Made by a program: the position numbers and the translations under genes. Below the pieces are notes generated by a model. It searched no databases. It saw nothing but the letters and a program-made list of their open reading frames with translations, and was not told the DNA's origin. Below, in pieces: positions 1 through 64,000 of a DNA stretch of 64,000 nt. The stretch's first letter is position 1. Each line of letters begins with the position of its first letter. The stretch is from Runella sp. SP2 (GTDB lineage: Bacteria; Bacteroidota; Bacteroidia; Cytophagales; Spirosomataceae): positions 930,001-994,000 of the forward strand of contig NZ_CP031030.1 in the NCBI RefSeq assembly GCF_003711225.1. The letters are read 5' to 3'.

Positions 1-1
1 A

Positions 2-388
2 ACGCAGACGGGAGTGCAGTATTTCACCGCAGAAATTTCTAAAGCAGACCAAGGTGATGTCGATTCTACTCCCAACAATGGTGTCGAAACCGAAGACGAC
101 TTTGATCGAACTTGCGTGACAGTACCCGCTCCAATTTGTGCTGGACAAATATTTGAACTTTCAATCCCGAATGGCTATACCAACATTCAATGGTACAAAG
201 ACAACCAACTTATCCCGAATGCCACTACCTCCGTTCTTCAAGTGACCCAATCAGGTACTTATCGCTTCACAGCGACCAATGTTGCTTGTCCAACGGCAGG
301 GTGTTGTTCATTCATTTTCTTTGAAGGCGACTGCTGTCCTACCAAAGCAATATGTGTGCCTTTCACGATAACAAAAGTAAGGAAATAA
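2..388 (+). CDS. C-terminal end of a large cell-surface protein (partial)
   Basis: The reading frame is open to the left edge of the window, so this is only the C-terminal end of a longer protein. The visible part has an Asp/Pro-rich segment (DVDSTPNNGVETEDDFDR) resembling the end of DUF11 or SdrD-B-like beta-sandwich repeats of Bacteroidota surface proteins. An Ig-like domain follows, with paired cysteines and the phrase IQWYKDNQL. No type IX sorting domain is visible at the end. The gene converges on the arabinofuranosidase gene, with two hairpins between them. The exact function is unknown; a structural or adhesive surface role is an inference. Confidence 0.6.
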   Translation, partial: TQTGVQYFTAEISKADQGDVDSTPNNGVETEDDFDRTCVTVPAPICAGQIFELSIPNGYTNIQWYKDNQLIPNATTSVLQVTQSGTYRFTATNVACPTAGCCSFIFFEGDCCPTKAICVPFTITKVRK

Positions 389-430
389 GGTCGTTGACAA
401 CATTTAATAGATAAGGGTAAGTAATATATC

Positions 431-460
431 ATAACAGGGGATCATCAGATGCCCTGTTAT
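431..460. terminator. Perfect 9-bp hairpin between convergent genes
   Basis: ATAACAGGG (431-439) pairs with CCCTGTTAT (452-460) across a 12-base loop. It lacks a clear T-run on either side, so it may be an accessory stem next to the stronger terminator at 470-500. Confidence 0.45.
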
Positions 461-469
461 ATAGCACAA

Positions 470-500
470 AAGTCCCCATGAGCGATGCTGATGGGGACTT
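470..500. terminator. Bidirectional terminator
   Basis: AAGTCCCCAT (470-479) and ATGGGGACTT (491-500) form a 10-bp stem with an 11-base loop. Short A and T runs flank the stem on both strands. It lies between two convergent genes and can serve both. Confidence 0.75.
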
Positions 501-523
501 TAATTTGATTTAACTACAAAAAA

Positions 524-2065
524 TTATTTCTTGAGCGTCAGTGTAATGACGCTATAGGCAGGAATCGTAAGTTTTAACACTCCTTTATCGAGCTTTGCAC
601 CTGCAAATTCTTTTACTGTGATTTTGTTGGGTTGTTCAAAACTATTGAAATCATTGATTTTAGCAGAAGCGAGTATCTGACCTGACACTTTTGAGAACTC
701 ATCGCCTCGTAAATTAATGGTAACTTCGTGCGGCTTGCTGTAATCAATATTGGTTAGGGAGATTGTCATGGCACCAGCGGCATTTTTTGAAGCAGAAGCA
801 GAAACTGCCGTCAGTTTTTTCCCTTGAAACTCATAAGACGGCGATTCGATGCTGATAGGTACCAACAGCGCATCTTGGTGAACGTTATACATTTTCATCA
901 CGTGGTACGTTGGGGTGAGCAACATTTTCTCTTCATTGGTTAAAATAACCGATTGAAGCACGTTGACGATTTGGGCGAGGTTAGCTCCCCGAACACGATC
1001 AGCGTGATTGTTGAAGATGTTGAGCGTTAGACCTGCAATCATCGCGTCGCGCATGGTATTTTGTTGGTACAAAAACCCAGGATTGGTACCAGGTTCTACG
1101 CTGTACCAGCCGCCCCATTCATCGACAATCAAGGCCACTTTTTTCTCGGGGTCGTATTTGTCCATGATGGTGCTATGTCGTGTCACAAACTCTTCCATTT
1201 TCCAGGCCTCATCCATGATTTTAAAATACTCCTGCTCGTTGAAATTAACAGAAGGGCCTTTGTCAGTCCAACTAATGACAGAATAATGGTGCAACGCAAC
1301 CCCCGAAAGCATGTTATGAGGAATGTTTTTCATCAATGTTTCCGTCCATTGGTAATCGCCGTCACTTGCTCCTGAGGCGATTCGATAGAGTTTCCCTGTG
1401 TTGTTCCAGTCGGCCATAAACGTGGCGTATTGGCGGTAAATATTCGCGTAATATTCTGCTGTCATGTTTCCACCGCAGCCCCAGGCTTCATTTCCGACTC
1501 CCCAGAGTTGAACATTCCAAGGTTTTTCACGGCCGTTTTGTTTACGAAGTTCGGCCATTGGGCTACCCCCTGGATGATTAACGTAGGAAACCCAATCGAC
1601 CAAATCTTTGACTGTTCCGCTCCCTACATTCCCAGCCAAATATGGCTCCGCCCCGATACGCTCACAGAGGTCGAGGAAATCGTGCGTACCAAAGCTATTG
1701 TCTTCAGTGACGCCGCCCCACCAAACGTTTACCATTTTAGGCCGTTTTTCTTTTGGGCCAATTCCATCTTTCCATTGGTATGTATCTGCAAAACATCCAC
1801 CAGGCCAGCGAAGGTTGGGGATTTTGAGGTCTTTTAAGGCTTGAATGACGTCGTTACGAACCCCTGCTGTGTTAGGGATTTTTGTGTTACCTTCGCCTAC
1901 ATAAATGCCGCCATAAATACAACGCCCAAGGTGTTCGGCAAAATGCCCGTAAATGTGCTTGTTGATTTGGGTTTTGGCTAAGTCACTATTGAGCGTAATT
2001 TTTGTCTGGGCAGTTACGTCAAGTATCAGCCAACAGGCGACCAACGATAGTAGTACTTTCTTCAT
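524..2065 (-). CDS. Secreted alpha-L-arabinofuranosidase, GH51 family
   Basis: The enzyme removes terminal alpha-L-arabinofuranosyl residues from arabinan or arabinoxylan side chains by a retaining mechanism. Residues 1-20 form a signal peptide ending at TAQ, so the protein is exported. The (beta/alpha)8 catalytic domain contains GNEAWG with the acid/base Glu193 and IVDEWGGWY with the nucleophile Glu316, both standard for clan A enzymes. NLRWPGGCFADTYQW is the typical GH51 N-terminal motif. A C-terminal beta-sandwich follows (about residues 390-513). The length of 513 aa is normal for the family. It stands alone between terminators, with no SusC/SusD pair in view. The family assignment is very secure; the natural substrate is inferred. 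Confidence 0.95.
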   Translation of the reverse strand: MKKVLLSLVACWLILDVTAQTKITLNSDLAKTQINKHIYGHFAEHLGRCIYGGIYVGEGNTKIPNTAGVRNDVIQALKDLKIPNLRWPGGCFADTYQWKDGIGPKEKRPKMVNVWWGGVTEDNSFGTHDFLDLCERIGAEPYLAGNVGSGTVKDLVDWVSYVNHPGGSPMAELRKQNGREKPWNVQLWGVGNEAWGCGGNMTAEYYANIYRQYATFMADWNNTGKLYRIASGASDGDYQWTETLMKNIPHNMLSGVALHHYSVISWTDKGPSVNFNEQEYFKIMDEAWKMEEFVTRHSTIMDKYDPEKKVALIVDEWGGWYSVEPGTNPGFLYQQNTMRDAMIAGLTLNIFNNHADRVRGANLAQIVNVLQSVILTNEEKMLLTPTYHVMKMYNVHQDALLVPISIESPSYEFQGKKLTAVSASASKNAAGAMTISLTNIDYSKPHEVTINLRGDEFSKVSGQILASAKINDFNSFEQPNKITVKEFAGAKLDKGVLKLTIPAYSVITLTLKK

Positions 2066-2216
2066 TGATTTACTGGGTAGTTAGAATATGGTTATTTTTA
2101 CTATTACTAGGTAAAAATGATATTTTCTTGATTCTATACCCTGAATTCAAGAAGATTTATTTTTTTTACTACTTCTCATAGGAGAGCATAATTTGCTTAA
2201 CAAAACAAAAAATAAA

Positions 2217-2675
2217 ATGAAGAAGATAATTTGTTGGGCGCTACTTATGGGTTTAGGTGCGTGCCAAACCCAGGAAGGTCAAAGTAGCAAAAATGATACA
2301 ACCAAAGTAGGGGAGGTGCCGATTGTTGGCGGTGATCTCGACAAACATGGTTGCAAAGGCTCGGCAGGCTATACTTGGTCGTCGGTAAAAAATAATTGTG
2401 TGCGATTATTTGAGCAGGGTGTTCGCCTCAACCCTCAAGATACGACCTTAAATCAGACGGTTTCGGCTTTTGTGATTTTTGCCGATGATGCCAAAGAAAA
2501 TGAGGGAGAGGTAGAATTGTTTTTGCCAACCCTGGCAGATAGTTCCATTATTTTGTCGCCACTCAAAGATAACGGTGCAGGAACTTGGGGTAATGGAAAT
2601 TATCTTCTAACGCAATGGAAAGGTGTATATACTTTGGAAGAAAAAAAGAAGGTACTGTACCAAGGCGGGCGCTGA
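2217..2675 (+). CDS. Small lipoprotein of unknown function
   Basis: An open frame begins at a TTG at 2193, but the ATG at 2217 gives a clean lipoprotein signal, MKKIICWALLMGLGAC, with the lipobox cysteine at residue 16, so that start is preferred. The mature part is about 137 aa. It contains GCKGSAGYTWSSVKNNCVRLF with two cysteines, followed by a beta-rich region. I recognise this Cys-Gly-Ser-Ala-Gly-Tyr-Trp pattern only as a conserved segment of uncharacterised Bacteroidota lipoproteins. A strong terminator follows directly, so it is probably a one-gene unit. The function is unknown. Confidence 0.75.
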   Translation: MKKIICWALLMGLGACQTQEGQSSKNDTTKVGEVPIVGGDLDKHGCKGSAGYTWSSVKNNCVRLFEQGVRLNPQDTTLNQTVSAFVIFADDAKENEGEVELFLPTLADSSIILSPLKDNGAGTWGNGNYLLTQWKGVYTLEEKKKVLYQGGR

Positions 2676-2686
2676 AATAGTTCAAC

Positions 2687-2722
2687 AAAAAAGCCTCAAA
2701 ACAGCGCGTTTTGAGGCTTTTT
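2687..2722. terminator. Strong bidirectional terminator after the lipoprotein gene
   Basis: AAAAAGCCTCAAAAC pairs with GTTTTGAGGCTTTTT around a GCGC centre, giving a stem of about 15 bp with A and T tracts on both sides. It closes the chromosomal segment just before the first candidate attachment site. Confidence 0.85.
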
Positions 2723-2727
2723 TGTTG

Positions 2728-2741
2728 TTTTGTGATCCCGC
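2728..2741. other. Candidate attachment site, left end of first island (attL-like)
   Basis: TTTTGTGATCCCGC (14 bases) recurs exactly at 17962-17975, and its GTGATCCCGC part recurs at 63922-63931, all in the same orientation. Read on the minus strand, the fuller copies resemble the T-arm and acceptor 3' end of a tRNA gene. This copy follows a terminator and precedes the AT-rich block, as expected for the chromosome-island junction. It diverges after GC, so it is the weakest of the three. Confidence 0.5.
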
Positions 2742-3096
2742 CGACACATAGAATGTTACTTATAAGTACTGAAAATGAATGTATTGTGTTGAGTGTTTAA
2801 TTTTTTGCCTAAAACAACACTGAAACATTGCATATCTTTTTAACTTGTACCTGAAAAAAAAGTAAGTAATCTTAAAATTTATCAAAGCGAGGAAGTATTA
2901 CAATTTTAGCCCCGAAAGGCTAGGGAGGGGGTTGTCCACTGTCCACTTACTCTCCAAGCTCATCAATGCTGCACTCAGTCCTTGTAAGATTTCTTGCCAA
3001 GTATTTGTTTGACTCTTAGCAACCTTCCAATATAGAATCGTGCACCTGTCATACAGCACAAGCCTCTAATTTGTATTCAACTTTTTACGGACTGTA
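2742..3096. other. Gene-free stretch of about 355 bases
   Basis: I find no convincing coding frame or RNA gene here. The left part is AT-rich. Around 2905-2945 there is a G-rich segment (CCCCGAAAGGCTAGGGAGGGGG). It looks like decayed insertion or junction sequence next to the candidate attachment site. Confidence 0.5.
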
Positions 3097-3900
3097 TTAA
3101 AGCCATTGTACCAATACAGCTATAACCTTTGCTAAAGGTATAAGTAAAAACTGGCCTAAAAAAGTACCAAATACTCGGGCAATGATTACAAACGTAAGAT
3201 ATCGCCTAAAATAAGACTCTGATACTGAACCATCGACGACTTTATCAGTTAGTGTTGCATTATAAGGTTCAATAAAAAGTAACATTCCAATTGTCGCTAA
3301 CCCAGAACTAAAGCCATTCATTGACAAGGAGGTAGTTCGTAAGTTCGGGTTCAAATAACCCGCATACAAGCAAGATAAAACGCTTACTGTAATAAAACCA
3401 TATACGAGGCAATTGAGTAAAATCATTTTCTTAGGAATATCATCGTAGTATTTTAAACGATATACATTTTCTATCTTAGGTAAAGTTAAACTTTTTTTAA
3501 GAACAATAAATGTAGATTTTCTAATTGACTTGGTAAGTAACACAAAAATCGAACGGTGAACATACAATGCTTCAACTCCCTTTTTCATAAAACGATGAAC
3601 CGTAGGAACTGCAAATGCTCCAATACACGTCCCTAAAGTTGCGCAGAATATAATTTCTCTAAAAATAAAATCATTATGTTGCGCCAAAGTAATGCCCTTC
3701 TCAACATACTTTGTCAATAAGGGGGCTTGAATAGTATTTGAGAATTGAGCAATTAAGCTAATAATATTAAAAATAGAAGTAGAAGAAGATATTTTCTTTG
3801 TTCTAACGCCTACAATTCTTGCTGATAAACTTATAATAGCAACAAAATGAATTATTACTGTCAGAATACAAACTAATATAATATCTAATGGTATAGGCAT
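3097..3900 (-). CDS. amj: Amj-type lipid II flippase family membrane protein (DUF2837)
   Basis: The protein is a polytopic membrane protein of 267 aa with about six hydrophobic segments. The start carries IILVCILTVIIHFV, and residues 27-60 contain ARIVGVRTKK...FSNTIQAPLLTKYVE. That matches the signature I know from Amj (Bacillus YdaH), which flips lipid-linked peptidoglycan precursor and can replace MurJ. Its length fits that family. It is the last gene of a leftward polysaccharide-type cluster, 10 bases after the glycosyltransferase, so it may instead flip a lipid-linked surface glycan here (inference). The family call is good; the substrate is unproven. Confidence 0.75.
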   Translation of the reverse strand: MPIPLDIILVCILTVIIHFVAIISLSARIVGVRTKKISSSTSIFNIISLIAQFSNTIQAPLLTKYVEKGITLAQHNDFIFREIIFCATLGTCIGAFAVPTVHRFMKKGVEALYVHRSIFVLLTKSIRKSTFIVLKKSLTLPKIENVYRLKYYDDIPKKMILLNCLVYGFITVSVLSCLYAGYLNPNLRTTSLSMNGFSSGLATIGMLLFIEPYNATLTDKVVDGSVSESYFRRYLTFVIIARVFGTFLGQFLLIPLAKVIAVLVQWL

Positions 3901-3910
3901 TAAGTTTAAT

Positions 3911-4612
3911 TTATAATAAAGTCTTTAATTTTCTTTTTATTTGTACTATATTCAAATACACTTTTGCAATCCTAGGATTTGTGATTTTAAAGTTTATATT
4001 AAAAAATAAAACTTTTTTATTGACATAAATTAGTGCTCCATAGTAGTTATAAATTGAAATAGTACGATTTACAAGAAGTGTTTTTTCTTTTCCAAAGTAT
4101 TCAAAACATCGACTCCAAAAATAGCAATCTCGTTTATACAAATTCGACCAATCCCACTGAACTTCTTTTAAAACAGAATGGTAGCATATTACCATTCCAG
4201 TGTCTAAATCAGTGGTTTCTGGGTTTAAAGTTGGAAAAATTGCCCTTCTTTTATTATCACTGTATGCGTAGTGCCACTGATTACCTATAATCATTCCAAT
4301 AAAACCTTTTGATTCCTGTTCTTTATAAAGACTATATACTTCTTCCAAAAAAATAGTATCATCATCTAATAAGTAAAAAAAACCTTCTTTGATTGACTTG
4401 AAAACTGTGTTTCGTTTAGTTATTATATCGGAATCTAAACAGTCTATTTCGTATAATTTAACCCTTTTGTCAGTGAAAATAAAGTCGTGGTTTAGCTTTT
4501 CTCGATAAACACTCTTAGAAATATGCCAAACAATATCATCTTTCTTCGGTATAGTTCGATAGATTTTTTCCAACAATTCAAATCTATATAAGGGGGTAAT
4601 AATATGAAGCAT
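3911..4612 (-). CDS. GT-A fold glycosyltransferase
   Basis: This is a soluble protein of 233 aa. It begins MLHIITPLYRF, the usual beta-strand opening of GT-A enzymes, and carries YLLDDDTIF at about residues 80-87, where the Asp triplet is the metal and nucleotide-sugar binding DXD motif. Later residues DTGMVICYHSVL and WDWSNLYKRDCYFW probably form the acceptor side. A longer frame starts at 4660, but the ATG at 4612 sits one base after the stop of the upstream gene, which indicates translational coupling. It acts in the cytoplasm, probably adding a sugar to a surface glycan. Donor and acceptor are unknown. Confidence 0.75.
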   Translation of the reverse strand: MLHIITPLYRFELLEKIYRTIPKKDDIVWHISKSVYREKLNHDFIFTDKRVKLYEIDCLDSDIITKRNTVFKSIKEGFFYLLDDDTIFLEEVYSLYKEQESKGFIGMIIGNQWHYAYSDNKRRAIFPTLNPETTDLDTGMVICYHSVLKEVQWDWSNLYKRDCYFWSRCFEYFGKEKTLLVNRTISIYNYYGALIYVNKKVLFFNINFKITNPRIAKVYLNIVQIKRKLKTLL

Positions 4613-4613
4613 A

Positions 4614-5204
4614 TTATCTGAAAAAGGAAAATTTTGACAAATCAGGATATACCTCAACAAGGTCAGGATTATGTTTAGGTAAATTTTGCATAAGCATTAA
4701 ACCTTGCGCTGCTTCTACAGGGGTCATGTACATATTCCATCCTAGAAGGTTAATATCATCCATTTCATAACTCACTTCTTTTCTGCCTTCATATCGAACC
4801 TTTTTTAGCCATTCAACAGCGTCTTTATTATCACTCAAAATCATTCCGCCTTTACCAATTTTAAGATGTTTTTTGATGTGAAATGATAGACACATATATG
4901 AGTTAGGAATGTACATTTGGCTTGTAAGCCTTTTTGCAGAATCAAAAATAGGATAGGGTTTTAATTGATAAATACCATTCCAATCTAAGTCCTCAAATAA
5001 AACACGTCCTCCAGCATGAATAATTGATTGAGCGACTGAAATATATGTTCTTTTAGGAATTGTAACTTCTTTTATACTTAAATATTTACAACATAAAAAT
5101 AAAGCGTTTGTACAAGAGTCAACTGAAACTGCATAGGGAGCGCCTGTATATTCTGCTACCTCTTCTTCAAACATTTGAACAATTTTGTAAGGATTATGCT
5201 TCAT
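4614..5204 (-). CDS. Short DegT/DnrJ/EryC1/StrS-type aminotransferase
   Basis: Members of this PLP-dependent family make amino sugars for surface glycans. The N-terminal region shows AEYTGAPYAVSVDSCTNALFL, and the motif SFHIKKHLKIGKGG contains Lys112 at the position that normally binds PLP. The protein has only 196 aa, whereas typical members have about 370-400. The C-terminal small domain is missing, although the frame is clean and the stop is coupled to the next gene. It is therefore either a naturally short subfamily or a functional truncation. Its start overlaps the acyltransferase gene by 11 bases. Confidence 0.7.
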   Translation of the reverse strand: MKHNPYKIVQMFEEEVAEYTGAPYAVSVDSCTNALFLCCKYLSIKEVTIPKRTYISVAQSIIHAGGRVLFEDLDWNGIYQLKPYPIFDSAKRLTSQMYIPNSYMCLSFHIKKHLKIGKGGMILSDNKDAVEWLKKVRYEGRKEVSYEMDDINLLGWNMYMTPVEAAQGLMLMQNLPKHNPDLVEVYPDLSKFSFFR

Positions 5205-5841
5205 TCTCTCTTATTATTTTACATGGATTACCATATGCAATCACACCATCGGGAACGTCTTTAGTAACTAATGAGCCAGCACCAATAATTGTATTTTTAC
5301 CAATGCTAACTCCGTCAATAACGTTTACTCCCATACCTATCAAAGTCTTTTCTCCGATTTTTACAAAGCCAGCAATATTTGCTCCAGGATTAATGGTTAC
5401 AAAATCGTTGATTTCAGTATGATGCCCGATTGAGGCATTTCGATTAATAGATACCCAATTACCTATTCTTGTAAATGCCGCAATTGATACTAAACTATTT
5501 ATGTGAACGCCAACGCCTAGATGAACTGTTGATGAGATAGAAGTGGCTTGATTTATGATATTAATATAATTTGGTGCATATTTTTCAAACTCTTGCCAAA
5601 CAGTAAATTTAGATTTGGGCTTATTAACTCCTAAAAAAGTAACTTTTTCATCAGAGAAATTTTCTAGGCTCTCAAGTATTTTGATTTTAAACTTTGGATT
5701 TGTGTAAGGCTTTAAGTCGTTAATAGACAGGTTATTGACTATGCTTATCTCGGGGAATAAACGGCATGATTCTAAATTATCAAATATCATGGTTAAAGTC
5801 GGTTCACTTAACCCTAAAATTAGTAGTTTTTCTGTTTCCAT
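5194..5841 (-). CDS. Sugar O/N-acyltransferase, PglD/NeuD-like left-handed beta-helix
   Basis: Residues 1-85 look like the small nucleotide-like N-terminal domain of PglD/NeuD enzymes. From about residue 95 to the end, hexapeptide repeats (VHLGVGVHINSLVSI, ASIGHHTEINDFVTI, ANIAGFVKIGEKTLIG, VSIGKNTIIGAG) build a left-handed beta-helix, ending in the typical IAYGNPCKII. The enzyme would transfer an acetyl or similar group from an acyl-CoA to an amino sugar. This fits its position directly before the DegT-type aminotransferase. It overlaps the BKACE gene by 38 bases, so the cluster is very compact. Confidence 0.85.
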   Translation of the reverse strand: METEKLLILGLSEPTLTMIFDNLESCRLFPEISIVNNLSINDLKPYTNPKFKIKILESLENFSDEKVTFLGVNKPKSKFTVWQEFEKYAPNYINIINQATSISSTVHLGVGVHINSLVSIAAFTRIGNWVSINRNASIGHHTEINDFVTINPGANIAGFVKIGEKTLIGMGVNVIDGVSIGKNTIIGAGSLVTKDVPDGVIAYGNPCKIIRENEA

Positions 5842-6637
5842 ATCCTAATGATCTAAATTCACTTGAGCTCATACACGAATACCCAAAATTTTTCATAATT
5901 CTACTTATACGAGAGAGTAACAAGGTGTTTGTCGTTTTCTCTTTGCCTTCGTAATAAAGATTATCTTCTAGTCCAATTCTTACGCCGTCTGCTTCTAACA
6001 ATCCAAAGACATTCGCTTTCATTTGTGCTTGCCCAATTCCTCCAAAACATACTTTTGCTCCTTTTGGAAGATTGTTTATAATTGACGCTACCGTCGAAAT
6101 GTCAGTTCCTGCATTAAACAAATTACCCAAAATCACATTGATGTAAAGGGGGGCTGCTAATACATTTTTTCTTAATAAATAATTAACAAAATTAAGCATC
6201 CCAGAATCAAAACACTCAATTTCAGGATTGACTCCGTATTTATTCATTTCATCAATCAACCAAAGGATTGTATCAGGATCATTGATAGAGGCGCTTTTCG
6301 GAAAATTCAAGGATGACATCGTAAGTGATGCCAAATCGGGCTGGAGGCTTAAAACTTCTGCTCTTAAAACCTTATCACTGTAAAAACGGCCACTTAGTGA
6401 GACCCCAACCACCAAATCAGGTGCATTTTCCTTGATACCATCAATAATTTTCTGATAGACTTCTCGCTTGTATGTATTGTTACCTTTAATATCTCGTGCG
6501 TGCAAATGTACTAATGTAATTCCGACTTCATAACAGGATAGCACATCATCAATTATTTCATTAAAATAAATTGGAGCTAATGAATTCTCTTTAGTGGTTT
6601 GGGTTCCTGTAGGGCATAAATTGATAATTTTCTTCAT
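5804..6637 (-). CDS. BKACE family (DUF849) beta-keto acid cleavage enzyme
   Basis: BKACE enzymes are zinc-dependent TIM barrels that condense a beta-keto acid with acetyl-CoA and cleave it to a CoA ester plus acetoacetate. The sequence shows the zinc motif VHLHAR (His44, His46), NPEIECFDSG and VRIGLEDNLYYEGK near the end, all standard for the family, and the 277-aa length fits. It is the first gene of the leftward polysaccharide operon and overlaps the acyltransferase. A role in making an unusual acyl-CoA donor for that acyltransferase is my inference. The usual lysine degradation partners (kdd genes) are absent. Confidence 0.85.
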   Translation of the reverse strand: MKKIINLCPTGTQTTKENSLAPIYFNEIIDDVLSCYEVGITLVHLHARDIKGNNTYKREVYQKIIDGIKENAPDLVVGVSLSGRFYSDKVLRAEVLSLQPDLASLTMSSLNFPKSASINDPDTILWLIDEMNKYGVNPEIECFDSGMLNFVNYLLRKNVLAAPLYINVILGNLFNAGTDISTVASIINNLPKGAKVCFGGIGQAQMKANVFGLLEADGVRIGLEDNLYYEGKEKTTNTLLLSRISRIMKNFGYSCMSSSEFRSLGYGNRKTTNFRVK

Positions 6638-6672
6638 TCTTTGTAAATCCTTTTTTATCTAATAATGTTCTA

Positions 6673-6707
6673 CAAAGGTAGCTCTAAGATTGAGGGGGTT
6701 CAAAAAA
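6673..6707 (-). promoter_or_regulatory. Bacteroidota-type promoter of the polysaccharide operon
   Basis: On the minus strand, TTTTTTG (6701-6707) is followed after 20 bases by TACCTTTG (6673-6680). That is an exact match to the TTG-N19..21-TAnnTTTG pattern of Bacteroidota vegetative promoters. The ATG of the BKACE gene lies about 36 bases downstream of the -7 box. Confidence 0.7.
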
Positions 6708-6818
6708 TGGTACACATTTTTGTATAAAAATGCGGTGAATTGAAGTACAAAAAGTCAAGAAAACAGATACTCACTACGATTCGCCCATAAAAAAGGAGAG
6801 GGTGGGCTATTAAGTTGT

Positions 6819-6980
6819 TTAACTACATTTCCTTAAAGGGCGGCCTCGTTGATTATTGGCGAAGTATAGATGGTTACTTGCCAAATGAAGCCATTTTAAA
6901 TCACCTTCAATGCGTAAACCTGTTTCATCAACGTGGCAGACGGGGGCTGCTTTGAACTGTTCGCCCTTTATGCAATTTGA
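6819..6980 (-). pseudogene. IS66-family transposase fragment
   Basis: Translated on the minus strand, the stretch reads KGEQFKAAPVCHVDETGLRI and then a WLHLAS motif. This is the IS66 catalytic segment carrying the first aspartate of the DDE triad. Both ends are lost and the frame stops at 6819-6821. It is a dead remnant. Confidence 0.75.
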
Positions 6981-7418
6981 TTATTTATAATAGAAACTGT
7001 TATTACTGTAAGTTTTCTTTTTGCTACCGCTTCGGCCGTGCGTGATTTGAGAGCCGCCAAGGTAAAACAAAAGTCAGTATTTGCTTCCGAAGTATCGGTG
7101 GGGCAACTACCTACCTATGCCCTTACCGCTGGCCTCATTTCTACAATCCGAAAAATGCACCATAATATCATTCTCAATATCGAAAGTGCTCTACGAGGTA
7201 CTTTTCAATGGGCTACCTTAAACAGTTACAAATCTTTATAATTTACCATATATGGAGGAATCGACTTTTAAAGCCCTTACAAGTATCTATTCAAACATAA
7301 CATTGGTATAAAAGAATTGTCTCAAAAGAAGACTCAAATCTGTGCTCACATTCACTAATTTTTATTATTTACGTATATAACAATTAGCTGTTAGCTTAGT
7401 GTCAATGCAAACTAAAAC
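6981..7418. other. Decayed insertion region without a convincing gene
   Basis: About 440 bases lie between the IS66 fragment and the SGNH-like gene. A 67-codon frame at 7038-7241 on the plus strand has no recognisable domain and atypical composition, so I do not accept it as a gene. The segment is probably further IS debris. Confidence 0.4.
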
Positions 7419-8292
7419 TTAATACACACTACTACCTCCGCCATTACATATATATATTATTGTATGTTTGTGTTTTATTATTTTTTTTCCTAGTTTTCTA
7501 GATAAATCTTTTGCTCCTAAACAATTTAAATGGCTTAAGTCTTTAAAAATATTTTTATCTTCCTCTAATTTAATTGTATCTATTGCATAGTCTTTGAATA
7601 AACTACCTATTTGATGTTTGAAATTATCCGTTTTCCCTTTGATAGGTGACTTATTTTCAATGTTTACTAATTCTTTATGGTATGGAAATTCTATGAAAGT
7701 TATTTTGCATTTCTTTTTTATTAAATTTCGAATACCAATCAGATAAAGGTTTTGCTTATCATAAAAAAATGAAGGAATTTTTTTGTAATGATTCTTGAAA
7801 TGATATAATGATAAACCTATTTGAGTCGAATCTGAATAATTATATAAACTTGTTGATTCTGAAATGTTATTTTTAGGTTTAATATTTAATTTTAAAATAG
7901 ATGTAATTTCTTTTAGTGAATAATTATTTTCATATAATTGTTTTAATGCCCATAAAGATAAACCAGAACTGTTGTAGTCGTTTTCTTTTTTCTAACTTGA
8001 ACAAGCTTTGATACTGAGATAATAACTTCAGAACTTTTAGGTACTTGCTCAGTGAATAATAAAAAGTCATACACACCTGCACCATGATGTGCTGAAGTGA
8101 ATACTTTTTTCCTATTGTATTTGATAGTTCTTTTAAATCTATACCCTGATAAGCTTGAGAGTCCCCCCAGATAAAAATTCCTTTCTTTTTAAAAGAGTTG
8201 TTTAAATAGGCGTTGTAACTTAAAAAAAGAATTGTATAAATTAATGCTAGGCCAATATTGAACAATAGTATTTTCCTGAAAAATATTCTCAT
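7419..8292 (-). pseudogene. AlgJ/AlgX-like SGNH O-acetylation partner, two frameshifts
   Basis: The first frame opens with a membrane anchor and IWGDSQAYQGIDLKEL, the GDS block of SGNH-type acetylation proteins. Reading continues in other frames after a T6 run at 8105-8110 and again after a T6 run at 7986-7991. Stitched together, the frames give VFTSAHHGAGVYDFLLF, then NDYNSSGLSLWALKQLYENN, and finally DLSHLNCLGAKDLSRKL with a DxxHLN catalytic block, ending at 7419. The restored protein has about 290 aa. Both shifts lie in A/T homopolymers, so they could be sequencing errors, phase-variable tracts or real decay. It normally works with the adjacent MBOAT protein to O-acetylate an exported glycan. 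Confidence 0.75.
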
Positions 8293-8298
8293 AAGTTT

Positions 8299-9735
8299 CT
8301 AGAATTGAAAATAGATAAATTGTTGTTCTTTTCCTCCAAACCAAAAAAATGCAATAATAATTGCATACCTTATAGGTCTTTTCCATTTTAAGCCTAAATT
8401 AGAAATTGCATATTCCCCATCTCTTCCTTTCCATTCTATAAAGATAAAAATAAAAATAAAAATTAAAGTTGACAGGCCTTTTGACATTCCCGAAAATTTC
8501 GGTATTGAAAAAAGTGACGGAGAAAAAATTTTAGAAACGTAGCTTATTGCGTGTCCGATATTTTCTGCTCTAAAGAATATCCAAGCAAACACAGTTAATC
8601 CAAAGGTTAGTAACATTAATGTAATTTCTTTTAGACTTGGAATTAATTTTCCTTGAGCCACAGTCTCTAAATTATTACGATTGTTGTTAGTTAATAAAAG
8701 TGGTAAAAAGTAAATGGCATTTAATACACCCCAAACAATAAATGTCCAATTAGCACCGTGCCAAAAACCACTTACAATGAAAATTAGAAATATGTTTCTT
8801 ACTTTCAACCAAGTACTACTGCGACTACCACCTAACGGGAAATAAAGATAATCTCTAAACCAAGTTGAAAGTGAAATATGCCAACGTCTCCAAAATTCCG
8901 CAATATCTCTTGAAAAATATGGGAAATTGAAGTTTTGCATTAAGTTAAATCCCAGAAGCCTGGATGTTCCAATTGCAATATCCGAATAACCAGAAAAGTC
9001 TCCATAGATTTGAAAGGTAAAAAACAAGGCTCCTACAACAAGCGTACTACCATTCATATCAGCTGAATTGTTAAAAATTTGATTTGCAAAATCAGCACAA
9101 TTATCAGCAATTACAATTTTCTTGAACAAACCCCAAAGTATTTGTCGCATTCCGTCAATTGCTTTTGTATACTCAAACTTACGTTTTTTATAAAATTGAG
9201 GAAGCAAATGTGCTCCTCTTTCAATTGGTCCTGCTACTAACTGTGGAAAAAAACTAACAAATGCAGAAAAAGAAATAAAGTCTTCTGTTGGTTCAAGTTT
9301 TCGTTTGTAAACATCAATGCTGTAACTCATAGTTTGAAACGTATAAAAGCTAATACCAACGGGCAAGATGATATTTAAAGAGTTAGCTTGAATTTTTGCC
9401 CCAAAAAGTGAAAATACACTATTGATGTTATGAAGAAAAAAGTTGTAGTATTTAAAAAAAATAAGAGATCCTAGGTTTAATAAGATACTTGTACAAAGTA
9501 GTATTTTTCTTTTTGTTAAATTTTCTTGTTTTAACAATCTTATACCAACAAAATAATCAACAAGTGAACTGAATAAGATTAAAAAAAGAAATCTCCAATT
9601 CCACCAACCATAAAAAAAATAACTTGCTGCAACTATCAGAAAATTTTGCAGTCTCAAGTTTTTGTTTGTTACAAACCAATAGAGTATAAAAAATATTGGG
9701 AAAAATATTGCAAAATCTATTGAGTTAAAAAGCAT
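8299..9735 (-). CDS. MBOAT-family O-acetyltransferase (AlgI-like)
   Basis: This membrane protein of 478 aa has about eleven hydrophobic segments. It carries the MBOAT hallmarks: LPVGISFYTFQTMSYSIDVY near residue 125, FFPQLVAGPIERG near 163, RRWHISLSTWFRDYLYFPLGG near 283, and SGFWHGANW with the catalytic His326. Such proteins move acetyl groups across the inner membrane to an SGNH partner that modifies a polysaccharide. The adjacent downstream gene encodes that partner but is frameshifted, so the pair may be inactive. It opens a separate leftward unit in AT-rich DNA. Confidence 0.92.
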   Translation of the reverse strand: MLFNSIDFAIFFPIFFILYWFVTNKNLRLQNFLIVAASYFFYGWWNWRFLFLILFSSLVDYFVGIRLLKQENLTKRKILLCTSILLNLGSLIFFKYYNFFLHNINSVFSLFGAKIQANSLNIILPVGISFYTFQTMSYSIDVYKRKLEPTEDFISFSAFVSFFPQLVAGPIERGAHLLPQFYKKRKFEYTKAIDGMRQILWGLFKKIVIADNCADFANQIFNNSADMNGSTLVVGALFFTFQIYGDFSGYSDIAIGTSRLLGFNLMQNFNFPYFSRDIAEFWRRWHISLSTWFRDYLYFPLGGSRSSTWLKVRNIFLIFIVSGFWHGANWTFIVWGVLNAIYFLPLLLTNNNRNNLETVAQGKLIPSLKEITLMLLTFGLTVFAWIFFRAENIGHAISYVSKIFSPSLFSIPKFSGMSKGLSTLIFIFIFIFIEWKGRDGEYAISNLGLKWKRPIRYAIIIAFFWFGGKEQQFIYFQF

Positions 9736-9810
9736 TTCTTTTGTCTATATTTTAATGTCAATTTTTAGCACTTTCGTTTCGATTAGTATAACGCACAACG
9801 ACTTTGTTGT

Positions 9811-10420
9811 ATGGCAGTATTAAAGCATCACAACCTGTTCAAAAAAGCACTGGAATGGCGAACTTTGAGATTGCCAAACCTCCAAAGTCACCGCCCTATG
9901 GGCTCCAGTACTATGCCAAAATTACACTTTTTTACTTATGTCGACAACCAAATTCCTAAAAAACTAAAAAAAGTTAAGAAGTCACAACCTGCCAAAGAAA
10001 CGAACCGACTAAGCAACTGGTCTGAGTATAATAAAGCATTGATTACCAAGGGATTTGTTGCGCTTTAGCTTAGTGAAGATACGTTGATGAATTGGTATTA
10101 TCAAGATCCACGCGGTGCTGGCGGCCGGCTTCGCTATTCCGACGAGTGTATTCAGGCCGATTTGGCTGTTAAAGCAGTCTTTTGACTTGCGTTTCGGTAG
10201 ATTAAAGGGTTGATAAAGAGAATATTAGGTGATATTTAGATAAATCTGCAAGTACCAAGATACACTCAATTATGTCGCCGACAGGCCAAAGTAGTAGCTT
10301 TTTCAGCCCCAGTTCCTGATAAGGATAGTATTTCGAAGCCCTTCATCTTTTCATCGACAGTACAGGGTTAAAAGTATATGGAGAGGGTGACGAGGCCGCT
10401 TTTTCTACAATAATTTGTCT
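9811..10420 (+). pseudogene. Degenerate IS5-family transposase
   Basis: The frame at 9811-10068 ends LSNWSEYNKALITKGFVAL and then stops. After the stop, the same frame continues with SEDTLMNWYYQDPRGAGGRLRY and SDECIQADLAVKAVF, typical of the IS5 N-terminal region. Further on there are QVPRYTQLCRRQ and, in another frame, IDSTGLKVYGEG, which carries a catalytic aspartate. Several stops and frameshifts show it is dead, and the C-terminal third is missing. Confidence 0.8.
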
Positions 10421-10475
10421 TACGATTTGTTATTTGTTGATGGGTAAAAGAGGCTACAACCGCTGAGGCGGCCCT

Positions 10476-10900
10476 GTTTTTAGGAGTTCACATCCCTCCT
10501 TGAGTATGTCATATTCAAGGCTTTTATCGGCTAACAGTTTCTCTAACCTTGCATTTTCTAATTCTCACATTAGCCTAAGCTCGTCTGTTCCCATACCCCA
10601 TACCTACTTTTCCAATTATAAAATCCCCTGGTGAGATGTCGTGTTCTAGACATACATCTTTTTCGCTCTTATCTTTACATACACTACTTAAGATTGTACG
10701 ATTTGTAATTTACTAGATTTGCTTGTTTTACCATTTTGATTGTGAAAATTATGAAATTCCTCCAATTTTAAATGGTTACGTCTTCTGGGAGCAGGACACA
10801 ATGATAAATAATACCTTTACTAACGTCTAACTCTTTGGCTACTTTAGGAAAACTTTGTTCGTTTTTAAACTTATTTATGACTTGAACCTTAAAGTCAGTG
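10476..10900 (-). pseudogene. Degenerate IS3-type OrfA transposase remnants
   Basis: On the minus strand, near 10900, the translation reads DFKVQVINKFKNEQSFPKVAKELDVS, the opening helix-turn-helix of an IS3 OrfA. Nearer 10700, pieces resembling EHDISPG...FYNWKSRYG are followed by LENARLEKLLADKSLEYDILKEG, the leucine-zipper end of another OrfA. Stops interrupt every frame. No OrfB is visible. Confidence 0.7.
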
Positions 10901-11082
10901 TTATATATAAAAAATATTTAGTAGTATTAAATTATATAACTTTGTAAAGTTACGTATTTGGGATATTTGTCTCATTATGGTCGCTAGATTAGTAATATTT
11001 ATGACTTTAATTGAGAGGTATAACCTAGATTTTTAGGAATAATATTTAAAATTGAATTAATTGTTAAAATATATAATTTGCC

Positions 11083-13743
11083 ATGAGAAAACACGTTTTA
11101 ATGTGGTTATCGCTTCTAACAGCAATAGTTACACAAGCCCAAGTCTCACGAGAGACAACCGAACAAAAAATTGACAGCCTTCTGCCTGTTAATACAGCGC
11201 GTTTAATTACACCGATACGCCTACAAACTGCGTTTCGGAAAGTGCTTGATTATGTACAGCCCAACATTGCGAATGGCGGTCTATCGCCGCTAAAACTTTC
11301 TTCTGGTGGAGCCACCTCAGGGCAAATCCTGAAATGGAACGGCTCTGCGTGGGTACCGTCTGCGGATGCCGTTGGGAGTGCGCCTACTTGGGGGGCAATT
11401 ACGGGGACACTAAGCACACAATCTGATTTACAAACCGCCCTAAATGGCAAAGCAAACACAAGTCACACGCACCTTGTAGGCGACCTGACACAATCGGGAG
11501 CAACCACAGGGCAGGTAATAAAGTGGAATGGTACGGCGTGGACGCCTTCTGCGGATGCAGTAGGAAGCTCTCCAACTTGGGGAAGTCTCACAGGCACACT
11601 AAGTACCCAATCCGACTTAAATTCGGCGCTTGCGGGAAAAGAACCACTCATTTCAGTTGGAGGATTGGCCTTAAATAAAATCTCACTCTCAGGAGCTACC
11701 GAAGGGAATGTTCTTAAAATTAGTGGTGGGGTTCTTACTTATGCCACCGATGCCACAGGTGGTGGGGCAAGTGGAAATGTGATTTCTACTGTTACAAATA
11801 TCGCAGCTTTGAAAACGCGGGTTGGGGCTTACGCTAGCGAAGGCGTAAGAACAATGGGGTATTATACGGCAAATGATGGCGGCGGATGGCTTTATATTTG
11901 GAATGCAACGAGCACGGCTACTGCCAATGATGGTTCTGTTATACAGGTAACAGGGCAAGCAACAGGACGTTGGGAAATTGCATATTATGGTTATACTTAT
12001 GCACGGTGGTTTGGTGTAAAAGCCGATGGCACAACCGACGATAAAGTTACGATTAAAAAAGCAATTGATTTCGCTGTATCTAAAGGGGGCGACCTTTATC
12101 TTGGTCAAGGGGTTATTATTACTACCGATGAATTGTTTCTAGGGACGGTAAGTCCTGCTAGTTTGCCAAGCGCGGAAAAGATAAGAATCATTGGCGAAGG
12201 GCCTACATTTGATTGGAACACTTCTAGTCCTCAGTTTACCACAGGTACAATGATTATGTTGCGTGGCAGTGGCAAAAACGCTGTGTTGAACATAACCGCA
12301 GGGCTGGGGAGATACTTAAAATTAGAGAACTTCACGGTTTCATGCGAAACAAATGGTGGTGCAGAATATGGAGTTTTATGGTCAACGACGGCAACGAGTG
12401 CACATTCGCTAGAACGTATTCATTCTTACAAGGCAAACAAAGCATTTGGAATCCTTGCTGGCGGCTATGCGAATGGGGAGTTTACACATTTTGAGGATTG
12501 TGTAGGCAGTGGCATTACAAATTTCTTTTACATGGCACCTAACACAGGTCAGGCATTCAATCATCTGTTTGTCAACTGTCATGGAGGAGTTACTGGCGAT
12601 GGTGGTGTAATATTTCAAATTGGTGGTGGTGGACTAGGATTTGGTCTTACCCTGGTAAATTTCAATAGTAGCAATGCTATTTTATCAAACTTTATGACTG
12701 GCTTAGGTACTACTTTGCTGAAAAGTGAGGGAGTTTCAGGGATAATTTCAATGAGAGGGGGACGTATTGAGCAGGTATCCACTTTACTAAATCTCACACA
12801 AGGTTCAAATTTAGTGAATGGGAAATTTGTCTTTGAGGATGTCCATTTCGATGGTATGCAATGCAATTCTTCTCGAAAGTTCATCAAGACAACCTCAAAT
12901 AACTCCTCTCAGAGTCTTCAGTTTAAAAATTGCATTTTTAGCCCGTTAGTGGCGCAAGAATCAAATTCTGAAGTTAATATTGAACTAGGTCAGTATTCCG
13001 AATCGGAATATAGATTTGATAGATGCAATTTTAGCCGATTTCCCAAGTATGACATTTCGCATACTCAGACCACGAAAGGGAAAGTCATTTTTGATAACTG
13101 TCAGCGTACGAATTTTAACTCAAATGGGTCTATTATTTTTTCAAAGGCTTATTGCTATAACGAACCTACGCCAAGCCTTTCAGTACACAAGCCTCAAAAC
13201 TTTTTGCTTCAATCTGGTTTTTCTGCCAGTACAGGCGGGGATATTGTTGCAACAAGCCCGTGGACGCACACAACTCAGTCATCATTCTATGAACTCTACA
13301 ATAAGGACAATGCTTTAGGTTCACCACAATCTAGTGATACTCGATACCGACAATTTGCGCTAAAAGCTAATGCTTCGGTATCACAAGTAGTGAGCGCACT
13401 TTCATTTGGCTCGGGGGATAACGTGTATCGGTATCGTATATATCTTAGCTTTTATCAAGCTGCAAACTCGCCGTTTCGAGTAAGGTTGAAAAACTCAAGT
13501 ACGGGAAAAGTATATGATTCGGTAACACTTTTAGGCCCAGGAACTGATAATGAGTTGATGCAGGTGGACTTACTTGCTCACGATAGTAATGTGGGAGGGA
13601 ATTTGGTTGTTGAACTGACCAACCTAAATACCGACTGGCCCGCAAGAATCAATATGTATGGTCAATATGTCTATACAAATACAGCGGCCTCCTTTATCGA
13701 AACAACTACTTCTACCTTAAATCAACCATTGATAGTAAGATAA
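11083..13743 (+). CDS. Secreted tailspike-like beta-helix protein (pectate-lyase fold)
   Basis: This 886-aa protein starts with a signal peptide ending at TQAQ. A phage tail-fibre-like region follows (about residues 60-230), with repeats of the type SGATTGQVIKWNGTAW..SADAVG and HTHLVGDLTQ. From about residue 305, ARWFGVKADGTTDDKVTIKKAI opens a right-handed parallel beta-helix of the kind used by tailspike depolymerases. The last 150 residues look like a carbohydrate-binding beta-sandwich. It lies three bases before a paralogue with the same architecture. The role is probably binding or degrading glycan; whether as a virion part or an exported protein is unclear. Confidence 0.75.
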   Translation: MRKHVLMWLSLLTAIVTQAQVSRETTEQKIDSLLPVNTARLITPIRLQTAFRKVLDYVQPNIANGGLSPLKLSSGGATSGQILKWNGSAWVPSADAVGSAPTWGAITGTLSTQSDLQTALNGKANTSHTHLVGDLTQSGATTGQVIKWNGTAWTPSADAVGSSPTWGSLTGTLSTQSDLNSALAGKEPLISVGGLALNKISLSGATEGNVLKISGGVLTYATDATGGGASGNVISTVTNIAALKTRVGAYASEGVRTMGYYTANDGGGWLYIWNATSTATANDGSVIQVTGQATGRWEIAYYGYTYARWFGVKADGTTDDKVTIKKAIDFAVSKGGDLYLGQGVIITTDELFLGTVSPASLPSAEKIRIIGEGPTFDWNTSSPQFTTGTMIMLRGSGKNAVLNITAGLGRYLKLENFTVSCETNGGAEYGVLWSTTATSAHSLERIHSYKANKAFGILAGGYANGEFTHFEDCVGSGITNFFYMAPNTGQAFNHLFVNCHGGVTGDGGVIFQIGGGGLGFGLTLVNFNSSNAILSNFMTGLGTTLLKSEGVSGIISMRGGRIEQVSTLLNLTQGSNLVNGKFVFEDVHFDGMQCNSSRKFIKTTSNNSSQSLQFKNCIFSPLVAQESNSEVNIELGQYSESEYRFDRCNFSRFPKYDISHTQTTKGKVIFDNCQRTNFNSNGSIIFSKAYCYNEPTPSLSVHKPQNFLLQSGFSASTGGDIVATSPWTHTTQSSFYELYNKDNALGSPQSSDTRYRQFALKANASVSQVVSALSFGSGDNVYRYRIYLSFYQAANSPFRVRLKNSSTGKVYDSVTLLGPGTDNELMQVDLLAHDSNVGGNLVVELTNLNTDWPARINMYGQYVYTNTAASFIETTTSTLNQPLIVR

Positions 13744-13745
13744 AC

Positions 13746-15788
13746 ATGAAAAATCCATTAATCCTTATGCTAGGAATAGTGCTCGCTTGTGCCATTCCTA
13801 GCTATGCACAAAGTACGCAGTCCGAAGCGCAAGCAGCGGTTGACTCACTTTTGCCGTCCAATACCTCTAAAACCATAACAGCAGCCCGATTGCGGCAAGC
13901 GTTCACCAAAACGCTTAACTATGCCAAAACCATCCAAAATACCTTGGGTGGCAAGGCAAATTTAACGCATGGCCATGCACCAAGTGAGCTTACCCAATCG
14001 GGAGCAACCACAGGGCAGGTCATCAAGTGGAACGGTAGCACCTGGGCACCATCTGCGGATGTCAGTGCTGGAACTCCTACATGGGGAGGGATTTCGGGGA
14101 CACTAAGCAATCAGGCAGACTTGAGCAATCGCTTTGCCTCCAAGCTCGACACTGGAGCATTTGTGACGCCAGAGATGTTTGGAGCGGTCGGCAATGGCGT
14201 CACAAATGACAGGGTAGCGCTTCAAAATATGTTTAATGCCTACAAAAAAGGCAAAATAGCATTTTTGAGAGGCAAAAACTACTTTATCGGCGCGGGTACT
14301 CTTACGGTAAAAGGCTCGGGAAATGAGCAAAACGCCCTAGTGATTGAAGGTTATGGTGCAAAAATCACTTCTACCAACAGTGCAACAACCGCGACTATTT
14401 TATTTGACGACTGCATGAGAACCTCCGTTAAGGGTCTTGAAATAGATGGCACTTGCGATTTCGACGGTTGGTACTTTGGCAACATGGAAGAGTGTTACTT
14501 GAAGCGCCTTAGATTTGGCAACCAAAACTTGGATACTATTGACGAAACTTATTGGAGCGTATGGCGCCGCTGCAAAATTGCGAATGGGATTTATATCCAT
14601 ACGGGAACGGCAGGCGACAGGACGGAGTTCAACGCCAATAGTTTCTACGACTGCAACATCTGGTATGACACCTACGCAATCCATTTGTATGGCAATCAAA
14701 ACGCCCAAAATTGCAATTTCTATAATTGTGACCTAAGCTACCAAACGGTTGGTCGTATGGAAATAGAGCAAGATGTACTCGATTCTCAATTCAATTTTTA
14801 TTCTTGCTATTGGGACGATGATTTTTCGATTCCAGTCAATACAAACAATGTGGTAGTGAATACCTACGGCTTTGGAAACAACCCCAATTCGGGGAATATT
14901 GGTAGTCACGCCACGCTGAATACAGGCTCACAAAATGATGTAAGTAGTTCTTACGGAGGTAGAACAGGGTCGCGCGTACCAATGTCTTCCTACAATTTGA
15001 TTATCAATGGCGATTTGAAATCGGGGAAATCGAACGTAAACGCCGATTGGACGAGTGTGGCACCGATTATGGGAGGGGGCTTATTCAGGAATTACTTACG
15101 ATTTAGCGACAATACAGCCACAATCAAAAGCGCAGAATGGAAGGCAATTAAGGCCCCATTTACGGGTTATTATGCGGTAACGGTAATAGGCCGTAACGTG
15201 GGCGGCACCAACGTAGTATTCTCTAATGTGGTGAACAACGTAGATGTGTATTATAACCCCGTGTCGGTCAACGATGCCACAGATTTTGTGGTATCAACGG
15301 GCAAGGTTTTTCTGCAAGCAGGGGACGAGTACAAGTTTAGACTTTATACCCAAGCCAGCGCCAATAACGTGGTGGATATTGCATACGTTGGCCTGACCTT
15401 TGGCCGAACAGGTGGACTTACGGCTGTTTCGCATCCAGAAGCAGGGTCAATTAAAACAACTGAAAGCTATTACGAAGGCGCTACGGCGGGGACGCTTTTC
15501 ACGCTACCAATCGCAGTCAATGAGCGTATTTCGGCCAAATGCACCTGTTATGGGGCTGACCCTACTTACCCTGACGGGGCGACCTTCAATGAATCGGTGA
15601 TTGTAGCAAGTAGAAGTGACACCCAATACACGTACTCAATCACGCCTCAAACTACTTTGAAGACAGGAGCAATCTCAGCCGCTCCCTCTTTTAGCTTGAC
15701 CGAAAGCGGCGGCGTAATCTCCGTAATAGCTACTCCTGCCGATGGTAATATCCGCCTGACGTGCGAGCTAAAGGGCACTTTTAGATAG
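13746..15788 (+). CDS. Second secreted tailspike-like beta-helix protein
   Basis: This 680-aa protein is a paralogue of the preceding one. It has a signal peptide ending at SYAQ. Residues 25-60 (AVDSLLPSNTSKTITAARLRQAF) match the equivalent segment of its neighbour, followed by one fibre repeat (ELTQSGATTGQVIKWNGSTW). ASKLDTGAFVTPEMFGAVGNG and VTNDRVALQNMF (near residue 145) open a beta-helix domain. The C-terminal 270 residues form a beta-sandwich and a small end domain. Only two bases separate it from the upstream stop plus start, so the pair is translated together. The glycan target is unknown. Confidence 0.75.
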   Translation: MKNPLILMLGIVLACAIPSYAQSTQSEAQAAVDSLLPSNTSKTITAARLRQAFTKTLNYAKTIQNTLGGKANLTHGHAPSELTQSGATTGQVIKWNGSTWAPSADVSAGTPTWGGISGTLSNQADLSNRFASKLDTGAFVTPEMFGAVGNGVTNDRVALQNMFNAYKKGKIAFLRGKNYFIGAGTLTVKGSGNEQNALVIEGYGAKITSTNSATTATILFDDCMRTSVKGLEIDGTCDFDGWYFGNMEECYLKRLRFGNQNLDTIDETYWSVWRRCKIANGIYIHTGTAGDRTEFNANSFYDCNIWYDTYAIHLYGNQNAQNCNFYNCDLSYQTVGRMEIEQDVLDSQFNFYSCYWDDDFSIPVNTNNVVVNTYGFGNNPNSGNIGSHATLNTGSQNDVSSSYGGRTGSRVPMSSYNLIINGDLKSGKSNVNADWTSVAPIMGGGLFRNYLRFSDNTATIKSAEWKAIKAPFTGYYAVTVIGRNVGGTNVVFSNVVNNVDVYYNPVSVNDATDFVVSTGKVFLQAGDEYKFRLYTQASANNVVDIAYVGLTFGRTGGLTAVSHPEAGSIKTTESYYEGATAGTLFTLPIAVNERISAKCTCYGADPTYPDGATFNESVIVASRSDTQYTYSITPQTTLKTGAISAAPSFSLTESGGVISVIATPADGNIRLTCELKGTFR

Positions 15789-15828
15789 TAGTATTGAATC
15801 AATCAAGTTTCCATTAATAGCCAATTTT

Positions 15829-16302
15829 ATGAAATTCACTGACCGCGTTTTACGCAACCCTCTTACCTCTTTGATTGGCGTGGCCTTCGCAATTGCGGGG
15901 GTCATGCTCCTAAAATGGTCTGACGACCTTTCGGAAGCATCGCGCGTGTTTTTGGCCATTCTTTGCTTTGTCATTGCGATGACGGGGCTAGGGTGGCGCG
16001 ATAATTCTCTAATGAGAGTGCTTGAGTTTTTTAAGAACAAAACCCCTGTGATTGTCGTGTCGAGTATCGCCTTTTTAGGCGTGTCCAGTTGCGTGTCAAA
16101 TCGGCATATCCTTGAAGAACTTCGTGCTTTTAGGGCACAACAAGAAGCTATTACTAACAATTATAACATCCAAATTGATGAAATCAACAAGAAATTCATT
16201 GACGAAAAAGTTCAGTCTATGGCTGACGGCGATTTGCTTAATTACGTTGAGCAGCTTGCCAACCCTAAGCCAGTCCAAAGCCCAACAAAGCGCAAAAATT
16301 AG
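15829..16302 (+). CDS. Holin-like membrane protein with internal lipobox-like segment
   Basis: This protein of 157 aa has two hydrophobic helices near residues 12-28 and 39-55. A third hydrophobic segment, VIVVSSIAFLGVSSC (about 74-88), ends in a lipobox-like cysteine and is followed by a coiled coil. The first half looks like a small phage holin and the second half like the signal and body of an o-spanin lipoprotein. It follows the two tailspike genes and overlaps the next gene by 125 bases in another frame, as lysis genes often do. The lysis role is an inference from topology and context. Confidence 0.55.
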   Translation: MKFTDRVLRNPLTSLIGVAFAIAGVMLLKWSDDLSEASRVFLAILCFVIAMTGLGWRDNSLMRVLEFFKNKTPVIVVSSIAFLGVSSCVSNRHILEELRAFRAQQEAITNNYNIQIDEINKKFIDEKVQSMADGDLLNYVEQLANPKPVQSPTKRKN

Positions 16303-16540
16303 TATTGAGCGCACTACTCTGGAAGCGTTGGCGGCCAAAGTACAAAAGGCGGACATCTACGAACGCCAAAACACCAACTTGCTCAAGCAGAGCGCAGAAC
16401 TGAAAGAGGAAATCGTGAGCCTAAAGGTAGAGAACAAAAGGCAAAGCGATGAGCTGCTGAAGCACCAAAAAAAATGGCGGTACGCAATCATGGCCATTGT
16501 CGTTCTGGTCTTTTTGGTGATTGTCTTGCTCAGAAGGTAA
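16178..16540 (+). CDS. Spanin-like protein with signal, coiled coil and C-terminal membrane anchor
   Basis: The longer frame opens at 16112, but the ATG at 16178 places a hydrophobic export signal (FSLWLTAICLITLSSL) near the N-terminus, so that start is preferred; it gives 120 aa. The middle is a coiled coil (residues about 45-95), and the end, AIMAIVVLVFLVIVLLRR, is a transmembrane anchor. This two-ended topology fits a phage spanin, which joins inner and outer membrane at lysis, but no lipobox cysteine is visible. The first third is encoded inside the preceding gene in a different frame. Confidence 0.55.
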   Translation: MKSTRNSLTKKFSLWLTAICLITLSSLPTLSQSKAQQSAKISIERTTLEALAAKVQKADIYERQNTNLLKQSAELKEEIVSLKVENKRQSDELLKHQKKWRYAIMAIVVLVFLVIVLLRR

Positions 16541-16633
16541 CACACAAAAAAAACGCCCCATCACACAAGCTAAACAAAGAAATACAAGTGCTAGTGTTTT
16601 TTGGGGCTATTTTGTGTTTGTAACAAAAATAAC

Positions 16634-17845
16634 TTACCCAAAAAGGTTGTCAACCAAATCGTCATTCTCACTTTGAGTACCTTCGTTAAAATAAGTCTGC
16701 GTAATGCTTATCGAACTGTGGTCAAGTGCAGCTGAGATAACAGTTACGTTGCCGCCAGTTTTTATTCTAGCATACTCAGCAAAGCTATGCCTTGCGGTAT
16801 GCGTTGTTAGCTTGGCGGCATTGATCAAAGGCGCTATTTCTTTCAACTCATTATTAATTACAGAAGTAGCTGCTTCGATTTTTTTACGCCAAACATCTTT
16901 ATCGAGCTTTTTCTGCTGGTACTTTTTTAAGAATGGAAAAATATATTCGCTATTACTCAAAAATGGCTTTCTATATTTTTCGACAATGGCCAGGGCTTGA
17001 GTTGACATCTTCTTTGATCTTGATTTTTGTGTTTTGGATGCAGTGTATTCAAGTCGCCCATTGACAATATTAGACCAACAAAGTTGCAGTACATCCGTCA
17101 CTCTCATGCCTTGCATAAAAAATGAAAAAAGGAAGAAATTACGAGCATGATCTTTGTTCGTCCCCTCTTGTAAGTCCAGTTTTTCAAGTTGATGAATTTG
17201 ATTTAGGGTAAGCCTTGTCCGAATGGTTTTAGATTTCTTGGCAGAATGTTTTGACCAAGGTGATAGCTTCTCTGGCTCATAAACCTCTGATTTTATTGCA
17301 TCATTGTAGGTTGCTTTGAGGATTTTGAGGTTATTGTGTATTGTATTGACAGCGTTTCCAAGACTCTTTAAATAGCGTTCGTACTCCTTTATCCAGTCAT
17401 AGGTTATTTCTTCAAAAAGTAAATCATTTCCCTTCAAAAAGACCTCAAGTTTGTTAATGATGGCAATCGCAGTTCGTTTAGTGCTTGGGTTGTCTATTTT
17501 ATTCGACCGTAGTTTTGCGTATTCTAGGAAACTATCACCAATAATCTCCTTCTTTAGCTGTTTTTTTAGGGTGGAAGCACTCACTTTTTTTCCACCTACC
17601 TGACTCTTCAAGTAGGTCTTTTCAACTTCAAGGATTTTGGCTTTGGTTGCAGCATTAATTAAGAGGTGTTGTGGATGGGTCTTTCTTACCTCTTTCTTCT
17701 CTTCGTTCCAGTGTCGTTTTTCGATAGAGTGTCCAATGGAAACTCTATACATTTTTCGAGCTTGCGTGATTCGTAGTTGAATATTCTGGGTGCCGTCTTT
17801 TTTGACACGGTTATCAAGCTCAACATGAAAAGATATTTTGCTCAT
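16634..17845 (-). CDS. Tyrosine recombinase/integrase of the first island
   Basis: This 403-aa integrase catalyses site-specific recombination at an attachment site. It has an N-terminal arm-binding domain (residues about 1-90), a SAM-like core-binding domain (about 100-200) and a catalytic domain. The catalytic set is complete: Arg248 in QGMRVTD, His349 and Arg352 in THTARHSF, His376 in LDHSS, and Tyr385 in TQTYF. It is transcribed leftward from a start about 120 bases left of the middle attachment site (17962-17980). That is where an element's own integrase would sit if it entered there. It converges with the lysis-like pair. Confidence 0.92.
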   Translation of the reverse strand: MSKISFHVELDNRVKKDGTQNIQLRITQARKMYRVSIGHSIEKRHWNEEKKEVRKTHPQHLLINAATKAKILEVEKTYLKSQVGGKKVSASTLKKQLKKEIIGDSFLEYAKLRSNKIDNPSTKRTAIAIINKLEVFLKGNDLLFEEITYDWIKEYERYLKSLGNAVNTIHNNLKILKATYNDAIKSEVYEPEKLSPWSKHSAKKSKTIRTRLTLNQIHQLEKLDLQEGTNKDHARNFFLFSFFMQGMRVTDVLQLCWSNIVNGRLEYTASKTQKSRSKKMSTQALAIVEKYRKPFLSNSEYIFPFLKKYQQKKLDKDVWRKKIEAATSVINNELKEIAPLINAAKLTTHTARHSFAEYARIKTGGNVTVISAALDHSSISITQTYFNEGTQSENDDLVDNLFG

Positions 17846-17900
17846 TTACTGAAACATTTACTGAAACAAAGTACAAATATGAGCAAATGTAGCAAAACAA

Positions 17901-17933
17901 AAAACCGCTCATACGTACGTACAAGCGGCTTTT
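17901..17933. terminator. Hairpin terminator beside the middle attachment site
   Basis: AAAACCGCT (17901-17909) pairs with AGCGGCTTTT (17924-17933). The loop contains the palindrome TACGTACGTA. A and T tracts flank both sides. It separates the island integrase from the attachment core and prophage. Confidence 0.6.
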
Positions 17934-17961
17934 TGTTTGGTTTGACTTGGTTAGTCTTGTC

Positions 17962-17980
17962 TTTTGTGATCCCGCTGGGA
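17962..17980. other. Middle attachment site (island/prophage junction)
   Basis: TTTTGTGATCCCGCTGGGA holds both the 14-base match to 2728-2741 and the 15-base GTGATCCCGCTGGGA shared exactly with 63922-63936. Downstream, TTGACTGCGTTAAGCGCTTAACTTAAC (18010-18036) also resembles the right flank near 63964. The minus-strand reading TCCCAGCGGGATCA looks like a tRNA 3' end. The site would be the right end of the island and the left end of the prophage. Confidence 0.7.
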
Positions 17981-18074
17981 TTCACACCTAAGAACACAAA
18001 GCCCTCTATTTGACTGCGTTAAGCGCTTAACTTAACTGTGTGCCACCGACGTATCGCCCGCAAAGGCGAAAAAA

Positions 18075-18527
18075 TTAGGCTAGTTGGCCTAAAGTTTCCA
18101 AAAACACCCCTACAATAGCAGGATGCTTAACTACGCCAGTCCCGGTAGCACACTCAAGCTTTCCCAATTGACTCTTCAGAAGCTCCAGCATGAATCTCTG
18201 CTCATTGATGACATTGTTCTTCTGTTCTATCAATTGCTCGTATTTATTTGAGAAAAACTGCTCAACTTTTTCAATAATATCAACTTGCCCAGATGACTTT
18301 TCAGTTGATATTCTGATTGACCCTTGGCCGCGCATTAACCATGCAGGATTAATTTCTGGATAGGTTGAAAAAATGGCATCAAGAACATCAAAGCTGGGCT
18401 TACTTTTTCCATCTACGATATAGTTGATAGTGCTTGAATTCTTTCCAATAGAAATTGCAAAAGAGTTGTTGGTCATTTTAAGTTCTTTTATAAGAATCTT
18501 AAATCGGTCTGCGATTGTTGTTTCCAT
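18075..18527 (-). CDS. XRE-family phage repressor-like regulator
   Basis: This 150-aa protein has a helix-turn-helix in residues 8-65 (IADRFKILIKELKMTNNSFA, then SSTINYIVDGKSKPSFDVLDAI) of the XRE/Cro-CI type. NPAWLMRGQG ends the domain, as is common in Bacteroidota regulators. The C-terminal half is a coiled coil (about 90-130), probably for oligomerisation, and it has no LexA-type peptidase. It is the first gene inside the left prophage boundary. It is transcribed toward the boundary and divergently from a plus-strand frame, so it is the best candidate for the lysogeny repressor. Confidence 0.8.
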   Translation of the reverse strand: METTIADRFKILIKELKMTNNSFAISIGKNSSTINYIVDGKSKPSFDVLDAIFSTYPEINPAWLMRGQGSIRISTEKSSGQVDIIEKVEQFFSNKYEQLIEQKNNVINEQRFMLELLKSQLGKLECATGTGVVKHPAIVGVFLETLGQLA

Positions 18528-18588
18528 TTTTAGTAGATTTACTTTACTTTTAATTTATTCTCAAAATAGGGTATTCAAATAGTTAACT

Positions 18589-18891
18589 ATGCCTGCGGTC
18601 TTAAACCTCAATAACAAAAGTGCTTGGGCCTTTTTTTATTATAATTCTGGTATCACCTTGCACCTCTTTCCCCACCAATGGGGCTTTCGATGTCGTTATA
18701 CTACCCAAGTAGGGGTTGCTAACCGTCGCAAGTTTTCCTATCGACAATTTTTACTGCAACTTTGGGTACTTAAAGTAGAACTCTTCTGGGATTGGCAATA
18801 CAACAACGAGGTATTGCCCCGCCCAAATCATAACCCTAATCTTGGGTTTTCGAGGGAGCAGGTCTCCCAAAGTTCCTCCAGTGAACAATAG
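18589..18891 (+). CDS. Possible small early protein opposite the repressor
   Basis: A 100-codon frame starts 62 bases from the divergent repressor start, the position of cro-like genes. It is rich in aromatic residues (AWAFFYYNSGITLHLFPHQWGF) and has no recognised domain. Its 3' end overlaps the convergent gene at 18836-19183 by 56 bases, which weakens the case. I keep it as a possible gene only. Confidence 0.4.
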   Translation: MPAVLNLNNKSAWAFFYYNSGITLHLFPHQWGFRCRYTTQVGVANRRKFSYRQFLLQLWVLKVELFWDWQYNNEVLPRPNHNPNLGFSREQVSQSSSSEQ

Positions 18892-19183
18892 ACTCATCGC
18901 CAGCATAATGCTCTTCCTCGTCAGAAAAGTAATACTGTAAGCCTGTTTTGGGCTCAAAGTGTGTTTTGGTAACAGTTACTTTTTCAATAAAATCAAAATA
19001 AAATTTATAATACACATCATTGAATGGGATATAGCCCCATACAAAACCATATTGCAAAAAATCGCGTCCCTCCAAATAAGGCTCCATCTCTATATCAAAG
19101 TCGTAGCCTTTTTTTCTGATTTTTAAAATAAGGCGTTTATTGATGGCCTTGATTACGTTATCTTCAATCTGTTCAAAGTCCAT
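18836..19183 (-). CDS. Hypothetical 115-aa protein
   Basis: An acidic, aromatic-rich soluble protein with alternating strands (YDFDIEMEPYLEGRDFLQYGF, VYYKFYFDFIEKVTVTKTHF). I recognise no family. It lies between the repressor and the DUF4468 protein on the same strand and could be part of a lysogenically expressed group. The start at 19183 is the first ATG of an uninterrupted frame. Confidence 0.55.
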   Translation of the reverse strand: MDFEQIEDNVIKAINKRLILKIRKKGYDFDIEMEPYLEGRDFLQYGFVWGYIPFNDVYYKFYFDFIEKVTVTKTHFEPKTGLQYYFSDEEEHYAGDESIVHWRNFGRPAPSKTQD

Positions 19184-19246
19184 GTTTACAGTATTTTAAA
19201 TGTGTTTAAATTGATTGTCAAATAGTTAAGAAATTACAAGGAGACC

Positions 19247-19828
19247 TTACCAGTCCTTTTTCTCCGTTTTTTTCATACCAGTTTTCAGTGAGTCAATGAT
19301 GAGCTTTATTTGCTCATCAAGCTTTATCAAAAACCTTTTTTCTACATTTTTTTGGCTACCGTTTACCCATTTCTCAAGTGGTACGCTGACGTCTCTAGGA
19401 GGGGTATTTTGTGTTATAACTACCTGATAATTGAGTTGTATATTAGAAATCTTGTATCTATACCTTCCATCTTTAAACTGAACACTTATTGTGTGCTGAA
19501 CATCTACAGGGTATGAATTCATGAATCCTCCTTGCATAATTGTTTTAAAAAATCCTTTACCAATAATTTCGTCATCTTCATCTAAACTTATGACGTCCTT
19601 TGAGGATTTATACGAGTCTATAAACCATATTTTTGCCTTCTTACGTAAATTTACTTGTGATGAACTATCTACTAAGACTACTTCTTCGTAAACCACCTTT
19701 TCTTCTGAAACAGGCATAATTCCATAGTACTTATCTTGAGCGAGTGAATGAACAATTCCCCCCAAATTAACCACTAACCAGCAGGTGAATAATTTGATTT
19801 TATTCGTAATTAAGATGGTGTTTTTCAT
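19247..19828 (-). CDS. Exported DUF4468-type protein
   Basis: This 193-aa protein starts with a basic N-terminus and a hydrophobic core (LFTCWLVVNLGGIVHSLAQ) that forms a signal peptide cut after LAQ. The mature part has the pattern of Bacteroidota DUF4468 (TBP-like fold) proteins: EKVVYEEVVLVDSSSQVNLRKKAKIWFIDSYK, then GFFKTIMQGG, and HTISVQFKDGRYRYKISNIQL. The function of the family is unknown. Its place among leftward genes near the repressor suggests a gene expressed by the lysogen that may alter the host envelope (inference). Confidence 0.7.
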   Translation of the reverse strand: MKNTILITNKIKLFTCWLVVNLGGIVHSLAQDKYYGIMPVSEEKVVYEEVVLVDSSSQVNLRKKAKIWFIDSYKSSKDVISLDEDDEIIGKGFFKTIMQGGFMNSYPVDVQHTISVQFKDGRYRYKISNIQLNYQVVITQNTPPRDVSVPLEKWVNGSQKNVEKRFLIKLDEQIKLIIDSLKTGMKKTEKKDW

Positions 19829-20025
19829 TTTTTAAAATATTGATATTCAGTTATTTGTAAAAATAAATTCTGAAATAAATCAAAATAATTGCCAAAATAT
19901 TAGGAATTATTGCGATAACTATCATATATTTGAATCTCAAACCAAGATTACTTTGGTAACAAATTAACAACATTTTGGCAGTAGAGGCAAAAAATACTAT
20001 AAAAAATTAGTAAACGGTCAAACCT

Positions 20026-20253
20026 ATGAGTATCGAAGAAATTAGAGGTAAGTACAATTGCAATGTAATTACCAAGCTGTCTAAGGGAGAGCTAAAGAAG
20101 TTGTTTAACATCGAATTTGGCTATAAAAGTGACACCCGTTTTACCCTAATAATGGCAGGAGACGTCATTCCATCGCCTATCGAGACCCAGTGGTTGTCAC
20201 AGAACGTGGAATATTATTACCAACATCACGCCCCCTATCAAACACAATCATGA
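20026..20253 (+). CDS. Early operon protein 1, hypothetical (75 aa)
   Basis: The first gene of the rightward early operon encodes a small soluble protein with EEIRGKYNCNVITKLSKGELKKLFNI. I recognise no family. Its stop overlaps the next start in an ATGA arrangement. The region between this gene and the divergent DUF4468 gene (19829-20025) is AT-rich and contains the inverted pair TGCCAAAAT (19892) and ATTTTGGCA (19973), a possible operator. Confidence 0.65.
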   Translation: MSIEEIRGKYNCNVITKLSKGELKKLFNIEFGYKSDTRFTLIMAGDVIPSPIETQWLSQNVEYYYQHHAPYQTQS

Positions 20254-20363
20254 TAACGCTACTGGACTGCATTATCACTGTCGGCTTTTCAGCGATGCTG
20301 ATTTTCGCCTGCTGGATAGTATGGGATGTAACCCGTGACCTCAAAACACTAAAGAAATCATGA
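20250..20363 (+). CDS. Tiny single-pass membrane protein (37 aa)
   Basis: The start ATG overlaps the previous stop (ATGA), and its own stop overlaps the next start in the same way. The product, MITLLDCIITVGFSAMLIFA onward, is one hydrophobic helix followed by a short basic tail (RDLKTLKKS). The double coupling is the main evidence that it is real. The function is unknown. Confidence 0.55.
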   Translation: MITLLDCIITVGFSAMLIFACWIVWDVTRDLKTLKKS

Positions 20364-20593
20364 CAGCTTGGTTCAAACAATCTGACACAAACTATGCTTT
20401 TGTGGGCTTGTCGGAGGAAGCGCGGCTCGATGGCGTCCCCAAGTTGCTGGAAGTTCCTATTGGCCACGTCGAACTAAACCCCAACACCAATCAGTGGGAT
20501 GCTTATCTCAATAACATATTTTTGGTGAGCTTTCCCCAGCTCCTCAATTCATTTTTGGCCGTTGAAGAATGTTTCCAAAACCAGCCGCTATGA
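20360..20593 (+). CDS. Early operon protein 3, hypothetical (77 aa)
   Basis: A small soluble protein coupled by ATGA overlaps on both sides. It has an even mix of strands and helices (NYAFVGLSEEARLDGVPKLLEVP, ending ...FLAVEECFQNQPL). No family is recognised. Co-translation with its neighbours suggests a shared early role. Confidence 0.6.
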   Translation: MTAWFKQSDTNYAFVGLSEEARLDGVPKLLEVPIGHVELNPNTNQWDAYLNNIFLVSFPQLLNSFLAVEECFQNQPL

Positions 20594-20943
20594 CCTCTTT
20601 ACCTTTAAGTGTAGCTCACTCAAGACACCTTCAAAAAGCAAATGAGCTTTTGGAGGGTATTCTCAGCAATCCAAACGAGCATCAAAACCGTGTGGACATG
20701 AGACGTATAATGGACGCGTTATCGCATACAGGTATAAGCTTAGGGCATTTCCTTGGTGCTTTTCAGCAACGAGAGTCGTTAGCTCAAGGCACGGTAAGTG
20801 CCGAAACATCGCTAGCCACTCCCGTTCAAACGACCAAGCACCAGTGCCCAATTTGTGAAAAAAGTTTTCAAACCTCAAGTGCATTGAGTGGGCATGGCCC
20901 CGCTCGATGTGCCATAAAACATGGAAAGGAGCTGCCGTCATGA
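20590..20943 (+). CDS. Protein with C-terminal C2H2-like zinc finger
   Basis: The ATG at 20590 overlaps the previous stop (ATGA) and is preferred over the in-frame ATG at 20569. The 117-aa product has a helical N-terminal part (about residues 1-60). Near the end lies CPICEKSFQTSSALSGHGPA followed by CAIKH, which reads as a single Cys2-His/Cys zinc finger with the aromatic and leucine positions of a classical finger. It probably binds nucleic acid. Such fingers are uncommon in bacteria but occur in phage genes. The function is inferred only. Confidence 0.65.
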   Translation: MTSLPLSVAHSRHLQKANELLEGILSNPNEHQNRVDMRRIMDALSHTGISLGHFLGAFQQRESLAQGTVSAETSLATPVQTTKHQCPICEKSFQTSSALSGHGPARCAIKHGKELPS

Positions 20944-21035
20944 CAAGCCTGTTTGATTTCATCCTTTGGCTTATTTTCTGCGCAGTGAGTATGCCGTTTT
21001 TATTAAGAGTCGAATCTAAAAGAAACCTTGACTAG
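20940..21035 (+). CDS. Tiny membrane protein (31 aa)
   Basis: The start overlaps the zinc-finger gene stop (ATGA). The product MTSLFDFILWLIFCAVSMPF continues into a basic end RVESKRNLD, giving one membrane helix. The next gene begins two bases later. It is the second tiny membrane protein in the same coupled operon. Confidence 0.5.
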   Translation: MTSLFDFILWLIFCAVSMPFLLRVESKRNLD

Positions 21036-21037
21036 CC

Positions 21038-21490
21038 ATGCCAAATTGGAGCCTTGTCAAAATTAAATATACCCAGGAACAAGAAAATGGGTCATTTAAA
21101 GTAATAACCGAAACTTACCTGATTGACTGTGTCAGCTTCACGGATGCCGAAGCTAGGGCATTTAAGGTGCTGAGTGAGGTTTTGAAAGAGTTCACGGTGG
21201 TAAGCATCACCAAGATGAAGCTCTCAGACGTGTTTCACTTCGAGGATGAAAGTGGGGAGAAGTGGTACAAAGTGAAGACATTCTACGTGTCGATTGACGA
21301 CAGCAGGGGAGCGGTCAAAGAAAAGAAAATTATCAGCTACATGCTTGTCAACGCCGACAGTATCAAACAGGCCATCGAGCGGATTGAAAAAAGCCTAGCC
21401 ACAATGCTGATTCCCTACGAAATTACAGATGTTATTCTCACTCCAATTTTAGAGGTATATCCCTACGTGAGTGAGGAACAAGAAGAATAG
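21038..21490 (+). CDS. DUF4494 family protein
   Basis: This 150-aa protein begins NWSLVKIKYTQEQENGSFKV and continues ITETYLIDCVSFTDAEAR, the recognisable opening of DUF4494, a Bacteroidota family frequent in mobile elements. Later residues show WYKVKTFYVSIDD and KKIISYMLVNADSIKQAI. The function of the family is unknown. It closes the tightly coupled group of early genes; the tRNA region follows. Confidence 0.75.
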   Translation: MPNWSLVKIKYTQEQENGSFKVITETYLIDCVSFTDAEARAFKVLSEVLKEFTVVSITKMKLSDVFHFEDESGEKWYKVKTFYVSIDDSRGAVKEKKIISYMLVNADSIKQAIERIEKSLATMLIPYEITDVILTPILEVYPYVSEEQEE

Positions 21491-21588
21491 AGTTTTTCAT
21501 AACGTTGAGTAGATTCGGATTTCTTGGGGGCATTGCCCCCAAGCCAATTTCTCAACACTGAAGACGCACAAAGCGAGAGTGAGGGGCA

Positions 21589-21660
21589 AGTGGTGTAGGG
21601 AAGATGGTCATCCCGCAGGCTCATTACCTGAGAGCACTGGTTCGAGTCCAGTCACCACTA
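21589..21660 (+). tRNA. tRNA-Met-type gene, anticodon CAT
   Basis: The acceptor AGTGGTG (21589-21595) pairs with CACCACT (21653-21659). The D stem is GGGA/TCCC. The anticodon stem CAGG/CCTG encloses loop CTCATTA, with T33 followed by CAT at 21622-21624. The T arm is ACTGG-TTCGAGT-CCAGT. Length is 72 bases with discriminator A, and CCA is not encoded. It could be elongator Met or a lysidine-modified Ile tRNA; the sequence alone does not separate these. It is carried by the prophage between early genes. Confidence 0.85.
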
Positions 21661-21677
21661 CGAAAAATCCAACCGTA

Positions 21678-21763
21678 CCCAGTCTTTGCGGCAATGGTGA
21701 GTGTAGGGAGAGCTTGAATCCCATCAAGATGCGCTTAGTAGTCAACCTGACTCATAAACTGGG
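21678..21763 (+). ncRNA. tRNA-like structured segment between two tRNA candidates
   Basis: CCCAGT (21678-21683) pairs with ACTGGG (21758-21763), closing an 86-base segment. Inside are the stem CTTGA/TCAAG (21713-21727) and the small hairpin AGTCA-ACC-TGACT. The spacing and closing stem resemble a tRNA, but I cannot assign a normal D arm, T loop or anticodon. It may be a diverged or unusual phage tRNA. Confidence 0.35.
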
Positions 21764-21768
21764 AGGAA

Positions 21769-21844
21769 CTTAGCTTACAGGTAGAGTAACTACGTAATGA
21801 ATTGGCATTGCGAAAGTGCTCGGGGTTCGATACCCCAGCTAAGA
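21769..21844 (+). tRNA. Degenerate or unusual tRNA-like gene
   Basis: CTTAGCT (21769-21775) pairs perfectly with AGCTAAG (21837-21843), giving a total of 76 bases. A T arm CGGGG-TTCGATA-CCCC is clear, and TTAC-AGGTAGA-GTAA gives a D-like arm. The anticodon arm appears as CGTAAT/ATTGCG with an abnormal 8-base loop (GAATTGGC), so the anticodon cannot be read safely. Either it is a decayed tRNA or it has an unusual structure. Confidence 0.5.
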
Positions 21845-21926
21845 CAACGAGGACGCCAGTCAAGTTCGTGGCCTCAGGGGGAGTAATGCCCCCCTGTAGG
21901 TCGCATGGATCAACTTTGCTTAAAAA

Positions 21927-23327
21927 ATGAAGCTAACACAACAAATCAACTACCACGAAGCCATAAGACGATGGTGTGCGAGAGTTGAAGATTACAACGA
22001 AAACTGTGAAACGTTTGTCTCCAAGCGAACGTCGCACACGCCTGACGGTGAAGTAATTACGAAGGAGTTCGTAATGAAAAAAGGCACACTCAAAGGCTCT
22101 GTCAAGGCCACAGGAATGCACCTAATCGCGCTTTATTCGCAAGCTTGGGGGAAGGCTAATGCCGCAGTGCATGGCATGGCACGGCCTGACGACGTGTACG
22201 TAGCGACCAATCGGGTAGAGCTGGGAGAGCGCCTGAGCCGTTCAGGTCGTAGCTGCTACGACCATATCCGAAAGCTGATTACAGTCGGTCTGATTGAAAA
22301 ATACTCCTTCTGTGGCCGACAGCACTCATTCAAAATATGGATTTCTCCAAAAATTTTGTTTGGCGAAGCGGAAACCATGCCTGAGGTAGCAGCCCCCAAA
22401 ACGGCCTCTTTAGCGCCAGTACGGCAAAAAATGCCGCCTATTTATAACCCACAGATACAATATACAACTACAATAAGTGCGGACAAATGTGGACAAACAC
22501 TGAAACATGACCACGGAAACAACAAGGATCCGCACAGTCTTGTGCAAAATGGCCAAGAACCAGCCTCCTACAAGCCTGTAGCCACGGAAACAAGACAGGG
22601 GGGGCGCGCGGCCGCCGAATATTCGGAGCTGGAAAAGATGTGGATAAGCTTGCCGAACTACCTGCGAAACCTAACCACGGGCTTTTGGAAAGTAGCCAAA
22701 ACGCAGTTGTATCCACGATGCCAATTCACGGAAGAAGACCAACGGCAGGCCATTTTGGAAATCTACGAAGGTGTGTTTGGAAAGTTCGCTCTGAGCCAGA
22801 GCGACGTAGCATGGGCGGATTACTACAACGAACTTATGGACAGAATGCAGCTCGCAAAACGGTGGTTCGACAAACACCCCGACCGCTCGCCTGACATGCC
22901 CTATAAATGCAAGAAAAAGCTAGGCTATTTTGACCCGAAGAACAACTTTGGCTTTGCGCGAACAGCAGAATGGTTCGCCAAAGATTCGTTAAGAAAGCGT
23001 GAAAATAGAGTCGAATTCCTACTCAACAGCGCACGAATAGATTTTGAACGATGGGCAGCGGGTAAACCACGTGCCTCGCACATTGGCAAGGATGAACTAC
23101 AGCTTTTTGTCTATTACCAAAATTGGGCGCGTACCTACGGCAAAGAGGTAGAAGCCAAGTTCAGCGAGCAATATTTAGAGCAAAAGGCACGGAGTTTTGA
23201 GCCGAAAAAGATACACCGCCTCTCTATTCGAGCCCAGAAAAAGCAACAAAAAGACCAAAATCCAACACAGATTGTCTATGTAGAATCATGGATGACGGAG
23301 TTTGGCGAAGGATTTTACTCATATTAA
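21927..23327 (+). CDS. Winged-helix protein, probably phage replication
   Basis: This 466-aa protein has a winged helix at about residues 60-135 (GMHLIALYSQAWGKANAAVHGM, VATNRVELGERLSRSGRSCYDHIRKLITVGLIEKY). This layout is common in Bacteroidota plasmid and phage replication proteins. A low-complexity linker (about 150-225) leads to a helical C-terminal half rich in Trp and basic residues. It is the largest early gene and follows the tRNA block, where replication genes usually lie. No helicase or primase motif is visible, so the role is an inference. Confidence 0.6.
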   Translation: MKLTQQINYHEAIRRWCARVEDYNENCETFVSKRTSHTPDGEVITKEFVMKKGTLKGSVKATGMHLIALYSQAWGKANAAVHGMARPDDVYVATNRVELGERLSRSGRSCYDHIRKLITVGLIEKYSFCGRQHSFKIWISPKILFGEAETMPEVAAPKTASLAPVRQKMPPIYNPQIQYTTTISADKCGQTLKHDHGNNKDPHSLVQNGQEPASYKPVATETRQGGRAAAEYSELEKMWISLPNYLRNLTTGFWKVAKTQLYPRCQFTEEDQRQAILEIYEGVFGKFALSQSDVAWADYYNELMDRMQLAKRWFDKHPDRSPDMPYKCKKKLGYFDPKNNFGFARTAEWFAKDSLRKRENRVEFLLNSARIDFERWAAGKPRASHIGKDELQLFVYYQNWARTYGKEVEAKFSEQYLEQKARSFEPKKIHRLSIRAQKKQQKDQNPTQIVYVESWMTEFGEGFYSY

Positions 23328-23339
23328 CTACTCACAATT

Positions 23340-23648
23340 ATGGCACAATTATCAGAAGAAAAACGTCATTCGCAGCATTACTACGCTTCCAGAGCCGTAG
23401 TAGTAAGATTCATCAACATGAAACCTTGGGAGAAACCCAAGAAAATGTACGATAATCAGTACTTATACAAACTTCGTGGTAAGCAAGGCTACCCACCTTC
23501 TTATTGGGAAAGCCACTGGATGCAAAAGATTAAGGAATGGGGCCCGCTTGTACTCGAAGCATCAATTCACGATGTAACCCACAATACCGATTTGACGAGC
23601 CAAAATCGGATAGCGCAATTGGTAACGAATGGCCACTTTCTTTATTAA
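23340..23648 (+). CDS. Hypothetical basic protein (102 aa)
   Basis: A small basic protein rich in His, Lys and Tyr (EEKRHSQHYYASRAVVVRFI, YLYKLRGKQGYPPSYWESHW), starting 12 bases after the replication-type gene and probably co-transcribed with it. Its composition suggests nucleic-acid binding, but I recognise no family. Confidence 0.6.
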   Translation: MAQLSEEKRHSQHYYASRAVVVRFINMKPWEKPKKMYDNQYLYKLRGKQGYPPSYWESHWMQKIKEWGPLVLEASIHDVTHNTDLTSQNRIAQLVTNGHFLY

Positions 23649-23674
23649 GATTTAATTATGAATAGCTTAAAACC

Positions 23675-24073
23675 ATGCCTCCCTCAAAAAGAACAAACTT
23701 TGGAATGACGCTCTCCTTAGAACTGAATAAGTCGGCAACGATAACAATTTTTGGACTCATCGACAGCGCCCTTAGGACTGTAACAATGAAGGAGTTACAA
23801 AGCCAGCCTCACGACTACGTGATTGCCGCAAACCTAATGGAGGTACGACGAAAGCTCGCAAAACATGTTGACGACTACCATATTTTTGGCGGCGACCGAG
23901 AATGGAAACTAAAGCTCACGCGAGCTGAAGCACTGGCGTTCGATGTGTGGTTTCATCCTGACGACCACACCAGCATAAGCCTTGATAACAAATTGATTAA
24001 GCCAGATACCTACGAATATGGGCTTATTCTAAAAATCTGTGGAATGGTAAACCAGCAGTATTATACTAGCTAA
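23675..24073 (+). CDS. Hypothetical early protein (132 aa)
   Basis: The frame has two possible starts, ATG at 23675 and ATG at 23705 (MTLSLELNKSATI). The product is a soluble mixed alpha/beta protein with ANLMEVRRKLAKHVDDYHIF and LTRAEALAFDVWFHPDD. No family is recognised. It lies in the rightward early operon. Confidence 0.6.
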   Translation: MPPSKRTNFGMTLSLELNKSATITIFGLIDSALRTVTMKELQSQPHDYVIAANLMEVRRKLAKHVDDYHIFGGDREWKLKLTRAEALAFDVWFHPDDHTSISLDNKLIKPDTYEYGLILKICGMVNQQYYTS

Positions 24074-24182
24074 TGTTGCCAACAAGCTTCATTTATAATT
24101 AATGTCCCTTTCGGGGAATGGGAGAAAATCCCTCGCCTTTAGGCGAAGACTTTAGTTTATCAAACTTAAATATCTAAGTGTC

Positions 24183-24566
24183 ATGGAATTAACTTACAAA
24201 TCAATTGAGTACAGCAAAGTTTTCAACCTTGGAAACTACGAAAACGAAAAAATCGGCATCATCGCTGAAGTTGCTCCTGGGGCAGATATGCTTCAAGCCA
24301 TCAATAAAATCAAGGACGATGTCGAGGCCGTGCACAACTATAAACGAGACTTATCCGAGTTTAACCGAATGAAATTAATTCTTGACCGCCCACTCGAATA
24401 TCTCGGACGTGATGTCGAAAAAGCTAAACAGAAAATTCAAGAATTCTTTGAAAAGTATCCATTTCATTACGATGGAGCTTCGTTTAAAGATGCTCTCAAG
24501 CTAGAGCAAGCCCCATCAGTCGAAGTGACCGACCATAAAGACAAATGGGATGAAGACAGGTATTAA
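24183..24566 (+). CDS. Conserved phage-type protein (127 aa)
   Basis: The N-terminal half (ELTYKSIEYSKVFNLGNYEN followed by EKIGIIAEVAPGADMLQAI) has a beta-sheet pattern that I recall from small proteins of unknown function in phages and plasmids. Parts may relate to single-strand binding or recombination accessories, but I cannot show this. The C-terminal half is helical and acidic. The first structured repeat lies 55 bases downstream. Confidence 0.6.
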   Translation: MELTYKSIEYSKVFNLGNYENEKIGIIAEVAPGADMLQAINKIKDDVEAVHNYKRDLSEFNRMKLILDRPLEYLGRDVEKAKQKIQEFFEKYPFHYDGASFKDALKLEQAPSVEVTDHKDKWDEDRY

Positions 24567-24620
24567 ATGATAGCATAATCGTCGGTATCATTTTCAGGAT
24601 CACCAGGTGCAGCATTAACT

Positions 24621-24687
24621 TTTGATAGCAAACCTTCGCCGCAGCGAGCAGCTCAGGCAAAGCCAGGCGCACAAGTTTGCTATCAAA
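24621..24687. repeat. GATAGCAAA structured repeat, copy A
   Basis: TTTGATAGCAAAC (24621-24633) and GTTTGCTATCAAA (24675-24687) are perfect 13-base inverted arms around a 41-base core. The core holds GCAGCGAGC and AAAGCCAGG, shared with the other copies. The core runs in the opposite direction relative to the downstream gene compared with copies B and C. The start codon of the next gene lies 62 bases after the right arm. Confidence 0.75.
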
Positions 24688-24748
24688 AAAATATCATCTA
24701 CCTCATTTGTCACACCGACGAAGGAGGTGCCTAACCAACCCAATTTTT

Positions 24749-25018
24749 ATGAAAATAAAACACTTAGCAAACCTAATGAAGAGCGCTGATGGTGGCTTTA
24801 TCGTAATCACTTTAAAGCAGGCTGACACCAACAACATCGGTTCCATCTTTGGTTCTTCAAACCTAGACTTCGACACGGTCACCAGCATTCTCGAAGAAAT
24901 AGTCCAAGAACGCAAAGCAAGAATTCGCTCTCAACAAGCCCTAAAACTGCTTGAAAGTTACGACACTATCCAACCGATTGCTGGTTATTTGGAGCCGCGT
25001 ATGCTCAACAAGCCCTAA
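24749..25018 (+). CDS. Hypothetical protein after repeat copy A (89 aa)
   Basis: An upstream in-frame start at 24677 lies inside the repeat, so the ATG at 24749 (MKIKHLANLMKSADGG) is preferred. The product is a small alpha/beta protein (FIVITLKQADTNNIGSIFGS) with a helical end. I recognise no family. After its stop, a partial duplication of its own 3' end (the CAACAAGCCCTAAAACTGCTTGAA segment, second copy from 25005) runs into repeat copy B. Confidence 0.55.
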   Translation: MKIKHLANLMKSADGGFIVITLKQADTNNIGSIFGSSNLDFDTVTSILEEIVQERKARIRSQQALKLLESYDTIQPIAGYLEPRMLNKP

Positions 25019-25128
25019 AACTGCTTGAACGTTACGGCACCTTAAAAGAAGCTGAACCGTAAAGCAAGAACTCGCACCCAACAACTTCTAAAACCTTATT
25101 TCCCTAAACTAGACATCAAAAAACCTAA

Positions 25129-25269
25129 TTGATAGCAAATTCGCGTTCCTGGCTTAGTGGCCACAGCTGTCGGCCGACAAAATTTGCTATCAAAAAAACT
25201 TCTTACGCACTCCATCAGCGCCAGCTCTGGCGCACCATCGCTAAACTACAATGTAAAAATGATAGCAAA
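25129..25269. repeat. GATAGCAAA structured repeat, copy B
   Basis: TTGATAGCAAATT (25129-25141) and AATTTGCTATCAA (25181-25193) are inverted arms around a core containing CCTGGCTTAG and the palindrome TGTCGGCCGACA. Then come a short A-run, CTCCATCA, a hairpin GCGCCA-GCTC-TGGCGC (about 25219-25234), and a third unit TGATAGCAAA (25260-25269) in direct orientation. That third unit contains the start of the next gene. Confidence 0.8.
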
Positions 25270-25573
25270 CGAAAAAGAGTTTCGTACAATAACCTTACGT
25301 GGGTTAGACGAAAAGCCCGAAATCGTGGCCATTATGAACAAGGTCATGAAAACGCATGGACTCAAGACCGGTCAGTCGGTCATTGAGCGTATTATCATCG
25401 ACTACGAAGAACTGCAAAATGGCCTTGCCGCTGCCAAGCGAGAACTCCAAAACCAAAAAACGCATTTTGAGCGCAATTCAAAATCGTTAGCTGAAGAACT
25501 TGAAGGCTATCGAAAAATAGTCAAGGATGCCCAAAATGCTTTTAATCAAATCATGACCCTTTCCATCAAATAA
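25259..25573 (+). CDS. Small coiled-coil protein starting inside repeat copy B (104 aa)
   Basis: The ATG at 25259 is fused to the third repeat unit, so the protein begins MIANEKEFRTITLRGL. Longer frames reaching back to 25157 would only translate the repeat. Residues 5-50 (GLDEKPEIVAIMNKVMKTHG, then QSVIERII) resemble a short DNA-binding or ribbon-helix type segment. The rest is a long coiled coil. The function is unknown. If the RNA arms TTTGCTATC and GATAGCAAA pair, the start codon would be hidden (inference). Confidence 0.6.
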   Translation: MIANEKEFRTITLRGLDEKPEIVAIMNKVMKTHGLKTGQSVIERIIIDYEELQNGLAAAKRELQNQKTHFERNSKSLAEELEGYRKIVKDAQNAFNQIMTLSIK

Positions 25574-25589
25574 TAAACCAACCTCCATT

Positions 25590-26048
25590 ATGAACACACA
25601 ACACGCGTTGATCCTGAGCCTGATTCTATTGGTAGCCATCGGCGTCATCTTATTTTTTATTCGTTTATACCTCAAGCGGAGAAAAAAGCCAATATCCAAG
25701 CCTCATTATAAAGACTACCCCGAGTACCCCGACAGCACCCCTGCGGCCACTCACATTTCTAATGTATATCAGCGCAGCCGTTCACATTTCCCCTCAGTAA
25801 CTGATTACAGTCAGTTTCAGCATAGTAGTTTAGACAACCCAACACCTAAGGCCGATGACATGTTTGATGCCTTCAAGTACAGCAGTAGCACTTTTGACAG
25901 TCCATTATTTGGTGGTGGCGATTTTGGTGGCGGTGGTGCTGGCGACAGCTACTCCTCTGACTCAGGCTCATCCGACAGTAGTTCATGGTCTGATTCCAGC
26001 TCATCAGATAGCTCCTCTGATAGTAGCAGCTCTTCATGGTCTGATTAA
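25590..26048 (+). CDS. Membrane-anchored Ser/Asp-rich protein (152 aa)
   Basis: Residues 7-28 form one transmembrane helix (LILSLILLVAIGVILFFI) followed by a basic stop-transfer (RLYLKRRKK). The middle is Pro/Tyr/Ser-rich. From about residue 108 the protein becomes GGGDFGGGGAGDSY and then a Ser/Asp low-complexity tail that ends SSSSSWSD. The tail is likely disordered and strongly acidic. A Gly-Gly then Ser-rich end is seen in some DUF-type small membrane proteins, but I assign no family. Confidence 0.65.
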   Translation: MNTQHALILSLILLVAIGVILFFIRLYLKRRKKPISKPHYKDYPEYPDSTPAATHISNVYQRSRSHFPSVTDYSQFQHSSLDNPTPKADDMFDAFKYSSSTFDSPLFGGGDFGGGGAGDSYSSDSGSSDSSSWSDSSSSDSSSDSSSSSWSD

Positions 26049-26068
26049 TAATATAAGCCAACATCACA

Positions 26069-26257
26069 ATGATTACCACTACTACTTATTCCTGGGCAGA
26101 CCTTGAAGATGGTACATGCCGCAGCTGCGGTGAAGAGACAGACGTTGTCATCGATGATGGCCGCTGCCCTGACTGTATCGAAGAGCAAAAGTTCTACGAC
26201 ATGACAATGAAATCTAGCCACAAAACGTCATATCTTAGCGACGAAGATGACCTTTAA
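26069..26257 (+). CDS. Small zinc-ribbon protein (62 aa)
   Basis: CRSCGEETDVVIDDGRCPDC gives two CxxC pairs spaced for one zinc ribbon. The C-terminal tail is acidic. The gene is 20 bases after the Ser/Asp-rich membrane protein and 5 bases before the next gene. It is probably a small regulatory or nucleic-acid-binding early protein. Confidence 0.65.
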   Translation: MITTTTYSWADLEDGTCRSCGEETDVVIDDGRCPDCIEEQKFYDMTMKSSHKTSYLSDEDDL

Positions 26258-26262
26258 CCACT

Positions 26263-26490
26263 ATGCATCATTTCGACATAATCCGTGAGCGGCTTCGAAC
26301 CGCCTTCCCCAAACCTGCCATCCGAGACGTTCACAGCCACATCTTGGAAGTAAACTTTCAGATGGCCACGGGCAATTACCTTGTGCACTATTTTGGCTCC
26401 GACAATACCTACAGTCTCGAATACGGCGGTGCAATGGTTCTCAATACCCCCGACCCCGACGAAATCGCCGACTTTATGCTAATCAAATAA
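26263..26490 (+). CDS. Hypothetical early protein (75 aa)
   Basis: A small alpha/beta protein (FDIIRERLRTAFPKPAIRDV, YLVHYFGSDNTYSLEYGG) of no recognised family. It starts 5 bases after the zinc-ribbon gene and ends 4 bases before the next start. Confidence 0.55.
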   Translation: MHHFDIIRERLRTAFPKPAIRDVHSHILEVNFQMATGNYLVHYFGSDNTYSLEYGGAMVLNTPDPDEIADFMLIK

Positions 26491-26494
26491 ATGT

Positions 26495-26761
26495 ATGAAA
26501 CTTACTTGGACGTTCTATCCACGAAACCAATGCGCCGTATCGCTTGAGGTACGTTACCTTGCTGAGTTAGATGATTTTAAGTTACCAAGTGGTGGTTTTC
26601 TACTTCAGGAAGAAAATATTGCCGTTGTGGATTTAAAGACCTACTGGCACTTCAACTCGGCCTCGGTCGAAGAGCGCCGCCATGCTTTCCAAAAACTCAC
26701 AAGACTTGTTAAGCATTCTGCGGTCAGAATAGAGGGGCAAATTATACGACTATTGCAGTAA
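26495..26761 (+). CDS. Hypothetical early protein (88 aa)
   Basis: A small soluble protein beginning MKLTWTFYPRNQCAVSLEVR, with a helical C-terminal half containing ERRHAFQKLTRLVKHSAVRI. No family is recognised. It is part of the same tightly packed rightward unit. Confidence 0.55.
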   Translation: MKLTWTFYPRNQCAVSLEVRYLAELDDFKLPSGGFLLQEENIAVVDLKTYWHFNSASVEERRHAFQKLTRLVKHSAVRIEGQIIRLLQ

Positions 26762-26810
26762 CCACACTGCTAAATTTCTATCACACAACTTAACTCCCAA
26801 CCTTTACAAG

Positions 26811-27164
26811 ATGCAAATCCACGAACTAAAAGTCCATAAAAATTATGTAAACCCACTGCTATCAGGAGCCAAGACATTCGAGGTAAGGCGAAACGATAGA
26901 GACTTTCAAGTGGGAGATATTCTTATCATGCGCCCCTACGATGAGAAGAAACAGAAATACGTATCTGAAGAATCTGAATTCTACTACAATGTCACTTATG
27001 TACTTACAGGTGGGAAGTATGGGATAGAAGAAGGCTACTGTATTCTTGGTATTCAGCCCAATCCTGCCATAAACCGATTTGGATTATTGCAATGGAGGTA
27101 CGTACCGACTCCTTTAACAAAGCCAACAAAGCATCCTCTCGAAATTTTGGACGATACAAAATGA
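26811..27164 (+). CDS. DUF3850 (ASCH/PUA-like) protein
   Basis: This 117-aa protein opens MQIHELKVHKNYVNPLLSGA and continues KTFEVRRNDRDFQVGDILIM, then GYCILGIQP. That is the DUF3850 pattern, a member of the ASCH/PUA-like RNA-binding fold. These proteins are frequent in phages and are thought to bind RNA or modified nucleotides; their exact role is unknown. It is the last gene of the early operon and is followed by a terminator. Confidence 0.85.
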   Translation: MQIHELKVHKNYVNPLLSGAKTFEVRRNDRDFQVGDILIMRPYDEKKQKYVSEESEFYYNVTYVLTGGKYGIEEGYCILGIQPNPAINRFGLLQWRYVPTPLTKPTKHPLEILDDTK

Positions 27165-27194
27165 TTGGTAGCTTTGTACAAACTTTACTTCTCC

Positions 27195-27235
27195 AAAAAC
27201 ACCTTCTAAGTTTGGCGACCGACGGGGGTGTTTTT
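27195..27235. terminator. Terminator between early operon and methylase
   Basis: AAAAACACC (27195-27203) pairs with GGTGTTTTT (27227-27235) around a 23-base loop. T and A runs suit both directions, between convergent genes. Confidence 0.65.
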
Positions 27236-27245
27236 CTTTTAGTAG

Positions 27246-28052
27246 TTACTTGCTCACCTCATAATTCCACGTTAAGCACTCAATCTTCTTTTTGGTCTTT
27301 TCGCGTCGGCCATCCACGGCAAGGGTCTTTTCGTGTTGTTCGGCATTCCAGCCATGTTGGGCTATGTAGTCAGCAAGAATAGACTCAGGGTAGCTACTAA
27401 GCAAAAACTTACCTTTCATCGAAGCACACGCATCCAGCAGCTTTCGGAAGTCATCGTCCGAATACCCCGCGTAGTGGCCTTGGTTGGCGCTCACGTAGGG
27501 AGGGTCCAGATAAAAGAAAGTATCGGGCGTATCGTACGCCTTTATCACCTTCAGTACATCATACGACTCAATCGTCACCCGCTTCATTCGGTCTTTGTAG
27601 GCGTCCGTAAACCCATTCTTTTTATTGAAAAGCTTCAGGGCGCACTTACCTGCTCGGTCGTAGCCAAAACCCGCCCCAATCATCGATCCAAAACTCATGT
27701 TGGTCTGAACCCACACGCTCCATGCCAGAGCTAAGGCATCTTGAATGTCCTCTTTGCTTGCGTCGTATTGCTCCCACGCTTCAGCGTGCTGGGCACGTGA
27801 GTGAAACGTCTCATCAATTTTGTGCTGTAAGTCCTCAAAGTCGTATTTGAGGGCGCGGTAAAAAGTGGTAAGGCGGTGATTGATGTCGTTGACTACTTCG
27901 GCCTCGCTCGGCTCCTTGGCAAAAAAAACGGCCCCGCCACCAAAAAACGGCTCAACATACAGCGTGTGTGCAGGGATTTTTGGCAAGATGGCTGGGAGCA
28001 TCATTTGTTTTCCACCGTAATAGGTGATGGGAGTTTTTAAGAGTTTTTTCAT
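27246..28052 (-). CDS. D12-class N6-adenine DNA methyltransferase (Dam-like)
   Basis: This 268-aa enzyme methylates adenine in DNA using S-adenosylmethionine. YYGGKQMMLPAI and EPFFGGGAVFF (residues about 34-44) form the cofactor site, and FFYLDPPYVS contains the catalytic DPPY (183-186). The order and length match the Dam/M.MboIIA class. No restriction endonuclease gene is nearby, so it is probably an orphan methylase that protects phage DNA or controls transcription. It is leftward and lies just beyond the late-operon terminator. Confidence 0.93.
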   Translation of the reverse strand: MKKLLKTPITYYGGKQMMLPAILPKIPAHTLYVEPFFGGGAVFFAKEPSEAEVVNDINHRLTTFYRALKYDFEDLQHKIDETFHSRAQHAEAWEQYDASKEDIQDALALAWSVWVQTNMSFGSMIGAGFGYDRAGKCALKLFNKKNGFTDAYKDRMKRVTIESYDVLKVIKAYDTPDTFFYLDPPYVSANQGHYAGYSDDDFRKLLDACASMKGKFLLSSYPESILADYIAQHGWNAEQHEKTLAVDGRREKTKKKIECLTWNYEVSK

Positions 28053-28083
28053 AACGTTGATAATTTGATATGTTTGTTAAGCG

Positions 28084-28109
28084 TCCAAAAAGTTTCAATC
28101 CTTTTTGGA
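28084..28109. other. Perfect 9-bp hairpin upstream of the methylase
   Basis: TCCAAAAAG (28084-28092) pairs with CTTTTTGGA (28101-28109) across 8 bases. It sits between the late-operon terminator and the methylase start, where it could be part of the terminator system or the leader of the methylase mRNA. Confidence 0.5.
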
Positions 28110-28119
28110 ATCTGGGCGC

Positions 28120-28158
28120 AAAAAACCCCCGTCCGTGGCCAGAAACGTAGGACAGGGG
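28120..28158 (-). terminator. Late operon terminator
   Basis: On the minus strand, CCCCTGTCC (28150-28158) pairs with GGACGGGGG (28126-28134), followed by a T-run (complement of 28120-28125). It stands just after the tape-measure stop, closing the leftward late operon. Confidence 0.8.
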
Positions 28159-28164
28159 AAATAC

Positions 28165-31100
28165 CTAGGCGCTATGTGCATTTTTGATGTAGTCGATAAA
28201 CTCTTGCTGTTCCTCCAGCTTGGCGTAGTTCCAGGGCTTTTGGGCAAATTTCTGCATTGCACTGCGCGTAGCCCGTTGCTCCTCGATGAGTACTGCCATC
28301 ATGGCCGCCATGTCGTTTGCGCCGTTGGCCGTTTGATTGTTGGATGACTTCATATCGGCCCGCCTAGTAAAATCATACCCGCTTTGGCGTAAAGCCTCCG
28401 TCATGGCCACAAAGTTGGCAGTGATTGGATTCTGAAGCATGGGGTTGCTAAACACATACTCGGTACCACCCCGCCCGTTGGGGCCTCGCTCTCCCGCTAT
28501 GTAGCTTCGGTTGCCCAAGTTAAACAGCGTTGGTCGCCTCACATAGCCTTCGGGCTTGCCGCCATTGTCCAGCGTCAGCGAGAGCAAGTCCGTAAATCCC
28601 CCCGTCGCCCGCGTAGGCATTCGTTGGATTTTGGGTTGCTCCAGCTTTTCAGCTTGCCCCAGTACCGCCTTTGCTTTTGCAATATTGGCAAGTACGGTGG
28701 CCACGCCCGTCGCAATTTTGATGGCCGCATCGATAGGAGTCAAACTAGCATACGCTCCTTTCGCAGTCATTGCACTAATGGCGCTAGCAGTATTAGTGGC
28801 GATTTGGATGAGCGTAGCCATGCGCTGAAATTCAGCGTACTCGGTTTCGTTGGAAGCCGCAATTTCAAAGAAGCTCGCAAAAATATCGCCCACCGTATTG
28901 GTGAGCTTCATGGTTTGCTCTATTTCCTTTTCGCGCTTTTCATCAACCTTCTTCTGAGATTTAGCGTAGAACTTGGCTTCGATGGCCTCGCGTTGCGCCC
29001 AGTAGGCTTCCCAGAGTGGAAGAGTTTGTTGGGCGGTCAGTTGAGCTTCTTCCGCTTGTGAAAGCAGTGCTTGAAATCTCCTATCGGCAGATGTAAGCTC
29101 CGAAGCAAGCTCATTCTCGGCACTCTGGTTCACAAAGTTGTCGATTTCGGTCAGGGCATCGCGTTGCTTCTGAGCCAGCTCGTCGGCTTGCTTTTGCTTT
29201 TCCTCAAGCTGCTTTGCATAAGCTTCGTTGGCTTTTTGGCGCTTCTTATCGGCTTCTTCAGCGGCTTTGGTGGTTTGCTCTTCTTGAAGTCGGTTCAGCT
29301 CGTTGGTTTCGAGGGTAGCAAGTTGGCTCAGGTAGTCTTTGTTGCCTTTGGCCAGCTCCCGTAGGCGCTCGTATTTAAACTTCACTACCTGTACTTCGCG
29401 CTTGTTTTTGTCGAGCAAGTCGAGCTGCGCATCCTCCCGTAGCTTTTTGAGTTCATCCTTCAGCTGCCGAAACTCATCTACTTCCGTTTTACCAGGGCCA
29501 GCGCCAGTCTTACCCCCTCCCGATGTTGTTGGAGTAGTTGAAGTGGGTTTTGTGTCTTCAGTGATTGATTTGTTTTTAAGCTGATTCAGTTGATTTCTCA
29601 GCGTTTTTTCTTGGTCAATCAACTTGAGCAAATGCTCACGGCGAGCTTTGGTTTCTTCGTTGGTTGCTTGGCGGTATTCCTTATCAATCCCAAGCCATTC
29701 GCCAACCCTGCTTTGCAACGAAAACATGTTTCGGGTTTTACCCGAGTTGAGCTGTTTGTCGGCCAGCTCCCTTACTTTTTGAATACGCTTGATTTCGGTT
29801 TCTAACGCCTGTACGCTTTGAGTTTTGGAGTCTTCTACTACCTTTCGTTGTAGCCCAAGAAATTCACGCACTTTTCCTGAAGCAATCGCAACCGCATTGC
29901 CGTAGGAGTCCCAACTTGTCACAGCCGAAGGAGCTATTTTTGAGATTTGTTGAGTGACTTCATTGAGCTCTTTTTGTACATCTTTACCAGCCTTGGCTTG
30001 TTTTATCAAGGCTTCGTACTTCTCAACGAGTGGCTGTAGCTGATTGGCCACCTTTTGCGATTTGGCCCCTGTTTCACTAAGCTCATTGATTTTGCTTTGA
30101 AAAGCATCCACTACTCCAAATACCCTTCCCAACCAATACACAAATGGGTCGCCGTTTTCCTTGACCGACATCCAAAATTGCTCCAGCTTATTGGAGATTT
30201 TGTCCAGCACGGCAGCGCTGTTATTGTTGGCCCGGTTGTATTCCTCCAGTACCGATGTGCCTGCCGTAAATTCAGTATTGGCTTGGCGTTGAGACTCACG
30301 TACCAAGTCAATTTTACCAGCAAGTGCTCCAATCACCTGAGCGCCCTCACTGCCATCAATACCGAGCGTTTTGAAGGTTGTGGCTAGTCCCTCCAGTCCT
30401 TTACCTGAGTTAGAAGCCCCCGCAATCACTCGTAGGAATGCTTCGTTGGCGTCGCGGTTTAGGAGGGTAGAAAACTCTTTGACGCTCATGCCCGCTACCT
30501 TCGAGAAATAAGGCACGTCTTTGCCCAGGGCGATAAGCATTTTTCCGATGTTGGTAGCAGCCAGCTCAGGCGACTGCCCCATCTGATCCATGGCAGCGGC
30601 CAAGCCAAGCACGTCAGCAACTGCAATGTTGGCCGTAGGGGCAATGCCCGCCATGCGGGTAGTGAAGTTGACAATGTATTCTTCGTTAGCAGAGCTGCTC
30701 GCTCCCAGACTATTGATAGCCGAGCCTACCTTCAGAAAGCTTTCTTGAATCCCAAATTGCTTCTTGAGGTTAAAGATTTCGATAATCTTGGCAATCTTCG
30801 TTATGGCCTCTTCAGCTGACCCACCCAAATCTTTCGCCAAGGCTACTTTGATGACGTCGGCTCCCTTCACAAACTCCTCAGCTCCCTCAAGGGTGCTTTC
30901 TCCAAGCTTTCCAGCAATCTCCCCTAGCTCAGCCAGTTCTTTGCGTGTGCTTCGCGTATCGAGTTCTTCAAAACTGTCAAAAAGCAGCTGTACTTCATCG
31001 TTGGCAAGGCCAGTCATTTTGCCGACCCCCGTCATTTCATCGGCTATCTCGGCAATTTTTTTGGGGGCACGTGCAAAGATGTCAAGCACTTTGGAGATAG

Positions 31101-31440
31101 CTTGCGTGGCCAAATTTCCCCCCATCACCTGAGACATGATGGAGTTGGCGCCTTTCGCAAATTTTCCAAAGTCACTTTGGGTAGCTTGAAGTTGCGAAGA
31201 TTGATTCTTCAGGCTTTGCGTCGTGCCATGAATCTCCCCATTCATGGAAGCGAGTGCCTGCTTCAGAAGTTGGGCTTCTTTGACAAGTTTGGCGTATTCC
31301 TCTGGATTCGCCGCCTTCGACATATTTCGGAGCATCTTCTCCGTGTCGAAACTCGCTTTTTGAATTGCCTTAAAAGTCGATTCTGCCGAGCGTCCCTGTA
31401 TTACGAGGTCGATAACGGCTTGGTCGCGATTTTTTGCCAT
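28165..31440 (-). CDS. Tail tape-measure protein (TP901 type)
   Basis: This 1091-aa protein sets tail length and helps DNA delivery in long-tailed phages. Residues about 100-400 carry the TP901 tape-measure core (ADEMTGVGKMTGLANDEVQL, AVADVLGLAAAMDQMGQSPE, FSTLLNRDANEAFLRVIAGA). Long coiled coils follow (about 440-880), then hydrophobic stretches (ATNTASAISAMTA, AAIKIATGVATVLANIAKAK) and a C-terminal domain. It is the last gene of the late operon. It indicates siphovirus or contractile-tail morphology; no sheath gene is seen, so siphovirus is favoured. Confidence 0.93.
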   Translation of the reverse strand: MAKNRDQAVIDLVIQGRSAESTFKAIQKASFDTEKMLRNMSKAANPEEYAKLVKEAQLLKQALASMNGEIHGTTQSLKNQSSQLQATQSDFGKFAKGANSIMSQVMGGNLATQAISKVLDIFARAPKKIAEIADEMTGVGKMTGLANDEVQLLFDSFEELDTRSTRKELAELGEIAGKLGESTLEGAEEFVKGADVIKVALAKDLGGSAEEAITKIAKIIEIFNLKKQFGIQESFLKVGSAINSLGASSSANEEYIVNFTTRMAGIAPTANIAVADVLGLAAAMDQMGQSPELAATNIGKMLIALGKDVPYFSKVAGMSVKEFSTLLNRDANEAFLRVIAGASNSGKGLEGLATTFKTLGIDGSEGAQVIGALAGKIDLVRESQRQANTEFTAGTSVLEEYNRANNNSAAVLDKISNKLEQFWMSVKENGDPFVYWLGRVFGVVDAFQSKINELSETGAKSQKVANQLQPLVEKYEALIKQAKAGKDVQKELNEVTQQISKIAPSAVTSWDSYGNAVAIASGKVREFLGLQRKVVEDSKTQSVQALETEIKRIQKVRELADKQLNSGKTRNMFSLQSRVGEWLGIDKEYRQATNEETKARREHLLKLIDQEKTLRNQLNQLKNKSITEDTKPTSTTPTTSGGGKTGAGPGKTEVDEFRQLKDELKKLREDAQLDLLDKNKREVQVVKFKYERLRELAKGNKDYLSQLATLETNELNRLQEEQTTKAAEEADKKRQKANEAYAKQLEEKQKQADELAQKQRDALTEIDNFVNQSAENELASELTSADRRFQALLSQAEEAQLTAQQTLPLWEAYWAQREAIEAKFYAKSQKKVDEKREKEIEQTMKLTNTVGDIFASFFEIAASNETEYAEFQRMATLIQIATNTASAISAMTAKGAYASLTPIDAAIKIATGVATVLANIAKAKAVLGQAEKLEQPKIQRMPTRATGGFTDLLSLTLDNGGKPEGYVRRPTLFNLGNRSYIAGERGPNGRGGTEYVFSNPMLQNPITANFVAMTEALRQSGYDFTRRADMKSSNNQTANGANDMAAMMAVLIEEQRATRSAMQKFAQKPWNYAKLEEQQEFIDYIKNAHSA

Positions 31441-31491
31441 AGCTGTTTTTAGCTCGAAAAAACAGCTCTAAATGGCTCGCTAATAGGACTC

Positions 31492-31953
31492 TTAGAGGCT
31501 GATAGTAGTGCGGGTGGTGAGAATCTCGGAGACCATTTTTACGAGTTCGTCACCGTAGCGTTTGAGGAGAAGTTCGCCCAGCCTGCGTTGTGAAAACGTT
31601 TTGGTTTTGCCAATCCATTTTTGGGGTTTTCTTGAGTCGCCGTCGCCTAGTCGTCGCCCGTAGCGCGAGCTTGCGTATTTTTGGTCGGCATACCCAAATC
31701 CGCGCCCTACCCCCATATCCACAAAGCGGCCATAGAGCGGGAAATTAAACTGGAGACTTGCTATTTCGGCATTGCTCACCACCCCGCGTGTCCAGGTCTT
31801 GCGCAAATAGCCAGACGGTTTGGGTTTAAAAGGGCTACGTCGCCTGTAGATGGCCCTGTCTTGTGCTTTCTGCCAGTCGGCCACGGCCAACCGCGAGAAT
31901 GTCTCAAGCATCCCCCTGAGGTTGATTCGTTCGTGAAGTGTACGTCTATCCAT
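31492..31953 (-). CDS. Small basic virion protein (153 aa)
   Basis: The longer frame begins at 31974, but the ATG at 31953 (MDRRTLHERINLRGML) overlaps the upstream stop by only 8 bases and is preferred. The product is basic, with RRRSPFKPKPSGYLRKTW and RFVDMGVGRGFGYADQKY. Its size, basic nature and place between tail proteins and the tape measure suggest a tail completion or assembly protein. No family is secure. Confidence 0.6.
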   Translation of the reverse strand: MDRRTLHERINLRGMLETFSRLAVADWQKAQDRAIYRRRSPFKPKPSGYLRKTWTRGVVSNAEIASLQFNFPLYGRFVDMGVGRGFGYADQKYASSRYGRRLGDGDSRKPQKWIGKTKTFSQRRLGELLLKRYGDELVKMVSEILTTRTTISL

Positions 31954-33970
31954 TGGCGATTCTATATCCCGCACCTGGTATGATGCGCAGGCTGTTACGG
32001 TATGCTCTATACTCGTCAGGTTGCAAATACCAAAAGCTACTATCGTCGTTTGCCCACGTTACCCAGAATACTTCCGCCCACAGCTCTACCGCAGGTTCTG
32101 TGATACGCACGGCCTTTCTAATGGTGTTGACAACAATACTCTTGGTTTCACTGTCGTAGCCTCCAGTTTGATATTGGTAGTGAAACGTAAGGTCGTTTTG
32201 GAGCAACATGGGCATTGTTCCTGCGGCATCAAAGAAAAAACGCAGCATAACAGTATATGCCCGGGCTGTTGAGTCCTCAAACGGCAGCGCAAACGGAATA
32301 AGCTCAGTTCGCACCCATACCCCTGCTGGAATCAGCGGCGTATAATCAGGCGGCATAACAATAGGATGCAGCGTAGCCTGTGCCGTGAGTAGCCCATCTT
32401 GCGAAGGCCACCTCGTTATTATTTTTTGAATCAAGCAGGGGAGCTTTACGTGGTCGTCAGACTCAGTAAGCACAGGTTCAAAAAGGCGCATAGAGAATGA
32501 CTGTCCAATTTTGAGCCTGTATCGCTGAGTAAATGGTTTGGCAAACGAGCGAAACTCCCAAAATGGCCGCGTCCATCTGTGAAAGATACTGTCTGGTTCA
32601 TCAGGGTGAACCGACAACCCCGCAACTTTCTGCTGTAAATAATTTCGACTGATACTACTTCCCATTGGGTATAAGTTCCCAAGGTGGTCGGGTTGCATAC
32701 CTAGGTACATCAATAAGCGAGGTGATGTATCAGGCAAGTCTAGTGAAAACTGCTTGATTTCATTGTAACGAAAATCAAGCGATTGGCCACGCTCTTTTGC
32801 TTCAGGAATGAGAAAATTAACTCCCAAAAAAGCGGCGTAGCGTCGCTTCTGTATGGTCATAGGCAATGTACTTACCTGAAGGTTGATGGTCTTATCCCCT
32901 CTACCAATAAGGTACGGGGCTGGCGTTGAAAAATCATCTTTTGTGTCACCAACAGTAGGAAATTGAATAGTGTGGCCACCCTGAACAATTGGGTCGATTG
33001 TAACGCCTTTCAACCGTTGTTGGCTAAGGTCTAAAGTGGGATTTTGGGTTGATATTTCTACAAAAGACCGAAAAACGACTTGTTTGTTGAGCTTAGAAAA
33101 AAACACCCCTATGCCGCAATCGGTACGTAATAGCTTAAAAAAATCCCCCAAGGTCATTTTCCACACGTGGTACTGAGGCTGCACTGAGGTTGCAATGCCA
33201 AGTGGTGCGACGTTGATTGATACATTGTTGTACATCACGAGGCGTTTTACTCCAGGATCTTGCAGCCAGCTCCCTACTGGGTCATAGCCCAAAAACGCAC
33301 ACACGCGTTCGATAATCCAACAAAGATAAAAATACGGAACGACCCCATTCCCGTACGTATTTACTTTTTGGTAGCCAGCTACCATCACGTGCGAGAAATC
33401 CCCGATAAATCCAGCTCCAGTATATTCGTTCACAATGGGGTTGTGTCGAAAACCGTCCGTATTTAATTCGTCTGTTTTTTCGGCTTTGGCATCCGTAAAT
33501 TCTGAATTATAAACGGGAAAAAATACAAAAGGCCACGGTGATGTTTCGGGGTTGGTGGTTTTCAGCATTGCTGTAGGTAGAAGTTCAGGGCTTGGGCACA
33601 GCACAAACGAAAGCCCTGAAAACACATCGCTTAGGTTTTTTGTAGAAAGCAGAGAGGCTATTTCGCCCGAATCAAACACCAAAAACGCATCAGCATAAGA
33701 ATCTGTAATTCGGAAGTTCAGCACGGCAGGGCCCCACGGAATCCCATCGATGCTGACCGTAACGTCGATGCCCGTAAAGCTTGATGCTTCCAGCCGATGT
33801 TTGTGCCCCATAAAGGCCATGTTGATGGGCGTAAGCCTAAAACGAAAAGAGTACGACCAACTCCCAGGGAGGTTGTCGTCGGCTAAGAGCCAGCTATTAA
33901 GCTCTTGCTCAAGGGTAGTGTCGGGTGGTAGCTCAAGGAATCGCCCCTTTTCGTCTTTAATCTCAATCAT
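31946..33970 (-). CDS. Large tail/baseplate-type protein (674 aa)
   Basis: The N-terminal 150 residues (MIEIKDEKGRFLELPPDTTL, SYSFRFRLTPINMAFMGHKH) look like the opening of a phage distal-tail or baseplate hub protein. The middle contains WKMTLGDFFKLLRTDCGIGVFF and KQVVFRSFVEIS. No enzymatic motif is visible. It sits just upstream of the tape-measure region and overlaps the spanin-like gene by 4 bases, so it is co-translated in the late operon. The tail role is based on position and fold pattern only. Confidence 0.6.
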   Translation of the reverse strand: MIEIKDEKGRFLELPPDTTLEQELNSWLLADDNLPGSWSYSFRFRLTPINMAFMGHKHRLEASSFTGIDVTVSIDGIPWGPAVLNFRITDSYADAFLVFDSGEIASLLSTKNLSDVFSGLSFVLCPSPELLPTAMLKTTNPETSPWPFVFFPVYNSEFTDAKAEKTDELNTDGFRHNPIVNEYTGAGFIGDFSHVMVAGYQKVNTYGNGVVPYFYLCWIIERVCAFLGYDPVGSWLQDPGVKRLVMYNNVSINVAPLGIATSVQPQYHVWKMTLGDFFKLLRTDCGIGVFFSKLNKQVVFRSFVEISTQNPTLDLSQQRLKGVTIDPIVQGGHTIQFPTVGDTKDDFSTPAPYLIGRGDKTINLQVSTLPMTIQKRRYAAFLGVNFLIPEAKERGQSLDFRYNEIKQFSLDLPDTSPRLLMYLGMQPDHLGNLYPMGSSISRNYLQQKVAGLSVHPDEPDSIFHRWTRPFWEFRSFAKPFTQRYRLKIGQSFSMRLFEPVLTESDDHVKLPCLIQKIITRWPSQDGLLTAQATLHPIVMPPDYTPLIPAGVWVRTELIPFALPFEDSTARAYTVMLRFFFDAAGTMPMLLQNDLTFHYQYQTGGYDSETKSIVVNTIRKAVRITEPAVELWAEVFWVTWANDDSSFWYLQPDEYRAYRNSLRIIPGAGYRIANG

Positions 33971-34308
33971 TTCAAAAGCAGAGTAAGCAAGCCTAACAGA
34001 CTCAGCGTACCCACCGAACCCGCTATTGCTCCTTTTTTAGTGGCATTTTTCTTAATTTCAGGGATGCCCTCACGCGTTTTTTGAAGGGCTAAGGTACTAT
34101 CTGCAAGTTGTTTTTCGCAGTTGGTTAGCATGTCGTAGCATGCCACCGCCGCTTCAGCGTCGCTGATTTTTTGCGCGTTGTACACTATCGTTGTATCTCG
34201 CCGTTGCGATCCTGATTTTAAGCTCCTGAAGCTTGCGCAATTTTGCAGTATCAGGCTGCACAGCAGAGCCAACAGCCACACTGTCAGCTTTGATTTTAAT
34301 TTGCTCAT
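33967..34308 (-). CDS. Spanin-like lipoprotein with C-terminal membrane segment
   Basis: This 113-aa protein has an N-terminal lipoprotein signal, LTVWLLALLCSLILQNC, with the lipobox Cys24. A coiled-coil middle follows (about 40-85), then a C-terminal hydrophobic segment, IAGSVGTLSLLGLLTLLLK. A lipid anchor at one end and a membrane helix at the other is the topology of a unimolecular spanin, which links outer and inner membrane and fuses them at lysis. Its first half is encoded inside the neighbouring membrane-protein gene in another frame (155-base overlap). Confidence 0.65.
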   Translation of the reverse strand: MSKLKSKLTVWLLALLCSLILQNCASFRSLKSGSQRRDTTIVYNAQKISDAEAAVACYDMLTNCEKQLADSTLALQKTREGIPEIKKNATKKGAIAGSVGTLSLLGLLTLLLK

Positions 34309-34426
34309 GGATAGGGATAGTTGGAAGTTTGGGAGTTAAAAGAAGCGACTGAATGGCCAAGCTGACCATAATCATAGACAGGGTAGTAACAACGATGCCC
34401 AACAAGATTTTTTGAGAATTTTTCAT
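34154..34426 (-). CDS. Inner-membrane spanin-like protein (90 aa)
   Basis: One N-terminal transmembrane helix (IVVTTLSMIMVSLAIQSLLL, residues about 11-30) is followed by a short, charged, helical periplasmic part (DTAKLRKLQELKIRIATARY). This is the i-spanin topology. It begins at the amidase stop (ATGA-type overlap of 4 bases) and its 3' half overlaps the lipoprotein gene, an arrangement typical of Rz/Rz1 pairs. The lysis role is inferred. Confidence 0.6.
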   Translation of the reverse strand: MKNSQKILLGIVVTTLSMIMVSLAIQSLLLTPKLPTIPIHEQIKIKADSVAVGSAVQPDTAKLRKLQELKIRIATARYNDSVQRAKNQRR

Positions 34427-34968
34427 GCGATTGCATCTGCTAAGTTTTTCACTAGTTCAGCATAGTTCTTTCTGTAAGAATCTACATCGTTTTTGTTGCT
34501 CAGAAAGCACACTTCAATAAGAACGTTGATAGCGACCGATGGCCCCGAAATGATGGCCAAGCTGCTATGTTGGCTCTCCGATTCACGCTTCACGCCTAAC
34601 ACGCCCCTTCTACGAATGCCAAGGGTACGGGAAATGGTAGCCGCGAGCTTCTCCGCAAACTGGCGCTCTACTTCAGTGGGTGTATCGTCGATGAGAACTT
34701 CCACGCCGGTCGCCGCTGGCCCCGCTGCATTGAAGTGTATGTCGATAACTTTGTCCTCTTTTTTTACGAGGCTTCGCAGCCACGCCACCACCTGAGCAAG
34801 GGGAGAAGTATTGACTTCATTCGCAACCTTTACGCCACGTGCGCGAAGTGCTGCCGTGATGTCGTTGCGAAGTTTCACAGCTTCCACGGCCTCATCAAAG
34901 CCATCGATGCCAAACGCACCAGTGCCGCGTCCGTTCTGTACTGTATGTCCAGCCAGTAGATAAATCAT
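34423..34968 (-). CDS. N-acetylmuramoyl-L-alanine amidase (Amidase_3), endolysin
   Basis: This 181-aa zinc amidase cleaves the bond between muramic acid and the stem peptide. Expected zinc ligands and catalytic residues are visible: His8 in LLAGHT, a Glu in FDEAVEAVKL (26 or 29), His78 in IDIHFNA, and the catalytic Glu152 in VLIEVCFLSN. No signal peptide is present, so it needs a holin. The upstream gene is a holin-like protein and the downstream genes are spanin-like, so the four form a lysis cassette. Confidence 0.9.
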   Translation of the reverse strand: MIYLLAGHTVQNGRGTGAFGIDGFDEAVEAVKLRNDITAALRARGVKVANEVNTSPLAQVVAWLRSLVKKEDKVIDIHFNAAGPAATGVEVLIDDTPTEVERQFAEKLAATISRTLGIRRRGVLGVKRESESQHSSLAIISGPSVAINVLIEVCFLSNKNDVDSYRKNYAELVKNLADAIA

Positions 34969-35408
34969 TGTTCGTAGTGGTTATCGTCGTTGTTTATACG
35001 ACGTTTGCTTGAAAAAAATCTGTCCCGTATTGCATTCCAGCCATCTCTGTAAGCCCCTTTCATAATTGCCCACCCCACGTTTAGCGCCCATTGGCCAAAG
35101 GCCCCGCTTAGGTAATGTATCCCACTAATCAGCCCCACCTTTCCAATGCTGAAATAATCCACAATGGCAGGTGCCATATAGACTCCGAACGTGTACCCAG
35201 TGAGCGCGGCAAAGACGGCATCCTTGTTGCTCAGGTTATCATCTTTCATGGCGCGAAAAACATACGTGGCCGCCCCCGCAAACACTGCCAGCTTCAAATA
35301 GACAGATGCGACGTCGAGTTGTTGTAAGTTGATTTGAAGGAACGTTGCTGTCAGTGCAATCCCCAAATCGAAGCTGTGTTCAAGGGTTTTATTCACTTGG
35401 AGTGTCAT
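34965..35408 (-). CDS. Holin-like membrane protein (147 aa)
   Basis: Hydrophobic segments lie near residues 15-27, 36-50, 64-80 and 92-115 (VYLKLAVFAGAATYVFRAM, DAVFAALTGYTFGVYMAPAI), followed by a basic C-terminal tail. It overlaps the amidase start by 4 bases. Position and topology support a holin that releases the endolysin. Confidence 0.7.
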   Translation of the reverse strand: MTLQVNKTLEHSFDLGIALTATFLQINLQQLDVASVYLKLAVFAGAATYVFRAMKDDNLSNKDAVFAALTGYTFGVYMAPAIVDYFSIGKVGLISGIHYLSGAFGQWALNVGWAIMKGAYRDGWNAIRDRFFSSKRRINNDDNHYEQ

Positions 35409-35438
35409 GGTTTTGAGTGTCTAACGAGTGTAGGGTAA

Positions 35439-35765
35439 CTACGAAATTTCAAGCAGATGAATGGTGACATCAATCCGGTTTGCAGTAGCAGCTTTGATTT
35501 TAAGAATGTCTCCTGCATTTAGTACAATCGGCCCGTCGAACCTGAATGTCGTTGCAAATGGAACAGTAGGCCCCTTTACAAAAAAAACGTCAGCAGCATC
35601 TCCAGACTTTCTAACACAAAATTCAACAGAGTCACTGTTAGAAGCATCAACGTTTGCAAAAGTGGCAAGCTGAAGAATCGCAGTGGTTGCGCTAGGTACA
35701 GTGTACACAGAAAATGTAGTGTTAACGTCTAGCTTTTTAATGATTGATTTGTATGATTCTGGCAT
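35439..35765 (-). CDS. Small virion protein (108 aa)
   Basis: A beta-rich protein (TTFSVYTVPSATTAILQLAT, FFVKGPTVPFATTFRFDGPI, GDILKIKAATANRIDVTIHL) resembling small phage tail or fibre-associated beta-sandwich proteins. It lies between the lectin-like fibre and the holin and starts 2 bases after the upstream stop. Confidence 0.6.
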   Translation of the reverse strand: MPESYKSIIKKLDVNTTFSVYTVPSATTAILQLATFANVDASNSDSVEFCVRKSGDAADVFFVKGPTVPFATTFRFDGPIVLNAGDILKIKAATANRIDVTIHLLEIS

Positions 35766-35767
35766 TT

Positions 35768-36730
35768 TTAGGCGACGTTAATTCCATAGTAAGCACCCAT
35801 ATTGCGCTCTATGGTTTGAATTTCGGAAAGTGAAAGCTGGCGCTTAAAGACAATAATCTCGCTGAATAGCTGATTGAGTGGTGCGCCACCACCACCGGCC
35901 ACTTGATTCATTATCCCAAGTGCGTAGGAGTTATGGTTCGTAACAAAAGCATCTGTCCTTTGTAAGCCTCCGTTCACTCTCACCGTTGCTCCACTTGAGT
36001 TGGTATAAACTGTAAAAACCGTACTCCCAGATACATTTCCACTTGTTCCGTTCGGGTAGCAATAATTGTTGGTTCCCCCCGTAAACGCGATTGTATTGTT
36101 GGTCGCAGCTTGAGTAACACTACAGCCACCCGTTCCGTAATCATTGCTTCCGCCGCTACTTTGGCTTGAAAAGAAACGTGCATAGTTATTATGCGCGCCG
36201 ACGCTCGCGACCAAAATACAAGTGAAATCAGTGCCAGTAATTAGACTGGAAATATTGCTTGTGGCCATACCCGTGTCATTGCCAGGAACACCCATCATCG
36301 CGGTTTTGCCACCTATTAAATAATTCGTGCCAGACAATCGCACAATTGGTTGCTTATTGTTCGTGCCTTGAACAAAATCGTAGGCGTTTCCTAAACCAGT
36401 CTGGCTGTACAAAATTCGTGTATAACCTGTTACTGCACCAATCCAAGAACTCATTGTGGCCGAGTCAAAATTCTCCCCATTTGCTCCAATATCTAGTACG
36501 GCACTATCTGTACTTCTTCTTATTTGTGCAATGGGGCCAGCGTAACTGCCTATCATTCGTCGATAGGATGACGCAGCCACGAGACCCGTCTTAGATATGT
36601 TATCAAGAACATATTTTGCTCCGGCATAGAAGTGCTTAGAAACAGAAAGGATACCTGGACTATCCACCGAAAGGTAATTAGCTCCTTTACCTCCCACAAA
36701 GCCATTATTTATGGTATCAATTCGTCTCAT
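35768..36730 (-). CDS. Lectin-like fibre protein (arabinofuranosidase-B/ConA-like domain)
   Basis: This 320-aa protein starts with a segment reading YRRMIGSYAGPIAQIRRSTD followed by SAVLDIGANGENFDSATMSS. That matches the opening of ArfB-type and related modules found in phage fibres. The second half ends LSEIIVFKRQLSLSEIQTIE..MGAYYGI, the usual end of a concanavalin A-like LamG domain. No catalytic site is obvious. It most likely binds host surface glycan as part of the tail tip. Confidence 0.7.
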   Translation of the reverse strand: MRRIDTINNGFVGGKGANYLSVDSPGILSVSKHFYAGAKYVLDNISKTGLVAASSYRRMIGSYAGPIAQIRRSTDSAVLDIGANGENFDSATMSSWIGAVTGYTRILYSQTGLGNAYDFVQGTNNKQPIVRLSGTNYLIGGKTAMMGVPGNDTGMATSNISSLITGTDFTCILVASVGAHNNYARFFSSQSSGGSNDYGTGGCSVTQAATNNTIAFTGGTNNYCYPNGTSGNVSGSTVFTVYTNSSGATVRVNGGLQRTDAFVTNHNSYALGIMNQVAGGGGAPLNQLFSEIIVFKRQLSLSEIQTIERNMGAYYGINVA

Positions 36731-36924
36731 AAAAACCAGCTTCTAATTCTTGCCTTTTCAATATCAGTTTGTGTTACAGCAGGATTTTGCCAACTCATTG
36801 CATAATCCCCCGACCCCGTTTTTGTTAGAACATTTCCAGCAGCGCCACCAGCAGGAACTGACCGAACCTTAATGGTATTGGCGATTGAGGTTGCAAGCGA
36901 ATTGATGCGTTCGATAAGTGTCAT
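36727..36924 (-). CDS. Short fibre-type protein (65 aa)
   Basis: MTLIERINSLATSIANTIKV followed by a GGAAGNVLTKTGSGDYAMSW segment is the standard opening and repeat type of phage fibres, but the frame stops after 65 residues with a 4-base overlap into the lectin-like gene. It resembles the N-terminus of the next gene upstream (MTLQERLSALALVLAG). The protein may be a small linker between base and fibre. Confidence 0.6.
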   Translation of the reverse strand: MTLIERINSLATSIANTIKVRSVPAGGAAGNVLTKTGSGDYAMSWQNPAVTQTDIEKARIRSWFL

Positions 36925-36926
36925 GA

Positions 36927-37412
36927 TTATGCAAGGGCAGCGTTGTAAATTGCGACAAAGTCGGTGTCAGGTTCACCCACGCCAATGTTGGCACACACTT
37001 GCGTTTTTTGGGCGGCGGTAAGCGCCTGTGCAGTATCAAATCGCACTCGGTTAGCTACAGCAGTAAGTAAGTTGGTAAGCGAATTGTCTTGTCCTTGCAA
37101 TAGGTTCTGTATTTCAAGCAAGGTATCGTAAGCGGCGCTCGCCCCACCTAAAATACTGTTGACCGCTGCTGCTACATCAGCATCAATCAATGCCTCGATT
37201 TTCTGCGACGAGTAAGTCTTCGTGCTGCTAATAATCGTGTCATTGATTTGGGTTGCACTACCAATCGCTGTAAGCACCTCATTGATAGCTGCTACAAGCG
37301 AAGTTTTGGTTGTGGTGTTAAGGGTAGCAAGATTGCCAATCCTCTCAAAAGATAACTTGTCATTTCCTGCAAGCACGAGTGCCAGCGCGGATAATCTTTC
37401 TTGTAATGTCAT
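36927..37412 (-). CDS. Fibre-type protein (161 aa)
   Basis: A helical N-terminus (MTLQERLSALALVLAGNDKL) is followed by ATLNTTTKTSLVAAINEVLT, a motif common in tail fibres and their trimerising stems. The end (ALTAAQKTQVCANIGVGEPD) is the AAQKxQvxxNIG motif of fibre proteins. It is coupled to its neighbours on both sides. The role is inferred as a trimeric stalk. Confidence 0.65.
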   Translation of the reverse strand: MTLQERLSALALVLAGNDKLSFERIGNLATLNTTTKTSLVAAINEVLTAIGSATQINDTIISSTKTYSSQKIEALIDADVAAAVNSILGGASAAYDTLLEIQNLLQGQDNSLTNLLTAVANRVRFDTAQALTAAQKTQVCANIGVGEPDTDFVAIYNAALA

Positions 37413-37597
37413 AGAATTAAAGCTGTTTGGTATAACAATACAAGGTCAATCGGGAATTCGCTGTTACTCTCGTCGTTTTCGATGCTCACACTTTCGATGG
37501 TCTTAATATTTGTTACGACCTCCTGAGTTTTGATGAACATATTTGACTCGTGATTAACGACTTTCACTTCTTGCTCGTATTGCTTTACATTGACCAT
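37409..37597 (-). CDS. Small hypothetical virion protein (62 aa)
   Basis: A short protein (MVNVKQYEQEVKVVNHESNM) predicted as beta-rich. It overlaps the next gene by 4 bases and starts 7 bases after the previous stop. No family is recognised. Confidence 0.5.
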   Translation of the reverse strand: MVNVKQYEQEVKVVNHESNMFIKTQEVVTNIKTIESVSIENDESNSEFPIDLVLLYQTALIL

Positions 37598-37603
37598 TTT
37601 ACG

Positions 37604-37933
37604 TTACTTGGTTATGTCGTTTCGGAACTCTAAAGTACCCTCAATCCAAGTGTTTCGTTCGGACGAAGATGTTATCTGTACGTCGAAGTCAAAAACACCC
37701 AAAAGAGCCTCTGTTTGAGTATAAGGCACCACCCATTTGAGCCTTGTTTCGTTGTTGGCGTATAGGTTTGTAAGCGTCCCCACGGTGTCGCTGTCAAGTA
37801 TGACAGGGCCACCGTTTTTTTTGCGAACCTGAATTCTAACTTGGGTGTCACTTAGGTTTACACCCTCAAATCCAAACTCGAATTTGAGGGTGTCACCACG
37901 TTTTGCTTTTTTGTTTACGACGGCTGGAATCAT
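37604..37933 (-). CDS. Small beta-rich virion protein (109 aa)
   Basis: The frame is open from 37984, but that start lies inside the upstream gene. The ATG at 37933 (MIPAVVNKKAKRGDTLKFEF) just after its stop is preferred. GVNLSDTQVRIQVRKKNGGP and WIEGTLEFRNDI have the look of small phage proteins next to the tail tip. Its position between the large fibre-region protein and short fibre genes supports that. Confidence 0.55.
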   Translation of the reverse strand: MIPAVVNKKAKRGDTLKFEFGFEGVNLSDTQVRIQVRKKNGGPVILDSDTVGTLTNLYANNETRLKWVVPYTQTEALLGVFDFDVQITSSSERNTWIEGTLEFRNDITK

Positions 37934-37943
37934 ACGTTGTTGA

Positions 37944-40376
37944 TTAATTATACGCTGTATGAAAAGCTCTATTTCCCTTGGCAATATGAGTGTATTGAGA
38001 CCCGTTTATTGTCAAGCGAAACTCAACGTCCTCATAGGGCTTCGAGAATAAATCTTGAAAGTATATTACGCGTGCATTATTTGTAGTGTTGTGCCAGATT
38101 GTGAGGTACGGTTGGTCGTACTTCCACGCTTGTAAGTGCTCGTCTCCTACACTTGCGGGTACGGTAATCCAACTCCCAACTTTTCCCCTTCGATACTGGA
38201 ATGAATTGTTTAGGTCAAGTTGATTATTAGCACCATCGCAAATGTGTTTATACTTTTGAGCATATATCTCACCAGAACTAATTAATGCCTCGAAAATCTG
38301 CGCCTCCATTCCAATATATGTAGATGGGTTTGCAGGGCAGGCATAATTTTCGCTACCTTCATAGTTGTACACGAATGGGCCCTCAGGCGAGCATTTTGGC
38401 TGAAAATTACGCGAAGCATAATACAGGGCTGAGTATGGAAATATATTGTCATTGGTATTCCATATATGTTGTAAGTGTACATTTCCGCTCAAGAACATAA
38501 ACAACGTGAAATCTTCGTAGAGATTCTGAGAATATACATATCTCATATCACGTCCACGCACATACCCAAGTTCAGGACTTGGACGAAAGCGATGTGTTGT
38601 AATGCTTCTACGGTCACGTTGGTCTTCACAAGGCCACTGGATACTTAATAATTTTGCATTTGGAAGCTTTCGACTATAAAAGTTGCACACCATTTGCGCA
38701 AACAATATGTGTGGCATTGAATGGTAACGTCTCTTTGGTGGTTTGCTATAACTTTCTTCTGCATACGCAGTTACATTATTGTACCCCAACCCTACACGCC
38801 CACTGTCCACGTTCGGCAAAGTCACACTACTCAAGTTAGCCCAAAGTGTCTCCCAATCGGCAGCGGTATGAAAGTACTGTTGACCATTATTTGGTCTATG
38901 TGAAATATAGCTGAAGGTACCATCATTTGATACCAAGCTATAACGCTTGTTGTCAAAGTCAAATCCAGTATTCTGGAACCAATCGTAGTATTGTTTGCCA
39001 CGAGCCGCTAAATAGTCCTGAATCCACTTTATATTGGCTGCTCCATTGGCTGCGTTGCTCCACTTCCAAGAGTGCGTTGGTGTTTCAGTTTCGTTACCTT
39101 CCCAGTCAGTTATAATCACATTTCTATTGCCTAAAGCAGCCAACATCGCCTCGGAAAATTGAGTAAGGCGAACACTCCCCGCCGCCCACGTATGCACACC
39201 ACCTTCGCTTTGTGTAACACCCATTCCATCTATAATATCAATTATTTGAGGTGCGTATAGCCATAGTGGCATATCGCTACTACTATTAGCCCACGACACT
39301 CGTTGTAATTCTGAATCGCTAACGCCTTCCAGTTTTCCAGAAAATGCCCTGTTATATTTTTTTGTGGGTGGTAATTCAAACGTAGTAGCATCAGATAGCA
39401 TACGTGGCTTTCCAATTGCTTCAGAATCAAACCACAATCCTTTCTGTGCATTAGCAGGCATATTACCCCAAGGACGAATTTGGATCCAAAAAATATTAAC
39501 AGCAATAGTATAATTGCCTCCTATAAGCCACCGAGCAGATACTGTAGGTACTAATACTTTTAGTATCTCTATTCTTTTTTCAACGGGATAGCCTACGTCA
39601 GGTAATATGTCGCAGTCGCCACCATTGCCACCATCGATAAAATATTCAGGATTAAGACCCCTTGTTTCGCCATAGTCTTCGATGTGGTATTCTCCAAGAA
39701 AACTCTTTCGTAATCGCAACATCAGCAATCTGTCATCGGCATTGTTTTCGTAGTCTGGAGTATATTCTCGAAATACCAATTTGGGTACGAAGTATTCTAC
39801 ATTAATTGTATTATTCCCCTGCGTTAATACAATTGTAAGCGTGTTTCCTCTCAGGTCGATATTGCCAAAGAAGGAGGGAAATGTAATCTCCAGATAACTG
39901 CTTCCATATTGTACTTGCTCATTATATACAGTAATCCCTCTATTCTTCACTGTTGCGTCGTAACTTCCTACACCGTTATTAATCTTAATTTTTAGATTAA
40001 TATTATTGTGGTCAGTATTAGCTTCTATGTTTGCATCATTGTCGATGGATGTCACCTCTTCTTCATTGCCTGTATTCGATGAGTTATGGACAACATCAAA
40101 CTGGAATGGATTACAATATCCCTCACAAGTGGGGCAAGAAGCCTTCAAATATGCTTTCCCATCCGACACCCCATTTACGTTTATCTCGAAGGTATTTGTT
40201 TGTGGGTCTTCTTGCCCACTCGCAAGGTCTTTGCAGCCTTGCTCCACATCCCAGAGAATGCGCGTAACATTAGCCCCGTGAAAGCCAACAGTGTAGATAC
40301 TACCCTCTTTGTGCTTCACAAAGCTGATAGTCCATTGCGGGCCGCAGGGCCCGCACGGAGGTAGTTGAGATGGCAT
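37944..40376 (-). CDS. Large unassigned virion protein (810 aa)
   Basis: The N-terminus is Cys-rich (MPSQLPPCGPCGPQW, later SCPTCEGYCNPFQFD) and is followed by two beta-sandwich-like segments (about 30-220). From about residue 290 the protein changes to an aromatic-rich globular region with RWLIGGNYTIAVNIFWIQIR, AANIKWIQDYLAARGKQYYDWF and ISHRPNNGQQYFHTAADWET. That part reads more like a glycan-active enzyme than a fibre, but I cannot place it in a family or name catalytic residues. It shares single-base overlaps with its upstream neighbour and is surely late-expressed. Confidence 0.65.
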   Translation of the reverse strand: MPSQLPPCGPCGPQWTISFVKHKEGSIYTVGFHGANVTRILWDVEQGCKDLASGQEDPQTNTFEINVNGVSDGKAYLKASCPTCEGYCNPFQFDVVHNSSNTGNEEEVTSIDNDANIEANTDHNNINLKIKINNGVGSYDATVKNRGITVYNEQVQYGSSYLEITFPSFFGNIDLRGNTLTIVLTQGNNTINVEYFVPKLVFREYTPDYENNADDRLLMLRLRKSFLGEYHIEDYGETRGLNPEYFIDGGNGGDCDILPDVGYPVEKRIEILKVLVPTVSARWLIGGNYTIAVNIFWIQIRPWGNMPANAQKGLWFDSEAIGKPRMLSDATTFELPPTKKYNRAFSGKLEGVSDSELQRVSWANSSSDMPLWLYAPQIIDIIDGMGVTQSEGGVHTWAAGSVRLTQFSEAMLAALGNRNVIITDWEGNETETPTHSWKWSNAANGAANIKWIQDYLAARGKQYYDWFQNTGFDFDNKRYSLVSNDGTFSYISHRPNNGQQYFHTAADWETLWANLSSVTLPNVDSGRVGLGYNNVTAYAEESYSKPPKRRYHSMPHILFAQMVCNFYSRKLPNAKLLSIQWPCEDQRDRRSITTHRFRPSPELGYVRGRDMRYVYSQNLYEDFTLFMFLSGNVHLQHIWNTNDNIFPYSALYYASRNFQPKCSPEGPFVYNYEGSENYACPANPSTYIGMEAQIFEALISSGEIYAQKYKHICDGANNQLDLNNSFQYRRGKVGSWITVPASVGDEHLQAWKYDQPYLTIWHNTTNNARVIYFQDLFSKPYEDVEFRLTINGSQYTHIAKGNRAFHTAYN

Positions 40377-40819
40377 TACTTTTCTGCGTCGATTAAGTAT
40401 TCATAGATGTTAACGACCTCAGTTACGTAGTCGCCATGCAATTGTTTCTGCCCATCGGTAGAAGTTTCGTTCCAACGCTGGCTCAAAACGCCTTTTTCGT
40501 CTGGCAAGAGTGATTTTGGTATTTTTGGTGAATCAATGCTGATTTTAGCCTTTTCAGCTAGTTGATACTGCTGGGTAAGTATCTGTTCAGCTTCTGCCAT
40601 CTGATTCTCGTTTCCTGCGATTTCTTTCTTTTTCATCGCCTCGCGTACAGGTGAGAAAACTTGAAAGACTTTGCCATCGACTTCATCTCGAAGTGTTTTT
40701 AAGCGCAACTTGAAGTCGAGACCTGCCCCTGGCATGTTATACAGCCGCCGCAAGGCAGGCTGAATAATGTTTACTACTACTGCGAAATCAATTGCGTTTT
40801 CTGTGTTTTTTGTTGACAT
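40376..40819 (-). CDS. Hypothetical helical virion protein (147 aa)
   Basis: A mainly helical soluble protein (IDFAVVVNIIQPALRRLYNM, EAEQILTQQYQLAEKAKISI) between the repeat-rich fibre and the 810-aa protein. It could be a fibre assembly chaperone because of its place and size, but that is only an inference. Confidence 0.5.
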   Translation of the reverse strand: MSTKNTENAIDFAVVVNIIQPALRRLYNMPGAGLDFKLRLKTLRDEVDGKVFQVFSPVREAMKKKEIAGNENQMAEAEQILTQQYQLAEKAKISIDSPKIPKSLLPDEKGVLSQRWNETSTDGQKQLHGDYVTEVVNIYEYLIDAEK

Positions 40820-40833
40820 GATATTGTTGATTT

Positions 40834-43800
40834 TTAAGATTTTAATAAGATATATTTAGTGACGCCGCCAATATTTATTGGAAGAACTTCGCTGGAGATA
40901 GTTGGTGTAGCCCCTAATGTTTGTGTTGGGAATAAGCTGAAATGCTGAGAATTCATGTATATCCCCCCGTTAAATTGGGCAGTGGTATTGAAGACAGTTG
41001 GGTACTCAAACACATTGTAGGAATATATTGTATTCCCTACTCCAGCTGTCTTGTCAAGGTAGTTGCCCCCGCCGCTACTAGGCAGATTGACATTAGCATA
41101 GTATTGGCCACCATCTCTTAGTTGAATACCAACCGTAAGTGTAGAGCCAGCAATACTTAGCCAGTGTGCAGCATAGCCTTTTGGGTCGCTTTCGCTGGTA
41201 ATAAATGGAGGCTTATTAGAGACATTATCCCAATGTACCGCACCGCCAGCTCCACTGGTGTTGAGTTGGTATCTGGTATAGACATCTCCCCAAGTGGGGC
41301 GGTTACCAAGCTCACTTGCAAGGTTGATAATGTCTCCAATGGGGTGTCCGTGGCCTGTGTAGGCAAAATCAGGTCTGTTGGTTACATTATCCCAGTGTAC
41401 TGCACCGCCAGCTCCACTGGTGTTAAGTTGGTATCTGGTATATACATCTCCCCAAGTGGGGCGGTTGCCAAGCTCACTTGCAAGGTTGATAATGTCTCCA
41501 ATGGGGTGTCCGTGGCCTGCATAGGCAAAATCAGGTTTGTTGGTAACGTTATTCCAATGTACCGCACCGCCAGCTCCACTGGTGTTGAGTTGGTATCTGG
41601 TATATACATCTCCCCAAGTAGGGCGGTTGCCAAGCTCGCTTGCAAGGTTGATAATGTCTCCAATGGGATGTGAGTGTAATACAGGCGCATACAATGATGT
41701 GCTTATTGTTAGTACGTTACCTCCATTGTCTGTGCCCAATAGTGCTACTGGCGTTCCTGACCACGATGAAGCTGAGTAATAAGTGTTAAAGCGTACCTTA
41801 CCATTAGAGTTTAGCTCCATTATATAGGTAGCGCCGCCGCCGCTTCTGAAATAAATAGGTGATGCTGTACCTGCGTCGATGTTAAGAGTTCCTGTTGCCC
41901 TTATTGCCCGCCCAGAGGGAATATAGATTGATACCGCCGCTAAATCTCCGTCTGCATAGAGCGCCCCATCTATTAACCGAAGACGATACCCAGCAGCATC
42001 ATTTCCCCCGACCGCAAGGTTGCCAAAAATGTTCGTGTTGCCACCAACATTAAAAAGGCCAGTTGTGTTTGCACTTGCAATGTTGACGACAGTTCCGTTA
42101 TCAAATATTCTGCTATTGCCGATTATGCCAGGAGCTGTGAATTTTCCAAGATAGTTGACATCTCCAGTGCCTGATAATTTTGCGTTCCAGCTACTAATAT
42201 TTTCAGTAGTTATTGCCTTGACATGGCTCGGCACGGTGGGGTCGGTCTCGGTATAGCTTGTCAAATACCCTGCGAGCGCGTGGTTTCCCCATCCGTAAGC
42301 TGAATTCCAGTTCGCAATGTTAGTGCTACTAATGGTCTTCACCCAACTCGGTACAGTTGGGTCAGTTTCGGCAGGGAAGGCTATTTCTGTATTAGAAAGA
42401 CTAATTACCCTTCCATAGGTGTCCACGTTGATAACTGGTACTTGCGTAGTAGAACCTGCCGAGAGTGTTGTGGCATTGACGGCAATGAGGTCAACGACCC
42501 ACGAACGGTCGGCGGCGAGCGTCTGAGAGCCACCGCTTACGGCGACTCGCCCAGCAGTTCCAGAAACCTGCAATGCACGTGCAAGTGGTGCGTAGAGACC
42601 CGCGTGGTTTCCCCAGCTGTAGGCAGCATTCCAGTTGCTTATCTGAGTACTGGTGATGGCCTTCACCCAAGATGGCACAGTTGGGTCGGTTTCCGTATAG
42701 CTTGTCAAATACCCAGCGAGTGCGTGGTTTCCCCAGCTGTAGGCGGCATTCCAGTTGCTTACTTGAGTACTGGTGATGGCCTTCACCCAAGATGGTACAG
42801 TTGGGTCAGTTTCGGCAGGGAAAGCAATGGCGGCATTGGAGAGACTAGTTACCCTTCCATAGGTGTCCACGTTGATAACGGGTACTTGCGTAGTAGAACC
42901 TGCCGAGAGTGTTGTGGCATTGACGGCAATGAGGTCAACGACCCACGAACGGTCGGCGGCGAGCGTCTGAGAGCCACCGCTTACGGCGACTCGCCCAGCA
43001 GTTCCAGAAACCTGCAATGCACGTGCAAGTGGTGCGTAGAGACCCGCGTGGTTTCCCCAGCTGTAAGCGGCATTCCAGTTGCTTACTTGAGTACTGGTGA
43101 TGGCCTTCACCCAAGATGGTACAGTTGGGTCAGTTTCGGCAGGGAAAGCAATGGAGGCATTGGAGAGACTAGTTACCCTTCCATAGGTGTCCACGTTGAT
43201 AACGGGTACTTGCGTAGTAGAACCTGCTGAGAGTGTTGTGGCATTGACGGCAATGAGGTCAACGACCCACGAACGGTCGGCGGCGAGCGTCTGAGAGCCA
43301 CCGCTTACGGCTACTCGCCCAGCAGTTCCAGAAACCTGCAATGCCCGCGAAAGTGGTGCGTAGAGACCTGCGTGGTTTCCCCAGCTGTAGGCAGCATTCC
43401 AGTTGCTTATCTGAGTACTGGTGATGGCTTTGACCCACGATGGTACGGTGGGGTCGGTCTCGGTAAAGCCAGTTAAGTAGCCAGCAAGCGCGTGGTTTCC
43501 CCATCCATAAGCTGAGTTCCAGTTAGAAATTAGAGTACTATTAAGTCCTAAATTTCCAGAAACTGCATCATATTCTAATGGGTATTGTGGCGCAAAAGGA
43601 ACTTCATTGCCAGTCCAAGAAACTATTTTTCCTGAGGGCGAATCCGTAATTTGGATGCCAAACCCTTCGATAAGATTAAATTTCTCTTCAGCTTTCCACG
43701 CCTGATATACCTCCACAAACTGATACCCACTTCCAATTCCACGTTTTACATGGGTTGGTACTTTTACCTTGCCATCAGCAAGCATATTCCCAGCGCTTGC

Positions 43801-44511
43801 CGTGTACCAGCTTGTCCAAATCTTTGACTCATTGCGTTCGCGGGTATATAGGGCTTCTGAATTGTCGGGATAGAAATACTGGAAAATTACACAACCCGCT
43901 ATTTCATTTTTCAACACCCCCTTGTTTTCGTTCGTCGGTGGTGCGAAAAGACTACTTCCAGAAAACTCTATATGTATATCACCGTTGGTAATCGTAGTGT
44001 TAAAATTGATGTCACCGACCCGTTTCCCTCGGTTCAATTTCGCGTATTGACGTACGTAATCAGCGGCAAGCGTACGAAGTTTGGTGTCTTTAGCAAGCCC
44101 TTTGTTAAAGGCACTTGGTAGGGCAATTTCACCAAACTGAAAAGTCTCATCATTGCTGACGTAATAGTTCCAACTTTCTGCAACACCATTGATAACAATT
44201 AACTCACCACAACGAGATTTGATACAGTTTTCATCGCGCATTTCGTCAGCGACGAAGCGAATTTCCTTGGTAGTACCAGCTGATACTTTAACAAATAAAT
44301 ATCCCTTCGATGGGAGATTAGGTGCGTTTTCTACGTTTGCCCAGTCTTCTCCATCGTGCCGATAAGAACCTATCTTCAGTTCTGTAACATCGAATGGAGC
44401 TGCAATCGTCCCATGGTCAACGTACGCAAAATCCCCAACGTCTGAACGAAGGTCTCGTTCCGAGGTTTGGTCTGACTGGGGGTTGATTGCTATGTATTTC
44501 AAGTCCGACAT
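40834..44511 (-). CDS. Repeat-rich tail fibre (1225 aa)
   Basis: This is the longest fibre gene. A globular N-terminal part (about 1-320) is followed by three near-identical units of 108 aa (ETDPTVPSWVKAITSTQ...SWGNHAGLYAPL...DTYGRVTSLSN), the last preceded by an extra partial unit. After a middle domain come three units of 54 aa (HPIGDIINLASELGNRPTWG...TSGAGGAVHW). The C-terminus (about 60 residues) has no intramolecular chaperone domain that I recognise. It would form a trimeric host-recognition fibre. The repeats are almost identical at the DNA level, so length variation by recombination is likely. Confidence 0.85.
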   Translation of the reverse strand: MSDLKYIAINPQSDQTSERDLRSDVGDFAYVDHGTIAAPFDVTELKIGSYRHDGEDWANVENAPNLPSKGYLFVKVSAGTTKEIRFVADEMRDENCIKSRCGELIVINGVAESWNYYVSNDETFQFGEIALPSAFNKGLAKDTKLRTLAADYVRQYAKLNRGKRVGDINFNTTITNGDIHIEFSGSSLFAPPTNENKGVLKNEIAGCVIFQYFYPDNSEALYTRERNESKIWTSWYTASAGNMLADGKVKVPTHVKRGIGSGYQFVEVYQAWKAEEKFNLIEGFGIQITDSPSGKIVSWTGNEVPFAPQYPLEYDAVSGNLGLNSTLISNWNSAYGWGNHALAGYLTGFTETDPTVPSWVKAITSTQISNWNAAYSWGNHAGLYAPLSRALQVSGTAGRVAVSGGSQTLAADRSWVVDLIAVNATTLSAGSTTQVPVINVDTYGRVTSLSNASIAFPAETDPTVPSWVKAITSTQVSNWNAAYSWGNHAGLYAPLARALQVSGTAGRVAVSGGSQTLAADRSWVVDLIAVNATTLSAGSTTQVPVINVDTYGRVTSLSNAAIAFPAETDPTVPSWVKAITSTQVSNWNAAYSWGNHALAGYLTSYTETDPTVPSWVKAITSTQISNWNAAYSWGNHAGLYAPLARALQVSGTAGRVAVSGGSQTLAADRSWVVDLIAVNATTLSAGSTTQVPVINVDTYGRVISLSNTEIAFPAETDPTVPSWVKTISSTNIANWNSAYGWGNHALAGYLTSYTETDPTVPSHVKAITTENISSWNAKLSGTGDVNYLGKFTAPGIIGNSRIFDNGTVVNIASANTTGLFNVGGNTNIFGNLAVGGNDAAGYRLRLIDGALYADGDLAAVSIYIPSGRAIRATGTLNIDAGTASPIYFRSGGGATYIMELNSNGKVRFNTYYSASSWSGTPVALLGTDNGGNVLTISTSLYAPVLHSHPIGDIINLASELGNRPTWGDVYTRYQLNTSGAGGAVHWNNVTNKPDFAYAGHGHPIGDIINLASELGNRPTWGDVYTRYQLNTSGAGGAVHWDNVTNRPDFAYTGHGHPIGDIINLASELGNRPTWGDVYTRYQLNTSGAGGAVHWDNVSNKPPFITSESDPKGYAAHWLSIAGSTLTVGIQLRDGGQYYANVNLPSSGGGNYLDKTAGVGNTIYSYNVFEYPTVFNTTAQFNGGIYMNSQHFSLFPTQTLGATPTISSEVLPINIGGVTKYILLKS
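41196..41680 (-). repeat. Three tandem 162-bp units in the fibre gene
   Basis: The units encode the 54-aa block starting HPIGDIINLASELG. The phrase GATAATGTCTCCAATGGG recurs with 162-base spacing. Units differ at only a few bases. Confidence 0.85.
42366..43450 (-). repeat. Three tandem 324-bp units in the fibre gene
   Basis: Each unit encodes the 108-aa block with QVSGTAGRVAVSGGSQTLAA. Long stretches are identical between units. The spacing from the 42.8 kb to the 43.1 kb copy is about 322-324 bases, and an extra 41-codon part unit lies between two copies near 42.7 kb. Confidence 0.85.
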
Positions 44512-45557
44512 TAGCTTCTAATTACGTGTTCATCAATATCAACTAGGAGTTCTGTCGCCGAAATAGCACGCCCGACTGGTTGCCACACCAACCCCGAACC
44601 TGAGGCGGGTCCAAATTCCGAAATGCCTCCGGGTGTAGTCGAAGACAGGAAGTAACGTTTTCCAATTTCTAGCCCTTCCATCAGGGAATTCGTACCCCAA
44701 AATTTGGGCACGACAGTTTGCCCAGGTGCGGCGTTTTGCGTTATAAAGCCGTGTGCAATTCTATCAGCTGAAGTAGCAATGGCAGGCCGTACTTTAGGTG
44801 TACCCCCATCGTCCCAAATGTTAATTAGCATACCAGCCGTAAGTGATGCCGATGCCAAAACTTGGTCACCAACAGGCACAATCGTGCTTTTTGTGACGTT
44901 GATTTTGAGCGATACTGCTTTCCCGAGTTTGGCATTATTGCCTAGCCAAAAACCAATGTAGTGTTCCCCTCGTAGGAGTGGAGTCCAAGTAATTTGAACG
45001 TTGTCATTGTCGATGGTAACAGACGCTCCCGCAGGTGCATTTATCAGCGAAACAGTGGCATTCTGATTATTCTCCAGCTTGAATGTGCTTCTTGGAATGG
45101 TCACAGCGAAAGGCACATACAAAGCAGCCGTTTGTTGATTTAGGGTTGGTTCAACTATGCCCGCGCCAAGTTGGGTCAGGGTCACATAGTTGTTTTCTTG
45201 GTTTTGTTCCCCACCTCCGTTGTCAATATTGAGCCCTTCAATAAGTTGATTGACCCAACTTGGCAGGTGCCGCCATGTTTTGTTGCCAGTCAGTACGTAT
45301 TCATTTTGGCTGTTTTCGGGAGCTTCAGGCAGCTTTGACTGCACATTTTGAAACGCTTGATATACAGCATTCGATTTGATAGGGTTATTGCTACCTTCGG
45401 TGGGAACTTCATCCAACGTCCAATTTGGATTCTCTGTGCTTCCACCGCCTCCAGGGTTGCCACCTCCAGAGTTACCTCCGCCGTCAGGGTTAATAATTAC
45501 ATTCCCGCCTGGTACAAAGCCCGGTGGAAACGAATAATCTGGGTCATTGTTTTCCAT
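44511..45557 (-). CDS. Glycine-rich linker and tail protein (348 aa)
   Basis: Residues 15-42 are a Gly/Asn-rich linker (NPDGGGNSGGGNPGGGGS). A fibre-like helical segment follows, then an Ig-like beta-sandwich (FKLENNQNATVSLINAPAGA) and a C-terminal domain of a type common in decoration or tail proteins (LASASLTAGMLINIWDDGGT). It overlaps the upstream gene by 14 bases and the fibre gene by 1 base. It is likely a fibre adaptor. Confidence 0.6.
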   Translation of the reverse strand: MENNDPDYSFPPGFVPGGNVIINPDGGGNSGGGNPGGGGSTENPNWTLDEVPTEGSNNPIKSNAVYQAFQNVQSKLPEAPENSQNEYVLTGNKTWRHLPSWVNQLIEGLNIDNGGGEQNQENNYVTLTQLGAGIVEPTLNQQTAALYVPFAVTIPRSTFKLENNQNATVSLINAPAGASVTIDNDNVQITWTPLLRGEHYIGFWLGNNAKLGKAVSLKINVTKSTIVPVGDQVLASASLTAGMLINIWDDGGTPKVRPAIATSADRIAHGFITQNAAPGQTVVPKFWGTNSLMEGLEIGKRYFLSSTTPGGISEFGPASGSGLVWQPVGRAISATELLVDIDEHVIRS

Positions 45558-47088
45558 CGAATTTGTTGTTTTTGTAAGCGTGCTGATATTGGAATGTGTG
45601 CGAATACAAATTTTGTCCGTCAGTGCCAGTCGGAAGCGGGTCCATTGTCAGCACGATTGGCCTAATCGTCGTAGGGTTTTCATACAGATATTTATACCTG
45701 CTGAGCTGAAAATCCTCAAGCATTGAGATTTGGTAAGCAGTTTGATAGCCCGTGGCCACTGTTGCGCCATGTTGCGAAGTAGTGTTGCTATCTGCTAGCG
45801 TTCCCTGCGAAGAATCATATTGGGTAGGCAGAGGTACCTCGATTCGCTCACTCGTAAAACGAACCTCGCCACTTGCTTCACCATAAGCACAGAAAGAGTC
45901 CCACGCGCCAAGCGAGTTTAAGTAGAGAAAGTATCGTTTTGAAGTCCTTGGCGCGTAGTCAAGTATGTATCTGTACTCTCTACTTACTTGTGCGCCGTTT
46001 CCCCACACAGAAACGTAGTAGCTAAGCACACCTTTTGTGGTATTGATGGCAGGGATATTTAGGCCGAAAAAAGACACATCCCACATAATACGCTCATACA
46101 TAGCAACTCCCCCAATCTCAGTATAATCAGGAAAAACGGCTTGAATCGTATTGTCGGCATACTCAACCCTCACGCGTAGTTGTACACTTGCGTAAGGCTG
46201 ACGAATAGCCACCCAAGTAAGGAACTGCGGCTCATCAACCTGTAACCATCGATTGGTGCTGCCGAAACGAAGGGCTTTGTCCTCATTACTATTTGTGCCA
46301 ATTACCCATTCAAAGGGCGTGGTATCAATACCTGTTTCGTGGCCAGTACCGCCACCCATTACGATATAGTCGCTCGTAATCGTTGGGGCTCCAGCTTCTG
46401 CGCCAGCTTCAGCAAATTTTAGGCGATACTTCTTCCAGCTTTTTTGGTGTCTAATTGGAGAAAAACTACGCCATGAGCTTGGCATATCTGGCGTTAGTTC
46501 CGCATGAAGTAGCTTGGAAATGTCAATTTGGGCGAAAGCACCACCGACAAATGGGATACGCTCAGCGTAAATGGTCTCGTAAGTAGTACCGCTTTTGATT
46601 TGGCATTCCAGTACAACACCGTGATTTTGGATTTTAGTTGGAGCAATCCCAAAAGTGCTATTGGTGACAGTTCCACTCGCAAATGTGTACGAAGTAAAAT
46701 TGTATTGTATGCCCTTCACTTTCGCAGTCAAGGTAATAGTGTTGCCGTTAAGTGCTAAGGTGAAGTCGTTGGCTAAGTAGTAGTTGGCTTGCAAAATTGC
46801 CATCACACTAGCCCAATTGCTGCCTGTTGGTAGGTCATTTCCGCCAATTACCGCAGCCTTGGCCGTAAATCTTTGTAGATTCTGGCCCCACCGAAGTTCG
46901 ATGATGGTACCAGCAGTAAGTCCCAAATCAAATGTGATAGTGTTTACCGAAAATGCGCCTGGCAAGGTGAAAAATAAATCACCCTGAAAATGTACCACGT
47001 TGCGATTTTCGCTCCACGTGGCCGCAGCTGGAGGAGATACTAATGAAACACCCATGACCGAAATTAGCCAGCCATATTGGCCGAACAT
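45544..47088 (-). CDS. Tail-tip type protein (up to 514 aa)
   Basis: A start at 47055 (MGVSLVSPPAAATWSENRNV) is also possible and would remove a hydrophobic opening; I cannot decide between them. The sequence is beta-rich throughout (FALPGA-type strands, TLALNGNTITLTAKVKGIQY, IPFVGGAFAQIDISKLLHAE). Position between the small tail proteins and the fibre suggests a tail-tip or baseplate role. No family is recognised. Confidence 0.55.
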   Translation of the reverse strand: MFGQYGWLISVMGVSLVSPPAAATWSENRNVVHFQGDLFFTLPGAFSVNTITFDLGLTAGTIIELRWGQNLQRFTAKAAVIGGNDLPTGSNWASVMAILQANYYLANDFTLALNGNTITLTAKVKGIQYNFTSYTFASGTVTNSTFGIAPTKIQNHGVVLECQIKSGTTYETIYAERIPFVGGAFAQIDISKLLHAELTPDMPSSWRSFSPIRHQKSWKKYRLKFAEAGAEAGAPTITSDYIVMGGGTGHETGIDTTPFEWVIGTNSNEDKALRFGSTNRWLQVDEPQFLTWVAIRQPYASVQLRVRVEYADNTIQAVFPDYTEIGGVAMYERIMWDVSFFGLNIPAINTTKGVLSYYVSVWGNGAQVSREYRYILDYAPRTSKRYFLYLNSLGAWDSFCAYGEASGEVRFTSERIEVPLPTQYDSSQGTLADSNTTSQHGATVATGYQTAYQISMLEDFQLSRYKYLYENPTTIRPIVLTMDPLPTGTDGQNLYSHTFQYQHAYKNNKFDGKQ

Positions 47089-47097
47089 CGGACACCA

Positions 47098-47595
47098 CTA
47101 TTCGCAGTGAAAAGGGTCTCTCCAAAATCTAATTTCAATTGTATAGCGATACCCCCAAGCTCCGTTGAGAACCGGGCCAATCCATTCACCCGAAACCCTA
47201 CTCATTACTTGAAGGGGGGTGCATCCATCTTTGATGATTTTTTTCTTTGCCTCTTTTTTTAACCTGCCGATAATTCGTTCAACGGCGGGTTTGGATACGT
47301 CATAAATCACATATTTAGCGTCATTCTTCCCAGCGTTTTTCGCATCGGCAAAATGCAAAACGGCAATACTTGTTCTCAAGGTATCATAAGCCGCCGACTC
47401 GTCACTTACTTCATTGTCAGGAAACTCAAGCACAAGACAAGGCCATCCAAGTGAATTACGAAGGGCGTTAAGGGCTGTTTCAGCATTTTGGGGGTCAGGC
47501 ACAACGCAAAAATTCACCTTAGAATCACCACGTGCTATCGCTCGATCCTCATTTGCGTACTTCTGTAGTGTCTTCTCTAAAAAAGGTAAACTCAT
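47098..47595 (-). CDS. Small tail-type protein after repeat copy C (165 aa)
   Basis: A mixed alpha/beta protein (ETALNALRNSLGWPCLVLEF, YVIYDVSKPAVERIIGRLKK) of no secure family. Its place between neck/tail genes and the tail-tip protein suggests a tail completion or tube-associated role. Its start codon lies directly after the third unit of repeat copy C. Confidence 0.55.
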   Translation of the reverse strand: MSLPFLEKTLQKYANEDRAIARGDSKVNFCVVPDPQNAETALNALRNSLGWPCLVLEFPDNEVSDESAAYDTLRTSIAVLHFADAKNAGKNDAKYVIYDVSKPAVERIIGRLKKEAKKKIIKDGCTPLQVMSRVSGEWIGPVLNGAWGYRYTIEIRFWRDPFHCE

Positions 47596-47739
47596 ACTTT
47601 GCTATCATTTAGAAGTGGAAGTTCAGTGATGGTGCGCCAGAGCTGACGCTGATGGAGTGAGCAAAAAGATTTTTTGATAGCAAAAGTTAGCGCAGCGAGC
47701 TGCGGTACCGAAAGCCAGGAAACAACTTTTGCTATCAAA
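47596..47739. repeat. GATAGCAAA structured repeat, copy C
   Basis: It fills the whole gap between two late genes. In minus-strand order it has TTTGATAGCAAAAGTT, a core with CCTGGCTTTC and GCAGCTCGCTGC, AACTTTTGCTATCAAA, then CTCCATCAGCG and a hairpin ending TGGCGCACC. A third unit TGATAGCAAA follows, with the start ATG of the 165-aa gene two bases later. Arms are at 47673-47688 and 47724-47739, and the third unit is at 47598-47606. Confidence 0.8.
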
Positions 47740-48519
47740 CTACTTATTATTCTGTGGTAGCTGAGATTTAGCCCATTCAAAATCTTTCATTCGGAGATTG
47801 ATGTTACTCATCACCTCATAAAACGAGGTATTTTTGATGGTAGTAAGCTCACTTTGTCGGTGTTCTGCTAACCTTGTGGCTTGCTCAAGCCAGTTTGATT
47901 TTTGTGCTTTCTCACCTTGCTTTGCTTCTTGAAAAGCGTATTTGTATAGCTTTTTAAGGTGCTTTTTCCAGCCTTGATAATTAAGCAAAATAGCCGTTTT
48001 GGTGGCTTTATCCAGCTTTGTAAGCTGCTTTGCCCGCTCATCAACCAGCTTATTGTTGAAATCATGTCGCTTTCCAAACCAGCTTTTAGGTCGATATAAA
48101 ATTGAAATAAATCGGTCAAGCTCCCATTCGTCATGCTTGCTGTAATAACGCTCAAGCATACTTTCAGCAAACATAAATTCTGCAAAAATTAAGTCAGTGA
48201 GGCGTTTATTGGGGCCGTGCCATTTTTGCCAACCGACTTGGATAGAAGGCAACATCCAATCTTTTGGCAAATCGTTGAATTCGCTTAGGTGATGAAAGTA
48301 CCCAATCAGTACGTGCCTTTGTGCCATCGACATTCCAAAATACTCGCGCAGTGGTATTCCCAAAAGAATGACAGGTAATGCCCATGTTTTTTCGGGTTCT
48401 TGCTCGATGATATTGATGGCGCGAATCGTCGCGATGTATTGTTGGGCTGACATTTGCTCCCATGTGTCGGGGCCAGTTCTTACAACTCTTTTGCCTTTGT
48501 AGGTGTACGAAATTTCCAT
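47740..48519 (-). CDS. Hypothetical helical late protein (259 aa)
   Basis: An all-helical soluble protein (MEISYTYKGKRVVRTGPDTW, YIATIRAINIIEQEPEKTWA, RAKQLTKLDKATKTAILLNY). It shares one base with the upstream gene stop/start. It could be a head-tail or tail assembly protein by place. No family is recognised. Confidence 0.55.
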   Translation of the reverse strand: MEISYTYKGKRVVRTGPDTWEQMSAQQYIATIRAINIIEQEPEKTWALPVILLGIPLREYFGMSMAQRHVLIGYFHHLSEFNDLPKDWMLPSIQVGWQKWHGPNKRLTDLIFAEFMFAESMLERYYSKHDEWELDRFISILYRPKSWFGKRHDFNNKLVDERAKQLTKLDKATKTAILLNYQGWKKHLKKLYKYAFQEAKQGEKAQKSNWLEQATRLAEHRQSELTTIKNTSFYEVMSNINLRMKDFEWAKSQLPQNNK

Positions 48520-49448
48520 TATGCAATCACGATTCCACTGGTTGATGAACGCACCGGGGTAGCTTTTTCGGCTGGCAAAGGAGTGTAGCCAGTTGGCTGT
48601 AGCTTTTCTAAAAGCTCTCTTAATGCTTCCAAAGCTGCCTGACCGTCAGTTTCATATTCATAGACGACATCATTTGCGTTTTTAACCTGTGCAGCTACGA
48701 AGGTAAGCCCCATTTCAGTTCGTGCATAAGTGCCAACACGTAGTGCTTTGGCGGTTGTAAGCAGTGCTAGTGCTTTGCTCGAAGCGGCTTTCAAGCTCTT
48801 AAAAGCTGCTTTTACTGGCTCGCTATCGCTTTCGTTAGTCCCCGTGAGCAATGTGTCCATGTAGCCATTCGCAATGGGTAAGATGCGCTCATTCTGAACA
48901 GTTTTTAACAAATCAAAAAGCGAAGCAAAGGTAGAGCCGCTTCTAAAAAGGGAAACATGTTGCTCAAAATCAGAGGCGGTTTGGATAAGCAATTGATTGA
49001 AGCGCTCAACTTGTGGCGATGTAGCCCAAGCCTCAAAATAAGGATCGTTTTCCTTACTATCACATAAAAGGAGAATCAAATCTTCAAGGCTATTCATGCC
49101 CGCTTCGTAGTAAGAACGCTGAAGCTCAGCTTTGTCTTTGTCTGAAGGTCGCCACATCGAATCCGTCTTTGCGAAATAGACACCACTGTTATCAATCATA
49201 GCGCCGCCAGTGACAACGTACAACGAAACACCAAGGTTGGCAAGTGCTGCCCTGGCATAATCAATCAAGTCTTCATATGCCTCCTCTTCAGCATTAGTAA
49301 TTATGTGTTTCCACATACTTCTTCCAACGGTTGAGTGGATAAATTTGCTTTCCGCTTGACGAAAAAATGGGGTAAGTGTCTGAAGGCTCAAATCAGAGCC
49401 GACCGCCACGTACTCTTGCAAATGCTGTGTGCTGAGAAATAAGTCCAT
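48519..49448 (-). CDS. Head-tail region protein (309 aa)
   Basis: A mainly helical protein (FLSTQHLQEYVAVGSDLSLQ, LTPFFRQAESKFIHSTVGRS) directly after the portal gene, with a one-base overlap. I recall similar uncharacterised proteins in Bacteroidota prophages in this location (possibly DUF6712), but the family call is tentative. A neck or connector role is likely from position. Confidence 0.55.
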   Translation of the reverse strand: MDLFLSTQHLQEYVAVGSDLSLQTLTPFFRQAESKFIHSTVGRSMWKHIITNAEEEAYEDLIDYARAALANLGVSLYVVTGGAMIDNSGVYFAKTDSMWRPSDKDKAELQRSYYEAGMNSLEDLILLLCDSKENDPYFEAWATSPQVERFNQLLIQTASDFEQHVSLFRSGSTFASLFDLLKTVQNERILPIANGYMDTLLTGTNESDSEPVKAAFKSLKAASSKALALLTTAKALRVGTYARTEMGLTFVAAQVKNANDVVYEYETDGQAALEALRELLEKLQPTGYTPLPAEKATPVRSSTSGIVIA

Positions 49449-50782
49449 TAGGTAGTCACTTGTTTTGACGCCGCTCCAGTGTCAAGGGTTGTAAGCAGCG
49501 TGGTTTGGTGTATAAAATCCAGCATGGGGTACTTTTTCGTCCAACTATTGAACTTGGCTACGAATCGAAGTGGCTCAAGTTCAATTTCACGCAGTGGCTT
49601 CATCTTCTCAAGGTAGATAAGCAATGCTTCGCGTTTGTCAGAGCCACCAGACCGGCTACCCATTTCTTTGCTCGCAAAACCTGCCAAGGTTAGGTCTATT
49701 CCGAGTGCATAGAAAAGGTTCGCAGTTGCTTCGATGCTATCGTTTACAAATTTTCCGTCGTGATTAGGGTCTTTTATGGGGTCAATCTCCCATTTTTCAC
49801 TAGCCTTGCCATCCAGCGACATACCATATTCAGACACAAATGCCTTCCCCGCATTTGCATCTCCAGCCAAAATTTTGTCCAACTCCTCGAAGTAGTCCAT
49901 TTTAATTTGGCGACGTTGAGAAGGGTCAGCATCTTTCCACTTTTTGCCATACGTCTTCTCCCAAAATACAGCAGGTACTTGAATATGATAGGCAACGCGC
50001 ATCTGCGTTGAAAGTAGGTGCGACTTGAGTTGGGGAATCTTGGTAAGGATGTCAAGCCAACCACTTTGTCGAATTCCATCCCAAAAAGCCAGCTGGTAAA
50101 AGTTACGACCGGGTGATGGATAGCTCGCAGGGTAAATAAATTTGTAGTCATTGACTCGGTCACGTGTCCCTTCTACGATGTCGTAGGCATAAGGGTCAAT
50201 CGCAGTAATTTCAGTTGTGTACTTGCTTTGTATGTTAGTGTTTGGCCAGTTGGCCGATACAAAAACAGCCTCACAAGTCCCTCGCGTGTTTTGTTTCCCC
50301 CAGCGGCAATGCATAGCCTCATTAGGGCTTATATAGGCGATTTTTTTTCGATTTTTGGTTAAAATCAGCTCTGGGAAAACATTCTGAAACCAAAACAAGT
50401 CCACTGCGGCCTCGCGCCGATAACGCTTAAAATGGACACTGTTGATGAATTCCCAAATTTCAGGGTCAGAAACCACCTCAATTATCTCCTTTACCCCATT
50501 CTTATCAGCTTCGTAATGCTTAATTACTGGAAGAATGGTGGAGCCAGACAGCATGTTGGCGTGGAAAAACAAGCTTGGGGGAACCACCGCTACCTTCATT
50601 GCTTGTTCTACCACTCGAGCTGGGAAATTGTTGTCCTCCCCCCAAAATACAATATCACTGTATTTCCATACCTGTTCTTCCACCACTGTCATGGTGGGTT
50701 GAGCTGCGGGTGCTGTATCAATCGTAAAAACACTTTTACTTTTACCTAGCACATAGGCATTTTCTGCTACTTCAACTACCAT
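49448..50782 (-). CDS. Portal protein
   Basis: The portal is the dodecameric ring through which DNA enters the head. The 444-aa product has the Bacteroidota-phage portal opening (YSDIVFWGEDNNFPARVVEQ), the central helical and wing segments (REAAVDLFWFQNVFPELILT, AYISPNEAMHCRWGKQN), and a C-terminal region with PLREIELEPLRFVAKFNSW. It lies downstream of terminase and a small gene, a normal neighbourhood. The assignment rests on overall pattern and position rather than a catalytic motif. Confidence 0.75.
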   Translation of the reverse strand: MVVEVAENAYVLGKSKSVFTIDTAPAAQPTMTVVEEQVWKYSDIVFWGEDNNFPARVVEQAMKVAVVPPSLFFHANMLSGSTILPVIKHYEADKNGVKEIIEVVSDPEIWEFINSVHFKRYRREAAVDLFWFQNVFPELILTKNRKKIAYISPNEAMHCRWGKQNTRGTCEAVFVSANWPNTNIQSKYTTEITAIDPYAYDIVEGTRDRVNDYKFIYPASYPSPGRNFYQLAFWDGIRQSGWLDILTKIPQLKSHLLSTQMRVAYHIQVPAVFWEKTYGKKWKDADPSQRRQIKMDYFEELDKILAGDANAGKAFVSEYGMSLDGKASEKWEIDPIKDPNHDGKFVNDSIEATANLFYALGIDLTLAGFASKEMGSRSGGSDKREALLIYLEKMKPLREIELEPLRFVAKFNSWTKKYPMLDFIHQTTLLTTLDTGAASKQVTT

Positions 50783-51081
50783 TATGCGATTTGGATTTCA
50801 TTGATTGACAAGATTAGATCGATGTGGATTCTGTAATATCTACCAGTATCCTCATCATAAAAATCACGCCAAGGGTTTCTTCTTATTTTCTTGGGTTCGT
50901 CGGATTTTGGTGGTTTGTACTGCCCCAGCAGACGAGCTTTTTGGAGGGTTACAATTTCTCCTCCAGTTCCTCTTTTTTTATCCGCAGTCACATACTTTAT
51001 ATTGTTACAGCGATAATCCCCAAAATCTCCCTTTGCTAAAAAAAAGCGACGAAATGCCTCTTGAACTGTAATCATAACCAA
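50782..51081 (-). CDS. Small hypothetical protein between terminase and portal (99 aa)
   Basis: A basic small protein (ITVQEAFRRFFLAKGDFGDY, KKIRRNPWRDFYDEDTGRYY). It shares one base with the portal gene. No family is recognised. A gap of about 200 bases without a clear gene (51082-51287) separates it from the terminase. Confidence 0.5.
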   Translation of the reverse strand: MVMITVQEAFRRFFLAKGDFGDYRCNNIKYVTADKKRGTGGEIVTLQKARLLGQYKPPKSDEPKKIRRNPWRDFYDEDTGRYYRIHIDLILSINEIQIA

Positions 51082-51287
51082 ACTTACTCATCCATTTTTA
51101 GCTCAATTCGGACATTAAAAACCCTCATTTTAGCACACGATTGTACTTTTTTTTCTACAAAATGCCTGATTTTTAGGGGTTTGGTTCAATCGGCGTTTTT
51201 CTGTCAAAATGTAGCCACGATTCTCACCCCGACGCGCACTGTCCAGGAATGCAATTGCCTTTTGCAGGGGCCTGCGATATATGATGG

Positions 51288-52949
51288 TTACAGCGTAAAT
51301 GACTCTGGAATTGTGAACCCTTGGTATTGAAGTTCTTTATGCACACCGAAGTAAAGGATGTCAGCGGAGTCGCCACCATGGGGAGCAAGGAGCTGGTCTG
51401 CTTCCTTATCTCCTTCTAAGCCTTTATCTTTTGCATAAGGGTCTTTGGCACCACGTTTTATCCTGGTGTTTTGCATTGATGTAAGCCCTTCGCTGAAGTT
51501 ATCTTCATTAAATAATGGATACATCACTCTTGGGTCATCACCAACGAAACCAAAAGACCAGAGGTTAAAGCGTGTGTAGGATGAAGGTGTATGTCCAAGG
51601 TAGCGTTCGTGAACAGTCCAGCCCAGCGTCTCAAGATCATTGACAAACTCGTCCTTTGGATTCTTGTCTGCAACAGATTCAGTCTTGATGTGGGTGTGGT
51701 CAAAGTAGAAGAACAACTCCTTTTTATAGAAGTATCTGTAGTAGTCGTTAAATGCTTTGGCTAAGTCCTTGACACGTTGTGGGTTTTTCACCCATACGTT
51801 TTTTAGGAATCGAAAGCAATTACCATCAGGCTGCCCCACTGATAAGAAGTTAATGCTACCCCCAAAGTCGGGTGCAGCATGTAGTGGCATCGCTCTATTG
51901 AGGTCGGCATCCTTTTTACAGTTGTTGAGCTTACCAGTACCATAGTCCTTTTCTGATAACCCATCCACAACGCTGTAGTCGATTGCGTTGTATTTGTGTT
52001 GGGGGCCGAGCAACGAGTAAAACCCCTCCTTTACATTTTGTGGCTTATTATTAAGGATGGCCCGGTCGTATTCATAATCAGGAAGCTGCTTTTTTTGTTT
52101 TTCAAAAAAGCTTTCACGCAGTACATCAATGTTCTCTAGCGTACTGGCTTCTGAATAGTAACTAAGCTTTGCACGTAGCTGATTAAGCTCCTTTCTGTAT
52201 CGAACTATTTTTCTTGCCCGCGCTGGAGCAAGTAGCTCAAGCGGGGTGTTTTTAGGATTGAGTCGGTAAAGTTCAACATTTAGTCCTTTTACCAGGGCGA
52301 CCGCTTCCTTATCCATCCCCTTCTCTTTCTCAAAAAGCCAATAGCCTTCTGGGGAGTTGGGCATATCGCTACACAAACATACCGAGTGATGCAGGTAACT
52401 TCCTGCGAAGTATCGCTCATTACCACGGTTGGTAGGTACCAACTCATCATCATAGCGCTGCTTGTTAAGAAATCTTGCTTCATCACCGACTATCCAATCA
52501 ATGCTTAAACCATTGGAACTGCCCGGTCGATCCTGGCTTACTAGCCGCATTAAGGCGACTTGGTTTTTGTTAGAGCGAACAAAAACCGCGTGTTCTGGCG
52601 TTTCTGGCGTAAAATAGGGGAGTTCTAATCCCCATTTTTTATCAGGGAACTTCCTTACCCAAAAGTCAACATCGCGGTGCATACCAAGGTCCTGCCAGTG
52701 TTTTAAGATAGGAGGGAGGGTTCTATCTAATATTTGCAGGTAAGTTTTCGCAACATTTACTCCAGCTGAACGAGGCATTTGTTGTACACACGTGAGCGTT
52801 CTCACTGATAGCCTGCCTTCTGATTTTCCTGTTGCTCGCCCCCAGAGATTCGTTTCCTCGTTGGCATCAATCAACATTCCTGCGAGTTGTGGCCTATTAT
52901 AGTGTACTCTTTTGGAAAAGTCAGGTGGTGGAACTTGGCTGAATTGCAT
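51288..52949 (-). CDS. Terminase large subunit
   Basis: This 553-aa packaging motor combines an ATPase and a nuclease. The Walker A variant WGRATGKS (about 36-43) is typical of terminases. The Walker B region LSIDWIVGDEARFL contains Asp156-Glu157. The C-terminal nuclease part has APDFGGSINFLSVG and FFYFDHTHIKTES, with acidic metal-binding residues. It overlaps the small subunit gene by 29 bases. The length is standard. Confidence 0.92.
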   Translation of the reverse strand: MQFSQVPPPDFSKRVHYNRPQLAGMLIDANEETNLWGRATGKSEGRLSVRTLTCVQQMPRSAGVNVAKTYLQILDRTLPPILKHWQDLGMHRDVDFWVRKFPDKKWGLELPYFTPETPEHAVFVRSNKNQVALMRLVSQDRPGSSNGLSIDWIVGDEARFLNKQRYDDELVPTNRGNERYFAGSYLHHSVCLCSDMPNSPEGYWLFEKEKGMDKEAVALVKGLNVELYRLNPKNTPLELLAPARARKIVRYRKELNQLRAKLSYYSEASTLENIDVLRESFFEKQKKQLPDYEYDRAILNNKPQNVKEGFYSLLGPQHKYNAIDYSVVDGLSEKDYGTGKLNNCKKDADLNRAMPLHAAPDFGGSINFLSVGQPDGNCFRFLKNVWVKNPQRVKDLAKAFNDYYRYFYKKELFFYFDHTHIKTESVADKNPKDEFVNDLETLGWTVHERYLGHTPSSYTRFNLWSFGFVGDDPRVMYPLFNEDNFSEGLTSMQNTRIKRGAKDPYAKDKGLEGDKEADQLLAPHGGDSADILYFGVHKELQYQGFTIPESFTL

Positions 52950-53571
52950 AAGGATTATCCATTATTTCATCAAAATCTACATCGACAATTTCTGCCTCTT
53001 TTCTTTTCTTCTCCTTGAATATCCTCAGTTTGTGTTCGAGGTTCTCAATTGGGTCGAATCCAAGAAGCGTAGGGTCGAAAACAGGAAAAATATGTACGAT
53101 GACGGGAGAAGGGATGACGTTCTCAGGCTCCATAAACCCAAGCACGTCGGCGAGTAGCTTGTCTGCTTTGTTGGCTTCACCTGCTGCTTTGAGGTCAATT
53201 TCAGCAAGGTCGTCCATTTTTTTCTGACGGCGCTTGAGTCGCTCCACCATCGCTGCTTTCTCTGCCTCCTTATTTACTTTCTCCATCGATGCAAAAAATC
53301 GCATCGTGTTTTGTACATCGATGTAGGCTTGTTTCTCGCTTATCCCAAATTGCGTAATAAGTACGCTAACTAGCTCCCTGTTGCTAGATGGCTGGTAGGT
53401 GAGGTACCATTCCCTGCACCATCGCCACCGCTCCAGTTGCTCAAATTGCTTTTCAGATAGGTTTGAATTCGAGTTTGTGTAGTACCTATATATAGCATCG
53501 AAGTCGTCCTCGAAGCGCTCGGCAAGGCTTTTAGGTGCTTTTTTAACTTTTGCGACGGCATCTTTTTTCAT
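52921..53571 (-). CDS. Terminase small subunit-like protein
   Basis: This 216-aa protein has a helix-turn-helix-like N-terminal region (RWRWCREWYLTYQPSSNREL, VSVLITQFGISEKQAYIDVQ) matching small terminases of Bacteroidota phages. A coiled-coil middle (EKAAMVERLKRRQKKMDDLA) and an acidic C-terminal tail follow. It overlaps the large subunit gene. It would recognise phage DNA and load the large subunit. Confidence 0.8.
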   Translation of the reverse strand: MKKDAVAKVKKAPKSLAERFEDDFDAIYRYYTNSNSNLSEKQFEQLERWRWCREWYLTYQPSSNRELVSVLITQFGISEKQAYIDVQNTMRFFASMEKVNKEAEKAAMVERLKRRQKKMDDLAEIDLKAAGEANKADKLLADVLGFMEPENVIPSPVIVHIFPVFDPTLLGFDPIENLEHKLRIFKEKKRKEAEIVDVDFDEIMDNPYAIQPSSTT

Positions 53572-54200
53572 CTTTCCAAATAGCCTTTAATTTCATCTGT
53601 CTTTTCAAGCGATTGAAGCTCAAGTAGATATTCATCCAATTTTGACTTAGTTTTCGCGATGTCATCGGCCAAAATCTGCCCCTTCAGCTTTTTCTGAAGT
53701 TTGGTGATGTAGCTTCTTACATTCAGATAGCGTCGTACTGGGTTGTCCGTCTCAATTTCAATTGGTCTATAGACAAGCCCTTGGGCTTCAAAAAGAGCCA
53801 ATTTCCCAAACAGGTCGTCGAGTTCTTCAGAAATACCAAGGATTTCAAAAGCGTGGCCACGACGTTCTTCGACCGTTGGCAATACGTGAAGTTGTGCTTT
53901 GAGTTGAGTTCGTTTGTTGAGCAACTCTTTGGTCATGCGTCTCCAGTCCTTTACTTCTTCGGGTTCGTTGCTGTTGGCTACTTGGTGTTCTTCTAAGAGA
54001 ATTTGTTCAGCAGCCTCGATTTCTTCTCGAAGCTTCTCTTGATTATAAGAAGTGCTCCCAACCAAAAACACATAATACAATCCCGTATCACCGTACAAAT
54101 CACGATAGAGCTTAATACCCTGTGAATAGTCCAGAACATTTGTCCAGGACTGAATTTTGCTGAGCAAATTTTGCCGTTTTTCATGGGACAGGCCGCGCAT
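53568..54200 (-). CDS. Coiled-coil protein upstream of terminase (210 aa)
   Basis: An almost fully helical protein (EKLREEIEAAEQILLEEHQV, YITKLQKKLKGQILADDIAK) of no recognised family. It overlaps the terminase small subunit by 4 bases and is the first gene after the internal terminator at 54245-54271, so it probably opens a sub-operon. The role may be packaging-related. Confidence 0.55.
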   Translation of the reverse strand: MRGLSHEKRQNLLSKIQSWTNVLDYSQGIKLYRDLYGDTGLYYVFLVGSTSYNQEKLREEIEAAEQILLEEHQVANSNEPEEVKDWRRMTKELLNKRTQLKAQLHVLPTVEERRGHAFEILGISEELDDLFGKLALFEAQGLVYRPIEIETDNPVRRYLNVRSYITKLQKKLKGQILADDIAKTKSKLDEYLLELQSLEKTDEIKGYLER

Positions 54201-54244
54201 AAATAATTTGTTTTGTACAACGTTTTATGGAATATGTTACATAA

Positions 54245-54271
54245 AAAAAGTCGGCCATTGACCGACTTTTT
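54245..54271. terminator. Internal late-operon terminator
   Basis: AAAAAGTCGG (54245-54254) and CCGACTTTTT (54262-54271) form a 10-bp stem with a 7-base loop and A/T tracts. It divides the late genes into a head block (54.3-58.8 kb) and a packaging/tail block. Confidence 0.85.
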
Positions 54272-54291
54272 CGCACACTTCTAACCCACCT

Positions 54292-54504
54292 TTATTCAGC
54301 CGTCACGAACGGACAGCCATTTTCGTACAACCATTGAAGGTCATCTTGGCTTGCTTGTGCCAAATCAAACTTGAGCCCTCCATGAGAGATGGGGATTCGC
54401 CCATCTTTCAGCGGTTTCAGCCCCTTTACTTTGAGCTGCTTGGAGGTCGTTGGTTCGGAGTTCTGAATTTCGACCTCATTTGAAGGCCTTTCGATTTTTG
54501 CCAT
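54292..54504 (-). CDS. Small late protein (70 aa)
   Basis: A short soluble protein (VEIQNSEPTTSKQLKVKGLK, AQASQDDLQWLYENGCPFVT) whose end resembles small head-block accessory proteins of Bacteroidota phages. It is the last gene before the internal terminator. The function is unknown. Confidence 0.55.
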   Translation of the reverse strand: MAKIERPSNEVEIQNSEPTTSKQLKVKGLKPLKDGRIPISHGGLKFDLAQASQDDLQWLYENGCPFVTAE

Positions 54505-54531
54505 TGAAGTTAATTGTTAAGGCCACAAGCT

Positions 54532-55077
54532 CTAGGCGCTTGGAGCGGTTTGTACAGTCCCCGAGTACAGCACCAAAAACTTCTGAGTCGCCTTGACCTC
54601 AAAGTTGTACATAGCAGCATCGCCTTCAGGAGTACCTCCAGCCTTGGTGGCAGTCATGGTTGCTTTGTGCTTAAAGCTGCCAATGATTTCGTACTGACCC
54701 TCTGGCAATGAATTGGGTTTGGTCAAAAACACATAAGGTGTGTTGCCATCACCAATATTGTAGAGCGCGTGGCCATCTGGGTTGTTGGCGCTAAGTGCAA
54801 ATGCCAACTTTGCCGCTTTCATCCCACTGGTGCCAGCCGGCTCATAGTTGGAATTGACACTGTTTGATTTTGCCTGTATCTCACGCCAAAACTTTCCAGC
54901 CTTGAAAACAGGTACTGTCGTGATTTTAAATTTGTCACGCAGTACTGTTTGCGAGGTAGGAGGTAATGGAATGCTCACAAAATCAGAAAGCAACGCATAA
55001 TACAGCACGTCCTCGTTACCGCCGCCGTTGGGGTTACAAGGGTCGTTTGTTTCTTCGACATCAATTACATCGCACAT
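54532..55077 (-). CDS. Virion protein, possibly tail tube or decoration (181 aa)
   Basis: After an acidic Asn/Gly-rich opening, the protein is beta-rich (LLSDFVSIPLPPTSQTVLRD, TPYVFLTKPNSLPEGQYEII, GDAAMYNFEVKATQKFLVLY). The size and pattern fit a tail tube or head decoration protein. It follows the capsid gene by two genes. I cannot decide between the two. Confidence 0.55.
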   Translation of the reverse strand: MCDVIDVEETNDPCNPNGGGNEDVLYYALLSDFVSIPLPPTSQTVLRDKFKITTVPVFKAGKFWREIQAKSNSVNSNYEPAGTSGMKAAKLAFALSANNPDGHALYNIGDGNTPYVFLTKPNSLPEGQYEIIGSFKHKATMTATKAGGTPEGDAAMYNFEVKATQKFLVLYSGTVQTAPSA

Positions 55078-55113
55078 TTCAGAAAAAATTAAAATAGTGT
55101 AAAAAAAGGTAGC

Positions 55114-55410
55114 TTACGCCTCACGCTTAACAAGGAAGCCTACTTTCTTGTCAATGAGCTTTGCCACGAGCTTGGCATCTTTCAAATCCTCGATGGTATA
55201 GTCAGTACCTTCAAAGTTGAATTTTTGAGCAGTCACCTCATAAGTTGCTCCCTTATGGGTAACAGTCGGAGTTTGGGCGCTGGTCAACCCATCCATTTTC
55301 TTTGCTTCCAGCTGTTTGCCCATGTCCTCAATAATTGCTAACAAGTCCTTTTCGCGTGGCGTAAGGTCATCTGAAGTAGCTGGACCTGGGTTTTGTTTTT
55401 CGTTTGCCAT
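55114..55410 (-). CDS. Small head-block protein (98 aa)
   Basis: The frame opens at 55434, but the ATG at 55410 (MANEKQNPGPATSDDL) looks like the natural start. A helical, charged N-terminal half is followed by a small beta part (TYEVTAQKFNFEGTDYTIED). It lies directly after the capsid gene. Head completion or decoration is possible. Confidence 0.55.
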   Translation of the reverse strand: MANEKQNPGPATSDDLTPREKDLLAIIEDMGKQLEAKKMDGLTSAQTPTVTHKGATYEVTAQKFNFEGTDYTIEDLKDAKLVAKLIDKKVGFLVKREA

Positions 55411-55470
55411 GTGTAGAAAGAGTTTGAGGGGCAACTCGCCTACATCGCAAGCTGCCCCTTCTGGATAAGA

Positions 55471-56442
55471 TTATTCTTGGTCGTTACAAAACACAATGTC
55501 AGGAATCACAAACCCGACACCCATCCACCAGTCGGTGAGAAGCTTCACAATGCGGTCAACCCCCTGAATATCGAATCGACCCATGTTATTGGTTTTCTTC
55601 ATCAGAAGAATCGCATTTTCTTTTGGCGTACAGAAGATTCTGTTGCAGGCGCTACCATTGGCTTTCAAGTTCATCGACGGAATCCCCTCAATAGTCAAGT
55701 TTGTGAACTTGATTTTGGTTACGCCGTTAGCATTGTCAGCCGTTACGGTATCTTTTCCGTACTTCTCGTTGTAGCCATACATGTACTTCAACACAAGGTC
55801 TTCGCTCATGTACACCGTCATCGGGATGTTACGGTACTCTTTGCGAATACCAGCGTGGAAAGCTCGCATGTAGTCCACGAAGTCTTTGTCTGCGGCTGGA
55901 ATCGCCCCCAAAGCCGTTGGTGATGTGCGTCCCGCAGTAATGTGATCCTTCACAATCTTCTGGATACCATCCATCGATGTGCCTTGAGCCCCTGGAGTAT
56001 TAGTCGTTGGTGCAGTATATACACCAGCGCCAATTTCATACAGCTCAATTTCCTCTTGAATTTTGGGTAAAACCAGTACTTCCACCCACCACCGGATAAA
56101 CGGCCACTCGCTCCGTTTTACGTTCTCAGAGGATAAGAAGCCAAGCCATGTTGCCTCCAAGTCATCTGGCGACTCTGACAAGTCAGCCTTCATGTGAAAC
56201 TGTCTGATTTCAACAGGCTTGAAAGCACTTGTGCCAGTCGGAGTAAAAGCCTTTTGAAAAGGCTGCACAATACGTGAATGTGAAGCTTCAGAGGCACGCC
56301 AAATGGTGTCATCTGTGTACACAGTCGTAAAGGCTTTGGGGGTTACCAAACTCCGTCGCAATTTCTGACGAATACTCGTCAAATTTTGCCCCTGGCTGAG
56401 ATAGTAAGCCCCAAACTCAGTTACAATGTCTGTAATGTTCAT
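55471..56442 (-). CDS. Major capsid protein-like
   Basis: The 323-aa product follows a ClpP/SppA-type protease, the usual order for HK97-fold capsids. Key segments are VTPKAFTTVYTDDTIWRASE, RQFHMKADLSESPDDLEATW, and the C-terminal IFCTPKENAILLMKKTNNMG, which fits the A-domain strands of HK97-like shells. Size is normal. The call is based on position and fold pattern. Confidence 0.75.
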   Translation of the reverse strand: MNITDIVTEFGAYYLSQGQNLTSIRQKLRRSLVTPKAFTTVYTDDTIWRASEASHSRIVQPFQKAFTPTGTSAFKPVEIRQFHMKADLSESPDDLEATWLGFLSSENVKRSEWPFIRWWVEVLVLPKIQEEIELYEIGAGVYTAPTTNTPGAQGTSMDGIQKIVKDHITAGRTSPTALGAIPAADKDFVDYMRAFHAGIRKEYRNIPMTVYMSEDLVLKYMYGYNEKYGKDTVTADNANGVTKIKFTNLTIEGIPSMNLKANGSACNRIFCTPKENAILLMKKTNNMGRFDIQGVDRIVKLLTDWWMGVGFVIPDIVFCNDQE

Positions 56443-56472
56443 TTAGTAAGCTGTTAATAGGTAAAACAAATA

Positions 56473-57741
56473 TTAAGCTCCAAAAAGAGCGTCCGCCGCC
56501 TTGTTATGAGGAAGCTCATCCAGGATTTGCTGCGGTGTTTTTTTGCCAGAATCCCCTTCAGCTTTTTGCTCTGAAGCTTTCGGCGTCGGCTTTTCTCCTG
56601 GTTGTTGACCAAGGCGTGTTACTTCAGCTTGCGCATCGTCACGCTCTTTGGTGAGCGTTGTCACCTGAGCTTGCGCGTCATCGCGCTCCTTGGTCAAAGT
56701 CGTTACTTGGGCTTGAGCCGCGTCGCGCTCTTTGGTAAGCGTTGTTACTTGAGCCTGCGCGTCGTCACGCTCTTTGGTGACAGAAGCTAGAGTTGCCTCT
56801 TCCGAAGCACCCTCTTGTGAGCCATGTTTTGACAACAGTGACTTCAATTCACTAATCAGAGACATAGATGTTGATTTACGTTTGGAAGTTTGAAAGCGGT
56901 CGGAGACTTCAGCCAGCACGTCGGCCAAAGTAGAAGTGCCATCTATCAGACCCACCTTTTTGGCTTCATCGGTCATGTAGATAGCACCCTTGAAAGGGTC
57001 ACCAGCTTTTGGATTTAGTTTCCCAGCTCTGGCGGCCTTGATGTCGTTAATGAAGATTTGGTTCGACTGAGTCAGCTCAGCCTTGAGAAGCGTATCGTCC
57101 TTTTTGTCGAATAGGTTTCGCACATCAAGGTTCTTCTCGGTACTTTGGGCGGCATATACTTCGTAGATAGGGAGGCCAATTTTCTCGAAATACTTATTGA
57201 AGTCAGCCAGTACCGCGTAGGTGCCAATGCTACCGACGATGTCATTGGGCTGTGTAGTGTATATCGCATCACTACCAGCAATGTAGTAATAGCCCGCGCT
57301 TGCGGCCAAGTTGTCAACCAGCGATATCACAGGCTTGGCGGGGTTGCTCACCGCCTGAAACACCTCTCTGGTACCGTATGCCATCCCTCCTGGGCTATCA
57401 ATCAGGATCACACTGCCCACAAAACGCGTATCGCCGTAGATAGAGTTGAGCAACCCAACATACTCTTTTGAGCCTGTAGAATACCAGCTAGAGTACTTGC
57501 TTATCGGTCCTCGTATGGCAATCACTGCTACCGAGCCGTTGGGGGCATTTTTTAGGTCAGTTGTCGTCCCGCTTTGAAAATGTACTGCTGCGGCCTCAAT
57601 AATCTTTGGAGGTCGCTCACTTTTTTCGTTGGCGGCATTCATAAGCCGCACCATTTCAGTAGAGTTAGCCAGCGCCCATTGCTGGTCTATCCACCATTGC
57701 CCACTCGTGAGCGCCAATACGGTCTGTTGCAGTTCATTCAT
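56473..57741 (-). CDS. Head maturation protease (S49/SppA type) fused to a scaffold-like coil
   Basis: Residues 65-250 form a ClpP/SppA-like serine protease: SVILIDSPGGMAYGTREVFQ, then NLAASAGYYYIAGSDA, with the nucleophile Ser148. A Lys in LLKAELTQSNQIFINDIKAA is the likely general base. The C-terminal 110 residues contain four 14-aa repeats of the type TTLTKERDDAQAQV, a coiled coil that would act as an internal scaffold and be removed at maturation. It lies just upstream of the capsid gene. Confidence 0.88.
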   Translation of the reverse strand: MNELQQTVLALTSGQWWIDQQWALANSTEMVRLMNAANEKSERPPKIIEAAAVHFQSGTTTDLKNAPNGSVAVIAIRGPISKYSSWYSTGSKEYVGLLNSIYGDTRFVGSVILIDSPGGMAYGTREVFQAVSNPAKPVISLVDNLAASAGYYYIAGSDAIYTTQPNDIVGSIGTYAVLADFNKYFEKIGLPIYEVYAAQSTEKNLDVRNLFDKKDDTLLKAELTQSNQIFINDIKAARAGKLNPKAGDPFKGAIYMTDEAKKVGLIDGTSTLADVLAEVSDRFQTSKRKSTSMSLISELKSLLSKHGSQEGASEEATLASVTKERDDAQAQVTTLTKERDAAQAQVTTLTKERDDAQAQVTTLTKERDDAQAEVTRLGQQPGEKPTPKASEQKAEGDSGKKTPQQILDELPHNKAADALFGA

Positions 57742-57789
57742 AATGCAACATTATCCGTACTTTCTCCTAACTAATAGGACTTTATCGCT

Positions 57790-58278
57790 CTACCAACGGT
57801 GGTCAAACAGCGCAGGGCGTGAGAATACCCCCGCAAATTCAATCTGAAAACCACGACGTTGGAGTGGTGTCGTAATCTCGTATTTCCGACTCGAAAGCCG
57901 CAGTTTTTGGCTGATATTGCCCACCAGCCGCCATCGGTCATCCATGTCACGTGCCCTCGCCACCCAATATTGCAGCTTCATCAGCTCCAGTTGCTCCAAT
58001 ACCGTTTTGGTATCTTTCGGATAAAACCCACCTAGCCGTATTTCGTAGCTTGTCCCTTGTGTGCTATCGTTGTCGATTTCCGAATAAAACGAAGTATTGT
58101 CATCAAACTCAATCCGAATCCACTTCCAGCCCGATTTCAGCGTCAAAGGCCCCACAAAGCCTAGTCCGCTCGGTATCGCCATCGTTTGGATGGCCACCGC
58201 TGGCACCACCTCAATATACTGTAGCCCACCCTCACCATTTTCGCAAGGGTCGTACGTAAGCAATAAGTCTTCAAACAT
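57790..58278 (-). CDS. Hypothetical head-block protein (162 aa)
   Basis: A beta-rich protein (IEVVPAVAIQTMAIPSGLGF, LKSGWKWIRIEFDDNTSFYS, SRKYEITTPLQRRGFQIEFA). It starts at the stop of the upstream gene. No family is secure. Confidence 0.55.
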   Translation of the reverse strand: MFEDLLLTYDPCENGEGGLQYIEVVPAVAIQTMAIPSGLGFVGPLTLKSGWKWIRIEFDDNTSFYSEIDNDSTQGTSYEIRLGGFYPKDTKTVLEQLELMKLQYWVARARDMDDRWRLVGNISQKLRLSSRKYEITTPLQRRGFQIEFAGVFSRPALFDHRW

Positions 58279-58805
58279 TATTTGAGAAGTTTCGCTGGTA
58301 AAAATTTGATGTAAGTATCCACGTTTGTGCCATACTTTCGTCGGATGCGATAATACATCTTGCGGGTTCGCTCGTCAGGAAACTCCTTCTCGTAGATGTC
58401 GTATCTATCCCGAAACTCATCAATACACTGTTGTATATCAGAGCCGCCAGTGATGAAGTGGTGGTACAGAATGTACACCATCAGCTCGGCATACATCATT
58501 TTTAGTAGCATCCGGTTAATGTGGAAGCACTGCTCAATCGGCACGTCGCTGCCCTGCCTGAAAGCCACCCAGCTCCCGAGCAAACATTTGAACGGTTCAG
58601 TTAGGTGCTCATACTTTTTTTTACGTGGAGTTTTTTCACTTTTAAACGAAGTTTTCTTGACTCCAAGATTCACAATACTCCCCAAGAGAGAGTTGTAATC
58701 GATTTCCAGCGGTTCGCTAAAATGCTCACGTAGGTACTTTGCCGTAGCAGGTTCAAGGTAGATGTAGGTGGCCACTTTAGGCCAAGATTTTGTGGACTGA
58801 GTCAT
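58278..58805 (-). CDS. First late-operon protein (175 aa), unknown
   Basis: The open frame reaches back to 58958, but that part would cover the small-RNA hairpin and is rich in poly-Lys/Phe codons. The ATG at 58805 (MTQSTKSWPKVATYIYLEPA) is therefore preferred. The rest is helical and basic (AELMVYILYHHFITGGSDIQ, RTRKMYYRIRRKYGTNVDTY). As the first late gene it may be regulatory or head-assembly related. No family is recognised. Confidence 0.6.
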   Translation of the reverse strand: MTQSTKSWPKVATYIYLEPATAKYLREHFSEPLEIDYNSLLGSIVNLGVKKTSFKSEKTPRKKKYEHLTEPFKCLLGSWVAFRQGSDVPIEQCFHINRMLLKMMYAELMVYILYHHFITGGSDIQQCIDEFRDRYDIYEKEFPDERTRKMYYRIRRKYGTNVDTYIKFLPAKLLK

Positions 58806-58815
58806 AAAAAGTAAG

Positions 58816-58883
58816 TATCTTTGGAGAGCCAATTCCAAGAGACTTACCCTACTGAAGCCCGCCGCCAAGCGGGCATTTTTTTT
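58816..58883 (+). ncRNA. Predicted small RNA antisense to the late-operon leader
   Basis: TATCTTTG (58816-58823) is an exact TAnnTTTG -7 box on the plus strand, with TTG about 23 bases upstream. Roughly 35 bases later the stem GCCCGC (58857-58862)/GCGGGC (58869-58874) is followed by eight T bases, a classical intrinsic terminator on the plus strand. No gene lies between. The predicted transcript is about 50-55 nt and opposite the leader of the leftward late operon. The feature is predicted from sequence only. Confidence 0.5.
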
Positions 58884-58914
58884 GTAAAAAAAACACTTTT
58901 TTTTGATAAAATAC

Positions 58915-58945
58915 TTGTTACATAACGTAACAAAATGTACCTTTA
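58915..58945 (+). promoter_or_regulatory. Promoter with embedded operator for the rightward control genes
   Basis: TTG (58915-58917), 20 bases, then TACCTTTA (58938-58945) fits the Bacteroidota promoter pattern with one mismatch. The palindrome TTGTTAC-ATAAC-GTAACAA (58915-58933) covers the -33 side and spacer. A regulator bound there would block this promoter. It would also touch a divergent leftward promoter that could drive the late operon. Confidence 0.6.
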
Positions 58946-58969
58946 CATCATCAAACAAATCAATAACAC

Positions 58970-59146
58970 ATGGACATAAAAAAACAAATTGAATTGGCTA
59001 TCGCGAGGCTCGAACGCGAAAACGCCCAACTTGCCAAAGTCTTAAACTCCTTTTCAGAGAATTATACCGAAGAGCAAATCAATCAAGTTCTTGATGAAAT
59101 TCTGAAAAACAAAGAACTAATCGAAAAACTAAAAAGGGGGCTATAG
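58970..59146 (+). CDS. Small helical protein (58 aa)
   Basis: MDIKKQIELAIARLERENAQ continues as one charged amphipathic helix ending LIEKLKRGL. It is 25 bases downstream of the -7 box of the promoter at 58915-58945 and 15 bases before the HTH gene. It may be a partner of that regulator. Too short to assign a family. Confidence 0.55.
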   Translation: MDIKKQIELAIARLERENAQLAKVLNSFSENYTEEQINQVLDEILKNKELIEKLKRGL

Positions 59147-59161
59147 CCCCCACCCACTTCT

Positions 59162-59440
59162 ATGAATATCGAAGCACAAAACCAACTAGCCGCCGCCTTG
59201 GCAGCCTCTCGTGAGGCTCGCCAAAGTGCGATTGCCCTCCTCATGTCTGAAGGAGAAACCATTGAACTCTCAGACTGGGTAACTATAAAAGAGTACGCCA
59301 AACGTTTCAATTTGGAGAGTACAAACGTGGTCTCTAACTGGATTAAGCGGGGCATTATTCCTGCCGAAAATGTTAGGGAAATTCCTGAGCTAAATAATAT
59401 AAAACTCATCAAGGCCGTGCCTTACATGGAGCCTGCCTAG
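59162..59440 (+). CDS. HTH DNA-binding protein (MerR/excisionase-like)
   Basis: Residues about 35-75 (LSDWVTIKEYAKRFNLESTN, VVSNWIKRGIIPAENVREIP) form the helix-turn-helix and wing of the MerR/excisionase type. The N-terminal third is an Ala-rich helix. The 92-aa size and its place near the integrase and late promoter suit either an excisionase-type directionality factor or a regulator of the palindrome at 58915-58933. A strong terminator follows. Confidence 0.7.
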   Translation: MNIEAQNQLAAALAASREARQSAIALLMSEGETIELSDWVTIKEYAKRFNLESTNVVSNWIKRGIIPAENVREIPELNNIKLIKAVPYMEPA

Positions 59441-59472
59441 TAGTTATTTAAAAGATTTGTTTGATAATCCCG

Positions 59473-59506
59473 AAACCCCGTTGGTCTTACCGACGGGGTT
59501 TTTTAT
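59473..59506 (+). terminator. Terminator after the HTH gene
   Basis: AAACCCCGTTGG (59473-59484) pairs with CCGACGGGGTTT (59490-59501, one G-T pair) around TCTTA, followed by T bases. It stops the rightward control transcript before the convergent amidoligase operon. Confidence 0.85.
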
Positions 59507-59730
59507 TGTGGTTGCAACTCAGGCGTGTTAGAAGCGAATGGTTGCCGTAAAGATAAAGCGTGGGTTCGTAGTGCTTCTTCATAAATTCGCTCAAGATATT
59601 CTTGGTGCATAGTAGCAGGAATGTGCTTTATGAGCAATGTATCGTTTGCTAAAATAAACTCCTTGAGCTGTTCCACATTCATTTTCATAAGCCTTGACAG
59701 CTCCTTTTTTGTAAGTTTCTTCTTTTCCAT
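59503..59730 (-). CDS. Third protein of the amidoligase operon (75 aa)
   Basis: A helical Lys-rich start (MEKKKLTKKELSRLMKMNVE) leads to a short second helix pair. It is transcribed 29 bases after the 78-aa gene and is probably the last gene of the amidoligase operon. Family unknown. Confidence 0.55.
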   Translation of the reverse strand: MEKKKLTKKELSRLMKMNVEQLKEFILANDTLLIKHIPATMHQEYLERIYEEALRTHALSLRQPFASNTPELQPQ

Positions 59731-59759
59731 ACCACTACAGTTTTATTTAAAAATGTAAA

Positions 59760-59996
59760 TCAAATACGCTGCCAATACCCAGCCTTTTCCAAGTCAGCCA
59801 CAAAATTTTCGTAGCTGTCGGTTCGTACCTCCCACTCAAGGCCATTGTATTCTCTTACCCGTTCGGCGGTTTCTTTTAGGTATTCCTCCAAAGTCTGTTC
59901 AGCTCCAAAGCGGCTACCATCGCGTAGCGCTTCGAGAAGCAACTGAAGGGAGGTGCCTGTTATCACCTCCCCGTTTCTGTCTTTATATTTTATCAT
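59760..59996 (-). CDS. Second protein of the amidoligase operon (78 aa)
   Basis: The start overlaps the amidoligase stop by 4 bases (ATGA), so translation is coupled. The product (YKDRNGEVITGTSLQLLLEA, LKETAERVREYNGLEWEVRT) is a small acidic protein with one helix pair. It could be a substrate, carrier or partner of the amidoligase. No family is recognised. Confidence 0.6.
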   Translation of the reverse strand: MIKYKDRNGEVITGTSLQLLLEALRDGSRFGAEQTLEEYLKETAERVREYNGLEWEVRTDSYENFVADLEKAGYWQRI

Positions 59997-60901
59997 GCGG
60001 CCAGTTGGTTTTGTCTAGTTACCAAATAGTTATATACTTCTGCCTGATTAAATTTCTTTAGGGTTTCAAAGGTAGTGGTTTCCACTCGCTTAGTTTTTGA
60101 GTACTCTACCAAATTGTGTAAGAAAATCACCCAGTTCGAAATCTTCTTAAATTCAACCGTTCCCGAGTGCTGCCGAAACTCAATCGTGCGATGGCGTTCG
60201 TAAGCCTGCATATTTACTTTGAAATATCGGCTACCAAATCCGCTCGCTATTTTTGAAATGCTATCCGCATTTTCAATTTTCGTTTCATGTCCTCTTAGTG
60301 TCCGTGTATAGCTGTTATTGTTTCCGCGTCGGCTATGTGGCATAAAACTATCAATCGCTTCTTCAAGCTTTGCGTAGTTCAACAAAAGGTTTTTCGTTTG
60401 TTGAAGTCCCATTTGGGTAGCATCAAAATGAATATGTAAACCGCAGGTTTTATTGATTTTTACGTTCAAAGTTTCAAGTACCTCGCATACTTTTTCAAGT
60501 TCGTTCAGCCCGCTCATTCCTTCTAAAATAGGGCTTACCAATTCAAAAGTATTAACCCCCGTCAGGCTTCCGTCCGTTACCAGCTTCCAGTGTCGGCGGG
60601 TGCTATGGTTATACCGTTCAGTTTCGGCGTATATTCCCGCGCTTCGTAGTGCGTTTTCAACTCGCTGCATTTCAACCCCGTAAGCCTCAATCTCCACTCC
60701 AAATTTACGATTGAAAGCTATAAACCGAAACTCTCTCCCGTTTACGTTTTCAGGCCAGTATTTTGCAAACACGTTTTGAACAAATCCGTAGTTCCCGCCA
60801 GTCAAATCAGCCACTTGGCGGCGTGTAAGACCTAGCTCAAGCAGGCGTCTAATCTTCTCCGTTTTTGTAAAATTTGCGCTTAAAATTTCTTGCGTATTCA
60901 T
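59993..60901 (-). CDS. Amidoligase-family protein with N-terminal HTH
   Basis: Amidoligases (glutamine-synthetase-like COOH-NH2 ligases) use ATP to form amide bonds between peptides or small molecules. The family motifs are in order: FGVEIE (67-72), KLVTDGSL (106-113), ELVSP (120-124), CGLHIHFDA (153-161) and TIEFRQHSGT (239-248). Residues 10-48 (TKTEKIRRLLELGLTRRQVA, LTGGNYGFVQNVFAKYW) form a fused helix-turn-helix, which is unusual for an enzyme and suggests DNA binding or self-regulation. It heads a three-gene operon inside the prophage. The substrate is unknown. Confidence 0.85.
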   Translation of the reverse strand: MNTQEILSANFTKTEKIRRLLELGLTRRQVADLTGGNYGFVQNVFAKYWPENVNGREFRFIAFNRKFGVEIEAYGVEMQRVENALRSAGIYAETERYNHSTRRHWKLVTDGSLTGVNTFELVSPILEGMSGLNELEKVCEVLETLNVKINKTCGLHIHFDATQMGLQQTKNLLLNYAKLEEAIDSFMPHSRRGNNNSYTRTLRGHETKIENADSISKIASGFGSRYFKVNMQAYERHRTIEFRQHSGTVEFKKISNWVIFLHNLVEYSKTKRVETTTFETLKKFNQAEVYNYLVTRQNQLAA

Positions 60902-60990
60902 CTGATTATCTGTGCGTTATGTTCGTTTTTGATAGGACAAAACACGCACTTTCCTTCCCGACAAGCAAGTTTATTCGCTAGTTTTTTTAA

Positions 60991-61041
60991 CAAAAATATT
61001 AACATATATTAATGTAATATAAATATATGTTAATATTTTTG
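60991..61041. promoter_or_regulatory. Perfect 19-bp palindrome between divergent genes
   Basis: CAAAAATATTAACATATAT (60991-61009) and ATATATGTTAATATTTTTG (61023-61041) are exact inverted arms around 13 bases. It lies between the divergent amidoligase and recombinase-like genes, 89 bases from the amidoligase start. A dimeric regulator site or cruciform is likely. The HTH of the amidoligase protein is one candidate ligand. Confidence 0.65.
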
Positions 61042-61076
61042 AAGCTGATTTACACTTGGCAGAGTGCAAATAAAAA

Positions 61077-61102
61077 CCCCATTAGCTGGCAGGCCAATGG
61101 GG
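61077..61102. other. Hairpin in the leader of the recombinase-like gene
   Basis: CCCCATT (61077-61083) pairs with AATGGGG (61096-61102) around 12 bases. There is no T-run, so it is not a usual terminator. It stands 37 bases before the ATG at 61139 and could control translation. Confidence 0.4.
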
Positions 61103-61138
61103 CAAAAACGTAACCATAAATCCTAAATTACAATTACG

Positions 61139-61852
61139 ATGCAAGTTAACCAGCAACATCTATTTTTGCCCTATTTAAGGGGAAAAACTACCGCCATGCT
61201 CGATGATAACTCATATTCCGAAACCTACATCCGTCGGCATTTAAGGCTTCATTCACTCTTAGCAGAGTTTTGCCCCAACGACCCGCTTGATTTATCGCAA
61301 ATCAACAACGACTTCATGGCCTCCTTTGAGAGTTTTTTAATGGAAAAATACCGTAACAGCAGCGTCGCCACACATTTACGGTTATTCAAAACAGTCCTAA
61401 AGTCACTGTGCGACGAAGTGCAGCTTCCTTGTCCAGTCACTCTCCAACTAAGCGCCCACACGGCTGTCAAGCATTACACTACCTATGCCGATATTATTGC
61501 CCTTTTGAGCCTGAAGCTCTCATGGTCACAAGAACATGTTCGAGATAAATACGTAATTCAATGTTATACAGGTCTCGACTTCCATCTTCTCAATCAAATC
61601 CTTACCAATCCTCACAGGTATCATATCAAAAAGGATAACAAAGACTTCTTTTTTTACAATCTAAAATTCATCCCATTACCACCTACTGTGGTAGCTATCT
61701 TAGACCGACGCAGTTGGCAATTTCGGCCATCCTCACTACAGTATTACAACCGTATCATCAAAGAGATTGCAAGTCAGGCAGGGCTACAGGGGCCTTTCAG
61801 TAGCCGCTCTGCTATTTACTCCTTTGCTGCCAATGCCCTAAACTATGGATAG
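61139..61852 (+). CDS. Recombinase-like protein without catalytic tyrosine (237 aa)
   Basis: Residues 30-100 (YIRRHLRLHSLLAEFC, FMASFESFLMEKYRNSSVATHL) match the SAM-like core-binding domain of Bacteroidota integrases. The remaining part resembles a catalytic domain that has lost its key residues. The first Arg position is Asp147 (CYTGLDFHLL), the HxxR His position is Phe220 with Arg223 retained, and the protein ends before the LGH and Tyr motifs. It probably binds DNA only, perhaps as an accessory in integration or control. Confidence 0.65.
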   Translation: MQVNQQHLFLPYLRGKTTAMLDDNSYSETYIRRHLRLHSLLAEFCPNDPLDLSQINNDFMASFESFLMEKYRNSSVATHLRLFKTVLKSLCDEVQLPCPVTLQLSAHTAVKHYTTYADIIALLSLKLSWSQEHVRDKYVIQCYTGLDFHLLNQILTNPHRYHIKKDNKDFFFYNLKFIPLPPTVVAILDRRSWQFRPSSLQYYNRIIKEIASQAGLQGPFSSRSAIYSFAANALNYG

Positions 61853-61886
61853 TATATGCTACATTTGTGCAGTAAATACTAACTTT

Positions 61887-62072
61887 ATGAGCGAACAATC
61901 CACCGAAAAAAAGTACCGGATACTTAAAGCAAAGCTCGACGTAAACGATGACTATTTTGCAAAACTCCTAAAATTCAAAAGCACAGCATCATTCCGAAGT
62001 AGCACTGCACGTGACCGTTTTGTGGAAGCCATTGTCAATTTTTATGAGCACGTCAAAGAGCCATTGGAATAA
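61887..62072 (+). CDS. Small protein after the recombinase-like gene (61 aa)
   Basis: The ATG at 61887 (MSEQSTEKKYRILKAKLDVN) is preferred over the one at 61845 inside the upstream gene. TACATTTG at 61860-61867 is a good -7 box just before it. The product is helical with a SFRSSTARDRFVEAIVNFYE segment, possibly DNA-binding. Repeat copy D begins right after its stop. Confidence 0.55.
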   Translation: MSEQSTEKKYRILKAKLDVNDDYFAKLLKFKSTASFRSSTARDRFVEAIVNFYEHVKEPLE

Positions 62073-62216
62073 TTTTGCTATCGTTTTTCAAATAAAGTCT
62101 ATCACTGGAAGCGCGGCTCTGGCGCTGATGGCGTAGTCATAAAGTTTTTTTGATAGCAAAAGTTGGCGCAGCGAGCTGCGGTACTGAAAGCCAGGAAACA
62201 ACTTTTGCTATCAAAA
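62073..62216. repeat. GATAGCAAA structured repeat, copy D
   Basis: The arms TTTTGATAGCAAAAGTTG (62148-62165) and CAACTTTTGCTATCAAAA (62199-62216) are a perfect 18-base inverted repeat around a core with CGCAGCGAGCTGCG and GCCAGGAAA. To the left lie GGCGCTGATGG and a third unit TTTTGCTATCG (62073-62083). In its own orientation it matches copies B and C, but here no gene start follows; it abuts the end of a convergent gene. Confidence 0.8.
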
Positions 62217-62426
62217 TACTTCTGATGTTTTTCTGAATAAATGTACAATTACACTTCTTTTTTTATAGTTCTATCGTGTGATTATCAGGTGTTTGGCTAG
62301 ATAGATGTACAAAAAAATGTAGATTTACAAATCGTTTTTTTAGCCGATTCTGTGACTCAGCTTCCTGCTCAATTGCTAGGGCCGTCACAGGTAATTTTTC
62401 AAAGTAAGGTAAAAAGGTATTAAAGT
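62217..62426. other. AT-rich gap between repeat D and the integrase stop
   Basis: About 210 bases without a coding frame. It contains ATGTACAATTACAC and ATGTACAAAAAAATGTAGATTTACA, which share ATGTACAA and could be protein sites. No firm assignment. Confidence 0.35.
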
Positions 62427-63659
62427 TTATGCTATTTTCTGTCGGCGAATCTCATGGATCACTCGACGCTCATCCTCTCTTACGTAAGAGTCTAAGCTCC
62501 TATCACTTTTTAGACCTAACACAACTTTTACCGCTTCTCGGCTCCAGCTGAGTTCGTTTAGAAGCCAATCGGCCAAGGTCTTGCGTCCTGCTTTTACGCT
62601 TAGTTCTGGATGAATGGGTCGCAGATTAAGGCGCTGACGTTCATCAATGGTCATTGCCTGAATCACTAGATTCAATTCAGTGGCCATCAACTTCAAGTAG
62701 TCATTCATTTTCTGGTTAGAAATGATTGGCAGTTTATTCCAATCTCCATACTTGGCGATGATTTCTGCTACGTCGGGCCATGCACTGGAGGGAACTTTTG
62801 CGAGTTCGTTGGTCTTAACTCGGTTCCAGTTGATAAAATCTACCCCAGCAACGGTACGAATTGTACTCTTGCCAACAGCAGCCATTTGCTTGAGGTCTTT
62901 ATAGTGGAATCCTGTGCGACAATAAATACTGAACACGTCTGCCACTTTTTGAAGTTTTTCAGTCGAAAATTTGTGCCTGCGCAACAATTCAAACTGTTCA
63001 ACATCCAAGTAAATGTGTGGTTTGACCTTCTCATGCTTAATTTTATAGCCCTCAAGTGGGTTTTGGGTAATGTACTTTTCAACTTTTGCCCAGTTCAGCA
63101 TTTGCTTAACGACCGATTGGTGTTTTCGGATGGTAGCCTCGGCAAAATCCTCTCGTAGAAGGTACTTTTGGTATTGCTTGAGCATATCAACGTCAAAGCT
63201 TTCCGCATTTTCAGTTAGTTTTTTCTTGGCGATAAGAAATTTTACAACAGTATCGCCAATGTCCTCATATCGGTCCACTGTTTGCTTCTTTGGGCGGCCT
63301 TCGTCACGAAGCTCCTTTATCCACTTATTATACAGGTCAGGCAAAGTGTATTCCTGAATACCCACTTTATACATTTCTTTCAGATGGGCAGGGGTAAAAG
63401 GTTTCTTTCGGAGTACCAAAAGGGCATAAAGCTCCATGAGGTCGCTTTCGATTTGGCCAATTCGGGCATTTTTGCTCACGTAATCTTTGTCAGTTGATTT
63501 AAACCGTTGACGTTCTTTGTCAAAGTCATCCCAGCGGCCCGAGATTGAAGTACTATACAACTCAGCCCTAACGCCATTGATTGTAATACGGTGGTAGATG
63601 GTGCAGGTGTGCGTTTTTCGCTCCTTTTTAGATTGATGCCTGAAGAACAGGATTTCCAT
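62427..63659 (-). CDS. Atypical tyrosine recombinase/integrase of the prophage
   Basis: This 410-aa protein has the Bacteroidota integrase layout: arm-binding domain (about 1-85), SAM-like domain (about 105-205) and catalytic domain. Only part of the catalytic set is visible. GRKTLADW keeps Arg359 and DSYVRE keeps Tyr392. The first Arg position is His252 (TGFHYKD), although Arg248 is near, the first His position is Lys356, and the LGH His is Leu383. It lies at the right end of the prophage facing inward, near three direct repeats and the attachment core, so it should be the prophage integrase despite these changes. Confidence 0.75.
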   Translation of the reverse strand: MEILFFRHQSKKERKTHTCTIYHRITINGVRAELYSTSISGRWDDFDKERQRFKSTDKDYVSKNARIGQIESDLMELYALLVLRKKPFTPAHLKEMYKVGIQEYTLPDLYNKWIKELRDEGRPKKQTVDRYEDIGDTVVKFLIAKKKLTENAESFDVDMLKQYQKYLLREDFAEATIRKHQSVVKQMLNWAKVEKYITQNPLEGYKIKHEKVKPHIYLDVEQFELLRRHKFSTEKLQKVADVFSIYCRTGFHYKDLKQMAAVGKSTIRTVAGVDFINWNRVKTNELAKVPSSAWPDVAEIIAKYGDWNKLPIISNQKMNDYLKLMATELNLVIQAMTIDERQRLNLRPIHPELSVKAGRKTLADWLLNELSWSREAVKVVLGLKSDRSLDSYVREDERRVIHEIRRQKIA

Positions 63660-63782
63660 TCTTTTTTTTCATAATTTATTAAGTAGTTTAAAATTGGGGG
63701 GGCAAACCAACGCCAAACGACTTAAACGACATAACTTTTAGGGATACAAATAATTGCCCATTTAGTAAACGGTAACGCCAAC

Positions 63783-63825
63783 CGATAGCCCGTGAGGAAA
63801 AGGCGATAGCCCGCGCGATAACCCG
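63783..63825. promoter_or_regulatory. Three direct repeats, candidate integrase arm sites
   Basis: CGATAGCCCG at 63783-63792 and 63804-63813 and CGATAACCCG at 63816-63825 are direct repeats. They lie between the integrase start and the right attachment core, where arm-type integrase binding sites are expected. Confidence 0.5.
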
Positions 63826-63871
63826 CGAACGCAACTTTTGAAAAATGAGGGGCTAAACGTCTGAAAATGAA

Positions 63872-63901
63872 GCAAAAAAACCTGCCTTTTAGGGGCAGGT
63901 T
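63872..63901 (-). terminator. Terminator beside the right attachment site
   Basis: On the minus strand, AACCTGCC (63894-63901 complement) pairs with GGCAGGTT (63879-63886 complement), followed by seven T bases. It would end transcription entering from the right, such as from a tRNA gene beyond the window. Confidence 0.75.
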
Positions 63902-63921
63902 GTCAAATAGAAGGTCTTCAA

Positions 63922-63936
63922 GTGATCCCGCTGGGA
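63922..63936. other. Right attachment site of the prophage (attR-like)
   Basis: GTGATCCCGCTGGGA is identical to 17966-17980, 45,956 bases away, in the same orientation. On the minus strand it reads GTTCGAGTCCCAGCGGGATC, a tRNA T-loop and 3' acceptor sequence, but the rest of a tRNA does not follow. The flank TTGACTGTGTTAAGTACGTAACTTAAC also resembles the flank of the middle site. Confidence 0.7.
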
Positions 63937-64000
63937 CTCGAACAAAAACAGTTAATTTCCTCTTGTTGACTGTGTTAAGTACGTAACTTAACAAGTGTGC

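Follow-up and report, generated by a model that had tools for sequence, protein, structure and literature searches.

The repeats in this stretch of Runella sp. SP2 DNA (contig NZ_CP031030.1, positions 930,001 to 994,000; 64,000 nucleotides, hereafter the window) are, with a probability of about 0.7, arrays of a 12-bp phage DNA operator, TTTGATAGCAAA, that spread as small cassettes, with the product of the small gene c1 as the most likely cognate, putative binding protein. Such arrays stand in prophages of freshwater bacteria, and a small regulator encoded by the phage very probably binds them. The sites keep quantised spacings in any orientation, they co-occur with c1, and they differ between c1 clades. 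One array of the window faces empty sites at homologous loci, and arrays are also found on an element that carries no c1.

Site arrays in the window

Allowing up to two mismatches, TTTGATAGCAAA was found 28 times on the two strands of the window, while 100 shuffles gave a mean of 13.7 and a maximum of 24. The repeats are real and their sequences lie where the preliminary description had placed them. Its count of four copies holds, but its unit list was incomplete, because copy A, too, is made up of three. The extra unit, AATGATAGCATA, occupies 24566-24577 on the plus strand, 55 bp upstream of the next unit, and it begins on the final base of the TAA stop codon that closes the gene at 24183-24566. 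In the sequence scan, array A continues with a site at 24621-24632 (plus strand) and a reversed one at 24676-24687 (minus strand), giving the plan > 55 > 55 <, where > and < are the two orientations. Start-to-start spacings are thus 55 and 55 bp in A, and each of B, C and D has one of 55 bp and one of 75 bp.

Array B consists of sites at 25128-25139 (plus), 25183-25194 (reversed, minus) and 25258-25269 (plus), the last of which overlaps the start codon of c1 (25259-25573, plus strand). Array C reads on the minus strand. Its site 1 (47728-47739, minus) lies immediately 3' of the stop codon of the gene at 47740-48519, site 2 is at 47673-47684 (plus), and site 3 (47598-47609, minus) ends 2 nt upstream of the start of the gene at 47098-47595. 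Array D, also read on the minus strand, has site 1 at 62204-62215 (minus), which lies past the 3' end of the integrase gene at 62427-63659 by about 210 bp, and site 2 at 62149-62160 (plus). Its third unit, CGATAGCA at 62074-62085 (minus), is degenerate with an altered core and lies 1 nt past the stop of the gene at 61887-62072. The four arrays are placed around the prophage of the window, and one of them is upstream of c1.

The units are near-palindromes of the form TTTG(A/C)TA(G/T)CAAA, so that the former unit 1 and unit 2 are the same site read in opposite directions. All 107 sites of 33 arrays kept the asymmetric core TGATAGCA, and neither of the two symmetric cores that the search also permitted was present among them.

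Spacing of the sites

Three whole-genome scans with exact 8-bp cores were performed on 18 genomes in three orientations, allowing spacings of 50-80 bp and counting each place once for palindromic patterns. They gave 126 unit pairs, of which 119 were spaced by 54, 55, 65 or 75 bp. The other seven were at 51, 53, 53, 62, 63, 64 and 64 bp, and no pair fell at 56-61 or 66-74 bp. With the pattern reversed as a control, the scans matched 24, 22 and 4 times, and 47 of these 50 matches came from three genomes (G000, G002 and G003); in the control orientation inspected, the four places belonged to an unrelated interspersed repeat with spacings of 61, 63, 70 and 77 bp.

By our arithmetic, with a helical repeat of about 10.8 bp, distances of 54/55, 65 and 75 bp amount to 5, 6 and 7 turns, which would put the sites on the same side of the DNA. 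Orientation is mixed within arrays (71 direct, 33 converging and 22 diverging pairs), and a fixed spacing combined with a changing orientation suggests sites in the DNA that share a face of the helix.

c1 and its relatives

The c1 gene encodes 104 amino acids. In alignments, made without the doubtful locus L085 (no start codon), its N-terminus has by eye a strand-helix-helix pattern followed by a long coiled coil, and c1 therefore looks like a ribbon-helix-helix (RHH) protein, a class assigned from the pattern only. The AlphaFold monomer has helices at residues 20-33 and 35-103 and no strand; a 52-residue piece was likewise modelled strand-less, at low confidence. Searches of c1 against Pfam, PDB sequences and, with Foldseek, the PDB gave no RHH match, and the Foldseek search with the c1 model gave no match at all.

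In Runella the best E-values of c1 ranged from 4e-39 to 4e-45, and in Flectobacillus from 1e-37 to 3e-38. Among the 16 strong c1 loci (E up to 3.2e-20), 15 had an array no more than about 0.7 kb upstream; the remaining one, L090, is a partial match and has one site nearby. None of the five more distant relatives examined (L081-L084 and L146) had an array that could be recognised in the 600 bp upstream. A search of 390 genomes of the order, family members included, gave three matches outside the family, all weak or doubtful.

The site changes with the protein. Ten core classes TGNTANCA were scanned in 43 loci, which had been selected for arrays or c1, and the three classes that had any pair within 130 bp were those found beside c1 relatives. 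A Flectobacillus clade of c1 paralogues (four loci) has TTTGGTAGCAAA arrays at the gene start. There are 11 such arrays with 18 spacings, 17 at 52-55 bp and one at 64 bp, and some of these (52, 64) are 1-3 bp off the grid. L080, a c1 relative from another genus, has two copies of TTTGTTAGCAAA 54 bp apart and, by hand count, a degenerate third copy 75 bp further on, at the start codon. These clade-specific sites differ by a single base only. The residues expected to contact DNA, following the rule from Arc and MetJ, also differ by clade (T-T-R, I-N-R and T-M-R).

Distribution of arrays

Runella and Flectobacillus are the two genera in which arrays with this core turned up; one pattern detected them in 9 of 222 genomes of the family. 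Among 18 Runella and Flectobacillus genomes, all ten with c1 had arrays and all eight without c1 had no match in the three scans (Fisher p = 2e-5, ignoring phylogeny). Across the whole genome of R. limosa (G003) there was a single array, the one at c1, and one additional pair, so that a wide regulon is not a general feature. Many arrays are not positioned ahead of a start codon, and some are inside a structural operon.

Copy C had no match among phage records, and a stricter pattern found nothing in viral contigs. Two viral-contig matches (L030 and L032) were rejected as probable coding coincidences, because by eye related open frames read through both units. Matches in Lachnospiraceae (L024 and L028), which have an 81-bp pair, were provisionally judged unrelated. 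In the open-access literature, judged by title and the opening of the abstract, no paper appears to describe such arrays.

A satellite-like element with an array

One array-bearing element, G012:C14, has no c1. It is 17 kb long and inserted in a tRNA gene, with tRNA-Gln and, at a distance of 17.2 kb, a 42-bp repeat. It carries an integrase (cluster c0, whose member in L065 matches the Pfam integrase), a primase-like gene (DUF5906/DUF3854), an HTH gene and defence-like cargo; no structural gene was recognised among the genes checked. In size, tRNA site, integrase, primase-like gene and cargo it resembles phage satellites (PMC8628076, PMC10111431 and PMC13376191). Its mobilisation by a helper is putative. 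What is new is that its operator array is common to it and to c1-bearing elements of the same genome.

The arrays might instead be where c1 or another binder builds a nucleoprotein complex for a different job, such as the recombination arms of the adjacent tyrosine integrase, plasmid or phage partition (a centromere) or packaging. In L064, L065, L067 and L068 no more than 50 bp separate an array from the 3' end of an integrase gene, and the presence of arrays on the satellite-like element would fit as well. In the text available of PMC9499535, RHH centromere proteins autoregulate and attach to arrays of short asymmetric sites whichever way these point, as with omega of pSM19035, a small RHH protein with consecutive heptads in parS that acts in partition with ParA. 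However, arrays are also found before c1 and within a structural operon, no ParA-like neighbour of c1 was recognised among the genes looked at, and the changes in the site accompany the c1 clades. We consider such a different job unlikely.

Probable spread of the arrays

Several observations suggest that the arrays move. Four homologous loci allowed a judgement and copy C was missing from all of them, 103 bp are shared by C and D at 90% identity, and by eye the Flectobacillus arrays at one orthologous locus differ in their sets of modules. The same observations would be expected of a plain miniature element, MITE-like or IS200-like, served by a transposase in trans and without any regulatory role. 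A plain MITE is nevertheless argued against by the strict spacing and by the restriction of arrays to genomes with c1 among the 18 scanned; it would leave the helical quantisation and the clade-specific sites unexplained. In addition, Flectobacillus genomes have array positions in common, and no target-site duplication was demonstrated.

The edges of the arrays also speak against a plain mobile element. Stop codons lie at the edge (-3 to +1) in 7 of 84 cases compared with 0.8% at random points. Stops within the unit were seen at 15 of 54 '>' edges (28%), against 14.9% expected for a unit placed at random points, a control that accounts for the TGA within the unit. As related arrays were counted separately, the support from the edges is modest. 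We regard a plain mobile element as improbable. The mobile part of the earlier proposal is retained through the empty sites of copy C and the exchange of modules, and its suggestion of both a switch and a mobile element came closest, the arrays probably being regulatory and mobile but as DNA operators rather than RNA.

Predicted RNA folding

Among the candidates in the preliminary description was a switch-like RNA leader, in which pairing of unit 2 with either unit 1 or unit 3 gates translation. This is very improbable, since in 5 of the 9 Runella leaders orthologous to copy B all units are direct (> > >), so that neither the 1:2 nor the 2:3 helix can form as proposed, with the spacing (54/55 and 75 bp) unchanged. 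The other four read > < >, and the overlap of unit 3 with the start codon, which would suit a switch, is kept in all nine. Two groups, R. zeae/MFBS21 and G009, account for the five all-direct leaders. Orientation, and with it the proposed pairing, is therefore not conserved.

In favour of a structured RNA, four of five inverted arrays folded (B, C, D and L059) were more stable than shuffles (z = -2.5 to -3.1; the fifth gave -1.4), while three all-direct leaders gave -2.2, +1.1 and -1.2. The stem also continues past the 12-bp arms in C, D and L059 with changes in step, an extension not kept in L060, L061 and L062. The arms, where compensatory changes had been proposed as a check, are nearly invariant and hence offer no covariation; many arrays stand elsewhere than before a start codon, and at Rfam gathering thresholds the whole window gave tRNA only, with no match to the arrays. 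The GCGCC/GGCGC hairpin that had been noted is clean in B and includes a G-U pair in C, but in D another pairing takes its place.

Proposed mechanism and known systems

On the preferred reading of the repeats as operator arrays, a c1 dimer would sit on each site and cooperate with others along or across the array. Autorepression of c1 through its own leader array would be the simplest case, because the leader of c1 consists of the array, whose last site covers the start codon. Arrays elsewhere in the prophage and on satellite-like elements could place the adjoining genes under c1, in the latter case in trans, and the arrays would spread as small cassettes by duplication and module exchange. 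A more specific version, to which we give somewhat less than even odds, is a regulatory code. Here an RHH-like protein would read strong sites set 5, 6 or 7 turns apart in arrays, perhaps together with weaker ones in the spacers, and build a defined nucleoprotein structure rather than occupy independent operators. The cassettes would travel, satellites without c1 would be wired to the c1 of a prophage in trans, and GATAGC and GGTAGC sites, each with its own c1-type protein, would operate in one host.

The PeSLs of T4-like phages, which Arbiol (2010) and Comeau (2014) are said to have described, are reportedly small non-coding regulatory cassettes through which shuffling occurs in phage genomes, each with an early promoter and a stem-loop. 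The present arrays are likewise small and non-coding, and putatively mobile and regulatory. Unlike PeSLs, they are defined by the site array, and no Bacteroidota promoter consensus was seen at them on inspection by eye. The PeSL work is cited in the available part of PMC4503421.

In the available parts of PMC6550527 and PMC9283540, the L5-type stoperators of cluster A mycobacteriophages are short asymmetric sites of a phage-encoded regulator, scattered through the phage genome in promoters and short intergenic spaces, and also upstream of the regulator's own gene. They lie mostly in one orientation relative to transcription, are bound by a monomer of a two-domain repressor, and co-vary with the regulator among relatives. 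As there, several asymmetric sites are distributed here across a prophage, including upstream of c1, the putative regulator. Stoperators are mostly single sites. The sites described here differ in forming helically phased arrays of mixed orientation with an RHH-like putative regulator.

The small RHH proteins SvtR and AvtR of archaeal viruses recognise imperfect inverted repeats. SvtR binds at several places along the viral genome and is believed to extend from strong sites to weaker ones, as presented in the available part of PMC5569661. Both these systems and omega share with ours arrays of short sites, direct or inverted, theirs overlapping promoters including their own. Strong sites at a fixed spacing of 5, 6 or 7 turns, as here, are not described in the available parts of those sources.

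To our knowledge, gene control in Bacteroidota phages has been little studied. If c1 does bind the arrays, these phages would have a compact regulator that obeys an unusually strict rule of geometry. An array in common with a c1-less, defence-carrying satellite-like element would offer a simple model for sensing a resident prophage, and mobile ready-made operator cassettes could be one route by which phages rewire control with their genes unchanged.

Content of the spacers

Of 104 distinct spacers, 57 were kept for motif counts after dropping those at least 75% identical to one already kept. CCAGG, CAGCTC, GTCGAC and GATATC were strongly enriched relative to shuffles, with uneven placement. 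The test for a motif lattice was exploratory, the motifs having been picked from the same data. In the 75-bp spacer class the lattice was not significant, and in the 54/55 class periods of 9.5-10.25 fitted at least as well as 11. GC content inside the spacers had no 10-11 bp rhythm. AGCT lay mostly at positions 23-28 rather than at 22/32, and generic palindromes were weakly enriched (7.1% compared with 6.25% expected, by our arithmetic).

Repeat units and genomic setting

The window corresponds to 930001-994000 of the main contig of the 7.6-Mb Runella genome. As the preliminary description had it, four repeat copies were found at 24621-24687 (A), 25129-25269 (B), 47596-47739 (C) and 62073-62216 (D), more than expected by chance; a third unit of copy A, at 24566-24577, had been overlooked. 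The units then called 1 and 2 are not separate: because the repeated unit is nearly palindromic, TTTG(A/C)TA(G/T)CAAA, they represent a single site in either orientation. All 107 array sites seen, from 33 arrays, retained the asymmetric core TGATAGCA, and the two symmetric cores permitted by the search were absent among them.

The genes around the arrays are those of a prophage, including integrases, a tail tape measure gene and a head maturation protease gene. Copy C is located within its structural operon and copy D past the integrase gene (62427-63659), about 210 bp from its 3' end. A second, related prophage-like element lies in tandem, parts of 21038-23648 matching 66278-68783 at 85-87% (window numbering). 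The tandem elements were seen at window 17966-23648 and in a locus past the window end (L118), and the matching parts include tRNA-Met. Inside the gene at 40834-44511, region 42277-43544 holds long DNA repeats spaced 324 and 444 bp apart, and the head maturation protease gene contains 42-bp repeats (56618-56825). A short open frame at 61139-61852, whose only match is an integrase SAM-like domain, is possibly an integrase remnant.

Spacing of the sites

A pattern of converging pairs matched 9 of 222 family genomes, from two genera, and the reversed control pattern matched none of the 222. A set of three scans over 18 genomes (13 Runella, 5 Flectobacillus), in which all orientations and start-to-start spacings of 50-80 bp were permitted, gave 126 unit pairs. 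They were spaced 54 bp (n = 45), 55 bp (n = 32), 65 bp (n = 29) or 75 bp (n = 13), with seven pairs off these classes (51, 53, 53, 62, 63, 64 and 64 bp) and none of the 126 at 56-61 or 66-74 bp. Converging pairs were at 54/55 bp in 32 of 33 cases and diverging pairs at 65/75 bp in 18 of 22; among direct pairs every spacing class was represented. The reversed control gave 50 matches in these 18 genomes, 47 of them from only three (G000, G002 and G003). One control orientation was inspected, and its four places were all another interspersed repeat, with spacings of 61, 63, 70 and 77 bp. The geometry of the arrays is very probably helical and unusually strict.

An unrelated interspersed repeat based on GTCAGACGATAGTCAGAC was seen in the host genome (L168, G000:C1:478994-479062) and in R. 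limosa (L167, G003:C9:103136-103220). Two Lachnospiraceae contigs (L024, 7347-7427; L028, 370-450) carry an 81-bp stretch between the same 12-mers, with more GATAGCA copies close by; these are probably unrelated.

c1 as the putative array-binding regulator

Very probably the arrays serve as DNA operators for the phage-encoded regulator c1 (104 amino acids, gene at 25259-25573, plus strand), their putative binding protein. Homologues matching c1 strongly (E up to 3e-17) were found in 11 of 222 genomes and matches at E 0.001 or better in 16. Among the 18 Runella and Flectobacillus genomes, arrays were present in all ten with c1 and in none of the eight without it (Fisher 2e-5, shared ancestry ignored). 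When the strong c1 loci were considered (E up to 3.2e-20), 15 out of 16 had an array within about 0.7 kb upstream, the sole exception, L090, being a partial match.

Divergent c1 relatives have a similar array geometry with a different site. In four loci of Flectobacillus paralogues the site was TTTGGTAGCAAA; at L080, from another genus, TTTGTTAGCAAA occurred twice, 54 bp apart, and a manual count placed a degenerate copy at the start codon, 75 bp further. When ten possible cores TGNTANCA were searched in 43 loci, pairs within 130 bp were found only for the three seen beside c1 and its relatives. The GGTAGC family comprised 11 arrays in the 43 loci, with 17 of 18 spacings at 52-55 bp and one at 64 bp. 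Counting against c1 as the regulator, five more distant relatives (L081-L084 and L146) had no recognisable array within 600 bp upstream.

By the ribbon-helix-helix (RHH) rule for which residues contact DNA, and assuming that c1 is an RHH protein, the predicted contact residues by clade were T-T-R, I-N-R and T-M-R. Also counting against this reading, no profile or fold search confirmed the RHH class. The AlphaFold model of the c1 monomer showed one helix and a second, very long one but lacked the RHH strand, which was likewise absent from a model of a shorter piece. The arrays appear to work like stoperators (distributed phage repressor sites) combined with RHH site arrays, and we do not claim membership of either. 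The one-way orientation of stoperators was looked for here and not found, and c1 is unconfirmed as an RHH protein. Searches of an open-access library yielded no paper that appears to describe these arrays.

The repeats had also been proposed to form an RNA leader, unit 2 pairing with unit 1 or unit 3 in two exclusive folds that gate translation. Leaders of c1 orthologues in nine Runella loci kept three sites, with spacings of 54 or 55 and then 75 bp, the last covering the c1 start codon. The middle site was inverted in four of the nine; in the other five all sites were direct, so neither of the proposed helices can form. These leaders are partly non-independent: L070 and L071 seem almost the same, and R. 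zeae and strain MFBS21 account for four of the five with direct sites throughout. Folding energies agreed in part with a reading other than RNA, and Rfam gave no match for the repeats. On site orientation above all, an RNA switch is very unlikely.

Mobility of the arrays

Array mobility is very probably cassette-like and resembles that of regulatory cassettes which move in T4-like phages. Such cassettes are cited in PMC4503421. For the gene upstream of copy C, 15 homologous loci were fetched, and the window's own and seven others were examined. In the four with a recognisable downstream gene (L153, L154, L156 and L157) the flanking genes overlap or lie a few nucleotides apart and the array is missing, and copy C is therefore best read, from this sequence comparison, as an insertion. 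L155, L158 and L166 could not be judged. Copies C and D have 103 bp in common at 90%, and at one Flectobacillus locus the sets of array modules vary between genomes (by eye). Array edges fell at a stop codon (-3 to +1) in 7 of 84 cases, compared with 0.8% for random points, and a stop within the unit was used at 15 of 54 edges in the '>' orientation, against 14.9% expected.

Arrays in satellite-like elements

In R. zeae (G012, contig 14) a 17.2-kb element is located in tRNA-Gln, 42 bp of sequence from the end of the tRNA being repeated unchanged 17.2 kb away. Between L067 8324 and L133 5764 lie an integrase-family gene (cluster c0), an array, defence-like cargo (a PADLOC TmtA match, a Schlafen-AlbA domain and a C39-like peptidase) and a second array; a DUF5906/DUF3854 (primase-like) gene and an HTH gene are also present. 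In a search of the genome, c1 was located on contigs 17 and 40 and nowhere else; the element on contig 14 therefore bears arrays but no recognised c1. Its counterpart in G011 (L065) has other cargo, an HD-CE/HATPase protein, between its two arrays. By inference, both elements would be satellites on which c1 acts.

In R. limosa, a single direct 55-bp pair (G003:C6:241273-241335) lies about 3 kb beyond a match to the fabD/tRNA-Gln region that the satellite-like element uses.

Motifs in the spacers

Four motifs were enriched in 57 non-redundant spacers, out of 104 distinct: CCAGG (23 spacers against 3.2 expected), CAGCTC (19 against 2.1), GATATC (7 against 0.3) and GTCGAC (6 against 0.2). In the 54/55 class the favoured positions were 10.5 for CCNGG, 22 for GATATC and 30-34 for TCGA, but AGCT was found mainly at 23-28, and CCNGG occurred at 15.5 and 21.5 as well. 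Placement in this class (four motifs, 80 hits) was non-uniform at periods of 10.5-11 (p 0.003-0.008), with p lower still at 9.5-10.25. Since the motifs were picked from these very spacers and the period was left free, the periodicity test is exploratory in all classes. For the 75 class (four motifs, 8 hits) it was not significant, and the GC content of the spacers had no rhythm. The 65 class gave p 0.001-0.004 at periods of 10.5-11 (10 hits), with the sign expected if one more turn brings one more motif position. PMC5569661 proposes spreading for archaeal viral RHH proteins, and strong anchors with intervening weak sites would fit the spreading described there.
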